Assembly: GCF_000001735.4 (NCBI RefSeq)
Contig: NC_003070.9
Span: 16,043,971-16,107,970, forward strand
Origin: Arabidopsis thaliana
Lineage: Eukaryota; Streptophyta; Magnoliopsida; Brassicales; Brassicaceae
Direction: 5' to 3'
Length of the DNA: 64,000 bases
In this document: in pieces, positions 1 to 64,000 of the stretch
How positions within the stretch are numbered: the stretch's first letter is position 1
Layout of the letters: each line of letters begins with the position of its first letter
Position numbers and translations under genes: made by a program
The notes under the pieces: model-generated
Told to the model about the DNA's origin: nothing
The model's database searches: none
The model's input: the letters and a program-made list of their open reading frames with translations, nothing else

Positions 1-1071
1 CGCCGGTTTAGAATGAACAAATCGTTGTTCATGCGTATTGTTGAGAGATTCTCCAATGAAGTCCCATACTTTAAACAAAGAAGAGATGCCACCAGAAGAC
101 TCGGTTTCTCGGCACTACAGAAGTCTACAGCAGCAATTCGTATGCTCGCATATGGTATTGCGGCTGATGCGGTTGATGAATACCTCTGAATTGGTGAAAG
201 CACGTCGTTGTTATGTTTGGAACATTTTGCAGAAGAAATCATAAATCTGTTCGGGGATGAGTATCTAAGAAGACCCACACGAGATGATCTTATACGACTT
301 CTCCATATTGGAGAGCAACGTGGATTTCCCGGGATGATAGGAAGCATCGACTGTATGCATTGGGAGTGGAAAAATTGTCCCACCGCTTGGAAAGGACAAT
401 ATACACGTGGATCAGGAAAACCAACAATCGTTTTAGAGGCCGTTGCTTCACAAGATCTCTGAATATGGCACGCGTTTTTTGGACCTCCATGTACCTTAAA
501 CGATATCAATGTTCTTGACCGCTCACCAGTTTTTGATGATATATTACAAGGTCGAGCTCCAAAAGTGAAATACGTAGTCAACGGGAAAGACTATAATTTG
601 GCTTACTACCTCACAGATGGAATTTATCCTAAATAGGCTACATTTATCCAATCAATTTCAATTCTACAAGGTAATAAAGCTTCTTTATTTGCTACAACTC
701 AAGAAGCTTGTCGTAAAGATGTTGAGCGTGCTTTCGGAGTTTTGCAAGCTCGGTTTGCCATTATCAAACATCCAGCTCTTTTTCATGATAAGGTGAAAAT
801 TGGCAATATTATGCGAGCATGTATAATACTTCACAATATGATAGTAGAGGACAAACGAGATGGTTACACTCAGTTTGATGTATCTGAATTCGTACATCCA
901 GAATCAGCTAGCTCTTCACAAGTGGATTTCACTTATGCTACAGTTATGCCTTCAAATCTCGGTAATATGATGGCCACTGGAGCTCGAGTTCGTGATCGGA
1001 TTAAACATGAAGAATTGAAAGCTGATTTAGTTGAACATGTATGGCAACATTATAACCAGAATCAATCTTAA
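1..1071 (+). pseudogene. Harbinger (HARBI1-like, DDE_Tnp_4) transposase with three in-frame stops
   Basis: One continuous reading frame from base 1 to the stop at 1069-1071 encodes most of a PIF/Harbinger DDE nuclease, which would cut and join transposon ends in the nucleus. Visible blocks are LFGDEYLRRPT, GFPGMIGSIDCMHWEWKNCP (first catalytic Asp in SIDCMHW), NDINVLDRSPVF, YYLTDGIYP (second Asp) and KDVERAFGVLQARF (catalytic Glu), then the usual ACIILHNMIVED. There are no frameshifts, only stops at 187 (TGA), 460 (TGA) and 634 (TAG). Each sits where Arg or Trp is usual in the family, so each can be explained by a C-to-T change on one strand. The N-terminus is outside the window. The partner Myb-like ORF is not seen. 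Confidence 0.88.
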
Positions 1072-1365
1072 AATGTACTCGTTTTTTTTTCGCTTTTAAA
1101 TATGTTTTTTTGCTTCTTCTTTCTATATCATGTATGTTTAAAATTTTATAATTCTTAATAATAATCATATTTGCTCAAATGAAAATATTTAACAAATTTT
1201 CTTTTTTCAAAATTTTTTTGTTTTAGAAACCCACTTAAGAATTCCACCAATGGACCATAAAATTTCCAAAAACTCTTAAAAATTTCTAAACTACAAAACT
1301 ATCCAAATCTATTAATAAAAAATACATAGAAACTATACTTTAGAAACTAATCACTGGATTTGCTC
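1..1365 (+). mobile_element. PIF/Harbinger DNA transposon, 3' part (left end outside window)
   Basis: The segment holds most of a Harbinger transposase frame, then about 290 bp of AT-rich 3' DNA ending in GCTC at 1362-1365, followed by TAA. Read from the other strand the end is GAGCAAATCCAGTG, similar to the end of the second Harbinger at 18274 (GAGCATCATTATTGG). Both are flanked by TTA/TAA, the 3-bp target used by this superfamily. The bases right after 1365 continue as the LTR of element A: the intact 3' LTR reads CCTAAGTTTC at the matching place (about 6899). The Harbinger therefore landed inside that LTR. Its left end lies before the window. Confidence 0.8.
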
Positions 1366-2211
1366 TAAGTTTCTTTTATCATGTCTTTTATCAAGTTCTC
1401 TGCAAACCCTATTGTGAAAGACATAAGCTATTCATCTCCTGTTCTTGACAGATTCACTCCAGTTATTAATACAGTGAAGAGATCTTTTCTAACTCTTATC
1501 TCCTTTGCAGTGTTTATGCTTTCATACTCAATTATGTTGATTGTTTCATTCAATATATCTGAGTAATCTGCTTGTTAGGAATAAGGTTTCTCATTAGGGA
1601 TTCATATGGTTTAGTAGATTGCCCCCTTTGCTAGGTTATCTGTAGAATTCTTCATCTTTAATTATGCTTAATGCTAGATTTAGAGTAATTAACTAGATCT
1701 TGAATCCAGACAATAGATATGCCCGCCATAGGTATCTGTAGTTGGATCTATTATTTGATGAGTCTGGTTTATAGGTGTGTAATAAGAATTTGCCTATCTA
1801 CTAAGATGAACAATTGAACTCGTTAAAAATGCCTATTTAGGTTGATAGTTTCTCGGCTTCTCCGGTTATTATTAGCTATGGATATAGGGAGTTTCACGGC
1901 ACGCCCACCGGTTATTCCATAATTAGAGTTTTAGTTTAAGAATGGTTCGATAACAACCTAACTTTTATTAGATCTACTAACCAATAGTTTCCTGAGAATA
2001 CTCTGTTCCTAGCTCTTTTCCTAATCGTTTACAACACAATCATTCTGCTGTTTTCTTACTTTGTTTTCTTACTATTTCACTCATACCCTCCTAACTTAAT
2101 CTCGACATTTAACTCACTGTTTGAACAAAAGAACTCCGTGAATTTGATCCTAAAATACTGTAATTGATCTCTTATTTGAGATAGTAGTTCTAGGTAATTT
2201 GAACCATATCA
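1366..2211 (+). repeat. 5' LTR of element A, right-hand part
   Basis: This block aligns with 6901-7744 nearly end to end. It starts at the Harbinger target TAA and ends in CCATATCA just before the primer site. The upstream third of the LTR, including the TATA region, is on the far side of the Harbinger and outside the window. Confidence 0.88.
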
Positions 2212-2215
2212 AATT

Positions 2216-2229
2216 TGGCGCCGTTGCCG
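2216..2229 (+). other. Primer-binding site, tRNA-Asp
   Basis: TGGCGCCGTTGCCG lies 4 bases after the LTR end. It is complementary to the 3' end of plant tRNA-Asp (ending CGGCAACGGCGCCA), the primer typical of Athila-lineage elements. The match runs 14 bases before diverging. Confidence 0.85.
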
Positions 2230-2338
2230 AAGTTCTTGGGAATCATCATTGAGTTTTGTTTAGGGATTTCGTTTAGTTTTTACTTCTATTTTGTTACTCA
2301 CGCGTTTCTTGTTTTCTTCTTTTCTGTGTTTCAGGTGT

Positions 2339-3597
2339 ATGCCTAGGCAAACAAGGAGCACAAAACAGAAGGAGCTTATCAACTTGTCTGTTCAGGCCTT
2401 GGGAAAACTTGAACGCAGCAACCGAAAAACTCAGAAATTAGCAATGGCTGACAGAGTCATTAGAGCTGATGCAGAAGGAGTTTTAAGAGATGAAGATTGG
2501 CAAGCCTACAATGAGGCTGGTCAGAGATTGGATGATCATGGACTCATCCTACCTGAGGACGCCAATGAGGATCAGGCGCGCCTCAATGCGCAAATAGCTG
2601 CCAGAGACGCAGCAGGGCTCGCTGTCGATCGACACAACAGAGGTGTCGATCGACACCATCGGGAGCAGCACGACGACGCGATTGGTGTCGACCGACACAA
2701 CAGAGGTGTCGACCGACACCAACACCAGATTTTTGCAGCTATTCCTCCAGCTGCGGAACCACGTCGTACTCTTGGGGATTTCAACAGGCCTGACTTGTTC
2801 TATGCTAATCGATCAGTGATTGTACCCCCACCATTCCAAAGGAACGACTATGAGCTGAAGCCTGGCTACTTTGCTTTAGTTGGTCATCATCCTTTCCATG
2901 GCTTATCTCATGAGCAGCCAATGGATCATATCGAGAGATTTGAGGACTTTGTTCTGAGCATCAAGGCTAATGGAGTCTCAGAGGACTACCTACTGTGCAA
3001 GCTCTTCCCTTATTCACTTGCTGGAGAAGCAGCTTCTTGGCAGAAACAACTTAAAGCAGGTTCCCTTAAGACTTGGAGAAGCATCAAGATAGCCTTCTTG
3101 AATAATTTCTACGATGACGCTAAGTCTGAAGAGTTGAGAAAGCCTCACTTAAACAAGTTGTCTACCTTCACACAAGGTCCAGTTGAAGCTTTCAAGGTTG
3201 CTTGGGTTCGTTTCAAGGAGTACCAACGAGATTGCCCACATCATGGTTTCAGTGAGGTACAACTTCTAGGTACCTTCTTCAGAAGAGTTGTTTGGAGATA
3301 CCAGATGGCTCTAGATGCAGCGAGCAATGGTAACTTCAACACACATTACCCAGCTGATGCAACAACCCTGATAGATAACCTCGCTTGCAGCAACAGCACC
3401 AAGAATTTGATTTTGAGAGGAAGAAGATTGATGGAGCTATTTCAGGAAATCAGATGGCAGAGGTGAATGCTAAGCTGGATTCAGTTCATAACTTGCTCAC
3501 AGGGAAGAAGCATGTCCACATTGCAGCTGCAAAAGAGACTATTGAGCCTGAGCCTGAGTCAAAGGAAGGAGTCTTCTACATAGATGGTCAGGAATAA
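2339..3597 (+). pseudogene. gag (capsid region, Retrotrans_gag) of element A, one frameshift
   Basis: I chose the ATG at 2339 (MPRQTRSTKQKELINLS); the open frame upstream has no earlier ATG. The N-terminal 110 residues include a spacer with four GVDRH-type repeats encoded by the palindromic motif. Then comes the Athila-type capsid segment, with PMDHIERFEDFVLSIKANGV, LCKLFPYSLAGEAASW, IAFLNNFYDDAKSEELR and CPHHGFSEVQLLGTFFR. Near 3395-3420, after LIDNLACSNS, the frame shifts. The native continuation is in another frame, from about 3410 to a stop at 3595-3597 (EFDFERKKIDGAISGNQMAEV). No CCHC zinc knuckle is visible. The product would package element RNA. It is disabled here but only lightly damaged. 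Confidence 0.85.
2623..2718. repeat. Palindrome array, four sites in gag spacer
   Basis: Twelve-base cores at 2623, 2644, 2686 and 2707. The first two are perfect TGTCGATCGACA; the last two are TGTCGACCGACA. Each pair is spaced 21 bp start to start. Here they are read as V-D-R-H. Confidence 0.9.
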
Positions 3598-4078
3598 AGG
3601 AAGTTTGGGCAGCCACATGGCAACTTCAGTGGCAACAGGTTTACATGGAACCAGGGTTCCTCCAACTACACTCTAAAGCCTGCTTTCCAGAAGACCTTTC
3701 CTCAAAGCAGCTTTCAGAGGACCTATGGTAATTCAACTTACCAAGCCCCCCTCCACCCTCAGCAGAGACAAGAATGGAATCGATGCTTGAGCAGATTCTG
3801 GAGAGCCAATCAAAGCTTGTTGTGGAGTTTAATGGCAAGTTTGATGTTTTCTACAGAGATCTTAATGGGAAGATCGACAATCTGAGCTCTCACTTGAAGA
3901 AGCTAGATGTACAGGTAGCTCAAACTACACAATCTATCAAGAGACAAGAGAGTTTTCTTCCTGGTAATCTTGATGCTAACCCAAGGAAGAGCTGCAATGC
4001 CATCTTGATTAGAGAAGGAGATGATGTGTGGGAGGAATTGGACACTGAAGACGAGTTGGAGCTCGCAGTTGCAGAGAT

Positions 4079-4188
4079 GGTGTCGACCGACACCCTCCTG
4101 TGTCGATCGACACCATATGGGACGCTTTTCTCAGAGACGACTCAATACGACGGTGTCGATCGATACCCATCTAGTGTCGATCGACACT
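4079..4188. repeat. Palindrome array, four sites in gag-pro spacer
   Basis: Cores at 4081 (TGTCGACCGACA), 4101 (perfect), 4154 (TGTCGATCGATA) and 4175 (perfect), with pair spacings of 20 and 21 bp. Within this one reading frame the sites are translated in three different phases: VSTDT, CRST, and GVDRY/SVDRH. Confidence 0.9.
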
Positions 4189-5076
4189 GGATCCGGACTG
4201 CACCTTGTGAGGTGCAAGTACCTATGCAGCCCGAGCCCGTTTACATTCCTCCTATCCCTTATCCGAGGAAGCGTCGTTCTAAGAAGGAGATTCATGCTGC
4301 TAAGTGCACAGCCATAATGGAGAAGATCCTCCATACTCTTCATAAGGATGCTTCTGAGACATCTTCCGCCTCACTCAACAGGTATGTCAAGCGACTTGTT
4401 GACAAAGGAATTAGCTTAGATGAAGCTAAGCTACTTACCAGAGACATCAGTGCAATCATGCTGCCTAAGGCCAAGAAGGAGAAGGTACAGAGAGTAGACA
4501 TAGCTGAGTACATCCGCACCATTACTCCTGGTTAGACCACTGAGACGCTTTTAGATCCAGGTAGCTTTGTTCTTGATTGCTCTATCTCCACAAGCAGATT
4601 CAGCCGCTCTTTGTGTGATCTGGGATCAAGCATTAACCTCATGCCTAAGTCTGTTGTTGAGAGACTAGGCATGACTCAGTACAGGCCTACTCGCATCACT
4701 CTTCTCTTCGCGGATCGTTCCAAGCGAATCCCTGAAGGAATCTTTGAAGATGTTTCTGTTAAGGTTGGTAACTCCATAATCCCTGCTGATTTCGTGGTCC
4801 TGGACTATGAGAAGGAACTCAAGGATCCTCTTATCCTTGGAAGAGCATTCCTAACTATAGCTAGTGCTAGGTTTGATGTGAAGAGAGGGAGAATCTCTCT
4901 CAAGGTTTGTGATTTGGAGATGAAGTTTGGCATGGATGGTTCAGAGCTTACTAAGCCTGTCAGTTGCATTGCTTCCAGCATAGACACACCTCCTCAAACT
5001 GATCAGAATCCCACCACAGAGCCACACAAAACGCTCCAACCTGCTCAGCTCGCCAATGAGAGTTGCAAAGCAACGG

Positions 5077-5110
5077 TGTCAATCGACACCACTACCCTTG
5101 TCGATCAAGA
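5077..5110. repeat. Palindrome pair after protease domain
   Basis: TGTCAATCGACA at 5077 (read as VSIDT) and a degenerate partner TGTCGATCAAGA at 5099, spaced 22 bp. Confidence 0.75.
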
Positions 5111-5316
5111 CCTTCGGGTTTCACAGACAGAGGATTCTGCACATTCTCTTCAGCCCACACCACTTGAGGACCTATGTGATAAGTTCTCTTCTCTCTCTTC
5201 TCCTGTTTATCTTTGATTAATTCTTTGGATTATTCGAAGACTGCTTCACAAGATAACAAGCGTAGAGTTCCTCGAAAGCTTTTTTGTCCTATTGTTCTTA
5301 CAGGTGACAAGAAGAG

Positions 5317-5350
5317 TGTCGATCGACACACCCCTTCGTGTCGATCGACA
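5317..5350. repeat. Palindrome pair in 3' noncoding region
   Basis: Two perfect TGTCGATCGACA cores at 5317 and 5339 (spacing 22 bp) beyond the last recognisable coding domain. Confidence 0.88.
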
Positions 5351-5471
5351 CCAAAAGCTGCTCCAACCAGATCTGTTTACACACCGCCTTGGAAGGCGAG
5401 GAGGCAGCAGCATTCCTCCACCACACCACCCACATCCTGAACTCCGCCAAGTCAAACTATTGACTCAAAAC

Positions 5472-5496
5472 AAGCGCTTGGTGGGAGGCAACCAAC
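5472..5496 (+). other. Conserved post-gag-pro block (GCGCTTGGTGGGAGGCAACC)
   Basis: The 20-mer GCGCTTGGTGGGAGGCAACC follows the last open frame. Element B has the inverted equivalent at about 48660-48682 (GGGTTGCCTCCCACTTAGCG), and element D has a looser version at about 55968-55990. Conservation in noncoding DNA of separate elements suggests a cis function, which I cannot name. Confidence 0.55.
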
Positions 5497-5596
5497 TGGT
5501 TTTAATTTTCTTTTCCCTTTCTTTTATTTTCTTTTATTTTTGATTTATTTTTTCCACTTTCTCTGGATTTGAATGCCACTGGGGACAGTGTCATTT

Positions 5597-5610
5597 AAGT
5601 CTGGGGGAGG
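5597..5610 (+). other. Internal polypurine-tract-like site
   Basis: AAGTCTGGGGGAGG matches the terminal tract at 6522-6535 in 13 of 14 bases and lies 925 bp upstream of it. It may be a second plus-strand priming site or a duplicated remnant. Confidence 0.5.
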
Positions 5611-6521
5611 TTCATACTAATATGGCTTTTATTTTTGTTTCTTATTAATTTTCGTTTTGCAGTTCATTTAGTTATTTCTTTTATTTCTTTAAAAAAAAAA
5701 AAACGTTTTGTTTAGTTTAGTTAGGAATCATGATCTATATTTCTCTTGTTTATTGCTTGATTGATGAGTATTGCAGGTTCGAGTCAATCTGACTATTGGA
5801 AAATCTAGATGGTAAAGCAACAGACTTGAGAATATCGTAGTTTCCAACTCAACCACTAAGGCTGGAGCTAATCTCACTGATCTTACTTTTACCTCTTCAA
5901 GCGGTTAGTATTCATAGATCTTGACTCCTTGTTCATACCTGACATTGAGACCAATGTGATAAAAATAATATGTTCCTCTCCCCTTATAAAAAAAAAATAT
6001 ATGATGAGAGATTGAGACGACTTTCAGATAGTGCATAGGGGGAAGAATGTTTCCTATGACCCCATTATTATACATTATTTGGAATGATCAATTACAAAGG
6101 TTGGAAAAATGTTGAGGGTGTCGATCCAGTACGCGAGTTCCCCTTTGTTTACTCTCGAAAAAGAATAACTCTGGGGGAGAGAAAAAACACCAAAAAAGAA
6201 AAGAATATATAAAGAATGGTCAATTTATCATGGTATAATACAGGAATGAGTCTAGAAGGATCTTGAATGTTGGCTTGTTTGATGAGACCCAGCGATGAAA
6301 GCCTGGTGGATATAGTTGTGGAACTTAGGCATGAGATCTAGAATGTTGTGTAAGCTTGTAGAGAAGTACATGTTGGTTAGGATTTGATTAGACTTGTTAA
6401 GCATATGGACTTAGTTCGGATGATCATGGCAATAGGTAAGAGAATGTTGGGAGTTCCTTTGTTTTCAAAACCTCTTCCACGGGTTCGGCTTTTGTGTTTT
6501 GCTTGAGGGCAAGCAAAAGCT

Positions 6522-6535
6522 AAGTCTGGGGGAGT
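6522..6535 (+). other. Polypurine tract of element A
   Basis: AAGTCTGGGGGAGT abuts the 3' LTR start TGATATAACC at 6536. Its position directly before the LTR is diagnostic for the plus-strand primer. Confidence 0.8.
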
Positions 6536-6734
6536 TGATATAACCCTATTTTCACCGATTTTATCTATGTTTTAGGTATACGATTTTGAGTCTTTATGTT
6601 ATTTCTCGAGTCTTTTTAGTGTCTTTTCAGGTATTCTATGCAATGGGACAATAATGGAGATAAGGAGACATTTTGCAGTAAAATCTAAGGAAAAGGAAGG
6701 TAAAGATGATTTTGGTTCAGGAATAACTGAGGAG

Positions 6735-6767
6735 TGTCGATCGACACACTCTTGGTGTCGATCGACA
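6735..6767. repeat. Palindrome pair in 3' LTR
   Basis: Two perfect cores at 6735 and 6756 (spacing 21 bp), about 110-140 bp upstream of the putative TATA box. This DNA is noncoding. Confidence 0.9.
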
Positions 6768-6877
6768 CCAGTTTCGGCCCAGTAGAAGTCCATGACGCTT
6801 TCAAGTTTACAGAAGAGGAAATTTGCCCCAGAGGACTTTCCTGTTTGCATTATTAGTCACTGGATGTTTTTAGGGTT

Positions 6878-6888
6878 TTATATATATT
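6878..6888 (+). promoter_or_regulatory. Putative LTR TATA box
   Basis: TTATATATATT lies about 345 bp into the LTR. Related LTRs keep a TA-rich run just before GGTCATTGTTTAGACCTA (for example 35580-35598 on the minus strand). It is the best TATA candidate; the transcription start is not demonstrated. Confidence 0.5.
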
Positions 6889-7745
6889 GTTTTTAGACCT
6901 AAGTTTCTTTTATCAAGTCTTTTATCATGTTCTCTGCAAACCCTATTGTGAAAGACATAAGTTATTCATCTCCTGTTCTTGAGAGATTCAGTCCAGTTCT
7001 TAATACAGTGAAGAGATCTTTTCTAACTCTTATCTCCTTTGCTGTGTTTATTCTTTCATACTCAATTATGTTGATTGTTTCATTCAATATGTCTGAGAAA
7101 TCTGCTTGTTAGGAATAGGGTTTCTCATTAGGGATTCATATGGTTTAGTAGATTGCCCCTTTTGCTAGGTTATCTATAGAATTCTTCATCTTTAATTATG
7201 CTTAATGCTAGATTTAGAGTAATTAACTAGATCTTGAATCAAGACAATAGATATGCCCGCCATAGGTATCTATAGTTGGATCTATTATTTGATGAGTCTG
7301 GTTTATAGGTGTTTAATAAGAATCGGCCTATCTACTAAGATGAACAATTGAACTCGTTAAGAATGCATATTTAGGTTAATAGTTTCTCGGCTTCTCCGGT
7401 TATTATTAGCTATGGATATAGGGAGTTTCGCGGCACGCCCACCGGTTATTCCATAATTAGAGTTTTAGTTTAAGAATGGTTCGATAACAACCTAGCTTTC
7501 TTAGATCTACTAACCAATAGTTTCCTGAGAATACCCTGTTCGTAGCTCTTTTCCTAATCGTTTACAACCCAATCATTCTGCTATTTTCTTACTTTGTTTT
7601 CTTACTATTTCACTCATACCCTGCTAGCTTAATCTCGACATTTAACTCACTGTTTGAACAAAAAAACTCCGTAAATTCAATCCTAAAATACTGCAATTGA
7701 TCTCTGATTTGAGAGAGTAGTTATAGGTAATTTGAACCATATCAG

Positions 7746-8035
7746 AAACCTCACCCATAAGTCGAAAAGTCTTCTATATGTGTGTCATATTACATGTTCA
7801 AAATCTGAAAAGGGAAGAGGCAATATGTCATTGGCTTTGCTTCCTGTTGTAGATTGTAGTCTGATTCCTATTGGCGGTGCACATTCACCACGAGGTCCTG
7901 ATGATATATATGTTAACAAATATTTCTTGACCAAGACTGAGTTAATGCAGAAGATGAGGCAATGAGCGTTGAAGTGGAAGTTTGAGTTCATGTCTAGATG
8001 GTCTAACAAAGATAGAGTGATTTTGTGTGTATAGA
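7746..8035 (+). pseudogene. MULE (MuDR-type) transposase N-terminal fragment
   Basis: Translation shows GPDDIYVNKYFLTKTELMQKMRQ broken by a stop, then ALKWKFEF and SNKDRVILC. This resembles the N-terminal MuDR domain of plant MULE transposases, in which a short Phe-rich motif precedes K-[FW]-x-F-E-F and a Cys motif. Only about 95 codons survive, with at least two stops. Neither terminus nor the DDE domain is present. It abuts the 3' LTR of element A and was probably the older resident sequence. Confidence 0.5.
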
Positions 8036-8049
8036 TGCTATACTGTCAA

Positions 8050-10554
8050 ACTATTTATTTTAGGACATGTTTTCAGTAATTTAGGAAGGTCTTCCCTAAA
8101 CTATGAATTTCAAGCATTTGATTTTTATTCGATCATCTAATGATTAGAATGATATCTTCATATGTAGTAATGATATTCTTTGTTCCAAAGTAAAACTATG
8201 GTTTATTCCTTACACCCGAATTCAGTTTTTGCTCTAGATATCATTCCTGAATATCTAGGATTTCTTCCTAAATTTCAAAAAATATCTATAAAACCATGTC
8301 ATGATATGTTTCATGGTTATCATAAATATATATGCTCATTTGTAAGATATTCATGAATGAGAAGCTTTGTTTACTAGTTACATGTGTGACAATCCTTTCT
8401 TGAATTTTTCTGACAATCTTTCCTGAATTTTTCGACAATCCTTCATAATCTTTCAATGAGAAATTGTAGCAAACTCAATCACAGTTATCTCAAAAAACTA
8501 TTAAATTGTCTAATAGAAACATATGATACTTTTCTAGTTTAGAACCATCATACAAGTACCATAACAGTTTAAAATGGTTTCACAAGCATCATACATCTAA
8601 TAAAGAAACATAGTCTTAAGAAATATAAACACACTTGTTGAAGATATCGATAACAAATTTGTTTCTGATGTCTTCTGAATCTTGATCACGTAGCTTGGAG
8701 AAATCTTCAATCCTCATTGCCATTAAATCATTGCAACTTCTTCTATCACGGCTCATAAATCAAGTGTTCTTTTTGTCGAATCTTCAGATTTCATTTTGTA
8801 ACCTTTGCCTACAAGCTCGACCAGCAGACTTAATTCTGGATCATCTTCATCTTCCAATGAAACTTTATCTTCAAGATCATCAAGTAGTGAAGGTAAGATG
8901 CAAAAATACATTCAGTTGCATGAAAACAAAAACGTTCAGCACACTTAATACATTCAACTACATATTTTAGGAAGGTCATCCCAAATTACTATAAATCCTT
9001 CCCAAATCAGGAAGGTCATCCTGAATTATTATAAAGCCTTCCCAAAACTAGTTTAAACCGTTGAAAGAAGAGACTTTCCCGAATTCAATTACCCAGTGAG
9101 ACAGACTTGCCCGATTACTCACGATTATCACCGTGACCTGGGGAAAAATGAGAAAAAGGGGGTGAGTAATGAATTACTCAGTGAGAGGATCCTTTCCGTC
9201 CACTGGAAATACGATACACGATTCCACCTTTAAACCACACTCAACAATCACATAGAAATAGACACAACACTCATATAGTCCGCATCACTATGCAAAACTA
9301 TAACACACAACTCATTCTTGCTTAAGCAAGATCTCCACATCATTTCCAAGTTCGATCATCTCCCTGACCTTTGAACCTATCTAGTTCCACTGGACTCGTT
9401 AGTCTTTGAGCTACAAAGAATCCGTCAATTCAATGCAGACCATTTCCACTGTTCCACTTTTCCTCTTTTCCACTGTTCCACTTTTTATCATCTCAAAAGT
9501 TGGTGATTCCACTTTCTCATATAACACATATAATTACTTGTTCTCACAAGTACAATAATTCAATCATCCTATATTACTAGAACAGTCATCATATCATCAA
9601 TCCTAAATAACAATTCATTATTACTAAGCAATCAGATCTATTCCTATGCAATGAATCATGAAGCATAAAAATAGAAACTTGTAATCGAATCACCGCAGAT
9701 CACACCCTCACCTTCGCCACTTGCTGATGTAGAACACTTGTTTCAGCTGCCTTAAAGACGCCTTAATAACTCTTCAATGAACCGTTAATGTTTTAATCCC
9801 TCAGTTGATTATCTAGCCAGTAGTACCATGAAGCTCTACACCAAATTTTGTCCCGATCGGCATATTTCAGACCTCCAAACGTCGCCTCGAAGAAGCCAAT
9901 ACGAAATAGATTTCTAGGATTCCTGATTATGCAGTTACTTGTCTAGGAAGAAACGCACATATCTTCTTAAATATAACCTCGATTCAAACTCTGTCTGTTG
10001 CAGTGGATTCATGGAACTCTGACCTTTCCAAAGACGTCTTATTCACCATCTAAAGTTTTCTCGTACGATGGGGATCAGCCTCGCAAAACCCCAACTTGAA
10101 ACTGCACTTTTTCCTTCATCTTCTTCCTTCTTTGATTCTGTTTTGCTTTGCCCTAGCCTTGGATGCTTTGATCTTCTTCAGCTTGAATCCCCCTTACTGT
10201 TTTGAACTAAATCTCCCTCTCCCAATGTTTTTCCTTCACGGTGGTGATGATCCCTTCTCTTCTGTCGCTTCTCCTTCTCCTCGATCCTTTCCTTTCTTCA
10301 CAAATCTCCTCCACCTTAAGTTTGTGACTTCTCTTCTCTTCTCTGGATAACTATGGCGTGGCTGCTCTTAGATTAGGGTTTCTGGTTGTGATGGTGGCTC
10401 AAGTGGTGACGAAGAAGGAGATAAATATACATACACATGTGTAAACCCTTTTATTTTGTAATTTGCTTCACTTGGGTTTCAATGGGCTCCATGGACTTTT
10501 GTTTTTAACAAAACTAATAGGGTAGGTTCACGGGATTGGGTTTGGGGTGTTACA
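8050..10554 (-). repeat. Long LTR-like block, probably chromovirus-type solo or truncated LTR (left edge approximate)
   Basis: The right edge, read on the minus strand, begins TGTAACACCCCAAACCC, a start common in long LTRs of plant chromoviruses. A TATA-like stretch (TATGTATATTTATC) lies about 130 bp in on that strand, near 10425. No gag-pol frame lies inside; the longest plus-strand frames are compositional. A 40-bp direct repeat (GAAGGTCATCC at 8971 and 9011) lies in it. Flanks differ (MULE left, Copia right) and I could not find matching target duplications, so the solo-LTR reading is tentative. Confidence 0.45.
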
Positions 10555-10560
10555 TTTAGA

Positions 10561-11784
10561 ATCTATTAATTTTCTGGAACGTATACAAGGAGATATATGT
10601 TGACCAATTCACCCACAATGTGGAACATTTAGAAATTTCATGGTCTTAATCGATGCATCAACAAGATGGTCACATGTAAACTTATTATCAACTCGCAACA
10701 TGGTGTTGCAAGACTATACTTGCTTAATTGATTAAATTACGAGAACTTTTTTTCAGATTTTTCTCTAAAGACAATTCTTCTTGATAATGCTGGTGAATTC
10801 ACATCTCAGGACTTTAATGATTATTGTATGCCTGTTTGGATAAGTGTTGAACATCTTGTTGCACATATTCGTACACAGAATTGTTTAGATGAATCATTGA
10901 TTAAACGTCTCCAATTAATTGCTAGACCATTACTTATGAAATCTAAACTCCCAACTTCTATGTGGGGACTCCCTATACTACATGCAGCGACATTAATTCG
11001 CATCAGACCTACAAGTAATAATGAGTTCTCCCCATTACAATTGGTTTTTGGTCAGAAACCAAATATTTCCCATTTGATTTTTTTTTTGGGGGATTTGTTG
11101 TATATGTTCATGTTGCTCCACCACAACGCTTTAAACTGGGACCTCAAAGGATGTTAGGAATATATGTTGGATATGAATTACCCTCGATAATTAAATACCT
11201 CGAGCCGTCCACAGGGGACCAATTTAAGGCTTGATTTGTAGATTGTAATTTCAATGAATATGTTTTTCCAACATTAGAGGGAGATAATAAACATCTCGGA
11301 AAAGAAATAAGTTGGAAAGCATTATCATTGACTTATCTTGATCCTCGTACTAAGGAATATGAACTAGCAGTTCAAAAGATAATACATTTACAGATATAAG
11401 CCAATATGTTTCCAGAATCATTTACTGACCTGAACAGAGTGACCAAGTCACATATTCCAGATGAAAATGCTCCAATTAAAATTGATGTCCCAGAAGGACA
11501 ATATCAAACTGCTAGTAAGTCTAGAGCACGCATGAAGCGTGGTAGACCAATCGGTTCCAAAGACAAGAATCCTCGTAAAAGAAAAGGAGTAGAAATTAAT
11601 AATGGCCAGACCGAGGAAGTTAGAGACATTAGACATGAATAATGAAGAGATTCAAGTACCTGATCATGAGAATGATAAAGAGAAAGATAATGAAGAGATC
11701 TTTATTAATTATACCATGTCTGGAATAAAATGAAACCGAAAGCATATTCGATGTCGATGATATTTTTGCATGCAATATAGCAGT
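10561..11784 (+). pseudogene. Copia pol: integrase core and C-terminal part
   Basis: Decayed coding for FLERIQGDIC, FMVLIDASTRWSHVNLLS, ILLDNAGEFTSQDFNDYC and the later HAATLIRIRPTSNNEFSPLQ, LVFGQKPNISHL is a recognisable Copia rve domain with the D-A-S and D-N-A-G-E-F motifs. Downstream KRGRPIGSKDKNPRKRK is the basic, Pro-rich linker usual in this Copia group. Multiple frameshifts and stops (for example near 10730 and 11155) separate the pieces. The linker is cut at 11784 by CACTA-1 and resumes at 15205. Confidence 0.82.
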
Positions 11785-12354
11785 CACTACAGGAAATATG
11801 GGTATTAATAGCGGGCGTTAACCGCTATTAGTTTTGTGTAATAGCGTTTCCTTAACCGCTCTGAGATCGCCCGTTATCGTAGGTCGGACACATTTAATAG
11901 CGGATTCTTGTTGTGCTATAGTTATTTATATAACGATAGCGCTTTCTGTTCTGCAATTGTTAATATTTTTAATAACATGATTCAAATGTTATTAAAACTC
12001 ATTAATTTGATTTTGACCTATATCAAATATAGCAAATGTTTCGTGTTATTAGTTTGTTTTTAAATTATTCAAAATTTATTTATTAAAAATTATTACAAAT
12101 CATTTTTATTTATAATATAGTTTTTATTTCAATCATTTAAAAAACAATTAAAATTAATATATAAATATTTAAATGATTAGAAAACCATAACAAATTTCAT
12201 TGTTTACAAAAACCACAAAAACCTATACATCAATCTACTACTAACAAGCCTTCACAATCATTCCTAACATAAACAAAGGTGCACCACCTAAATCCTCTTC
12301 TGTTTCCAACTCATGATAGCCTCTAGGTGGTACTCTCATAACAACATACCAATT

Positions 12355-12750
12355 TTAATCATCATCTTCCCTAGAATAGAAAACCTGTTTTGCTTGAGAA
12401 GGTAGAATGAATGGATCTTTCAAATAGGCTGTTTGGTTCATATGAAGGTTAACAAGGGTGAAACCATCTTCCTCCTTTACACCATTCCCTGTGTTGGCCC
12501 AATTGCATCTGAACAGCGGCACTTTGAACATGTGATAGTCCATAAGTAAAATCTCCTTTATCACTCCATAATATGTAAGCATATCAGTGACTTGTCTCAT
12601 ATCTCGAGCACTTGATCTACACATGCTAAATGCTTCATAAGTTACTCCACTGTTTTGTGTCTTCCGCTTAATAGCATCTATATGAAACTGTTGCCCACTA
12701 ACGATAAATCCTTTATGTGCTAAGGCAACATTTCTTGGTCCAAATGCCAA
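12355..12750 (-). pseudogene. TNP2-like transposase gene, C-terminal DUF4216 segment
   Basis: 131 codons open, with FIVSGQQFHIDAIKRKTQNS, GVTYEAFSMCRSSARDMRQV, YYGVIKEILLMDYHMFKVPL, KEEDGFTLVNLHMNQ and PFILPSQAKQVFYSREDDD. This is the DUF4216 domain near the C-terminus of CACTA TNP2 proteins. It is one exon of the split gene whose upstream parts lie at 13486-14479. The rest of the domain, left of 12355, is broken. Confidence 0.82.
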
Positions 12751-12829
12751 CCACCTTGTCTCCTTAGAATGATTTGTTGAGTCTGAATTAATCTACCACA
12801 GTAAATTCAGAACTTGATCATGAAGCTGA

Positions 12830-13250
12830 AGTACTAAAATGATCATGAAGCTAAGCAATAAGCTAACTAGTCATTAAGCAAAACATGATCATGAAGCTAA
12901 CAATCTGTGCCACGGAAACCAGTCATCAAGCTAAGCAATAAGCTAACAATCTGTGCTAAAACCATTCATCAAGCTTCAAGATAAGCTAACCAGTCATCAA
13001 GCAAAACATTATCATGAAACTAACAATCTGTGCCTAGAAAAAGTGTCATCAAGCTAAGCAATAAGCTAACCCGTCATTAACCAAAACATGATCATGAAGC
13101 TAACAATCTGTTCCACGAAAACCAGACATCAAGCTAAGCAATAAGCTAACAATTTGTGCTAAGAAAACCAGTCATCAAACTTCAAGATAAGCTAACCAGT
13201 CATCAAGCAAAACATTAGCATGAAGCTAACAAGCTAATCAGTCAATATAA
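12830..13250. repeat. Higher-order tandem repeat in CACTA-1
   Basis: Units built on ATCAAGCTAAGCAATAAGC and ATCATGAAGCTAACAATCTG recur. The compound unit starting near 12921 recurs at 13124 (period about 203 bp), giving roughly two copies. It lies between coding exons, probably in an intron. Confidence 0.75.
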
Positions 13251-13485
13251 TTTAACAAGCTGTATAACAAATAATCAAGAAGACCAGCTGCAGCTGGAAA
13301 CCTTGATTTTAAGCCATTGTGCAAACTGCTTAGTATGGTTTTTCCATAAAAATGTTTTATTTTTTGCACATCGAGCATCATTAGCTTGTAATTCTTCCAA
13401 ATGCATCCTAGATTTTACATTAGATAACAGTTCTCAGAAAGAAATTATACTAAAAATTAGTAGATCAAACATAAAGGGTAACCTC

Positions 13486-14479
13486 TTACTCGACATAAGG
13501 ATCCAAAGATGCCATGTTCATTAGCACATAACGATGTGCAGTGTCTCTATCTTTATCTGATAGGGTAACTTCTACACCCTTCTGCAGAGGTCGACCTTCA
13601 ACCACGCTTCTATCAGCCTCAATATCTTCATTGCGATTAACTGTTTCTTGAACTGGTACTGAATCTTTAAGGAACTCTAAACAAAATGCAACGCATTCTC
13701 CAGCTAAATACCCCTCAGCCATACATGCTTCTAGCCTTGCATGATTCTTAACAAACGCCTTTAGTGTTTTCATGTACCTATATCTCAATCAAGAAATGAA
13801 TATTAGTTGAAAATCATTGCAGGAAATACATATATTGAACCAAATGAGTACATCAAACCTTTCGAAGGGATACATCCAGCGAAAGTGTATTGGTCCTCCC
13901 AAACGTGCCTCTTTTGATAGATGTATTGGAAGGTGGAACATGATATCAAAAAGGGATGGAGGGCAGAAGCGCTCAAGTTGACACATTGTTTCCACAAACT
14001 CTGTCTCCATTATCAAAAGTTTCTCCGGGTCGATGATGCGCTGACACAACCTGTTGAAGTAACTGCATAATCTATTTATGGCAATCCTAGGACCCTTATA
14101 TAACAAGCCTCTTAATGCAGCCGGTAACAAGTTCTGTACTAGGACATGATGATCATGCGATTAAACTACCTATATTTGGAAGATTAACTGAAACACTATT
14201 CGCAATATTACCACAATAACCATCAGGACCTCTAAACTTAGATAACCTTTTGCAGAAAATCGTCTTCTCTTTCTTGGATAACCAATAGGCTGCTGGAGGT
14301 AAGTATGTTTTCTTTCCCCTGACCTCTGTGTGCAAGTTATTTCTGATTCCAATATCTTCTAAGTCTTTTCTTGCTTTCAAACCATCTTTAGACTTAGCAC
14401 TTTGAATCAAGATAGACAATATAGCATCCGACACATTTTTTTCTACGTGCATAACATCAATATTATGACGAACAGGCAA
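13486..14479 (-). pseudogene. TNP2-like transposase: catalytic-domain end and DUF4218
   Basis: In coding order, 14479-14153 encodes MPVRHNIDVMHVEKNVSDAI and a Lys-rich segment with RGKKTYLPPAAYWLSKKEK, the end of the Transposase_21 region. 14130-13789 encodes LPAALRGLLYKGPRIAINRL, FCPPSLFDIMFHLPIHLSKE and GGPIHFRWMYPFERF (DUF4218), and 13788-13486 continues it (TLKAFVKNHARLEACMAEGY). Frame changes between parts are partly introns. The N-terminal two thirds of TNP2 are missing, so the element is non-autonomous. Confidence 0.82.
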
Positions 14480-15204
14480 ATCCTAACAAGAGAAATAAGA
14501 AACTGTTAGGCTTATTCAGATCCACAATAACAGAATATCATTCAATTACAAATTTACTTTACCTTCCAGTAAGGTAGTTCAAAGAATATTGAACCACAAG
14601 AGAAATAAGAAACTGTTAGGCTTATTCGGAACCACAAATCAAAATTGTTTTCCATTCCAAAGAACAAAGAAGCTATGATTGAATGAGAACATACCTATTG
14701 AAGAATGCAGGGAGATTGTGATAAATCGAGTTGAGAGACTGAGAAATCGAATTCAGATACTGATAAATCGAGTGAAATAAAGTGCGAATTAGATGGAGAG
14801 ACAGAGAAAGCGAGTGAGATTGAGAGAAATCGAGTGAGAGTTGCAGATTTTGTGCTCAATACCTCAAGAAATTCGAATGATACCTCAAGAAAGAAAATGA
14901 GAAATCGAGAATGAAAAGTTGATTTTTTAGATCCAAAAAACATGAGAAAGTTATTTTTTAGGATTTTGTTTATTTTGCCTTAGCCAAAATTTCACTTTTT
15001 CCCACTTACAATTTTCAATAGCGGAATACTAAAGATTAGAACCACAAAATTGCCCCGCGTCAATTTCATTATCCCGCTTTAATAATTTATAGCGTTTACA
15101 ATATACAAAACGCTATCTTTAAAACACGATTAAGTCAATTATAGCACATAGATAAAAAACGCTATCTTATTATGCTATCAATACCCACATTTCCTGTAGT
15201 GAGT

Positions 15205-16842
15205 TGATGTTATGAATGAAGAAGAGGAACAAGTATTGCGGTTTATTGAAGAGTGTACACAACAAGATGATTGGTTGAAATGGAAAGAAACCATAGAGAC
15301 AAAATTAAAATCTCTTGGAAAGAGAAAAGTATTTGGACCAGTAGTCCGTACACCTAAAGGTGTAAAACCAGTGGGACATAAATGGGTCTTCGTGGGAAAG
15401 AGAAATGAAAATAGTGAAGTGATGAGATACAAAGCACGTCTAGTAGCTCAAGGATTCTCACAAAGACATGGAATTGATTATGAAGAGATATACTCTCCTA
15501 TGGTGGATGCAACTACTTTTAGATTCCTTATCTGTCTGGCAATACGAGAAATTTTTTATTTAAGACTAATGGATGTAGTCACAACCTACTTATATGAACA
15601 ACTGGATAATAATATTTACATGACAGTCCCGAACGGATTTAAACTGCATGAAGCAGCAAACACTAGTTCTCGAGAACAATACTGTATAAAATTGAACTGA
15701 TCTCTTTACGGATTGAAACAATCGAGGAGAATGTGGTATAATCGCCTTAGTGAGTACTTATTAAAAGAAGGCTATAAGAATGACCCTATTAGTCCATGCA
15801 TTTTTATAAAGAGATTTGGGTCGGGATTTGTTATCATTGAAGTGTATGTTGATGATTTGAACATTATTGGAACTTCTGTAGAAAATTTTACAGACAGTTG
15901 AGTAATTGAAGAAAGAATTCGAGATGAAAGATCTTGGAAAGACAAATTTTGTCTAGGATTACAGATTGAGCACCTGAAGAATGGAATCCTTGTGCATCAA
16001 ACGACATACACTAAAAATGTGCTTAAAAGATTCTCTCTAGAACAGAGCACCTCTGTTGAGTAGCCCAATGATTGTAAGAGCACTTGATGTAGATAAAGAT
16101 CCATTCCGTCCTCGAGAAAAAAATGAAGAAGTGCTTGGTCTTGAAGTACCATACTTAAGTGCAATATGAGCATTAATGTACCTTGCTAGTCATACAAGAC
16201 CTGATATAAAATTTCGGTGAATTTGTTAGCAAGATTTAGCTCATTCCCAATTCGAAGGCACTAGAATGAGATCAAACATCTACTTTGATACTTGTAGGGT
16301 ACAAAAGATATGGGTCTATTCTTCTCTAACTCGTCCAAAGAAGACTTGATTGGTTTTGCAGATGCAGGATATCTATCCGATCCTCATAACGATCGATCAC
16401 AAACAGGACATGTGTGCACCTACAGTAGTACTCCTATTTCTTGGTGTTCTATGAAGCAAACCATTCAGCTACTTCCTCTAACCATGCAGAGATTTTGGCT
16501 ATCTATGAAGCTAGTCGTGAATGTGTATGGTTAAGATCAATTATCCATCATATACGAGGAGATTGTGGCTTACCTACATGAAAGGAAGTCCCTATGGTCA
16601 TGCATGAGGATAATGTAGCATGTATTGCAAAACTGAAGGATAGATACATCAAAGGTGACAAAATCAAGCATATTCTACCGAAATTCTTCTTCACCCATAA
16701 TCTACAGAAGGATGGTGAGGAACATGTCACACAGATTCGTTCAAGCGAGAATTTGGCAGATTTATTTACCAACTGCTACTTTCAAGAAGTTAGTATAAAA
16801 TCTTGGATTGCGTCGTCTCAAAGATATGTGATGTATTCATGA
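15205..16842 (+). pseudogene. Copia pol: reverse transcriptase and RNase H
   Basis: The RT begins with RKVFGPVVRTPKGVKPVGHKW and KARLVAQGFSQRHGIDYEE. It continues through MDVVTTYLYEQLDNNIYM and SLYGLKQSRRMWYNRLSEYL to the catalytic box VEVYVDDL-type motif, here IIEVYVDDLNIIGTS. RNase H follows in pieces: LIGFADAGYLSDPHNDRSQTG, HEDNVACIAKLKDRYIKGDK and SENLADLFTNCYFQEV. Stops occur at about 15700, 15901 and 16534, with frameshifts between. The polymerase YVDD is intact, but the polyprotein is dead. Confidence 0.88.
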
Positions 16843-16980
16843 GGGGGAGTAAATGCGTGTTACACGCAGTTTCTCTTAACCATGGTTTCCCCACTGCGTT
16901 TTCCTGGTAAGGTTTTTAATGAGGTAACATTTATTATATGTGCATTTGCAATTCCTTTATATAATGGTCTTCAGAGGGAG

Positions 16981-17146
16981 TGTTATGAATAATAGATATT
17001 ATATGGATGCCCATTAAGAGCCCATTTGGATATTCTAAAAATCATTACATTACTTGGTTACCCTAATATGTATCTCCTATATATATCTTCTTCTTACTCA
17101 TGAATTATACTCAACAACAATTTATAAACCTAGTTATTTTACAACA
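16981..17146 (+). repeat. Copia 3' LTR (about 166 bp)
   Basis: Begins TGTTATGAATAATAG right after a GGGAG purine run and ends ACAACA. Short LTRs of this kind are typical of this Copia group. The 5' copy is missing, so the boundaries rest on TG/CA ends and the purine tract. Confidence 0.65.
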
Positions 17147-18273
17147 GAAAGAACTTCACAAAACAAAAGAAAATCGTGATTGCCATAATCCATCGACTAT
17201 TTAATAAAGCTGAACTTTTAGATAAGAGATAAAAGCTCATTACTCATTATGGCATGGTTCAGACTCAACTTGTGATCTTCAAGAACATAATTTCATATGG
17301 TCCTTACAAATATTAGTTAATATTAATTGTAATATGGAGCAAGAAACATGTTTCCCTTCTTTATGTTTTGTAATTACTCTTCTTTGTCATACTCTCAAAC
17401 CTAAAAGAATAAGTTATGTTTATGATTTGCCAAACTCTAACTAAAAAACTTTTGCTTGGACATGAAAAAGATTTGTAACCTTGGAAAAATACAAAGAGTT
17501 TGTCTTACTATTTCAATTTTCTCCAAGACCCAAATCATAGAACAAACTTTTGATAATCGGAATAGAGAATAATGCAATTTAGCTATACACAACCTAAACC
17601 TAGTGGAAATTAAGAGGAGAAAATTCAGGTTGATTCAACTTGAAGCCTGATTGGCATGTAGAGGAGGGTGAGAAGAGATCCTTGTGAAAGAGGAGCATGT
17701 CTCAGAATCACCATGCTGCTGCTTGCGAGCCAGCTTGCAAATGTTAGGCAAAGAGTGACAAACATGCCACCTTTTCCGCCTAGTATCCAAGTGATCATGA
17801 ATCCGACTTTAAATTCCCAAGAACAATAACACTCTCATAGTAGGAAATACCGACTCGGTAAGAACAACATAAGCTCTTGATTAGCTATGTGGCTCTAGAT
17901 TCCTTATTAACATCAACATAAAACCTGCAATAACAACACAAGGATACAATCACAAACATACTTTACCAAAGCTGAGAAACTAGAAAAAAAAATAAGGAAG
18001 AAAATAAGACACATTCATGATATTTATGCATCATCCAAGAGCAAGATTGAAATAGAAGAATATAGGAAAGACTAGTTCAATCAAACTCCAGACACAGATG
18101 GCTAATCATGACTCATAAAAAATATTAGATTTTAACTTATTTTCTATTACGCAAATCATGTTGCTAGATGTAAAGGGTTGTGTTCTCAACTACTATTTGC
18201 GATTTCACATCTTAAAAGCATCAATCAATCAAACAAACAATAGTAAAGAAAGTTAGTAAATGTGCATTTTCTT
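17147..18273. other. Unassigned DNA between Copia and Harbinger-2
   Basis: AT-rich, without an assignable gene. A less AT-rich stretch at 17640-17820 is open in two minus-strand frames (for example one containing TRRKRWHVCHSLPNICKLAR) and may be an old exon. I do not recognise a family. Confidence 0.4.
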
Positions 18274-18729
18274 AGAGCATCATTATTGGTAGTATCTTAG
18301 ATTAGTCTTAGCATAGTTCTTAGGAATATATAAAATTAATTTTGAAAGTTTTGATGTTAAGAGTTTGGTTAAGAGATTAATTTTTTTGGTAATATGCAAT
18401 AGTGGTTTCTTAACTTGTAGTTCTTAAGAAAAAAATTATTTAAAAATAAAAATATTTTTATATTTTTAAAAGTAATAATTATTACAACTTATAAAATTTG
18501 AAACATACATGACATAAAAGTTTAAACATACATGACGTAAACATAAATAATTCACTGTTGGAGTCAATAGTTTAACTAATTGTTTTTGTTTATGTTTACA
18601 TCATGTTTGTTTAAACTTCAACTTATAAATTGGATAAATGTAGGCCACTTAAGATAAATTGGATAAATGTTTGTTTAAACTTCAACTTATAATATTGATA
18701 TTGTTTAAGGTGCCCGGAGGTTGAAACAA

Positions 18730-19470
18730 AATGCGTGCCATATCCAAAGATCTTGGGAAGCTACTGCCTCTAAAATGATTGTAGGTTTTCCGAATCCACG
18801 TGTATATTGGCCTTTCTAAGAAGTTGAGGAATTCTTCCACTTCCAATGCATATAATCGATACTTCCCATCATCCCAGGAAAACCTAGACTCTCTCCAGTA
18901 AAGAGTAATCGTTGTATATCTTCTGCTGTGAGTTTCCTTAGGTACTCATCTCCGAACAAAAGAATTATTGTTTTAACAAAATGATGCATGCATGAATGCA
19001 AAGTGGTTTTACCAATACGGAGGTATTCGTCAACCACATTAGTCGCGCAACCATATGCAAGCATCCACATTGCCGTTGTACACTTTTGTAATGTAGATAA
19101 ACCAGACCTTCCAGTAGCATCTCTTCATTGTTGAAAGAATGAAATTTTATTGGCGAGTCGAGTAATGATGCGCATGAACAAGGACTTGTTCATTATAAAA
19201 TGGCGTCAAAATTGAGTAATAGTGAAAGTTGCATTTTCAATGAAATAATTGTTCTGTAACTTGATGTGTCCTTGTTCACGATCTCTTTCAGTATAGGCTC
19301 TTCTTTTTCTTTGTTTGGTTGTTTCTTGACGATGACCATAAGAGTATAATGCATTTTCAAATTCTTCTTCAAAAATATTTTTAAATTCTTCCTCAAAATC
19401 ATCATGGGAAGAAGAGAGAATAAGTTTATTATTAGTCCCATACATGTTGTAATATATAGCATCACAATTC
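18730..19470 (-). pseudogene. Harbinger transposase, C-terminally truncated
   Basis: Coding order starts near 19465 (NMYGTNNKLILSSSHDDFEE, an acidic N-terminus). It continues at 19070-18816 with MLAYGCATNVVDEYLRIGKT, LFGDEYLRKLTAEDIQRLLF and GFPGMMGSIDYMHWKWKNS (first catalytic Asp). A frame change near 18830 leads to GKPTIILEAVASQDLWIWHA, after which the frame is lost near 18730. The second Asp and the Glu are absent, so it is catalytically dead. It resembles the copy at 1-1071 but is on the opposite strand. Confidence 0.82.
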
Positions 19471-19849
19471 GAAAATATAGGGTACGAGAATGCTGAAAAA
19501 ATATGTGGTTACATAAAATATGTGGCTAAAAAAACTTGTCTGATTGCTTCTGACCATGTAAACTTGTCTGATTACTTGTGTGGTCTTTGTTCCTCAACTT
19601 GTCTGATTGCTAAATATGTGGTATGAGAGTCGTATGCGTTTTTCATCTACTTCAATAAACTCCCTACAAAAAAAACATAAAGACACAAAGCATAAATCCT
19701 ACATAAAGATACACTTCAACTTGTTAGAATAATACAATATCATGCATAACATAAAGTCATCATACATTAAGACAGAACACAAAGCATAAAGTCATCATAC
19801 CAAAAAAACAGAACAAAAAGTTATCATACCTAAAAGCATAACATAATAC

Positions 19850-20350
19850 AATTTCTTGAGCTTGTCAAGACTGAAAATACATGTCCCTAATGAGCTTGTT
19901 TCTTAGCTCAACTTCTACTTCACTAAAAGTGTTTGATCTTGCTACAAGAATGTCAAGCAATTTCTTATCACATAACTTTTCTTTAAATGTCAAATCTTGT
20001 TTCTTTATGTCCCACATACTCTAGAACCTTTCTAAAGCCTTCCCTTCTACTTCAATAGTTGGTGAATTGTTGGGAGCTTTCGTTTTACCCTTAGCAGCCT
20101 TCACACCAGGGGGACGAGGTTGGGAAGCTTCTTCCGCTTTAGCCTCAACAAGATTACAGGTTGCCAAATGTGGAGAGCCATCAATAGCCTTTCTTTTTTA
20201 CTCCTAACAATCTCTTTAATATCTAACTTCTCTCCAACAATGCTCCAAAGTAAACTTCGTCTTGTAATCATGTTCAAAAATTTGATTTGCTAGCTTCATC
20301 AAATCGTCATCATTCTGCACACTTGCCATTTGAGTTGTTGCAACTTGATG
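19850..20350 (-). pseudogene. Harbinger second ORF (Myb/NAM-associated-like), degraded
   Basis: Starting near 20330 on the minus strand, MASVQNDDDLMKLANQIFEH and KFTLEHCWSIVGEK can be read, followed by a broken Lys-rich region. Harbinger elements carry a partner ORF with a Myb-like DNA-binding domain, often in the plant family with a NAM-associated C-terminal domain. The position beside the transposase fits. Stops and shifts are frequent. Confidence 0.5.
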
Positions 20351-20831
20351 GGATCCATAAACTTGTAGAATGGTTTGAGTGATTTAAAAAGTAGAATGAA
20401 AGAGATGTGGGTTGTGTTAAATTTAAGTCTTAAGATGCAGTTATATAAAGAAAGGTGTAAGTATGGTTTTGTAATGAGTTTAATTATTTTTAAGTTAAGT
20501 TTGTGTTAGGTGAAAGTTAAAGTTAAGTTGTTAGCAGTCGCGGATCTAGAAACTTTATTTTATGGGAGCAAAATATAATAGAAAAAGCAAACTAAAATAT
20601 CAAATAAATTTTAAAAAAAATTCATATGAAAACTCCAAAACATGTTATTAACCAAAAAAAAAACTTTAAAACATCTTACAAATGCACTCTACGCTCTTTT
20701 ACCATTTGTAACTTCTTTTATCACCTCATCATTATTGACAGATTCAAGCAACTCTTTTTCAATATAGCACACAAGAAAATCACTTAAAAATTAGTCACCA
20801 ATTCTATTACGTGTAGCCGTCTTCAACAACT

Positions 20832-21804
20832 TCATTGCAGAAAAACATCCTCACCACTTGCTGTAGCAACTGGTAAAGTTAAGACCAACTTCAAAAGTCT
20901 ATAAATTAGAGGATGTGAAATATGCTTTTGGGTTTTCACCATCAAACAAGAAAGATCTCCAATATTTTTAAGATTCTTTAATCGTTCATCTCTGCAAATA
21001 TTGTCAATGTGGATATCAAGATGCTGCTCAAGAACCAAAATATCCCCATAGTTGAAGTCATCCGGATAAAACTTTACCAACCTCACCAATTTTTCCTTGT
21101 CAAATTGATGGAATGAATCAAAGGACTTAAAGAAGCCATACAATTAAGTAGATTAGTATTTACTTCCGTTAAAACGATCATTGAACTCTTGAAGCTAAAT
21201 CTAGAACAATGTAAAAACAATTAACCTTGTAATGATTCATGTTGGTTATATTGGTTTTCTTTCTTGGTTTCCTTGGATCAACAAAGATTTCTTTCATGAC
21301 AAGCATTTCAACATTATGTTTCTCGCAAAATGATGAAACTTTATGAATCCCATCCATCATTCCTAAGCTTCTGCAATTCTCCTTTAGTAGATTCCACCAA
21401 TGACATGACATTCAATAAATTAACACATTTCTCAACAGCATAATTGTGAGAACTATTGGGTTTAACCCACATGGGTGTTTAATCTCTCAGGCTTATTCCA
21501 TCAACAAAATCCTTCTTTCATAAACACATCACTCCCACCTTGCTTTCGTACGTCAACTTAAAATAAGTAGCAACATAAACAAAAAGGTTATGTTGATCCT
21601 CTATACTCAAGCCAATAACCATATTTTTTCTAACCAAGCAAGGTTAAATTGCCTCAAAACATTACTCATCATTGTTTTCTTAAAAGTATGACCATAAGGT
21701 TGACATGGACCTTTATCAAGATATTTGTGTCTTACCTCTTCTCTTTGATCTAGATGATATTTCACTATCTCTTTTCTTTTAGCTGGATCCGATGGCAAAT
21801 CCAC
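20832..21804 (-). pseudogene. ZMYM1-type hAT transposase, internally deleted
   Basis: In coding order, 21804-21607 has DLPSDPAKRKEIVKYHLDQR and KYLDKGPCQPYGHTFKKTMM, the TTF-type zinc-finger N-terminus. 21560-21420 continues toward an NSSHNYAVEKCVNL-like block. The frame then jumps to C-terminal sequence (21411-21178, MSCHWWNLLKENCRSL) and ends with 21143-20832 (FDKEKLVRLVKFYPDDF, LLKLVLTLPVATASGEDVF), the hAT dimerisation region. The DUF4371 catalytic part is missing. CACTA-2 begins at 21802, in the codons for the N-terminus. Confidence 0.8.
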
Positions 21805-24282
21805 TACAAAAAACTATGTATTTAACATCAATTATTTACCATCATTTGTAAAAATGACACAATAATTAAAAAATGTAGTAAGGGATCGCATCACTTTAGA
21901 AATTGATGCTAAATACTTATGTTTTGTATCATTCTATTATTAAACGATGCAATTTATTTTTAATAATAAAATTTAAATCATTAGAAAAGAAAAATAAATT
22001 CATCACCGCCTCTAGTATTTTCTTTCCCGCTGATATAGAATTTCTGGAGGGTTTTCCCCAATTTTTCCCTAATTCTGTTTCAACCATAAGTACCTCTCCA
22101 ATTATCAAATCTCTTTCAACCCAAAGTACTCGCTAGCTTGAATTCGTAATTGACGGCATAACTTCACTCGTTTCCCTGATTTTGTGGCTCTTTATCTCCC
22201 TCTTGGCTCCTTGATTGTGTGGCTCTTCATCTATGTCTCGGCTTCGACACACTCATCTCCTGCACAAGCTTTGTCCCCATCTTTGATTCAATTACGCTCA
22301 TCACCTTCTCCTTAATTCATTTATTTCTCATCACTTTGATTCTCAGGTGATAATTTTATTTCTCTGCATCCGTTTGGTTAATGTTATATTACATGAGTTT
22401 CACAATTTGGTAAATGAATTCACCATTGATATATAAAACTATACTCATTCTGTTTGTTTCTGTAATTATTTTTAAGTTCTAATTTTTATTGCTCTGTTGT
22501 TTCTACAGACCAAGAGGACAAAGTACTTCTCTTGAATTACCTCTCTCATTGGCGTTTCCTTGTACATCTCTTGAATTTTTGTTTTATTTTTTGACTACAA
22601 ATCATCATGGTACTGAATAACTTATCTGTTGTCTGGAGATTTTTAATTGTTATGTGTCTTTGTCGAGAATTTTGGTTTAGTAAATTCACTAGTATATGAC
22701 CTCGGAGAATGTATTGATGATGTATTCAAACCAAGAGACTTGTATGATATGGGAGAATGTATTGATGATGATCCAGTTGAGGATATTGATATTAGTTAGA
22801 GATGTTGTGCAAGACGTTTGAGTATGTGATAGCTTGTAAAACTTGGATTTTGGATTTAACTTTTGCTTTTTCCTTTTTTTTTATTCTGTTTTATGTTTCA
22901 TATTATATAAATGTACAATTTAAGAAGACAAATGTTTTATTTTAATGAATTTACATACAGATGTATACCTATGACTCTGACAAAACGCAAGATGGAGAGG
23001 AGAACTTAAAATGTTCACTAGTGTATAAGCTTAGGCTATTGTTTTTTGGAAGTTAACAAGTATTTAAGCTTTGTTATCTACGTAAACACTTCCCAAAGAT
23101 GAAATTGTAAAAAAAATTCTAATGTTTTAACTTTCAGGAGAAACTAGCTAAGAAGATTATTCAAAACGCTGGAGACACTAATGGGAATAATAGTACCCCA
23201 AATTCAAATGATGACTTCGCTCAGGTATTTGGGAGAGAGCGGCCTGGTCGTGTTCGTTGTGTTGGACTTGGTCCCACTCCTTCGTCATTTATTCAGAATC
23301 GCACCACGACAACATTGAGTAAGGAACAAGAAGTGCTTAGCTTGAATAATCGAGTTCGTGAGTTAGAAGATAAATTGGTGAAGATGAGTGATTTGGAAGA
23401 CAAAGTGGATAAGATGAATGAAGTCATATATATATCAACCTGCCGCCGGCAACAACAATTGCACTACATGTAGAAGGTAATTAATTATATATACATATAT
23501 ATATGATATCTCTATTTTTTGTGCTTTGTAATATTTCTTATGTTTGCGTTTAAGGTTTTTCAAGGACTAGTACTATGGATAGAAGGAGATGGCTTCAAGT
23601 AGAAGGCAATGACTTCAAGTAGTTTATATTATTTTGCTTTGACACTTGAATTTCGTTTATGACTTCAAGTAGTTTTTTTAGTTTTTCGATCATCATTTCA
23701 ATTCCAAAAATACATTGTAATTTTTTAATTATGGATGATAAAATACATTTCTATTTTGATCAATTACAATTTTATCTATTATAGAACATGATTTTATAAA
23801 ATATTATTATTATCCACTATTTTAATAAATTATCTAAAATTAATTCAAAAATAATATACTTAATTTAGTATATTTTTTTGTCAAACTATTTAGTATCATT
23901 TAAAAACCTAAATAAAGTGATGTTAATATTTGATATCGATTTGAAAGCAATGCAAATATTAACGTTAACGTCATTTATGAAAACTGACTTTAATGTTCAG
24001 TTTAACGTCGTTTTTATTTTCTGATATTAACTATATATTTGACATTATTTATGAAATGATTCTAGAATCAGTAATAGAAACGTCTAACATAAATGACACT
24101 AACCAAAAATAAACGATGAAAAAAATTAATTACAGCGTCATTTAATAAAGCGATGCTAAATATATTTAGCATCACTGAATTTGGCGTCGCTTTTTTAAAT
24201 TACATTATAATGCTAGTATCACTTTTAAAACAATGCTAAATTAGAAATAAAATGATGTTATGTGTCAGTTTATTTGTAAAAG
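21802..24282 (+). mobile_element. CACTA-2 transposon (right end decayed)
   Basis: The left end CACTACAAAAAACTATGTAT is clear and interrupts hAT-Z1 coding (the related copy at 34720 reads straight through this site). The right end near 24254-24282 (GATGTTATGTGTCAGTTTAT then TTGTAAAAG) is a decayed inverse of it. Both subterminal zones repeat GATGCTAAAT and its complement, as expected for transposase-binding arrays. A TNPA-like exon lies inside. Confidence 0.7.
23136..23473 (+). pseudogene. CACTA TNPA-like (Ptta/En/Spm) C-terminal exon
   Basis: Starting after an acceptor-like TTTCAG at 23132-23137, the frame reads EKLAKKIIQNAGDTNGNN, DDFAQVFGRERPGRVRCVGL, GPTPSSF and a Leu-heptad segment (EVLSLNNRVRELEDKLVKMS), ending at a TAG near 23471. 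FGxExPGRVRxxGxGPTPS is the hallmark of the plant En/Spm-type accessory transposase, which binds subterminal repeats. The upstream exons are not confidently placed. The coiled coil may allow dimerisation. Confidence 0.7.
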
Positions 24283-24570
24283 AAGAAGAGAAACCAAAAT
24301 TTATATTTTAAATTAGGGTTAAGATTTTTAATTTAAAGTTATTTAATTTTTACACTTAGAATAAACATTAATGGGCTACGATCACAACAAAATAATATGA
24401 GTTTTGACTTTTAAGGTTTGCAAATAGTCGATAGGGGCATTTTATTTTGTTTTTAATGGGAGCATAATTCAAACTACAGAAAAATTACATTCAAAACTAA
24501 AAGACATTAAAAAGTATGTGGTGACAGTTGCCACCCCCTTAATTAGTGTTGGTCCACCTTTTGTTGTTAG

Positions 24571-26158
24571 CATTCAAAGCCAGAAAAAATGCTTAACCTA
24601 CTCTTAACAACCAATCATTGAACAAACTACACTCATTAAGTTTGATTGAAAGACACTCACAAAACAGACACACCAAAACTGTAACACACATTTATCACAC
24701 ACCAAACACAAAGCATTCAATAAGTGAATCATATCTAACCTAATCTAAATCTAAAAATTCAATACAAGGGAGGGCGATGCATTACCTCTCTTCAATGGTG
24801 AAAAGGCTTCCATTTCATCATCATGTCATCTTTCAAAGTTTCTCATTATTATAACCTGAAAATAAAACAAAACAATTTATATGAAATTCATGTCGTCATT
24901 ACCAAAAGATTATCATTTACAAACGATAATCTCAAACAAACCAAACAAACTAGCTTTAACTAAACTTTTATAACAAAACAGACACAAATTATGTTCTTAA
25001 AACTAAAGTCTTACCTAGATTATGAGTTAAGACATTTAAAAACATAACGATTCATTACCTTTATTCAAGGTGACTAATGTAACAGACATCCATCGCAAAA
25101 TTATCCCTCCATATGCCTACATATAAACATCAAAATAAATCTGAGAGATTTTTATCAAAATCTTATCATTTTCAACACATATTTTTTAAATAAATCTAAC
25201 AATCATTCGTATAGCAACAAGTAATAATCAAATTAAAGTATGAACTTACCCTAATTTTACAAAAACCGAATCATAAATACGAAAGTTGGCTAACTCTCAC
25301 CATATGTTTTATAACAAAACAAACAAACCAAACAAACTAGCTTTAACTAAACTTTTATAACAAAACAGACACAAATTATGTTTTTAAAACTAAAGTCTTA
25401 CCTAGATTATGAGTTAAGAAATTTAAAAACATAACGATTCATTACCTTTATTCAAGGTGACTAATGCAACAGACATCCATCGCAAAATTATCCCTCCATA
25501 TGCCTATATATAAACATCAAAATAAAACTGAGAGATTTTAATCAAAATCTTATCATTTTCAACACATATTTTTCAAATAAATCTAACAATCATTCGTATA
25601 GCAACAAGTACTAATCAAATTAAAGTATGAACTTACCCTAATTTTACAAAAACCGAATCATAAATACGAAAGTTGGCCAACTCTCACCATATGATTGACA
25701 CATCATCAATTTAGCATTTGTGATGTGTCTACTAATTAATTAATGTAAACTTTTGACTTCTAATTCATAGTTTAATGATATATTTATTATTGGATTTTAC
25801 ATATAATTTTATTTGGACATTAATTGTACTAATACTAAATTTATTTTATCATTACATGTTTTTTCAATAAAATTATTTTATTGGTTTTCTCATACTCGAA
25901 GCTTTTTTCGTAATCTTAACTCAAAGTATGAGTGTATAATAGCCGTTGATTTTGGTTTGAGTAGACTATTCTCTTAAATTTATATCTATAAAATAAACCA
26001 CTGAAGGTGAAGAGTACGTAAAGAGGTTTATCAACAAATTCTTAGGTTTCTAGATACCCAACATTACCATATATTAAATTGGTTAAGGACGAACATTGTT
26101 TAAAAATTGTATATATAATGCATTGTTAAGAACATTGTTAGAAACATATATTTGAATA
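24571..26158. other. AT-rich DNA with a 387-bp tandem duplication
   Basis: No coding region recognised. The main content is the duplication described at 24941-25693. The rest is AT-rich and may include the end of Harbinger-2. Confidence 0.6.
24941..25693. repeat. Direct tandem duplication, period 387 bp, about 1.95 copies
   Basis: CCAAACAAACTAGCTTTAAC starts at 24941 and recurs at 25328. Both copies run with few changes to AACTCTCACCATATG (ending near 25305 and 25693). Differences are scattered substitutions (for example GTTCTTAAAAC versus GTTTTTAAAAC). Confidence 0.9.
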
Positions 26159-26518
26159 CTAAGAATTAGGCCTGGGCAAAATACCCGAACCCGAAAATCC
26201 GAACCGAACCCGACCCGTAAGATCCGATCCGAATGCACTTTGGTTCCCTGCCTAATACCCGGTCGGATCTTTCTCTTTTGTAACTTCGGTTCTGGGTTCG
26301 GGTTCGGGTAATACCCAAGAACCGAAAGTACTTTTCTCGATCCGAACTTATATACACACAATAGCATTAACCCTTACTTGCCTTAGCTTGTTCTTCTTCC
26401 CAATTTTTGATTTATTAAACCCTAGAGCGTATCAACACAAATCGCAACAAGCTGGAAACCCTAACTCATTTGTTTCTGCCGTCTCATTCTTCAGAGAAGT
26501 CAAGAACTCGACTCGATC

Positions 26519-27370
26519 CGAGGTACTTTTCATTTTTCTACTTCTGTGATTTTGCTTTTGTTTCTTTGAGTCACTGATTCAAATATGTAGTTTATAATTG
26601 TAATTTCGTTTTGGTTTTGTATTTCTCTGTTGTATTCTTAGTTGATTTCTTCTAATTTATCTGTTTTCATTAGTTAAATTTTTCAATTTATTTGATTCTA
26701 TTTTTGTATCTGTGGAGAAAAAAAATCTGAGTTTGTGTGAGTTTTGATCTCCAAATTTTCATCTCTTACCACCAATTGATCTGTTGTGCATCTTAATTTT
26801 TTTGAATATAAATTTACAAGAGCATCACTTACCCAAAAGCATCGACTCCCTCAGATTCAAATTTTGGTGATTTAGCTCAACTTTAGGCTCATCTACACCA
26901 CTTCTAACTCAAACGTTATATTCTATTACCATGCTCTGTTTTTTTTTAAGTTATAGGACTCTGTTTTAAGCATCGACTTTGTTTCTTTTAAGTAAGCTTG
27001 TAAATATACCTTCATATTTTGATATATAACATTCACATTTTATCAAAATAAATTTGTCCGACTCTCTTTTATATGTTGACAGTTGTGTGTGTGTATGTGT
27101 TTGATCCAATTGTTTTAAAATTATTAATAGTAAGTTCACTGGATCGTGAATAATATAGTTTGGTATGTATGCATCCAAGAGTCTTATAGACTATTAATTC
27201 ATTAATTCCTAGTATGCATCCAACGTGTGATAGATTGCATTATTAAGTGTAACTAGACTATTAAGTTATAGTTTCATGCTAGTGCTGCAACGTGTGATAG
27301 CTTACTTTATTAAGTATTATTCTTATTCAATTGTTAACCGATTATTGTTTATATTTTTTTTCTTTTGCAG
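26519..27370 (+). other. Predicted 5'-UTR intron of hAT-1 transposase
   Basis: A donor-like GAG/GTACTTTT near 26519-26523 follows a GC-richer putative leader. TTTTTTTTCTTTTGCAG ends at 27370, directly before the ATG at 27371. The interval is AT-rich and has no coding potential. Confidence 0.5.
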
Positions 27371-29645
27371 ATGGATTCTTCAGCAAATCCAAACAATACT
27401 GAAAGTAACACAAAAGGAAACGAAGATGAGGGTAGGACTCGACCTATTGATAACAGTAAAGGGAAGAGAAAAAGCGATGTCGCTGATGATGGTGATAGTG
27501 CTAACCCTTGTAAGCCAAAGAAGAAGTTGCAAACAAGGTCTTGGGTTTGGGATCACTTCACGAGAAAAGATGGTGATGATGACCAATGCAAATGTCATTA
27601 CTACAAGAGGTTCTTTGGATGTTCAACAAAATCAGGGACTTCAAACTTGAAGAAACATTTGGATTGCTGCAAGCATTACTCGGCATGGAAAGGACGCCAG
27701 TCTCAGAATGTTATTAATCAAGAGGGAAATCTACAAAGTGGAAAAGTTTCTAAGGAAGTTTTTAGAGAGGCTACGAATGAAATGCTTGTTTTGGGACAAC
27801 TGCCACTTTCATTTGTTGAAAGTGTTGCTTGGAAACATATATGCAGCAAAGCTAATCTCTACAAGCCTCATTCAAGAAGAACAGCTACTAGAGATATTAT
27901 TTTAATGAATGTGGCCAGAAAAGCATCTCTGAAGGATTTGGTTTCAGCTAATAAACGTAGAGTGTCTCTTACAACTGACATTTGGACTGCTCAAGCTACA
28001 GGTGCTAGCTACATGGTAATCACTGTGCATTTCATTGATGAGTATTGGCGTTTAAGAAAGTTTATCATTGGCTTTAAGTACATCGCAGATCACAAGGGAG
28101 CTACAATATCAAGGGTTCTACTTGAGTGTTTGACTGAATGGGGAATAGAGAGGATATTTACCATCACAGTTGACAATGCAACTGCCAATACTAGTGCACT
28201 CAGGAAGTTCCAGAGAGCTTTACAATCACAGAGAGCTGATTCTTTGGTGTTAAATGGAGATTTTATGCACATGAGGTGTTGTGCTCATATCATCAACTTG
28301 ATTGTGAAAGAAGGTCTGCACAAATTGGGTAATCATGTGGAAGCCATCCGCAATGGAGTGCTATATGTGAGATCTTCTACTTCTAGATGTGACTCATTTG
28401 AGCAGAAAGTTGTGACAGGTAAGATGACAAGGGGGAGTTTGCCTTTGGATGTCAAAACAAGGTGGAATTCCACCTATTTGATGTTAACAAGAGCAATCAA
28501 GTTTAAGGTGGCATTTGACAAGATGGAGGCTGAAGACAAGTTGTACAATGACCACTTCTTGGAAGTAGTCGATGGGGAAAAGAGGATTGGACCGCCTACT
28601 ACAATTGATTGGAGGGAAGTAGAGAGGTTAGTAAAGTTTCTTGGCTTATTCTACACTGCTACTTTGGTCGTTTCAGCGTCAAGTATTGTTTGCTCTTACA
28701 AGTGTTATGGTGAGATAGTCACCATAGAAAAAAATCTGCTGGGAATGACTCATAGTTATGATAAAGAGTTGAGGGAAAAAGCTGTTGAAATGAGGGAAAA
28801 ATTCGACAAGTATTGGGATGGACAAAAGAATATCAATAGGATGTTGATAATTGCTAGTGTGTTTGATCCTAGACAGAAAATGGAATTTGCTAAAATGTGC
28901 TTTGAGAAACTTTATGGTGTAGACACTTCAGAAGCCAAGGAGATGTATAATTCTGTTTATGATGTCATGAAGGCTATGCTGAAGGAGTACACTGTCATTT
29001 TCAAGGGACCAAACACACAATCATCACAGTCTAATCCGCCTTCATCTACTGCTGCCAGAGATACTTTTGCATGTGAGTTAGCTGAAGATAGTAATGTTGA
29101 GTTTGAAAGGATGGACAGGTCATATAAAGAGATGGTTAATGAAATTAGGGTTACTGATCCTAAAGATGAGTTAGATATCTATCTGAAGGCAGAGGTAGAA
29201 AATCCTAAGACTCTTCCTGGAATGGAGTGGGATGTCTTGTCTTGGTGGAGACTCAATAGTCAGAAGTATCCAGTTTTATCAGAAATTGCAAGAGATGTAC
29301 TTGCAATGCAAGTGTCATCTGTCGCATCTGAAAGTGCTTTTAGCACCAGTGGTCGTCTTTTGGAGCCAAGTAGAAGCTGCCTTACTCATTATATGGTAGA
29401 GACTTTGGTTTGCCTTGAGCAGTGGTTGAAAAGTGAAATCAAGCTGAGTGAAAACACTTTTCTAACAAATGCACAACTTCTTGCTGATATAGAATTACTT
29501 GATAAGCTTGAGAAAGGTAACTTTATCTATGTAGTTTACTAGTTTTAGTTTTAGATGTTGTTTGAAAACTCTCTTATGTTCTAACACAACTTGGGTGTTG
29601 ATTGAATCTTTTTCAGAGTTTCAAACTGAAGTGAACTTGGACTAA
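27371..29645 (+). CDS. hAT transposase (BED finger, RNase H-like, hAT dimerisation)
   Basis: ATG at 27371, placed just after a splice-acceptor-like TTTTGCAG; 723 codons are open to TAG at 29540. A likely last intron (GT at 29517, AG at 29616) would give join(27371..29516, 29617..29645), 724 aa; hAT-3 keeps the same donor. Domains: BED-like finger at about residues 57-103, catalytic Asp203 in TTDIWTA, Asp268 in TITVDNATAN, CCAH at 303-306, RWNSTYL at 364-370, and the C-terminal dimerisation domain at about 597-690 with WDVLSWWRLNS and MQVSSVASESAFSTSGR (Glu654 is the candidate third acid). The length fits the family. One oddity: the BED CxxC position reads CHYY (Tyr78), so a zinc ligand may be lost. 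Confidence 0.9.
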
Positions 29646-30358
29646 AAGACTAATCAAGGAAACGACTACAAGGTAACTTCATCACTCCATTTTGTTTTCT
29701 TTTACTTCTGAACTTGGTTTATAGCTCAATGTTAATATACTAGACTCATGAATCAACGATCATTTCGTATTTGACTTTTACTTGGTTTATGGTTTAATGT
29801 TTACTTATGGTTTTTTATTTTTCAACTGAGCTTATTTGGTTTTGATGTAACAGGAACAAGTCATGAAGAATCTATCATGTTTGGATGTTGCTTTGGATTT
29901 GAACTTCTTTCTTTACTTTGAATGCTTTGGATTTGATTCTGAACGATGGTTTTATGTCTTGCTTTGGATTTGAACTTCTTTCTTCTATTTGGATGGTTTT
30001 ATTTGGATGTTTTGAATCTTGCTTTTTGGTTGAACGTGTGAAACTTTTATTATGTCATGCTTTATTGATTTTACTTCAAGTTTTTTTTATTACAAATTTA
30101 CAGGTTTTATGGTATATGTGGTTAGTATCAAGTATGTTCGGGTAGTTATGAACTAGTATCCAATAATATTCGGTTACTTTTCGGATTTTCAATGGAAGTA
30201 CCAATACCTACCCAAACCCAAAATATACCGGACCGAACCCGAACCGAAGTTTTCAAATACCCGAACGGGGTCTAAAATTATAGTTCCGAAAAATCCGAAC
30301 CCGAAAGAACCGATCCGAACCCGAACCGAATACCCAAACGCCCAGGACTACTAAGAAT

Positions 30359-33300
30359 AGTTTTTTTATTGCATGAGTGAATGATTAGATAATTAAAAGT
30401 TATATTTAAATTAAACAATACAAAATCATTTGAGAAAATCGATGTGTCGCGCGGGTGATCGCCTAATCATATATATGAAAGAAGCTGAACTCTCCCAATT
30501 TTTCAACCACATCAGCATGAGAGAGAGCGACATATGGCATATAATTTCAGAAAACAATAAAATCATAATATCAACGAATCCACGTCTCCCGACTTTAGGG
30601 TTTCACATTTATGCCTTCGAATTTTAATGGAGTTTTACCTCTTCCTCTTCTCGTCCGTTTAACGTTCAATTACTAGAAAAAGCCATTGATTTAGTGTCAA
30701 ATCAACAAAAGCATAGCGACGCAGAAAAAAGGACACGAGGATTAGTAAAAATCGAGCACTAACTATGGGAAGCATGTGGTGGCTGCAATGACGAGCGTGT
30801 GAAGTTGTTGTTTTTTTTTTTACAAAAAAAAAAGAAAGAAGGTAGTGCTGATATGCGGGTCATGGGAAGCTTTGCTTGGATGAATTTGCAGGCTCTCTCC
30901 TTTCCAACTTTGATTTTGTTTGGGCTCCCGGCTCAGAATATGTTCGAAATTCTAATGGAAAATAGTATGAATTTCTTTATTTGGTGGTTATTATTCATCC
31001 TATATTTGATGATATATGGTTTATGGAAAAGAGTATGAAAGGTTGAAATGTTTATTTCTGAAAAACATAGATTTTATTTTTCCACCAACATTATTTCGTT
31101 GCAACTTCCTTGATCATATATAGGTGCGTGACATCCTCACGAAAGTTTTACTTGACAACTTGGAAAGTGTAAGATTGTGAATGTACCTACGAAAGTCGAT
31201 GGGGTTCAAGAAGCTGCAAAGATGGAGAAAATTACTTAAGGAGTTAACGTATTCTTTATCTCTATTTTTCTCTTCCTTTTTAATGATTCTTGAAAAGATG
31301 ATATCTTTACTTGACCTTCCATAGAAAGGGGTTCCAAGTTTTTAGCTAAATTTCCTAAAAATCTATGATGTTAAATCTAAGGAGGCTGGTGTTGCACGTA
31401 TGGTAGTTCATTAAGAGTTAATCTGATCATGTCTATTAAAACTTTACCATAGTTCTAAATAGGTATCTGATCACAGAGCCTGAGAAAGTGGCCCTTATAA
31501 TGTTGTACTTAAGATTGAAGAGCCAAAGATTTCAAATTTGAGTTTTACTTTTACTTGAACCCTTATTTTTTTAACACTCTTTTAACAAAGGCATATCATA
31601 TTACTTTAAGAGGAGCTTCATACTTCAGCATATATAATTCTGAGATGTTAGCAAGGAGTTACATAATCTCTATAGCTGACTTACGCTTCACCCAACCAAT
31701 TATAAAACTCCACATGTCACTTATGACATCACCTCCATGGCTCCATCCATCCTTTGAGTTTCACAAAGGTACAAAACTCTTTTAGTTCCATTATCTTAAG
31801 TTTTAATGATTCAATAATTATAGAAAGCGAGAGGCCGTCTCCGTTAAGTAACCACACAATGAATCGGTTTCAAAAGCTATAATTCTTTTTAAACCGTAAG
31901 ATAGTCTGTGCTTCATTCCTTTGTTGCTTCACAGAGTTCGTCTCCGTTAAGAAACCACACGATGAATGAGTTTCACAAGCTATAATTCTTTTTAAATCGT
32001 AAGATAGTTTACGCTTCATTCCTCTGTTGCTACACAATGGTTGTCTCCATTCTTTTTGTCGAATGCCTTCGTGTCCCAAATCGATGGTTTCTTTTCCAAA
32101 CTTTTCTTATGTTAAACCTAAAATCCCTTTTACTCTTCCTAATTCCTTTTTGTTATTGTTTGTGTTTTGACAAATTGGAGATAAGTTGATTGAGAGTTGC
32201 CCGTGTCCTCATTGTCTTCTTTTTCTTTCTTTTCACCGGTACGTGTTCTTAGTATTAGTTAAATTACTCAGTTCTATTCGTAGTATTTCAGCTGGTTAAA
32301 ATTTGTTGTCTCTCCAAGAGATGTCAAGAGAGATAATTCAACTTCGGTTGATTATAGGCTTATGTTAGCCAAGATTGCATCAAGGCATTTTCGCTATGGC
32401 GGTAGAGTACTCTGACTACAATGAAATCAAGACATTACAACAAGTCTAACACATAAGTCTCAAAGTAGCTAGATACACCAATCATTTCCAATAGACCAAG
32501 TGAAGGTCTCATGTGACGTCTTCACTATAACACGTTTTAATTCACATATATATGTAATATGTGTATCGGAGTGATCATAGGTATTATACGAGAACTGCAT
32601 TCCTCAGTTGTAACCTCATCACCGACACATGATTCTTGATCATGTCCTCGGGAGTATGGACCACAAAATTTTGTAGAGATAGACTGCCTTCTCGCTATTT
32701 GATCAATCGCTTTGCTTCTTTGTATTTTCTATACTGGTTTGGTATTATATTCACTTCAGGGGTTCATTTTTATCTTGTACCAAATCGTCTTCAACCATTA
32801 TCATTTAATGACTAGAATTTGATGATTTGGTGCAAGAATGTGATTTGCTTTCATGTTTTTTATAACTTTTTAGCATGGGATCACATATATGGTTATGCAT
32901 AAAGCTTAATTTTGTTAACTCCAATTTTCATTACGAATTAAATATTTACATTCTTATGAAAAACACGTGAAAATTAATTTTAACTTACAATTCTTTTTTT
33001 CTTTATCTTTTCATCTTTCAATTCGGTAATCATAATAAGAACTTATAAAAAGAGGAATGTACGCGGAAGGATGCAAACAAACTAAAAAGAAGAATCAACG
33101 AACAACTACAAGCATATTAGCACCGCTAAAATATAGTATATCGAAAGAAATGAACTCAACCATCCCAATACAACTATAGTATTGTAGTTCAGGCATATCC
33201 CATTCATATAAGAAGAAAGAGCTTTAAGGGATCATACTACGTGCGTAGAAGCTTTAAGCCTTTAGATCAGTGAAATCTCGATGTTAGGCGTAATGAATAT

Positions 33301-33416
33301 TTTTCTAGAACCCATAAATAACTAAAAGAAATCAAAACATATATCCTTTTGTTATCACCATGTCTAAAAACAAAAACATGTAACATAATCTTTTTTTAAC
33401 AATTTTTAAAAAACAA
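30359..33416. other. Unassigned AT-rich DNA, probable body of a non-autonomous Helitron
   Basis: About 3 kb with no gene I can assign. Short open frames (near 30430-30627, 30799-31038 and 31555-31785) have no recognisable motifs. It holds a 103-bp tandem repeat and ends at the Helitron-like hairpin at 33418. Helitrons often carry gene scraps, but I see no identifiable capture. Confidence 0.45.
31836..32050. repeat. Tandem repeat, period 103 bp, 2.1 copies
   Basis: CGTCTCCGTTAAG begins at 31836 and 31939, and a third start (TGTCTCC) falls at 32042. The unit contains GAATCGGTTTCAAAAGC and ATAATTCTTTTTAAACCG. Copies differ at scattered positions. Confidence 0.85.
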
Positions 33417-33417
33417 C

Positions 33418-33445
33418 CCACGCGTAGCGTGGCTGTTCACCTAGT
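33418..33445 (+). mobile_element. Helitron 3' terminus
   Basis: The hairpin CCACGC-GTA-GCGTGG (33418-33432), then CTGTTCAC and CTAG-T (33441-33445), has the form of plant Helitron 3' ends: a GC-rich hairpin about 10 bases before CTRR, inserted before T. The matching 5' TC end was not located, so the element's length is unknown. Confidence 0.7.
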
Positions 33446-33449
33446 ACAC

Positions 33450-34754
33450 ATAATTTTCCCAATTCATGAACATTGGAACTTGTGAGGCTCCAGCTGTCTT
33501 AAGTTCAGTAATCACATCCATGTACAGAAATCAAAGTCATTATATCAGTATTATGTCAGAGGATCATTCATAACATTAAGGATACGTATAGTATAATAAA
33601 AAAACTTAACAAATTGATTTCTTACTTGTAGACAACAATAATTTTTAGGAGAAGAGAAAGAAGATCAAAAGACTTCGCAACACCCTTGGCAACTTTGGAT
33701 AGCAGCAAGTAAGAAAATGGGCCAAACATAAGACTTTTAAAATAGCAAAGAAAACAAAACTACCTTTCATAATGCTTGCTCCATCATAGCCTTGTCCTCT
33801 CACCGTTTTCAAGCTCAACCCGTATTTAGCAAACAAATCATCAATAGCAGACTTCACGGATGCAGATGACGTTTCTTTTACATGAACTACTTCAATAAAC
33901 CTTTCTTTCACTGTTCCACTCTTATCAACAAATCGAAATACGACTGCCATTTGTTCTTTATGAGAAATATCAACAGACTCATCAACCAAAAACAGCCATG
34001 ATCAATTTTTTCAATAACAGATTTCACTACTTCTTTAGTAAAAAATTTCACAATCTCTTTTTGAATCTTTGGAGAAATCATCATGTTATTTTTTTGGAGC
34101 ATTATTCAAAATAACTTTACCTGTAGCATCATTTTGTTCTCCTGTGTATTTCACGAGTTCTAAGAAATTTCCTTTATTGGCAGACTCTTCTGACTCATCA
34201 TGACCATGAAAAGCTATCCCTTGTCGCAACAAATATCTAGAAGCATCAATCGAAGTATTTAAAGGAATGTGATACTCTCTCTTCATCACATCATCCTGCT
34301 TAAACAACGCATGCACAATAGATTGACCTTGATTCATCAAATTAACACATTTCTCAATAGCATAATTATGAGAACTGTTGGGTTTACCCACATGGGTGCC
34401 TAATCTCTCATGCTTAATTATTCCATCTACAAAACCCTTCTTTCACAAACACATTACTCCCACCTTGCTTTCGTACGTCATCGTTAAATAAGTAGCAACA
34501 TAAACAAAAAGCTCTCCTTTGATCTGCTATACTCAAGCTAATAACCATATTTTTCAAACCAAGCAGGGTCAAATCGCCTCAGAGCATTACTCATCATTGT
34601 TTTCTTAAACGTATGACCATAAGGTTGACATGAACTTCTTTCAAGATATTTGTGTCTTACCTCGTCTCGTTGATCTCGATGATAGTTCACTATCTCTTTT
34701 TTTTAGCAGGATTCGATGGCAAATCATTGATATTGATGTTGGATGTTGAAGGAA
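33450..34754 (-). pseudogene. hAT-Z2: ZMYM1-type hAT transposase fragment (TTF finger and DUF4371)
   Basis: In coding order, about 34754-34440 holds the N-terminus (DLPSNPAKKREIV-like, then a TTF-type finger), broken in frame. 34391-34086 reads NSSHNYAIEKCVNLMNQGQS, LFKQDDVMKREYHIPLNTSI and LLRQGIAFHGHDESEESANK. 33989-33645 reads MVDESVDISHKEQMAVVFRF and GLSLKTVRGQGYDGASIMKG. These belong to the DUF4371 catalytic region. The dimerisation domain is absent. The right edge is cut by an LTR at about 34755. It is the best guide to what is missing from hAT-Z1. Confidence 0.8.
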
Positions 34755-35668
34755 TTATTTTATGTAGGTCAAATTAATCTTAAGACTACTCTCTCAAATA
34801 AAGAGGTCACTGGCAGCACTTAGGGATCGAATTCACAAAGTTCTCGGATCACGCAATAGACTATTGATTATCGAATTAAGTTAAGTAAAATAGTAAAGAA
34901 AATAAAAAGAAACAAAAGCAAGCAATAGCTGATTGGATGGAAGTAAAATAAGATAATAAAAGGGTCATGCTTAGGGTATTCTAAGGAAACAGATGATAGT
35001 AGATCTAGAAATAGCTAGGATGTGATCGAACCGTTCTTAAACTCAAATCGTAATTACAGAATAACCGGTGGTTTGTTGTGCTACTCACTATGCCTAATGC
35101 TAAAGATCCCTATCGTTGGCTTGGTGAATCTATATATTAAGACATGCATGATAAATGAGTTTGATAAGTTCACCTAAGTAGAAAGGTCAATTCTTATTAC
35201 ACATCTATAAACATGGCTCATCAAATAGTAGTTCTCGTAATAGATACCTGTTTGGGCATACCTATTATTTAAGATCAAGTTCTAGGTGGCCAATCTAAAA
35301 CTAGCATTAAGAAAACCAAAGATGAAGAATCCTACAGATATCCTAACAGGTGGCAGTCTACTAAATCATCTATAACCCTAATGAGAAACCTGAAACCTAA
35401 CAAGAGAACTACTCAAGCATGAAGATTATAACAATCAACATGATTGATGAAGAAATCAAAGAAGAAAACAAGAAGAGATTAAAGTTTAGAAAGATCTTCT
35501 CTTAAGAGTCTCCACTAGGTTTTTCTCCCAAGAACAGAAATATAATAATTGTTAGGTCTAAACAATGACCTTAGAATCTATATATATATATATATAGATT
35601 TCTAAAACATGATGGGCCTTCTTTAAAATTAAGAAAAGGTTCTGTGCCGAATCTGCAAAACTTCGGCC
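34755..35668 (-). repeat. LTR fragment of family A/B, minus orientation
   Basis: CAAATAAAGAGGTCACTGGC and GATCGAATTCACAAAGTTCT match the LTR of element B (46585 and 61480 regions). The TA-rich run at 35578-35598 precedes GGTCATTGTTTAGACC on the minus strand. The fragment lacks its LTR start and ends at a junction near 35668. Confidence 0.75.
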
Positions 35669-36560
35669 TAGAGAAGTCCATAACGCTTTCAAGTTTACAA
35701 AAGTGCAAATTTGCTCTAGAAGACTTTCTTATTTGCATTATTAGTCCCTGAACATTTATTAGGTCATATATATAGTTTTAGAGGTCATTGTTTAGACCTA
35801 TCAAGCTTGTTATCAAGTTTTCTTTCAGAGACATAAGCTATTGATCCCCTGTTTTCAGAGATTCATTCAGATTCCAATACAGTGAAGAGATCCTTTCTAA
35901 CTCTTTTCTTTATTGTTGTGCTCATGCTTTCTTATTCAATTATGTTGCTTGTTTCAATCTCCATGTTTGAGTAGTTTGCTTGTTAGGGTTAGGGTTTCTC
36001 ATTAGGGATTCATATGGTTTAGTAGATCGCCTCTTTGCTAGGTTATATGTAGAATTCTTCATCTTTAATTGTTCTTAATGCTAATTCTAGAGTAATTAAC
36101 TATAACTTCAATCTAGACAATAGATATACCCGCCATAGGTATCTGTAGTTGGATCTATTATTTGATGAGCTTGGTTTATAGGTGTGTAATAAGAATCGGC
36201 CTATTTACTAAGGTGAACTGAATTGAAGTCGTTTATAATGCATGTCTAAGTATAAGATTTGTCGGCTTCTCTGGTTATTCTTAGCTATAGGCATAGGGAG
36301 TTTCGCGGAACGCCACCGGTTATTCCAAAATTAGAGTTAGAGTTTAAGAATGGTTCGATAACAACCTAGCTATCATTAGATATACGAACCAATAGTTTCC
36401 TGAGAATACCTTAAACCTAACTCTTAATTATATTGTTTCACAACCTCCAATCTGCTGGTTATTTACTTTGTTTTCTTTTTATTTTACTCATTCTCTTCTA
36501 GCTTAATCTTGACACTCTACTCATTGTGTGAACAAAAGAACTTTGTGGAAATCCGACCCT
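35669..36560 (+). repeat. LTR fragment of family A, plus orientation, cut by CACTA-3
   Basis: GAAGTCCATAACGCTTTCAA matches 6784 in the LTR of element A, and GGATTCATATGGTTTAGTAG and later blocks follow collinearly. It stops at CCGACCCT (36560), where CACTA-3 begins. The first roughly 240 bp of the LTR are missing at the junction near 35668. Confidence 0.8.
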
Positions 36561-36574
36561 TATTACAAGAAAAC

Positions 36575-36990
36575 AGGCAAAAAACGACTACGAAAAGCGA
36601 CAACATGTATAGTCGTCTTATTTTGCGACAATGTGGCGACAGTTTAACGACTACAATACGACAACAAGAAATTTTGTCGTGAAGTAGTCATCAATTTACG
36701 ACTAACTAGCTTAGTTAGACGATAGTCGTTATTAAACAACTATTTAACGATTACATTTCTGAAGTGAGAAGTTAGTCGTCACGTAGTCGGTAATTGACGA
36801 CTACGTTTCCGACTACATTAGTTAGTCGTCTATTTGGCGACTATTTGACGACTACGTCGCAACCGAGTCGCAAACGAGTCGCATGAAGTAGTTGAAAACG
36901 TGTTTCGCATTGCTAAGTAGGTACACACCTAACTTGTTAGCGACTACAACATGTAGTCGTAAATAAGTCATAAAAATTCGTCTATAGATT
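36575..36990. repeat. Left subterminal TAGTCG/CGACTA array of CACTA-3
   Basis: More than ten TAGTCG or CGACTA words in both orientations (for example CGACTACGAAAAGCGACAAC, TTAGTCGTCTATTTGGCGAC). Such arrays are the usual binding sites for the TNPA-type protein in En/Spm elements. Confidence 0.75.
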
Positions 36991-37113
36991 AAAAGTTCAC
37001 GACACTTTTCTTTCACCAACAAATCAAAACAACAACAACATCAAAGAAAAAAAAACGATTTAAAAGAAAAAATATAAGTTTATTTTATTGTATAATGGCG
37101 GGAAACTACAATT

Positions 37114-40100
37114 ATGGCGGTAGTGGCGGTTTTTTATCGAGATTGGATGTACAAGAGATTTGATGAAGTGACGGGAAATTTGACAGCCGAATACGTCGCA
37201 GGAGTTGAGCAATTCATGACATTTGCTAATAGTCAGCCTATAGTACAGAGTAGTCAAGGTAAATTTCATTGTCCTTGTGGTGTATGCAAGAATGAAAAAC
37301 ACATCATCTCGGGCAGAAGAGTTAGTAGTCATTTGTTTAGTGAAGGATTTATGCCTGATTATTATGTTTGGTATAAGCATGGAGAAGAAATGAATATGGA
37401 TATAGGAACGAGTTCCATGGATAGGACGTATTTTAGTTCGAATCATGAAGAAGTGGGTAATGTTGTAGAAGATCCATATGTGGATATGGTGAACGATGCA
37501 TTTAATTTTAACGTGGGGTATGATGATAACTATCATCATGATGATAGTTATCAGAATGTGGAAGAACCGGTCTATAACCATTTAAATAAGTTCTACGACT
37601 TGTTAGAAGGTGCAAATAATCCATTGTACGATGGTTGTCGTGAAGAGCAGTCGCAGTTATCCTTAGCATCTCGACTCATGCACAACAAGGCAGAGTATAA
37701 TATGAGTGAAAAGTTGGTGGACTCCATTTGCGAAATGTTTACAGATTTTTTACCAGAAGGAAACCAGGCTACAACTTCACATTACCAGATCGAGAAGTTG
37801 ATGCGTAATTTAGGACTTCCATATCATACGATTGATGTTTGTCAGAACAATTGTATGCTATTTTGGAAAGAAGACGAAAAAGAAGATCAATGTCGATTTT
37901 GTGGCGCACAAAGATGGAAGCCTAAGGACGACCGTCGAAGAACCAAAGTACCATATAGTCGTATGTGGTATCTACCTATTGGAGACCGGTTGAAGAGAAT
38001 GTATCAGAGCCATAAGACAGCTGCGGTAATGCGATGGCATGCTGAGCACCAATCAAAGGAGGGAGAAATGAATAATCCTTTAGATGCAGCGGAGTGGAGA
38101 TATTTCCAAGAGTTACATCCCCGGTTTGCCGAAGAACCCCGTAACGTTTATCTCGGGTTGTGTACTGATGGGTTCAATCCATTTGGCATGTCTCGTAATC
38201 ATTCGTTGTGGCCTGTGATCCTGAATCCATATAATTTACCCCCTGGTATGTGCATGAATATAGAGTACTTATTTCTTACCATTCTGAATTCTGGACCAAA
38301 TCATTCTCGAGCTAGTCTTGATGTGTTCCTCCAACCTCTTATTGAGGAGTTAAAAGAGTTGTTGTCTACTGGAGTTGATGCTTACAGTTTTTCATTAAGT
38401 TAGAATTTTAATCTAAAAGTTGTACTACTGTGGACGATTAGCGACTTTCCGGCGTATAGCATGTTATCAGGATGGACTACTCATGATAAATTGTCTTGTC
38501 CAGTTTGCATGGAAAGTACAAAGTCTTTTTATCTTCCCAATGGACGGAAGACATGCTGGTTTGATTGTCACCGTAGATTTTTTCTTCATGGTCATCCATC
38601 CCGTAGGAACAGAAAAGACTTTTTGAAAGGAAGAGATGCGTCTAGCGAGTATCCACCCGAGTCTTTGACAAGGGAGCAAGTTTATTACGAGCGGTTGGCT
38701 AGTGTAAATCCACCAAAACAAGGATGTTGGTGGGAACGGTCATGAAAAGAAGATGCGTGGCTATGGGAAGGAACATAATTGGCACAAGGAAAGCATCTTG
38801 TTATCATGTCAAGATTGGATATTGAGAAATTTTGTTCTCGGCCAGGCTTACATATTGATAGTAAAGGTAAAGCTCCATTTTCAGCGTATTCATTGATAGA
38901 TGAAGTCAAACAAAGTTTATTTCAATGTGTGAAACATGATGTTAGATTTCCATATGGTTATTCTAGCGATTTGGCTAGTTGTGTAGATCTGGAGAATGGA
39001 AAGTTTTCAGGCATGAAGAGTCATGATTGTCATGTTTTTATGGAGCGACTACTTCCATTTATCTTTGTTGAACTCCTTGACCGGAATATCCACCTTGCCT
39101 TATCAGGTACAATACTTACTATTTTATTTGCCATCATTTTTTTATCTAATTATTTAACTTGCACATATATTTCAGGAATTGGAGCATTTTTCCGGGACCT
39201 ATGTTTGAGAACTTTACAGACAAGTCGCATTCAAATTCTCAAACAGAACATAGTTTTAATCATTTGTAACTTGGAAAAGATTTTTCCACCATCATTTTTT
39301 GATGTTATGGAACACTTACCTATCTATCTCCCATACGAAGCTGAATTGGGTGGCCCTATCCAGTATAGGTGGATGTACCCATTTGAGAGGTTTTTCAAAA
39401 AGTTGAAAGGAAAAGCAAAGAACAAAAGATATGCTGTAGGCTCAATTTTTGAGTCATATATCAATGACGAGATTGCTTACTTTTCAGAGCACTACTTTAC
39501 CGATCATATACAAACCAAATCAAGGTAAATACATTTATTTATTTAACTATTTTCTATACTTCGATCTTCATTCAATTACATGAATCAGGTTAACAAGGTT
39601 CGATGAAGGTGAAGTTCCTATATATCATGTCCCTGGAGTACCTAACATATTTATGCACGTCGGCCGTCCAAGTGGTGAAATGCATGTAGAATGGCTTTCA
39701 GAGAAAGACTACCAAAGCGCACATGCATATGTTTTAAAAAATTGTGACTATTTAAAACCATTTGAGAGGTATTTTTAATCACTATTCGTTTGTAAATTTT
39801 CACTAAGATCACTTTGATTTATTTTTCTTTGTTTGTAAATATTGTATGTTCGAGGATTGTCTTTCTGCGAAATATTCATGCTTGCCAGAAAAAGAACTCT
39901 ACGCGAGAAGAGCTGAAGAATATCATCTATGGGTTAAAGAATATGTAAGTCTACATCAATTTCTTGCATTCGAAAAGTGAGAATCATATTTATATGTATT
40001 AATATTATTTATCTATTATCTAGGTAACATATTGGAACACTACTTCTTCATGTCCTATTTGGATTCAAGAAATTGTGCAAGGACCTTTGAACAAGGTCAA

Positions 40101-40814
40101 AACTTGGCCAATGTATTTCACAAGAGGTTATATGTTTCATACGCAAAATCACGGCGCTGGACGAAAGACATGTAACTATGAGGTGTGTGTTAAAGGTGAA
40201 AATTACGCTGATTCATCTGATGAAGCAGATTTCTACGGTACCTTCACTGAGATCATAGAACTCGAGTATGAGGGCATCGTCAATTTGAGGATCACACTTT
40301 TTAAGTGTAAGTGGTATGACTCAAAGATTGGGAGAGGCACTCGCGAAGCCACAGAGGCGTTGTAGACGTTCTATCTACGAGGAAATAAAATAAATACGAG
40401 CCATTTATTCTTGGTACGTAATTTTGAAGAGGTCAAATATGTTTCTCTGTTAATTATTAATACTCTTATTTGATATATGTATAACTTGTGTATACAGGAT
40501 CTCAAGCAGATCTGGTTTGTTATATTCCGTATCCATATACAAAGAAACCAAAGAACATTTGGCTCAATGTTTTAAAAGTCAATCCGAGGGGAAACATTTC
40601 TGGAGAATATGAAAATAATGATCCGACTCTTTTGCAAACAGAAAATGATGATGTTGTTTTACTCACTACAATTGAAGATCTTGTACTAGAAAATCCGGTG
40701 GAAGGCTTAAACCCAATAATCCTTGATTACAATGTTGGGGATGCTGAACCAGAAGACGAATTCCGATGTAATTTATCGTCCTCGGACGAAGATGAAGTAG
40801 AATATGAAGAGTAA
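37114..40814 (+). pseudogene. TNP2-like CACTA transposase, multi-exon, two or more disruptions
   Basis: The first 429 codons encode the transposase-associated domain (RDWMYKRFDEVTGNLTAEYV, FHCPCGVCKN) and the start of Transposase_21 (RFCGAQRWKPKDDRRRTKVP, LYLGLCTDGFNPFGMSRNHS). A TAG at 38401-38403 interrupts the frame, which continues as TISDFPAYSMLSGWTTHDKL and RKTCWFDCHRRF. A frameshift follows near 38735. Exons from 38779 carry DUF4218 (FPPSFFDVMEHLPIYLPYEA, RWMYPFERFFKKLKGKAKN) with introns near 39106-39175 and after 39525. 40024-40365 and 40499-40814 encode DUF4216 and an acidic tail. The domain order is complete, so this was an autonomous transposase recently. Confidence 0.88.
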
Positions 40815-40984
40815 TAAATGTGTGAAGTATATGTTTAATTATTTGATAAAACATTTGAATGAATTTTGTTTTATAATATATCATTGAACATTTAATTTGT
40901 TCATGAATATTTCCTATGTAAAATTATTTCTATTTTAAAAGTATAAGGTGACTATTATGCTACTACTTGGCGACTAAATTATAA

Positions 40985-41425
40985 TTTGGTGGGCTTCCAA
41001 ATTACGAAGTCCAAAACCAATAGAGATGTGACAATAATGCGACTACTCAACGACTATCCTTTGCTTTGTTGGGTTTCTAAATATCGAAACCCAAACCCAA
41101 TAAAAACAGTGACACTTATGCGATTAATAAACGATTACAGCTTAATTTGTTGGGCTACCATATATCAAAGCCCAAATCCAATATACTATATGACAAAAAT
41201 GCGACTATTAAATCACTACGTTTTAAATTGTTGGGCTTCTAAATATCGAAGCCCAAACCCAAATCATTTAGGTGAAAGATTTGCGACTACTCTGCGACTA
41301 TAGACGAAGTTGTTGGGCTTCTAAATCTCGAAGCCCAAACCTAATAAAAACGGTGACAGATTTGCTACTCTTTTGCGACTACAGACGAAGTTGTTGGGCT
41401 TTTGAATTTCGAGGCCCAAACCCAA
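40985..41425. repeat. Tandem array of about six hairpin units, period about 81 bp
   Basis: Each unit contains an inverted repeat such as GTTGGGCTTC-7-GAAGCCCAAAC (starts near 40988, 41067, 41150, 41231, 41312 and 41393), followed by CGACTA-type words. The array lies between the TNP2-like gene and the TNPA-like leader. Confidence 0.85.
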
Positions 41426-41534
41426 ATCATTTAGTGACAATAATACGACTACAATGCGACTACTACAGTGTTAAAAACCCTAAATCGAATCATTTCTCAT
41501 TCCTAACACTTAGCCAAAATATCGAATCAAATCG

Positions 41535-41780
41535 ATCTCTCTTCTTCTTCTTCTTCCTCTGAAACCCTAATCTTCTTCGATCTGTTCTTCTTCTTCTTCA
41601 TTCTTCTTCAATCTTCTTCTATCTTCTTCCTCTCTCAATCTCTTGATCTCTCGATCTCTCGATCTTCTTCTTCTTGTTCGATCTCTCGATCTTCTTCTTC
41701 TTCAATCTCTATTCTTCTTCTTTGATCTTCTTCCTCTTCTTCATCTCTTTGATCTGCCACTTCTTCATCTTCACTTAATC
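41535..41780 (+). promoter_or_regulatory. CT-rich leader of TNPA-like gene
   Basis: A long TTC/TCT run interspersed with GATCTCTCGATCTC, immediately before the TNPA-like coding start. Pyrimidine-rich leaders are common in plant 5' UTRs. No clear TATA box was identified. Confidence 0.5.
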
Positions 41781-41829
41781 GATCTCTAGGGATCTCTCTT
41801 CTTTCAAGCAGATCTCTCCGTCGATCTAA

Positions 41830-44303
41830 TAACGCTGGTCGAGGTGGCTCCCAAAAGCGGAAGACGACGCCTAATGTTACTCAGAGAGACGGCGGTTCAA
41901 CGACCCCAAGACCTTGGGATCTCCCTCATCAATACAACTTCACTCTGGCGCCGGCGGTTCAAGTTCCAGCGACGCAGCCGGCTCAAGCTGATGTTCGTTT
42001 GACGTCAGCCCCCCCCCCCCCCCCACGTACCCGACTATCCACTACCGCTACAACTCTTCCAGAACTCCACCACTCAACCTCAGCGTGGTGGTGCTCCGCC
42101 TCGATCTGAAGAGGTCCACTTCAATCCATCGCCGGAAGAGCCTGCTCAGCAAGATCCTCAGTCGCCGGATACTGACAATCTAGCTCACAGCCACCCTTTG
42201 TCTCAAGGGAACAACTTCCAAGAGGAAGCTCCTGGGACGTTGCCTGAGCTACAAGAAGACTCGGCGGTGGCTCTGCAAGATATTCTCTCAGTGCCAAACA
42301 TGGAGCAGTGGACTTGTGTATTGTCTCCGATTCCCAGGCCAAAAACCGAGTGGTAAGTTCTCTTCCTCTAATTTGTTTTCGTGTTATCTGCATTTGTAGT
42401 GTGTAACCAGTAGACTTGTGAATCCTGAAACATAGTTGTGAATGATGGGTTTTGTTGGATGTTTGTTTTGTTTGCGTAACATAGTAGATTTGTGAATACT
42501 CTTGTGTGCTCTTGTGAATACTCGTGTGTCCTTGTTCAGTTCTATACTTGTGAATCGTGTTCTCTTGTTAATCGAGTCTCTTGTTAATCGTGTTCTCTTG
42601 ATGCTCTATTGATGAAGTTGACTTTGATGTCTTTTAATTGTGTTCTGTTGCTACTCATGCTCTTGTTATGTTCTATAGTATGTTCTCTTCTTAATTGTGT
42701 TTTGTTGCTACTCATGCTCTATTGTTGAACATAGTTGACTTTTGAACTTCGCATGTTTTAGGATTAGACATTTATTATCTGCCTTAGTTTTATACTGTTG
42801 TGTGCTCTTGTTCAGTTCTATAGTGTGTGTTCTGTTGTGAATCTGCCTCAGTTATACCTGTGTAGTGTGTAACATAGTAGACTTGTGAATCTGCCTCAGT
42901 TCTATAGTCTGTTCTCATAACTTTTATTGTGTTTTGATTTTTTAACATGTTTACTTCTTTCATTGTTGCATGTGCTTGGAGGTTTACTCGCGACAGAGGA
43001 TCTAAACTGGTTAGAAAGATCACAAGGATTTTTAATCAAAAGTTCAATGCTCTCTACTATAATTGGTCATGTGTGCCTTTGGCTAAAAGAGAGAGACTGT
43101 TTTTAGAGTTCGCGGTAAGCTTCCTGTATATCTGCTCCTGTTCAGTCATTGTTTTTAGAGTTTTATAGTCTGCTCAAGTTCAGTTCACTAACTTCTTCCT
43201 TTTTTGTAGAAAACTCACCACTGGGATCCATTAATCACAAGGACAGTCCAATATTACTTCAATGAGATCGTCAAGAGGCGCTTGAAGGATATGGTTAGCA
43301 CCGCAAGGAGAACTCGAGAGCAGCCTCCATGGATTGGAGAAACTCTGTGGGGAACAATGTGTGCTTACAAGGACACAGAAGAAGCATAGAAAAAGAGTCA
43401 GACCTATTTCAAAGCTCGTCTCTCTGACCCTAACGGTCTCGGTCCACACATCCACTACTCTGGGCCAAAGTCTTATCAAGAATTCCAAGATAAATTGGTA
43501 AGTGTTTCTGCAAAATCTCATGTCTTTTAGTGACATTCAAATCATAAGTTAGAGTTTTATTGTGTGTGATGTTTAGTTCAAGCTGTGAGTTGACTTGTGA
43601 GGATATTGATCTATGTTTGCAGGAAGAGAAATTGGGAAGACCGGTCCATCTTGGTGAGGTGTTCATCCAAACACACACTAAGTCGGATGGCACTTATGTT
43701 GATCGGAAGGCGGAGAAGATTGCTCTAACTTATGAGCAGAATGTGAGAGATAAGCTGTTTGAACTGGAGGCTGCAGCTTCTGCTGTCTCTGATGGCACTT
43801 CACGACCTCGGGATCTCACAGTAGATGAGTATACAGCCATCTTTCTCGAGGTAAGATGTTGTAGTCTAATTCAGAGTCTTAGAGTCCATTGATACGTTTA
43901 GTCACTAATTGTCTTCCTCTCTATTTCTTGCAGTCCACGGATAGGGATTCAAGAGGCAATCCTTATGGACTTGGATGTCTGAAAGACACTCTAGGCAGTA
44001 CCAACCGTCAACCGCCAACTCGCTGGAGACTCAGCATCCTTTCAAGCCTTAGAAGAACGGCTGCAGGAAGCTCAACGGAAAATTGAAGAGCATGATGCAT
44101 ATAATGAGAAGCGGGATGCGGAGATTGCTGCCCGAGAAGCTGAGTCAGCCCGAGTCATAGCTGAGCAAAAGGACAAGCTCGAACACTTGTCCTTAGTCGA
44201 GAAGTATCTCCGCCAAACCGATCCGCAATTCTTGGAATTCATGGCCACTCACTCTTCCACATCCACTGAGCGTCTCCCAAGTACCCCACCTAATACTCCA
44301 TAG
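41830..44303 (+). pseudogene. TNPA-like (Ptta/En/Spm-type) accessory transposase, six exons, stop and frameshift
   Basis: Exon 1 (to GTAAGT at 42353) is Pro/Gln-rich and contains an 18-base poly-C run; I see no ATG where the frame begins (NNAGRGGSQKRKTTPNV). Exon 2 (about 42979-43113) reads RGSKLVRKITRIFNQKFNAL and YYNWSCVPLAKRERLFLEFA. Exon 3 (about 43211-43498) reads WDPLITRTVQYYFNEIVKRR and, after an in-frame TAG at 43387, QTYFKARLSDPNGLGPHIHY. Exon 4 (43621-43850) reads GRPVHLGEVFIQTHTKSDGT. The last exon (from 43934) has a 1-nt shift near 44020 and then a coiled coil (ALEERLQEAQRKIEEHDAYN) to the TAG at 44301. The product would bind the subterminal TAGTCG arrays. Confidence 0.78.
42009..42025 (+). 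repeat. Poly-C tract
   Basis: An uninterrupted run of about 17-18 C in the Pro-rich first exon of the TNPA-like gene. Length errors in sequencing are possible here. Confidence 0.85.
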
Positions 44304-44559
44304 ATTTAACTTTCCAAACACTATACTTGAACTTATGTTTATTTGAAATAAGTTGTTTGTTTAAGAACAAGATACTTTTATGTGTATTTGAACTTGATTT
44401 TCAAAATATGTATATCTTTTCATAATTTATAGCATTTCGAATAACAAACAACAACAAACCATAACACTAAACAAAAAACAAGAAACCCAACAATTGATGA
44501 CCAAATTCTTATTCGGACAAAACCAGAAGTCGCAAAGAAGTCGTGAATAAGTAGCAAAT

Positions 44560-45120
44560 TAGACGCGTCGTAGTCGTAAAATAGTCACCAAAATTACCGA
44601 CTATTTTAAGACAAACCAAATTAGTCATAACCTAATCGTCAAACAGACGTATAATAGTCGTATTCATTTATACGACTATTATATGACAAAGTATATCATA
44701 TCCTTAGTATTTTACATTTAATCGTTTAATAGTCGGCATATTGTCGTAAAATATTTTACGACAATTTTGCGATTACCTGAAAGATACCCAGGGTTCATTA
44801 TATTTAATTGGAAATTAGTCGTAACATTGTCGGAAGAATTTAACGACTATAGGACGACTATATGTTTCACACGCTTTGTACAGTGTTATTAATCGTGAAA
44901 TTGTCGCCAAATAGTCGCCAATATAATACGACTACTCAACGACTAATTTATATTGTATGGTCGGTTGTCGTAAAGTAGTCGTAAATCGACGACTAATTGA
45001 CGACAACTGGACTTAGCGACTATGGTATAACAACTACTGTCATTAGTCGTGGATTAGTCGTAATTTCAGATTTGACGACTACTAAGCGAGTACTTATTCA
45101 ACTTTCGTCGTGGATTAGTC
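44560..45120. repeat. Right subterminal TAGTCG/CGACTA array of CACTA-3
   Basis: More than fifteen TAGTCG/CGACTA words in both orientations (for example ATAGTCGTATTCATTTATAC, ACGACTAATTGACGACAACT). It mirrors the left array at 36575-36990. Confidence 0.8.
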
Positions 45121-45149
45121 ATAATTTCAGACTTGTATTCTACATTCAA

Positions 45150-46022
45150 AGAAGTAATCTCTAAACCCTTTTAAGTTTTATTCAACTTTTAGTTATGGTT
45201 TACTCAACCCAACTTTTGATTAGCTCCTTTGCCATGAGCGAGTAGATCTCTAGTTGGGTTTGAGGGGGTTTCAAAGGGGAATTCATGGGGACTAATAGAT
45301 CAAAAGTCTAGGTAGGCGGTTTCTATGTTTTTTTTTATCGTTTACACTATTCTTTTAGTTGAGTTTGATCTTAATGCTTGTATGTCCGGAACGCCACCTA
45401 GTACTTGACCTTAGGTATTTCATTCTTTGGCAAAATCTCGTTTGAATGCTTGAACTAACTCAACCGAATAAAGAACTATTACTGTTGCACACCCGCCGAG
45501 TGATACGGACTAATGGGCTAGAATCAAATTTGAACTAAATGATTTGATCTGGTATTTTGAAACCATGTTAGCACTTACTAACTGATAGGGCAACTGAGTA
45601 TGCAAGATATTAGTGATAATAGCCGGCTTTCACCTACTAATCGTTAGGGTTAGCTGGTCTTGATAGAGTTTCGTATGTCCGAGAATTTGGAAGTAAACAA
45701 AGATAACCATGTTATCACCTAGATTGAGATCTATACTTTATTTATTGAACCGTGACATCTGGAGAAACCCCAGATGACCTAACGCTTTCTCTCTTATTGC
45801 TTACCGTTTAGTTTAGTTATTTGTCTCTTAGTTTGGTTACTCATAGCATACAACAACCCCTCTCTTTATTTTGGTTCTAGCTTCACTCTCTTCTTAAGGA
45901 TTTCTCTGAACTACTTCTCTCCTTGTGGATTCGATCCTAAAACACTACTCCGATATACTGTGCACTTGCAGTAGTCGTGTGGTCTTTCAAGTAAAATACT
46001 GAGGCGAAATAAAACACGCATC
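45150..46022 (+). repeat. Athila-like LTR of another subfamily, plus orientation
   Basis: The right part (GTGGATTCGATCCTAAAACA ... AAAACACGCATCA) has the same layout as the end of the element A LTR (GTGAATTTGATCCTAAAATA ...) and ends in CA at 46022. No primer site follows; the sequence passes directly to gag fragment C. The left edge at CACTA-3 is not precise. Confidence 0.55.
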
Positions 46023-46553
46023 AAGAGCAGAACGCAGAAGAAGTTGGTGTCGAGCGACACCCCTTGGGTGTCAATCGACACCAACCACAAATTCTTGCAG
46101 TTATACCTCCAGCAGTGGAACCACGTCGTACTCTTGGGAATTTCAACAGGCCCGACCTGTTCTATGCCAATAGGTCACCGATCGTACCCCCATCCTTCCA
46201 GAGGAACGACTATGAGCTGAAGTCTGGCTACTTTGCTTTAGTTGGCCAACATCCTTTCCATGGCTTATCTCACGATAAGAATGGACCACATTGAACGTTT
46301 TGAGAACCTCGTTCTGAGCATCAAGACTAATAGAGTCTCAGAGGACTACCTACTCTGCAAGCTCTTCCCTTACTCATTTGCTGGGGAAGCTGCTTCTTGC
46401 CTGAAGCAATTGAAAGCAGTTTCACTCAAGACTTGGAGAAGCATCAAGATAGCTTTCTTGAATAACTTCTATGATGATGCTAACTCTGAGGAGCTGAGAA
46501 ATAAGCTGCCTACCTTCACCCAAGGTCCAACTGAAGCTTTCAAGGCCGCTTGG
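46023..46553 (+). pseudogene. Gag fragment C (family A/B), interrupted by element B
   Basis: Starts abruptly at sequence matching 2660 of element A, inside the gag spacer with two palindrome sites. It then encodes RRTLGNFNRPDLFYANRSPI, FQRNDYELKSGYFALVGQHP and, after a frameshift near 46265-46280, MDHIERFENLVLSIKTNRVS, LCKLFPYSFAGEAASC, IAFLNNFYDDANSEELR and GPTEAFKAAW. It is cut at 46553 by the 3' LTR of element B. N-terminal gag and anything downstream are absent. Confidence 0.85.
46048..46080. repeat. Palindrome pair in gag fragment C
   Basis: TGTCGAGCGACA at 46048 and TGTCAATCGACA at 46069, spacing 21 bp, at the place matching 2686/2707 in element A. Confidence 0.85.
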
Positions 46554-47689
46554 TGATATGAGTCAAATTACCCTAATGACTACTCTTTCAAATAAAGAGG
46601 TCGGTTATAGCACTTAGGGATCGAATTCAACAAAGTTCTCAGATCACACAATAGATTAACAGTTTCGAATAAAGCTAAACAGAAAATATTATAAAAATAA
46701 AAGACAAGAAAGCAATAAAAGAGATTGGTTGTAGATTCGGATGATTAAGACGTTGGGTTTAGGAAAATGCTCAAGAAATATCAGAATATTATATTAGGAT
46801 TATTAACGAACCATTTTTGAACTCAAATCACTAATATTGAGTAACCGGTGGCGTTCCGCGAAACTCACTATGCTTAATAGTATTGATCCCAACTCTCTTG
46901 TAAATCCTTAGAACTAAGCAAGCATTATAATCAAGTTTGATAAGTTCACCTAAGTAATTAACGCTAGCCCGCATCTAAATACTAGGCTCATCTAAGATAG
47001 TTCCAGTAATAGATACCTATGGCGGGTATACCTATTATCCTACAATCAAGTTCTAGTTACTTACTCTAGAACTAGCATTAAGAACAATCAAAGATGAAGA
47101 ATTCTAAATATATTATCCTAACAGGGTTTTTGGTCTACTAATTCATCTAAATCCGTAATTGAGAATCCCCAAACCTAACAAGAGAACTACTCAGACATGA
47201 TTATCAAAGAACAAAACATGTTTGAATAAGAAATCATTGTAAGAAACAATAAGAGAATAGAGTTAAGAAAGATCTTCTCTAAAGGGAGTCTACAAAAGGT
47301 TTTTCTCCCAAGAATAAAAGAGATAATAAGTGTTAGGTCTAAACAAGGACCTTTAAAACTATATATATGACCTAAAACGTGATGGGCCTTTTTTAGAAAT
47401 AAGGGAAAGTTCTAGGCTGAATTTGAAAATCTTCAAAACATCAATAAGTTGCGCAATTGAATTGTCGTCAGGAGGGGTTGTGTCGATCGACACCTACGTC
47501 AATTTTTGTCTATGGATTGCTTTTGCAGCTTAAGTTGTCTGTTTTGCACCAGAATGCTCCATAATCTCCAAATGCATCCCAAACATGTAAAGACCTAAAA
47601 AAGATTAGAAAAGACTCTACAAATAACAAAAGGACTCTAAAACTTATACCTAAATCATAGGTAAAACAGATAAAAATAGGTTTATATCA
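46554..47689 (-). repeat. 3' LTR of element B (1136 bp)
   Basis: On the minus strand it runs TGATATAAACCTATTT to GACTCATATCA, matching the terminal style of element A and aligning with 61458-62260. It carries one palindrome site at 47481. Confidence 0.87.
47481..47492. repeat. Palindrome site in element B LTR
   Basis: A perfect TGTCGATCGACA, without a clear partner at 21 bp. It lies in the LTR region upstream of the TA-rich promoter-like stretch, comparable to the pair at 6735-6767. Confidence 0.88.
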
Positions 47690-49209
47690 ACTCCTCTGGA
47701 CTTAGCTTTTGCTTGCCCTCAAGCAAAACACAAAAGCCGAACCCGTGGAAGAGGTTTGAAAACACAAAGAAACCTCCAACATTCTCTAGTCCATTGCCAT
47801 GATCATTCTAACCAAATCCATATGCCTAGCAAGTTTAATCAAATCCTAACCAACCTGTACTTCTCTGCAAGTTTGCACAACATTCTACATTCCATACCTA
47901 AGTTCCACAACTATATCCACCAGGCTTTCATCGTTGGGTCTCATCAAGCAAGCTAACATTCAAAAACCTTCTACACTCATTCATGTACTATACCATGATA
48001 AAATGACCATTCTTTATATATATTTTTTTTCTTTTGGTATCCTTTCTCTCCCAGACTTATTCTTTTTGAAGAGTAAACAAAGGGGAACTCGCATACTTGA
48101 TTGACACCCTTGGCATATTTCCAACATTTGTAATTGATCATTCCTAACAATGTATAATAATTGGATCATGGGAAACATTCCTACCCCTATACACTACCGA
48201 AAATCATATCAATCTTTTTTTTTTTTTTTATTAGATAAGGGGAGAGGAATACTTTTCTTTTTCACATTGGTCTCAATATAAGGTATGAAAAAGGAGACAA
48301 GTTCTATAAACACTAACCGTGAGATTAGCTCTAGCCTTAATGGATTGTGTTGCAAAGTACGATATCCTCAAGTCTGTCGGTTTGCCATCTTTTCAATAGT
48401 CAAATTGAGTTGAATCTGCAGCATTAATCAACAAGGCAATAAACTAAAGAATAGAGATCATTATTCCTAACTAGATTTTGACTCAGTAAAACGATTCAAA
48501 AATAAGAAAATAAGAGGAAGAATAAGACTCAAAAGAAAAACGTAGTTAGTAACTACCTTCCCTAGACTTAAACGTCACTGTCCCCAGTGGCATTTAAATC
48601 TGAAGTTAGCGGAAAAAACGTAAATAAAGGAAAAAGAAAAAGAAAAAAATCATACCAGTGGGTTGCCTCCCACTTAGCGCTTATTTATAGTCAATAGCTT
48701 GACTTTGCTGGGATTCAAGCATCAGGTGGATCAGAAGGTGGCAGTAAATGCTTCTTAGAAGAACATCGCATCATCCATGGTGGTATAGGAGCATTTAGCG
48801 CTTGAGATCGACCATGGAAATGAGGAACATCAGTAGGGTGACACTTAGGTATGGGTGGTATACTCCTCTTTCCTTCACAATCATCAAAAGAAGAAACAAG
48901 CACTCGACGAGAAACTCGTGGCTTGCTTAACCGTGAAACAGTCTTGGAAAATTTAAAAGTCTTACAGATGAAATCAGGAGGTGTAGGTGGAGGAGATGAG
49001 TACCTTAGCCGTTTAGGAGGTGGATTGAGTAGTAGAGGTGCAGTGCTTGATTTGGCAGTCTGTCTTGGACTTGCAGCATCGATTACAGCCGTGATAAACG
49101 ATTCGAGTGCAGTCTGTTGTGGGTGTCGATCGACACTATTCAGCTCTACAATCTGTTCTGAGACAACCCTTGTCTTTCTTTTGTCCTCCTATTTCTGTGG
49201 AGTCTTGTT
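47690..49209 (-). other. 3' noncoding region of element B
   Basis: The inverse of the 3' noncoding region of element A: CTTGAGGGCAAGCAAAAGC near 47705-47730, the TCCCCAGTGGCATTTAAAT block near 48582, and the GCCTCCCACTTAGCGC block near 48665. A short frame at 48715-48903 matches the tail after the protease in A, but the protease itself is missing. Confidence 0.7.
49124..49135. repeat. Palindrome site downstream of gag in element B
   Basis: Perfect TGTCGATCGACA; no partner recognised nearby. Confidence 0.88.
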
Positions 49210-49869
49210 CTAAATAATGCCAGTTACATGTGCAGAGAACATCATCACACCATGCTCATTATTCAAATCCTTAGTAACCATTCTCTTAACATAATGTCTG
49301 ACTATAGAAGAAGACTTCACAACATCTATAAGTGGCATCTCTACAATAAGCTTATCCATCATAGCTTTGCATCTAGCATCATCTAGCTCCTGTTTGGACT
49401 TCCTAGGACTCTTGGGAAAAGAAACCTTGGGTTTTGTTACATTTTCTGCAACAGATATCGGGTTTTGGAGAATTTGCATGTTTGGACTTGGTTGGTGTCG
49501 ATCGACACCCAGTTCGTGTCGGTCGACACTGTCGGGTTCTGTAGTGTCTGCGTTGGCTGGTGTCAATCGACACCCAGCAGTGACGGTCGACACTGGTGTC
49601 TGGTTTGCAAAAACTGCATCATCATTTTCTTTCAAATTGACGATTTTGGCTGTAGGAAGTTCCCTTTGAAGTACTGGATTTAGTTGTTTTCCACTCCTTA
49701 ACTGGATAACACTAATATCTGCTATATTTGTAGTCAAATGCTCGGTCCGATTGTTCAATAATTGAATCATCCCATTCATATCTTCGGATAATGCAACCAG
49801 TTTGTGATCAAAATCTGTTGTCTGGATCTTTTGACTTTTGAGAATCTGTTTGAACATTGATTCAATCAT
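49210..49869 (-). pseudogene. Gag-pro linker of element B
   Basis: 219 codons: MIESMFKQILKSQKIQTTDF (compare MESMLEQILESQSKLVVEF in A), a spacer with SVDRHELGVDRHQPS, and a basic block SFPKSPRKSKQELDDARCKA matching RKRRSKKEIHAAKC in A, then IVRHYVKRMVTKDLNNEHGV. This is the linker between capsid and protease. It stops just where the protease should begin, and the next 300 bp toward the 3' end do not encode one. Coding upstream (toward 50171) is broken by stops. Confidence 0.75.
49496..49592. repeat. Palindrome array, four sites in gag-pro linker of element B
   Basis: Cores at 49496 (perfect), 49517 (TGTCGGTCGACA), 49561 (TGTCAATCGACA) and 49581 (TGACGGTCGACA); pair spacings 21 and 20 bp. Confidence 0.87.
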
Positions 49870-50171
49870 CCTAGTGGTCTCGGGTGGAGGGTGTGCTTGT
49901 AGTTTGCTGAACCGGTTTCTAATGTGTAGATTGCTGATTGTAGCTCATGTATCCCTTTTGATCCATCTTCTCTGAAGTGGCTAAACTGTTAACCTGTGAA
50001 ACATACTGAACTTGCGTTTTCCTTGCAATGTCAACGATGTTGGTACTAATGCTGGAAGATAAGCTTTATATCAACATTGTTGCATCCTATGGATATCTTG
50101 ACATGAAATTTCCGTTACTAGCTGCATCCAAAGCCATCTGATAATGCCATTCAACTCCTCTGAAGAAGATA

Positions 50172-51831
50172 TGATAAGTAGATTTTTATGCCTACTTATG
50201 TGCAAAATGTGAGGTTCAGTTCAATTCCCCTTAAACACTAGCATGTCAATGCAGCTATAGGGGGTGTCAATCCAGTCCACTGTTATTGCTAGCAATCAAG
50301 ATGTGTACAGAAGCAACTAAGTCAAGCCAGATCATAATGATGGTGGGTTTCTAGTAACAATCCTAGGTCAGGATTCAAACAGGTAAAAATAAGAACTTAA
50401 GAGCCCTACTCGATCATTGGGTCGAGTAGAACCAAAAGGTGACAATATTAAGAACTAAAATACAATCAAGAGGGGATACAAATAACAGGTAAATAAAAGT
50501 GCAATCAGGGGGTGAATACCAATAAATCTAAGAACAATAGAGTTCCTAAGGATGAATTCATTGATAAGGGCAACTGTATGGTTCATAAAGAGGCTAACAG
50601 GTGAAAGATAGATACCCTAGACGATAGATTCAAAAACAGGGTCAATCCACTCTCGTGACAGAGACCCCCATAACTCTACCACTTCCTAATCACAACCCTC
50701 GTTGATGAAACATAGCAGAGCAGGGTTTAAGCAATAATCTACCAAAGCCACTAAGCATACTAGCCAATCTCTTGATCAAGTCTACAAATCTCTGGAATTC
50801 GTAGATCAGACATCCATTTGAACGTCTTTTAGACGTTGGACGTCTATGATTGAATCTCCACATTAGCCAGCGAAAACCGCATAGGGGCCAACCGAATCCA
50901 GAAGGGATCTAACATAATCTTAACCACCTGACTAACCTAAAGATTACCCTAATCTAATTCATCATCAAGAAAACTAATCACTACTCAAGCAACATAACTA
51001 AGAACACAAACCCAAAAATTACTGAAATCATACCAAAATGTAGATCTAAACAAGCTAAAAAACTTTACGTAAAGAACTAAAAGCGAAAACGAAATAGATT
51101 AAGAGTAATTAAGTTTTGAAGATTCAAGAACAGAAAGAAAAACTAAAGGATAAAAGCTAGATCCTTTGGACAAATCCGAAAGTGATCTATTTATAGTAAA
51201 ATGTTGAAAATTCTAGATTCACTATAAGACAAGGGACTTGAGGCGGTTTGGGCGAGTGCTTGATCTTGGGGATTGAGTAAAGAGGGTGCTGCAAAGTTTG
51301 CGCCTTTGTGTGTATGCTCCGAGTGATCAATTGGTCGAGTAGATGCTTTTTCCTCTCCTATCCGTATGCTCAGATGTCTGGTTGAGTGGGGAATGAGGAG
51401 GATCCGAAGACGAGATCAACAAGTCTGGTAGAGTTGGTCACCCTTGGTCGAGTAAATGGGTCGAGTAGAGGATCAGGTAGGAGGGGAGAGTAGATCGATA
51501 TGCTGCTTCTTCTGAGGCTGCCTTGATCTAGTAAGTGGGTCGGGTGAATTGCTGCCTCCTCTGTAGCTGCCTAGATCGAGTGAATGGATCGAGTAGAATG
51601 CTCTGATGCTTCCCTCTTGGTTGGATAGAGTAAAGGGTCGAGTAGAATCCTTTTAAGCTCCTTCTGCACCTGAAAACATACCAAAACATGCAATATGTAT
51701 GCAAGATGATCCTAAATGCCTAGGTGTTCAAAATAAGCTAAAATGGTGCAAAATGATATGATACAATGAGCAGATGCAAAGCTAAATGATGATAAACACA
51801 CACCTAAAATGAGTAAAATACAATGTTATCA
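50172..51831 (-). repeat. 3' LTR of element D (1660 bp)
   Basis: On the plus strand it runs TGATAAGTAGATTTTT to AATGTTATCA; collinear with 59179-60842 with scattered differences. It contains repeated GGTCGAGTA/GATCGAGTG words between about 51240 and 51660. Confidence 0.92.
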
Positions 51832-53530
51832 ACTCCCAGAAACTTATCTCTTGCTTGTCCTCAAGAAAACAACAAATCTTAAGTTGAAGGAGAGGTTTGA
51901 AGGTGGGGATTCAAAAACCGAAGCATGCAATATAGAACGGGTAGCTCAATGTCGAGGTAGCTAATTCTAGGTTGCAAGATGATAGACCCTTACTTAAAAA
52001 CTTTAGCCATACTCGTCACAATGCAACCTAACAACCTGCCTTAATGTATTCAAGCATTCTCATCAACCAATTCCCTTTAACATTCATTAAGCATGAACAG
52101 TGGATCAAGCAATGCAATGGTTATGAACTCATTTGGTTTCAGGCTTAGGCTAAGAGACAAAAATGGTCCCTATAATGATTTGGTCGAGTAACAAGGGACT
52201 CTCAGAGAAAAGATTGAGCTTCAGCAAAATGCTAAAGGTAAAAGCCAATGGACACATACAAGAACAGACTCCCATATACCCAATGATATAGAATGATAGC
52301 TCAGAAGATGATCTCGGTCCCATAGATGTCCTAACTCTACCCTTTTTCTCATTCTTTCTCTTTTTTGGTTCAAGTTCTTCTTTTCTCAGTCTAGCGGGTT
52401 TGGTTTTATAATTTGACAAACTTAAGGCTTTTCTTCTAATCTTAGCACATAGGGCGTTTTACCCTTTTCTTTGAATCACAATGCCTAAGTTCTTTGAATT
52501 CCAAACCCTTTACTAGACTAACACTTTTGTATCCCCCTTAAGAACTCTAAACTCTTACTCTTTTTTGTTTTGTTTTTCACTCTCATTATCTTTCCCATTC
52601 AATCCATACACAATCCCTACCCTAAATACAAGTCTCCACCTAGTCCTAGCTAACCCAAAAAGCGTGGGCTAGGTCTACATGAAAGATTGCTCTTGTCGGC
52701 CCATACCTAACACGTTATCTTGTCGGCCCATACCTAACACGTTATACCAAGCTCAATCAAAAAATACCTCACAATCACACACAAATGATCTTTGGCTTGA
52801 AATAAGGCTAGGCTAAGGGTATGGGAAACTGCTCTAAAAATGAGAGACAGCTACTTGGATTAACAGAGGGTGGTGAAGTGAAAAAGATAATCCAAGTATG
52901 TATATGGTAGCCATGAGTTCACAAACAATGTATAGACATGATAATTGCAAATTCAGTTCAGGTTCTAATAGATAGCAAATGACATGAGATAAGCGAGTTT
53001 CGAATCAAAGCAGTATAGTAAGTTGTAAATTCAAAGCAGGGTGCAGTCTTACTTCAGAGAAACAATCGGTTATGCAACAGAGAACTAACAGCATGGGCAT
53101 TGAACTTACTTCATTGAATCAAAACATGCTTAACGGTTTGAAATCATCATTATCCCTTATGCAAATGAGCAATCCTAAATGCAAGCACTCTATATACAAT
53201 CCTAAAATGATATGCAATTTACATGACACTCTGTTTTTGTGAAATCATTTTCTGAAAAAATTTCAAATTTTTATGGTTTTTTTCTATGCCTTAGATGATG
53301 CAAAATTTGAAATAAGAAAACAGAACCCAATGTTAAACATGTCTTGAACCCTCCCCCAAACTTAAATTACAGAGTCCCTTGTGGACTAAAAATCTGAGAA
53401 AAAATTCAAGACCAAAACAAATAACACACAAGAAAAATAAAAATACTATGGTATGTACAATGGTTGAGGTGGTGTTACCTCATCGGTCAGGTGAAGTAGA
53501 TGGAGACATAATCGTCCATATTCTCTTGAG
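51832..53530 (-). other. 3' noncoding region and purine tract of element D
   Basis: On the minus strand TAAGTTTCTGGGAGT abuts the 3' LTR and serves as the polypurine tract. A second purine site, TTTAAGTTTGGGGGAGGG, lies at about 53349-53367. A perfect 27-bp direct duplication (CTTGTCGGCCCATACC..., 52692-52718 and 52719-52745) is present. No coding region recognised. Confidence 0.65.
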
Positions 53531-53771
53531 TATAAGCAGGGGCTAAAGTTGAGGCGGGAGGGTTTTGCTCGTTCTGTTCGGTCGAGTAGTTGGTCGAGCG
53601 TGTGGAAGCTCGTCTCTGCCTACTCCTTGGCTCTCTCAACTCAGAGATCACTTCCCGAGGCTCAAAAGATGAAGTTCGGGGTTGATCAATCCTTCCAGCC
53701 CTCCTTGCAGCTGAGCTTGTGGAACCGCTTCTTCTTACTTCGGGGGTCGGAGATGGTGGCCTTGGCTTGCT

Positions 53772-55394
53772 CTAGAAGTCCTTGATTTGAGCAGCCATAC
53801 TCTTCAGCGACTTATTCATTGTTCTCATCTTCTTCTTGAAACCCTTTACTGTTTTGCTGTGAAGGTTCCCAAGCTCTTCAAGCACACCGAGCTTCTTGTG
53901 AACTTCAGCTATCTCATCTCCTCCTTGATCCGCATTTTCTCTTTGGTGAGCTTGCTCGAATTCGTTCGCCTCTTGCTCCGGTTGCTCGCTTTGTTGCTCA
54001 AACTCGGTTTGCTGCTCATAGTCATCTTGAGTGAAATACTCCTGTTGCTCATAGTCAGCTTGACTATATTCTGGTTGATCTTCTCGATCTCCTCCAATGT
54101 TGATGTTCAAGACAGAGGGAGATGGCATGAAATTGATGTTGCGCCTTGTCTTCACCAAAGTTTGGTTCTCGCATGGTAGGGGTAACAGAGAAGGTCCAAG
54201 CTCCGGATGGTTGAACTTGAAGAGATAGCGATCTGCCGGAGTTTTTTTCTCAAGAAAATCCTTCCCCTTGAGATAGTCGAGGTCAATGAACTTGGGGAAC
54301 ACGTCAGGGGTTCCGAATTCCATCCCGACAGCTCCCAATATTGGCGTTAAGAGACCACCAACACAAAGACTTCTGCGAATTCCCAAGCGATGGATAATTG
54401 CAGCATACTCTCTGTAGCTCAATAGGTGATCCAAAAGAACAACACTCAACGAAGTGTCTGCTCTATCGCCTGCCATCTTCCTCCTATCTTTTGTCTCTCT
54501 CAGAATGAAGACCAAAGATTGGTCTATTATGCATAGCTCCTATTCACCGACAAATCTGGTGGCATTTTTTGGAAAGAGAGTGTTGGCGATGCATTGGTGG
54601 AGGTATATAGTCACGGGATTTCGAATTGAAGAACTCTTGCTCTTGGCTGACGCGTAGGGCTTCAGACAGGCGATCGTTTTCCAAAGGAATTTTAGCTCAT
54701 CTTGATCATAGTCTTGGCGGATAACTTCTCCACTTGGAAACCCGAAAATGGTATCAAGATGGCGAATATAAAGAGTATACTCGACATCCCTAACCTTTAA
54801 AGTTATGTAACCAAGACCTCCTCTCTCTTCTTTCTCCGAATCATCAACACAGAAGTGAACCTTGAGGGTTGCAAGGAGTTGGCAGCTCTCCTCTTTATAT
54901 CCCCCACATTGGCAGCTCATGAATGTTGCAAGATTGACCAATTCCATCAAGTATTCCACATCACCACAAATACCAAGCTCTTGCATCGTTTCCTTATGAG
55001 GGTATCTAGTTCCGTCAAACTTCAACTCCTTCAAATATTGATAGTACTCGTTCGGGGTTGGCTCTCCCTTCCTCCTTAGCCTGTTTCGTCTCCCAACAGG
55101 GGCTGGTGTATCATCCCCGATGATCTCAACCTCTTCCTCGGAAACCGCTTCTTCAAAGGGTGCCTCTTCATGGTGTTCTTCTTCAGCTTCAACGACCCTC
55201 TTTCCCCGAGCTACTTCTTCTCTTTGCATGGCTGAGCGGCTTGAGCTTCCACCTTGAATCAATCTTGATCTTTGGGCACGGCGAGCTTGGCGAATTTGGC
55301 GTTCAGTCATGCCACTCATGTCAAACGCCTCAACCTCTTCGTTATCAACGGAGGATCTTCTAGCTCGAGATGAACTCTTTGTTCTGGAATCCAT
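53772..55394 (-). pseudogene. ATHILA ORF-1 / env-like protein with one in-frame stop
   Basis: A single frame from ATG at 55394 (MDSRTKSSSRARRSSVDNEE) to the stop at 53772, interrupted only by TAG at 54540-54542. The first 284 codons have a charged N-terminus, a region of acidic repeats, then NEYYQYLKELKFDGTRYPHK, VHFCVDDSEKEERGGLGYIT and YIRHLDTIFGFPSGEVIRQD. The second part reads LLDHLLSYREYAAIIHRLGI, LCVGGLLTPILGAVGMEFGT and ends with a Gln/Glu-rich stretch and a coiled coil (VHKKLGVLEELGNLHSKTVK). It resembles the Pfam ATHILA family and occupies the env-like place downstream of gag-pol. I see no clear transmembrane segment, so an envelope role is not supported here. Confidence 0.78.
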
Positions 55395-55881
55395 AGAGAT
55401 TGGTGGTGAGCATCAACAGTTCAAACAAGAAAACTCTCCAAGAGGTATAAAAAATGAGATGATGAAAGAGAGAGTTTCAAAAGTGGGTTTTAGCGATTTC
55501 AATGGGTGGAGGAGGATGGTCTTGGGATTCTCTTTGGAAGGATAGTAAAGGCGAGTTTGAAATGGTGAGGGGCATGGGTAAATGGTTTGTCTGTTGAGTA
55601 AAGAAGTGAAGGGGAACATGTGGGCCACTCGACCTCACTCCTTGGTCGCTGAATCATTCAAGTTCGAGTAAAGGATCGAGCATCCTCTTGAAGTGCGGAA
55701 TACTTGATCAAACGGTGGAGAATGCTTCTCCCTTGGTCACTCGATCAGACGGTGAGGGTGATTTCCCACATTTAGTCATTCAAATCAATGGCTCAAAACA
55801 CTCCTCCTCATTCTACTCGTTCAACGGTTGAGATCTTTGTTGACTTGGTTTGAATTTACTCGACCGTTGACTCCATAATGG

Positions 55882-56838
55882 TCAATGAAATAAACCTGAA
55901 ACACTAAACAAAAACATCACAAATAACAAGAAAGATAAAAAGTTATACACATGGATAGACATGGGACTTCCTCCCAAACGAGCTTGACTCTTACAGAGCT
56001 TAGTCATAAAAAAGGTTGAAATGAGGAACAGAGAAATCCTCATCTTTAGTGGTTGAATTTTCAGTGCTTGAATCATACTCTGCATCCTCTCTTGACAAAT
56101 GGTATGATGAGTACTCATTTGATTTTCTTCAAAATAAACTTCTTTCTGATAAGCAGAGTAGTCTTCTTCTTCTGAACCAGCCTCCTTTGACCAATCCTCA
56201 ATTTCAAAGTTGGGGTTGTCCCTGACCATTTCTTGAAGTTTCAGAATGGTGTTGTTTAACTCTTCCATCTTGTGAGTCAACTTTCCGATTGTATCCTCCG
56301 GAGCTTTATATCCAATCTAGAGCTCCTGGAGTTCTTTAGAAACAGAATCATGAATCAAGTGTTCTTCTTCAGTAGAGGGGTTGGTGGGCTGTTCAGGCAC
56401 TCCTAGAGAATAAGTCGGAATAGGGATTTCCTCCTCACTCAACAACTTGCTCTCTAGGCTTCTTTCCTCTAAGTGAACTCCTTTTTGATCTTTTGGTGCA
56501 AATCATTATGTTGTGAAATCTTCGTCTTCCTTGATAGCTAATGCAGTTTCCATCTTCTTTGGGTCAATACCATTTGAAAATTTATTAACTCTTTTTTCAA
56601 ACATCCATAGTTGATCTTTCAGCTTCATCAACCTTGAAGATAATCCCTCTATGACTCTACTTTGCCATTTAATTTTTTTTCTCATCTCATACAAGTCATC
56701 TTTTGTAGGATCTTTAGTCTGAGCTAACCCTTCTATTGCTCTCTTCTTGTGGTCAAAGGTTCTCTTCAGCTTGCTGAGTTGAGAAGTATATTTGACTTTT
56801 GGTGGGATTCCAGCTTCTGTTTCTTCATCAACATCCAT
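55882..56838 (-). pseudogene. Charged coiled-coil region of element D in place of pol
   Basis: 56838-56506 reads [20 protein letters not shown] and MRKKIKWQSRVIEGLSSRLM; 56280-55882 reads MTHKMEELNNTILKLQEMVR and DWSKEAGSEEEDYSAYQKEV. Both look like Lys/Glu-rich helical segments. They lie where reverse transcriptase and integrase would be expected but show none of their motifs. The region may be a degenerate linker or an acquired ORF. I do not recognise a family. Confidence 0.5.
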
Positions 56839-57407
56839 GTCCTGAATCCCAAAGTCTGACCTCCTGTTGTTGATTTTTCTGAAGCTTTTTTAATGTCAAA
56901 CTTCATCTTGATGCCTTTTTCAAGGTTCAGATTAATTTTTCCATTCCTGACATCTATGATTGCTCCAGCTGAAGCTAAGAATAGTCTGCCTAGGATCAGG
57001 GGATCCTTGCCTTCTTCATCTACGTCCAATACCACAAAATCTGTAGGTATTTCAACATTTCCAATCTTGACAGGCAGATTTTCTATTAGACCATGAGGAT
57101 GTGCAACAGAACCATCAGCTAAGAGTAAAGCTAAGTTGCAAAACTTGTATTCCATGATCCTTAGCCTTTGAGCTATAGAGAGAGGCATAAGGATAACAGA
57201 TGCTCCCAAATCACAAAGGCACCTATTGAATGTCAATGGTCCTAGAGAGCATGGCAGAGTGAATGAACCAAGATCATCAAGCTTTTCTTGGATGAATTTT
57301 TTCTTGTATGTTTCTTGGGTGGAGGCACTGATAATCATCTCTTGATTCTGATCCTTCTTGAGTATTTCAATTTTGAACTTGTTTCTAGAATGGTGAGTAT
57401 TCAACAA
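56766..57407 (-). pseudogene. Retropepsin-like protease of element D
   Basis: 213 codons with [40 protein letters not shown] (active-site motif as DLGA), [20 protein letters not shown] and [20 protein letters not shown]. The domain order matches that of element A. It is out of frame with gag by a shift between 57419 and 57407. Confidence 0.83.
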
Positions 57408-57418
57408 AGGTTAGTGCT

Positions 57419-58911
57419 CTATAGTCCACATGAATTGTTGGGTGGCAGTTGCAACAGTTTGAGTTGAATCCCCCCCCCTTCTTGAATCATATTGTCTTCA
57501 GTATTGGGAGTCTGATGACTTGGTGGAGACTCATCTTCATGGTGGATGGTGATAGCATTTGCAGTAGCATAGTCCTTAGGATTCTGTACTGCTTTCCCTG
57601 GAAGTTGTAGAGGATGCTTCAGAGCAGAGGTTGATGCAAATTGACTCTCCACATACTTGATTTTAGAATTCAGAGCTTCAAACTTGATATTTAGATCATT
57701 ATAAGAACAATCGATCTTGTTGTGTAATTCAGCTATCTTCTTGTCAAAAGCCATACCTCCAGTAGCTTGTCCTTGAATGATTTATTGAATAAGTTGCTTA
57801 ATTTCAGGATCTTGAGCTGTTGGGGCTTGTTGTGGTGGTTGATTCTGCTGTTGGTAGCTTCCAATGAACTGTTGTTTAGGGACATAACCTTGGTTGTACT
57901 GAACAAAAGGCTTAGACTTATTATGTTGTGGTGGATACACTTGATCTTGGGGGTTAGCCACATTAGTGCTTCTGTAGGAGAGGTTTCGGTTGTGCTTGTA
58001 GTTGTTGTAGCCCTTGTTGAACCCTCCTTGGTTCTGAATGTAACACAGCTCTTCAGTTTGATCATTCCCCCCTTCTTGCATTTGGAAGTGGTCTTCATCA
58101 GTGATGTAGTGTATCTGCTTCCAATGAGCCACAACAGCTTGTCTAGCTTTTCTTTCAGAGCCTTGATATCTTTGCTCTGTTTATCCTCAGTTCCTCCAGT
58201 TCTTCTCACTGAGCGATCATAGTCTTCATTGTAGCATCCATCAGATTGTGCTAGATTTTCGACCAACTCCCATCCATCTGCTACATCCTTGTTCAGGAAG
58301 TTTCCATTAGAGGCGGTGTCAAGTAGCATTCTGATCTTTGGTAAAGCTACTCTATAGAGTGTGCTCAATAATAAAGCTTTCTTGAAACCATGATGGGGAC
58401 ACTGAGTGGTGTAGCTTTTAAACCTCTCCAAAGCTTCACAGAAAGTTTCATTATTTTTCTGTGTGAAGCCTGAGATCTCGTTCCTCAATCTAGCTGTGCA
58501 AGCATTAGAGAAGAACTTGGCAAGAAAAGCTTTCTTACAATCAACCCATGAGTTGATGGAGTCTGGGGGCAGAGTCTTCTCCCAGTGGTGTGTCTTGTCT
58601 CCCAAAGAGAAGGGAAATAGTCTGAGCTTAAACATATCTTCAGTGACACCATTGATCTGGGTAAGGCCACAGAGCCTATCAAAGCTGTCAAGATGGTCCA
58701 GGGGATCTTCCATAGGTAGACCATGAAACTTGTTTCCTTGGATCATTGAGATGAGACCACTCTTGATCTCAAAGTTGTTGTTCTGAACTGGTGGAGGCAT
58801 TATCCCTTGTCTTTGGTGATGATTCCTTGGGACATCACCAGCACCAATGTTTCTTGGTTGATCAACATTAGGTGGGTCTTGAACATACACTGGTCTGTTC
58901 TGTTGATCCAT
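57419..58911 (-). pseudogene. Gag of element D, frameshift and stop
   Basis: ATG at 58911 ([18 protein letters not shown]). The capsid region reads [60 protein letters not shown] and [20 protein letters not shown]. After residue about 260 (near 58132) the true frame shifts to another phase ([20 protein letters not shown], a Gln/Asn-rich tail). It is stopped by TAA at 57782 and continues as [20 protein letters not shown] to a stop at 57419. The family is Athila-like but clearly distinct from A/B/C: no GVDRH spacer and only moderate capsid similarity. Confidence 0.86.
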
Positions 58912-59162
58912 AGCAGCTGGTCTTTGCTAATCACAGGATGCCTTTGCTTTGGTTTCTTGTAACTCACGAGCTATTCTATCTATTCTGTCTCTGAATTATA
59001 GTAGGTGTGCAGAACCTTTGGATCGACTTTGCATGCACAAAGATTAGTACCTATACCATAAAAACAAGCAGACGAAAAGATGAGTTAGTAACTTGATAAA
59101 TGTAAAAGAACTTGATCTTAACTTTTTCTAATATCTTGAATGTAACAATGCAACATTGAATT

Positions 59163-59175
59163 GGCAACGGCGCCA
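59163..59175 (-). other. Primer-binding site of element D, tRNA-Asp
   Basis: On the minus strand TGGCGCCGTTGCC follows the 5' LTR end after 3 bases and matches 13 bases of the tRNA-Asp 3' end. Confidence 0.85.
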
Positions 59176-59178
59176 AAT

Positions 59179-60842
59179 TGATATGTAGATTTTTAGGCCT
59201 ACTTATGTGCTGAATGTGAGGTTCAGTTCAATTCCCCTTAAACACTAACATGTCGATGCAGCTATAGAGAGTGTCAATCCAGTCCACTGTTATTGCTAGC
59301 AATCAAGATGTGTACAGAAGCAACTAAGTCAAGCCACATTATAATGATGGTGGGTTTCTAGTAACAATCCTAGGTCAGGATTCAAACAGGTAAAAATAAG
59401 AACTTAAGAGCCCTACTCGATCATTGGGTCAAGTATAACCAACATGTGACAATATTAAGAACTAAAATGCAATCAACAGGGGATACAAATAACAGGTAAA
59501 TAAAAGTGCAATCAGGGGGTGAATACCAATAAATCTAAGAAGAATAGATGTCCTAAGGATGGATTCATTTATAAGGGCAACTCTAGGGTTCATCAAGAGG
59601 CTAACAGGTGAAAGGTAAATACCCTAGACGATAGATTCAAAAACCGGGTCAATCCACTCTCGTGATAGAGACCCCCATAACTCTACCACTTCCTAATATC
59701 AACTCTCGTTGATGAAACATAGCAGAGCAAGGTTTAAGCAACAATCTACCAAAGCCAATAAGCAGACTAGCCACTCTCTTGGTCAAGTCTACAAATCTTT
59801 GGAATTCGTAGATCAGACATCCATTTGAACGTCTTTTGGACGCTGGACGTCTATGATCGAATCTCCACATTAACCAGCGATCGCATAGGGGCCAAGCGAA
59901 TCCAAAAGGGCTCTAACCTAATCTTAACCACCTGACTAACCTAGAGATTACCCTAATCTAATCCATCCTCAAGAACCCTAATCACTACTCAAGCAACATA
60001 ACTAAGAACACAAACCCTGTAACTACGGAAATCATACCAAAATGTAGATCTAAACAAGCTAAACAACTTTACTTAAAGAACTAAATACAAAAACGAAATA
60101 GATTAAGAGTAGTTAAGTTTTGAAGATTCAAGAACAAAAAGAAAAACTAAAGGATAAAAGCTAGATCCTTTGGACAAATCCCAAAGTGATCTATTGATAG
60201 TAAAATGTTGAAAACCCTAGATTCACTAGAATACAAGAGACTTGAGGCGGTTTGGGCGAGTGCTTGATCATGGAGATCGAGTAAAGACGGCGCTGCAAAG
60301 TCTGCGCCTTTGTGTCTATGCTCCGAGTGATCAATTGGTCGAGTAGATGCTTCTTCCTCTCCTATCTGTATGCTCAGATGTCTGGTTGAGTGGAAAATGA
60401 GGAGGATCCGAAGACGCTTTGATAGATCAACAAGTCTGGTAGAGTTGGTCACCCTTGGTCGAGTAAATGGGTCGAGTAGAGGATCGATTACAAGGGGCGA
60501 TTAGATCGATCTGCTGCTTCTTATGAGGCTGCCTTGATCGAGTAAGTGGGTCGAGTGAATTGTTGCCTCCTCTATGACTGCCTAGATCGAGTGAATGGGT
60601 CGAGTAGAATTCTCTGATGCTTCCCTCCTGGTTGGATAGAGTAGAGGGTCGAGTAAAATCCTTTTAAGCTCCTGCTACACCTGAAAACACACCAAAACAT
60701 GCAATATGTATGCAAGATGATTCTAAATGCCTAAGTGTGCAAAATAAGCCAAAATAGTGCAAAATGATATGATACAATGAGCAGATGCAAAGCTGAATGA
60801 TGATAAACACACACCTAAAATGAGTAAAATACAGTGTTATCA
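59179..60842 (-). repeat. 5' LTR of element D (1664 bp)
   Basis: On the plus strand TGATATGTAGATTTTT to CAGTGTTATCA. It contains about ten GGTCGAGTA/GATCGAGTG-type words between 60245 and 60660, often in pairs 13-14 bp apart. Confidence 0.92.
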
Positions 60843-60847
60843 AGATA

Positions 60848-61439
60848 CCTAACAGCTGAACCTCACTGAAACCGGGATGCAGGCAATCTCTCTAATATCC
60901 TCTAAATTTTATCCACGCGGCTTGAAATGCTTCAGCTGCTTCTTGAGATAAGGTAGAGATCTGCATTCTCAGCTCCTCAGATCTTGCGTCATTATAAAAG
61001 TTGTTGAGAAAGTAACCTTTATTTCTTTCCAAGTAGTCAAAGATACATGCTTCAACTGCTTAAGCCAAGAAGCTGCTTCCCTAGCAAGAGAATAGGGGAA
61101 GAGCTTGCAGGGAAGGTAGTCATAAGAAACACCTTCTGCCTTAATGCTCAAAACCAAGTCTTCAAACCGCTCAATATGATCCATAGGATGTTCTTGTGGT
61201 TGACCATGAAAGGGGTGCATACTCACAAGAGTATAGAATGCAAGGTTTATTTCGAAATTGCTTCTTTCGAAGGTAGGTGGTCGTATTGCAGACCGATTGG
61301 AATAGAAGAGACCTGGTCTGTTGTAGACTTGTAGTCACCAAGAGTCATCCGACGACCATCTGCTCTGATTTCTTCTTAGTGTCGAGGCACACCCAGGTTG
61401 TGTCTGCAACCTAATCTAATGGTGAATTGAAGAGAACTT
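60848..61439 (-). pseudogene. 5' gag of element B, disrupted
   Basis: In coding order from about 61440 the frame is broken, with a degenerate palindrome pair at 61380/61401. It then reads MDHIERFEDLVLSIKAEGVS, LPCKLFPYSLAREAASWLKQ and LTTWKEIKVTFSTTF. The frame is lost again near 60969. The capsid end continues on the far side of element D (about 50171-50090, MALDAASNGNF visible). It is the same family as A and C. Confidence 0.78.
61380..61411. repeat. Degenerate palindrome pair in element B gag spacer
   Basis: TGTCGAGGCACA at 61380 and TGTCTGCAACCT at 61400-61401, spacing about 21 bp. The place matches the spacer array at 2623-2718 in element A. Confidence 0.45.
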
Positions 61440-61453
61440 CGGCAACGACACCA
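61440..61453 (-). other. Decayed primer-binding site of element B
   Basis: On the minus strand TGGTGTCGTTGCCG, the same as the element A site with two C-to-T changes. It lies 4 bases from the LTR end. Confidence 0.75.
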
Positions 61454-61457
61454 AATT

Positions 61458-62260
61458 TGATATGAGCCAAATTACTCTCTCAAATAAAGAGGTCAGTTAT
61501 AGCACTTAGGGATCGAATTCCACAAAGTTCTTAAAACACACAATATATTAACAGTTTCGAATAAAGCTAAACATAAAATATTATAAAAGTAAAAGACAAG
61601 AAAGCAATAAAAGAGATTGTTTGTAGATTCAGATGATTAAGACGTTGGGTTTAGGGAAATTCTCAAGAAATATCAGAATATTAAATCTAGCAGTAAATTA
61701 GGATTATTAACGAACCATTCTAGAATTCAAATCACTAATATAGAGTAACCAGTGGCGTTCCGCGAAACTCACTATGCTTAATAGTATTTATCCCAACGCT
61801 CTTGTAAATCCTTAGAACTAAGCAAGCATTATAATCAAGTTTGATAAGTTCGCCTAAGTAATCCACGCTAGCCTTCATCTAAATACTAGGCTCATCTAAG
61901 ATAGTTCCAGTAATAGATACCTATGTCGGGTATACCTATTATCATAAAATCAAGTTCTAGTTACTTACTCTAGAACTAGCAAAAAGAACAATCAAAGATG
62001 AAGAAATCTAAATATATTATCCTAACAGGGTTTTTGATCTACTAATTCATCCAAATCCCTAATTGAGAATCCCTAAACCCAACAAGAGACTACTTAGACA
62101 TGATTATCGAAGAACAAAACATGTTTGAATAAGAAATCATTGTAAGAAACAATAAGAGAATAGAGTTAAGAAATATCTTTTCTAATGGAGTCTCCCCAGG
62201 GTTTGCTCCCAAGAATAAAAGAGATAATAAGTGTGAGGTCTAAACAATGACCTTAAAAAC
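61458..62260 (-). repeat. 5' LTR of element B, inner part
   Basis: Collinear with 46554-47360 (CAAATAAAGAGGTC, GATCGAATTC, GTTTGATAAGTTC blocks). It is interrupted at 62261 by hAT-3; the outer part is beyond the window. Confidence 0.87.
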
Positions 62261-64000
62261 TAGTCCTGGGCGTTCGGGTACCCGAACCCGATCGGGTCCT
62301 TTTTTTGGGTATCGGGTCTATTCAGGTAAAGGTTCAAGAACCATTCGATTAATGCAAATTATCGGTTCGGGTTCGGTTCGGTTCTAATTCGAGTTCGGTT
62401 CGGTTCCTCTATTAAACTTAAGAACCACTGAATAACCGAATATTTTCAAGTATTTTCGAGTTTCGGTTAAAATCGGGTATTTAGTAACCTATTTAACAAA
62501 AAGAACCAAATTTTTCAAAACAATAATGTCAACTCCAATTTTACTTATGCAGACGAAGCAAATTGTCTAAATTCTGAAACCAAACTGTAGACATAAACAT
62601 ATAAATAAAGTGATGCATGTTTGAATTAAAACCAAACACGAACATATAGATAAATTGCTGCCTTGTCTTAACTGAAACCAAAGCAAACACAAACAGATTC
62701 ATTGTCTAAATTAAAAAGGAAAACAAAACACAAACATTTCAAGCTTTGTCTTAAAGATACCTGAAACAATAAAAGACAAAGTGTATTAGAGACTAGAGAT
62801 AAAAAAACATACGAGCATCAATCAACAAACATCAGAAACACAACATGTTGTTATTTTGAAAAGAAGATAGATCAATACCAAAAGCACTTCAAACAGAGAT
62901 AAATGCATACGAAGCAATTGAGAATTATTACCTAAAACCCGACTATGAGTTTTATAGTGCTTCAACGTTGCTACTCCTGTTGAGTTCCAAATTTCCAAAC
63001 TCTAAAAATTATTTAAAGAACAAAATTTCAGTAGCTGAAAGCCAACAAAGCTACAAGTATAATAAAGACATAAAGTAGAACCAACCTTTCTCCAGCTCAT
63101 CTTGCGTCTCAAAGTCATAATATACATGTGGATTACTCATAGCAGCTTGCTCCTTTAACTTCATCTCTAACTTCATCCATTGGTCTGTGCACATCAAAAC
63201 CTCAATGGTGTAATGACTAAGACAACTTCTACTTGGTTCCAAAAGGCGTCCACTTGTACTAAAGGCAGATTCTGATGCAACTGATGACACTTGCATAGCA
63301 AATACGTCTTTTGCTATTTCTGATAATACAGGGAACTTACCAGAATTGCGCCTCCACCAATCCATGACATCATTCTCATTACCAAACATATTACTCTTCG
63401 GATTCTCAGCCTTTTCTTTCAAATACATGTCTAATTTATCCTTTGCATCTTGAACTCCTATCATATCAACCATCTCATCATACACAGACTGCATTCTTTC
63501 AAATCCACGACCAACAGAAACATCTGGAATTTCCATCTCCTCCTCACCATATCCAGCAGCTTGTTCATGGCCAGCAGAATTGCTCCCAACAATATTAGAA
63601 GATGATGCATCAGTAGAGACTTGGGGATAAAGTCTACTATACTCCTTAAAAAGACTAGTCAACACAGAATATGTAGAATCTAACATCTCCTTAGAATCTA
63701 CACTGTCTTTTCCATAGACCCTCTCAAAGCAAAGCTTAGCAAATTGGAGTTTCTTCGTTGGATCAAAGACAGTAGCCACAATCAAATTGATGCTTTTAAA
63801 ATCCTCCCAATACTTATCAAATTTAAGTTTCATATCCTCAGCCTAGTCCTCATTTTCATATCTGGATCTTGAGATGCAATTATCAGATTCTTCTCTATTG
63901 TAACTATTTCTCCATAACACTTATATGAGTTCACCGATGTAGAAGCATAGACAATTAAAGTAGCAGTATAGAAGAAGTTCAGAAACGTTACCATTCTATC
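62261..64000 (-). mobile_element. hAT-3: second copy of the hAT-1 family, 3' part (continues past window)
   Basis: Starts TAGTCCTGGGCGTTCGGGTA, the same terminus as hAT-1, followed by CGGGTT/CGGTTC-rich subterminal DNA. The transposase reads on the minus strand. It is inserted in the LTR of element B, just after GGTCTAAACAATGACC. The other end is outside the window. Confidence 0.87.
63051..64000 (-). pseudogene. hAT-3 transposase, C-terminal part, one frameshift
   Basis: 260 codons from 63833 read MKLKFDKYWEDFKSINLIVA, FDPTKKLQFAKLCFERVYG, FGNENDVMDWWRRNSGKFPV and MQVSSVASESAFSTSGRLLE (dimerisation domain), matching hAT-1 residues from about 475 on. Upstream codons up to the window end (FYTATLIVYASTSVNSYKCY, GEIVTIEKNL) are in another frame, so a shift lies near 63840. 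A donor-like GAGAAAG/GTTGG at the 3' end matches the hAT-1 last intron. This copy is inactive, at least as read. Confidence 0.85.

Follow-up and report, generated by a model that had tools for sequence, protein, structure and literature searches.

The Drosophila gypsy retrovirus carries a Su(Hw) insulator array. Like the Athila elements treated here, it is a Ty3/gypsy element with repeated short host-factor sites, but these sites are clustered in one untranslated region and do not form palindromic pairs across genes. VANDALs are DNA transposons. In Arabidopsis they possess a dispersed short family-specific motif, YAGTATTAY, whose copies all point the same way within tandem repeats of noncoding DNA, and the passages of PMC5735166 and PMC10398659 on this motif report that it is bound by VANC, a known transposon-encoded factor which acts on the whole element. 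Sirevirus elements (Ty1/copia) contain RM boxes, short conserved repeated palindromes with dyad symmetry that are located 5' of the LTR TATA box, occur in extra internal copies and have a putative function (PMC2829016, section on RM boxes). The SIRC catalogue of A. thaliana comprises direct repeats of 10-29 bp with diverse spacers, mostly pericentromeric (PMC10342631, main text).

Here we present a set of features for a palindrome of the form TGTCG-AN-CGACA (core CGATCG), which is repeated in pairs about two helical turns apart in Athila-like elements of Arabidopsis thaliana, together with its distribution in the genome. The window is the whole 64-kb stretch of DNA analysed. By analogy, the pairs are probably a variant of the known palindromic-box and dispersed-motif systems (compare Sirevirus boxes and VANDAL/VANC motifs). 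They share with RM boxes the short repeated palindrome, the dyad symmetry and the internal copies, and in elements A and C of the window and in the relative L031 the LTR palindrome lies 5' of a TATATA string, as RM boxes lie 5' of the TATA box. The palindrome hosts, however, are Ty3 elements (RNase H then integrase in the relative L050, PF03732 gag in A), and the RM core is CGG-CCG with one exception, ACAATCGATTGT in Tnd-1 (PMC2829016, Table 3). RM boxes cluster in the LTR and before env, whereas the Athila sites are spread through the coding frames; fixed two-turn pairs and general placement in coding regions are not described in the RM-box section of that paper. Compared with the VANC motif, as presented in the passages named above, the Athila sites are also dispersed and family-specific, but they form palindrome pairs in coding and noncoding DNA and their binder is only putative. 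SIRC cassettes resemble the pairs in that some are in ATHILA and some have palindromic repeats, and the catalogue may hold the Athila pairs unnamed; its main text contains no GTCGA string, and the passages compared here give neither a two-turn rule nor a binding hypothesis for the palindrome. No description of the motif was found in the open-licence papers covered, by main text or in some cases by title and first lines of the abstract, and occurrences there of the 12-mer or its 11-12-letter pieces were PCR primers wherever the context was checked (e.g. PMC6284570).

Host elements of the palindrome

Athila comprises 11 gag-defined families (Marco and Marin, Table 1). Element A (1365..7744, + strand), an Athila-like Ty3 LTR element, has gag and protease and was recognized by direct repeats 5534 bp apart and by Pfam matches. 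Its LTRs, with limits taken from reading the sequence, are a truncated 5' copy at about 1365-2213 and a 3' copy at about 6536-7743. The gag open frame (2264..3466, + strand) matches PF03732 above the cut-off (E=2.1e-16), and the match to Asp_protease_2 (E=1.5e-4, 22.9 bits) is below the cut-off of 24.3; from these profiles element A is predicted to have the retrotransposon gag and aspartic protease which the Athila lineage requires. No pol was found in element A among frames of at least 150 aa. Its gag has at least 49 genomic DNA matches among the matches listed, and 40 of 100 candidates were scored.

Fragment B (46019..46560, + strand) is a gag piece of the A family with 84-86% identity to A. 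Element C (46581..50100, - strand, limits approximate) is a related Athila-like element recognized by its inverted match to the 3' region of A and interrupted by element D; one LTR is at about 46581-47690, and the match to the other copy runs from about 61473 (repeats 46581/61473 and 46790/61694). Element D (50172..60723, - strand), nested in C, is an Athila with ATHILA ORF-1 and gag according to repeat comparison and Pfam. Although D is an Athila in the same window, it has zero sites at up to two mismatches, which counts against the reading of the pairs as a binding module.

The order RNase H then integrase is a mark of Ty3 elements. The examined stretch of L050, which leaves out the reverse transcriptase part, matches RT_RNaseH, Integrase_H2C2, rve and PF03078 (ATHILA ORF-1), and 389 bp near the 3' LTR are 82% identical to element A. 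By this alignment, A is homologous to an element that has ATHILA ORF-1 as well as RNase H and integrase in Ty3 order. L050 bears palindrome pairs between RNase H and integrase, so the idea that the motif is of use to pol-less elements alone is not supported.

Spacing and placement of the pairs

A scan of the window for the 12-mer palindrome with up to two mismatches delivered 22 sites from 2623 to 49592, 11 of them exact, nine with one mismatch and two with two. Twenty of the 22 form ten pairs, with a start-to-start spacing of 21 bp in six (2623/2644, 2686/2707, 4154/4175, 6735/6756, 46048/46069 and 49496/49517), 20 bp in two (4081/4101 and 49561/49581) and 22 bp in two (5077/5099 and 5317/5339); sites 47481 and 49124 are unpaired. 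The count given in the initial annotation (22 sites, 11 perfect, ten pairs at 20-22 bp) was thus reproduced exactly.

All pairs of element A are noted on the + strand. Pairs g1 (2623..2655, both sites exact) and g2 (2686..2718, one mismatch in each site at base 7) lie in the first half of the gag frame. Pair m1 (4081..4112) has each site in a different reading frame and is followed by m2 (4154..4186); p1 (5077..5110) is inside the open frame that starts with the protease domain, and p2 (5317..5350) lies 3' of that frame. The LTR pair (6735..6767) lies some 200 nt from the start of the 3' LTR, with TATATA downstream at 6879. Fragment B holds the pair 46048/46069. Element C has, on the - strand, a single exact LTR site (47481..47492) about 199 nt into the LTR with TATATA at about 324, a second single exact site from the palindrome scan (49124..49135), and two pairs (49496..49528 and 49561..49592) which align with m2 and m1 of A, respectively. 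The ten pairs of the window do not count as ten independent events: the elements that hold them, A, B and C, are relatives, and these pairs align. The m1-to-m2 distance in C departs by 9 bp from that in A, so that, judged by eye, no longer-range 10.5-bp phasing between pairs is claimed. Measured from the LTR start, the LTR site of A, C, L031 and L050 is at 181-201 nt (199-201 in the first three), and in A, C and L031 the TATA box, assigned by the TATATA string alone, is at LTR position 324-344, downstream of the site. In C and L050 the LTR slot has a single site, which indicates that pairing is not always required there and counts against the binding-module reading.

The sites are read in all three phases of coding frames and occur also in LTRs and other noncoding DNA. 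Selection on a repeated peptide such as VDRH, which is read at all four gag sites of element A, is extremely improbable: three frames are used (VDRH, VSTDT, CRSTP), and placement in every frame and in LTRs contradicts a peptide as the target.

Within the 119.66 Mb genome of A. thaliana the exact 12-mer occurs at 853 places versus 5 for the reversed control, so about 0.003 sites are expected per 64 kb and chance is excluded for the window sites. Exact pairs with start-to-start distances of 12-42 bp number 171, versus 0 for the control; 168 of them are spaced 20-22 bp (6 at 20 bp, 61 at 22 bp and, as the remainder if each start is listed once, about 101 at 21 bp). There are none at 12-19 bp, and the three outside the peak, at 23, 39 and 42 bp, are not chains of exact sites. 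Among the 16 exact pairs listed at 23-52 bp none is at three turns (31-32 bp), which argues for contact between the bound units beyond same-face phase alone. Relaxed sites (TGTCGNNCGACA) occur 1219 times versus 43 in the control, and relaxed pairs spaced 20-22 bp 332 times versus 0. The viral contigs searched contained zero exact pairs, and prokaryote contigs two, spaced 18 and 35 bp. Tabulated over the genome, the spacing of exact pairs has its peak at 20-22 bp. The proposal, made in the initial annotation, of a same-face cooperative cis motif at the DNA level is supported by this near-exclusive two-turn spacing and by sites that outlast their neighbours over deep divergence.

Polarity, conservation and origin

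The pair is polar: the inner half of one palindrome, which is the upstream one in the oriented copies, tolerates any central base, and the other half-sites do not. In the genome, 110 pairs have a relaxed inner centre base versus 13 with a relaxed outer one. Position 7 is the sole freely varying site position in the A-family copies (53 of 238), and where it is changed it is A, C or G.

The half-sites, which read TGTCGA, TGTCGG where base 7 is C, and others besides, are reminiscent of auxin response factors, which bind TGTCNN, TGTCGG best, in composite IR7/IR8 dyads (PMC10690724, passages on composite sites). It is nevertheless very improbable that the binders are ARFs or another B3 protein. By site spacing, the half-sites of a 21-bp pair are arranged as IR0, DR15, ER9 and IR21, not IR7/IR8, and the free change of base 7 means that TGTCGG alone is not preferred. 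Binding to wider spacings is noted in the same passages and ascribed to oligomers; for ARF dimers the half-sites fit and the spacing does not.

Polarity also bears on the suggestion, likewise made in the initial annotation, that the palindromes form a hairpin or kissing loop which dimerises or packages the genomic RNA. Six of the seven pair segments of element A are predicted to fold into a strong site1:site2 hairpin of -22 to -27 kcal/mol (p1 is not), but the modelled energy drifts from -24.4 to -28.8 over spacings of 18-42 bp and shows no optimum in the 20-22 bp range. Among 113 intact A-family pairs the central base on which self-complementarity of the upstream site depends (position 7) is changed in 48 and its partner (position 6 of site 2) in 3. 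Stem substitutions are free of wobble bias, with 21 G>A and 21 C>T changes once one ancestral slot is set aside. Of the site1:site2 cells that carry a single change 97 are broken and 42 kept, with four double changes kept, and own-hairpin stems are 37 broken and 33 kept, with one double. The compensatory or wobble-tolerant evolution expected of a stem is thus not seen, and an RNA signal is quite improbable.

Between diverged relatives the sites are about 92% identical, the gaps about 31% and the flanks 46-56%. Element A versus C gives 44/48 for sites, 5/17 for the gap and 82/178 for flanks; A versus L002, anchored on the shared gag segment adjoining the sites, gives 22/24, 3/9 and 76/135. Site identity is here partly due to selection of the material, as L002 and L050 were picked because exact sites occur in them, and it was likewise the sites that led to C. 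Copies of the A family were picked by gag homology with a query that includes g1 and g2. Within them CpG decay is 9.6% in sites versus 14.9% elsewhere, but with CpG columns included site diversity is 0.077 versus 0.098 in other columns (P=0.14, not significant), which counts against constraint. So do the slot diversities of g2 (gap 0.033, sites 0.103 and 0.068) and of the LTR pair (gap 0.073, site 1 0.103), and the fact that g1 site 1 and p2 site 2, out of 14 sites, slightly exceed their flanks in diversity. Two of the seven slots have a gap no less conserved than the sites, and the signal is weaker inside the close family. The expectation that sites are better conserved than neighbouring bases is accordingly borne out over deep divergence (A versus C, A versus L002) and, with CpG columns counted, not significantly within the A family.

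The same comparisons bear on mutational spread without function, in which template switching or recombination would have copied one ancestral module of 33-36 bp around the elements, its spacing simply passed on by descent. The elements are related, the pairs of C align with those of A, arrays with identical gaps exist at C1:16112754 and C3:11490939, and gains and losses of units are visible in copies. Of 101 distinct gaps among the matches listed, 95 chain into one group (edit distance 2, single linkage). Middle gap bases are alike without collapse (0.386 versus 0.270) and after one-change collapse (n=14, 0.305 versus 0.260, P=0.02), but not after two-change collapse (n=8, 0.264 versus 0.251, P=0.33, low power); since a weak likeness is left at one of the three levels of collapse, the pairs may not have arisen independently. 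Unselected sites should decay alongside the gaps, so the persistence of sites and spacing between relatives whose gaps are down to about 31% identity argues against spread without function, as does the smaller CpG decay in sites. We regard such spread as unlikely, though it is the alternative to be taken most seriously. The initial annotation's point that no single copied unit accounts for the pairs stands in so far as the gap sequences differ, and is weakened in that the gaps grade into each other and are weakly alike until two-change collapse. Simple tandem duplication may have been the sole origin, as true tandem arrays exist and the gaps chain, though the gaps also differ.

Athila elements are silenced heterochromatin. 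A host factor that recruits silencing at the pairs, as REM-GDE1 recruits Pol IV elsewhere, is improbable: sequence-specific Pol IV recruitment does exist in Arabidopsis, but the motifs given in the relevant passages of PMC12270911, TTTTGCTTAT and AAGCGGAT repeats, differ from the palindrome and were rejected as a match, and an element would be expected to shed sites through which it is silenced, whereas these sites are conserved.

A candidate binding module

We consider it fairly probable that the pairs are a polar, cooperative dimer-of-dimers DNA-binding module of one Athila lineage, used for transcription or anti-silencing. Each TGTCG-AN-CGACA palindrome would be occupied by one dimer of a sequence-specific protein, and a second dimer on the partner palindrome, two helical turns away, would touch the first and make binding cooperative. 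The tolerance of the inner half of one palindrome, upstream in the oriented copies, for any central base gives the module its polarity. One lineage within Athila, with and without pol, retains an LTR site or pair 5' of the TATA box and several further pairs across the coding frames, and the likeliest use would be to bring an activator or an anti-silencing factor to such elements. What the sequence shows directly is the sites with their spacing, polarity and positions and their constraint over deep divergence; protein binding, cooperativity and a role in activation or anti-silencing are inferred. The comparison with VANC made in the initial annotation is reasonable as an analogy for such a mode of action; no binder was found.

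A more speculative and still less likely extension than spread without function is that the lineage evolved an operator code, polar two-turn pairs in every frame that are read by a single trans-acting, element-supplied factor shielding pol-bearing and pol-less members alike from silencing. If this is true, no earlier VANC-like anti-silencing system in an LTR element is known to us. The pairs bear on two open questions: the ways in which retrotransposons evade or exploit host silencing in the pericentromeres of plants, and the survival of pol-less Athila families alongside pol-bearing ones. The excess of relaxed sites over control and the strict pairing rule offer a direct handle for DAP-seq, ChIP and footprint datasets. 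Placement in all coding frames suggests a DNA-level constraint laid over protein genes, which matters for dN/dS claims on Athila elements.

Elements of the window and their paired sites

The window (G000:C1:16043971-16107970 of the searched genome) holds nested transposons. The LTR element A (1365-7744, + strand), whose repeats lie 5534 bp apart, has a gag (PF03732) and a weak match to aspartic protease; no pol was found among its frames of at least 150 aa. Element B (46019-46560, + strand) represents a piece of gag from the family of A. Element C (about 46581-50100, - strand), a diverged relative with a match to its other LTR copy starting near 61473, is interrupted by the nested Athila element D (50172-60723), which carries ATHILA ORF-1 (PF03078) and gag. 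The long frames at 27338-29542 and 63051-63842 resemble, by eye, what we take to be hAT-type transposases, and a tandem duplication of 387 bp (97% identical, 24933-25693) lies in AT-rich DNA.

A scan of the window reproduced the counts of the initial annotation for the 12-mer palindrome (TGTCG...CGACA, here termed site): 22 sites, 11 of them exact and two single, and ten pairs with start-to-start spacings of 20 bp (2), 21 bp (6) and 22 bp (2). Element D holds no site at up to two mismatches, so the motif is not common to all Athila elements. Sites of element A are read in all three frames (VDRH, VSTDT, CRSTP), and further sites lie in its noncoding DNA and LTRs.

A DNA search with the gag of A, in which 40 of 100 candidates were scored, gave a list of 49 matches; the 20 best loci after A itself form the copy set. 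Together with the window they contain 234 sites at one mismatch or less, and of the 95 distances between neighbouring sites (40 bp or less), 94 are 20, 21 or 22 bp (10, 60 and 24, respectively), the remaining one being 16 bp. The pairs occupy seven fixed slots along the element, namely LTR (21 bp), g1 and g2 in gag (21 and 21 bp), m1 and m2 (20 and 21 bp), and p1 and p2 (22 and 22 bp); a unit is lost or gained in some copies, e.g. loci L037, L042 and L032.

In the related locus L050, matches to RNase H, integrase and ATHILA ORF-1 occur in the stretches examined. Two of its pairs, spaced 21 bp and, in this copy, 19 bp, lie in the interval from RNase H to integrase, and one 21-bp pair lies downstream of the ORF-1-like frame. 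The 19-bp pair (L050:501-531) has a possible counterpart at C2:4843654 with spacing 22 and the gap CCACTGGAAC, so the shorter spacing likely arose by a 3-bp in-frame deletion. In A, C, L050 and a further locus, L031, the LTR site is located at nt 181-201 of the LTR, and three of these (A, C and L031) have TATATA at 324-344; judged by position, the site would correspond to an upstream activating element.

Spacing of pairs across the genome

Genome-wide counts cover 119,662,809 bases in 7 contigs. The exact 12-mer has 853 occurrences vs 5 for the control with reversed letters, and the relaxed form TGTCGNNCGACA, with its two central bases free, has 1219 vs 43. Exact pairs with 0-30 bases between the sites number 171 (control 0): none has 0-7 bases between, 6 have 8, 61 have 10 and, by subtraction and assuming one count per start as the listing suggests, about 101 have 9. 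In all, 168 of the 171 exact pairs (98%) are spaced 20-22 bp; relaxed pairs at this spacing number 332 (control 0). Only three exact pairs beyond 20-22 bp (23, 39 and 42 bp) are not chains of exact sites. Since none of the 16 exact pairs found at 23-52 bp genome-wide shows the three-turn spacing of 31-32 bp, two-turn spacing is used and mere same-face placement is not, which favours direct contact between neighbouring, putative bound dimers.

The exact-pair search gave two loci (35 and 18 bp) in a prokaryote collection of 257 Gb and none in viral contigs; the two prokaryote contigs with exact 12-mers at most 42 bp apart are L052 (Acidobacteria MAG) and L051 (Nocardia), spaced 18 and 35 bp. About 4.8 kb to the right of the window, G000:C1:16112754-16112845 is a 20-bp tandem array of five exact sites with identical gaps, preceded by 20 bp by the variant site TGTCGACCGACA at C1:16112734. 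On a chromosome arm, at L001:1501-1524 (G000:C1:9902289), an exact site is immediately followed by a one-mismatch site at 12 bp spacing, and a fragment 73% like the LTR region of C lies about 220 bp away.

Conservation and origin of the pairs

Within the A family, the raw diversity of site columns is not significantly below that of other columns (0.077 vs 0.098, P=0.14); better conservation of sites appeared in non-CpG columns and over deeper divergence. Every site contains two CpGs. In non-CpG columns of A-family copies, sites show the lower diversity (0.059 vs 0.095, P=0.004). CpGs have also decayed less in sites (45/467 readable dinucleotides) than elsewhere (182/1218; per-CpG P=0.01), although kinship among the copies makes these P values optimistic. 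In slots g1, m1, m2, p1 and p2 the gap is more diverse than the sites; in g2 the gap (0.033) is not, site 1 of the LTR pair exceeds its gap (0.103 vs 0.073), and two sites, the first of g1 and the second of p2, lie slightly above their own flanks in diversity. Within the A family, base 7 is free (53/238 sites changed, all three alternatives occurring), whereas base 6 is nearly invariant (4/237).

Between A and C, identity in the m region is 44/48 over site bases, 5/17 over gaps and 82/178 over flanks, and the spacings of 20 and 21 bp are both retained. A and locus L002 share 22/24 site, 3/9 gap and 76/135 flank bases in gag, and the first LTR site of A is identical to that of L050 (12/12; flanks 67/150). 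The second LTR site is lost in C (A vs C 16/22 over the pair, flank 74/147). L002, L050 and C were found via their own sites, so that part of the site identity is ascertainment; partner sites and spacing are free of that selection.

At edit distance 1, the 101 distinct gaps among the pairs listed fall into 41 clusters; distance 2 leaves 5 (the largest holding 95) and distance 3 a single one. For the 28 listed, oriented 9-bp gaps, agreement in the middle five bases is 0.386 vs 0.270 shuffled, falling to 0.305 vs 0.260 when collapsed at one change (n=14, P=0.02) and 0.264 vs 0.251 at two changes (n=8, P=0.33). Clustering and middle-base resemblance make common descent of the pairs possible. The pairs either arose repeatedly at the same spacing or are old copies with nearly saturated gaps, in which sites and spacing survive; both origins require selection on sites and spacing, a survival that unselected spread does not predict.

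Probable selection on DNA and the putative bound complex

A function in RNA dimerisation or packaging, also proposed in the initial annotation, finds agreement in the strong hairpins predicted for 6/7 pair segments of A. Selected stems, however, predict an excess of C>T (tolerated as G-U) over G>A, and the counts are equal, 21 and 21, without one slot with an ancestral change. Between site 1 and site 2, changes at the free base 7 are unmatched by base 6 of the partner, and cells with one change comprise 97 broken and 42 kept pairings, with 4 double changes; for stems inside one site the tally is 37 broken vs 33 kept, with 1 double change. As spacing grows from 18 to 42 bp, modelled hairpin energy only drifts (-24.4 to -28.8) and has no optimum at 20-22, so RNA does not account for the preferred spacing. 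On these substitutions, the unmatched base 7 and the energies, selection more likely acts on DNA.

In the intact A-family pairs (113), changes at base 7 of the upstream site number 48, against 3 at its mirror, base 6 of the downstream site. Genome-wide, with the other site exact, the inner centre base is relaxed in 110 pairs vs 13 for the outer. A plain symmetric double dyad would not predict this upstream/downstream difference in the oriented copies, and the putative bound complex therefore probably has a direction.

On balance we lean towards a reading in which two dimers of one putative sequence-specific protein would occupy each pair cooperatively, a binding that this Athila lineage may use for transcription or escape from silencing. 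ARF dimers were considered as binders, the half-sites resembling TGTCNN auxin-response elements, but the spacing misfits; the published motifs of REM-GDE1 differ from the 12-mer palindrome. In the open-licence literature searched, supplements aside, no description of the palindrome or its pairing was found. SIRC cassettes, as far as the consulted part of their description goes, may include these repeats, undescribed as such (PMC10342631). Athila families without pol yet with selected genes have been described (PMC2410132, in part). In the portions consulted, the nearest precedent is the Sirevirus repeated motif, a set of palindromic boxes that precede the TATA box in the LTR and recur inside the element (PMC2829016), and the nearest proven mode of action is that of VANDAL/VANC (PMC5735166, PMC10398659).
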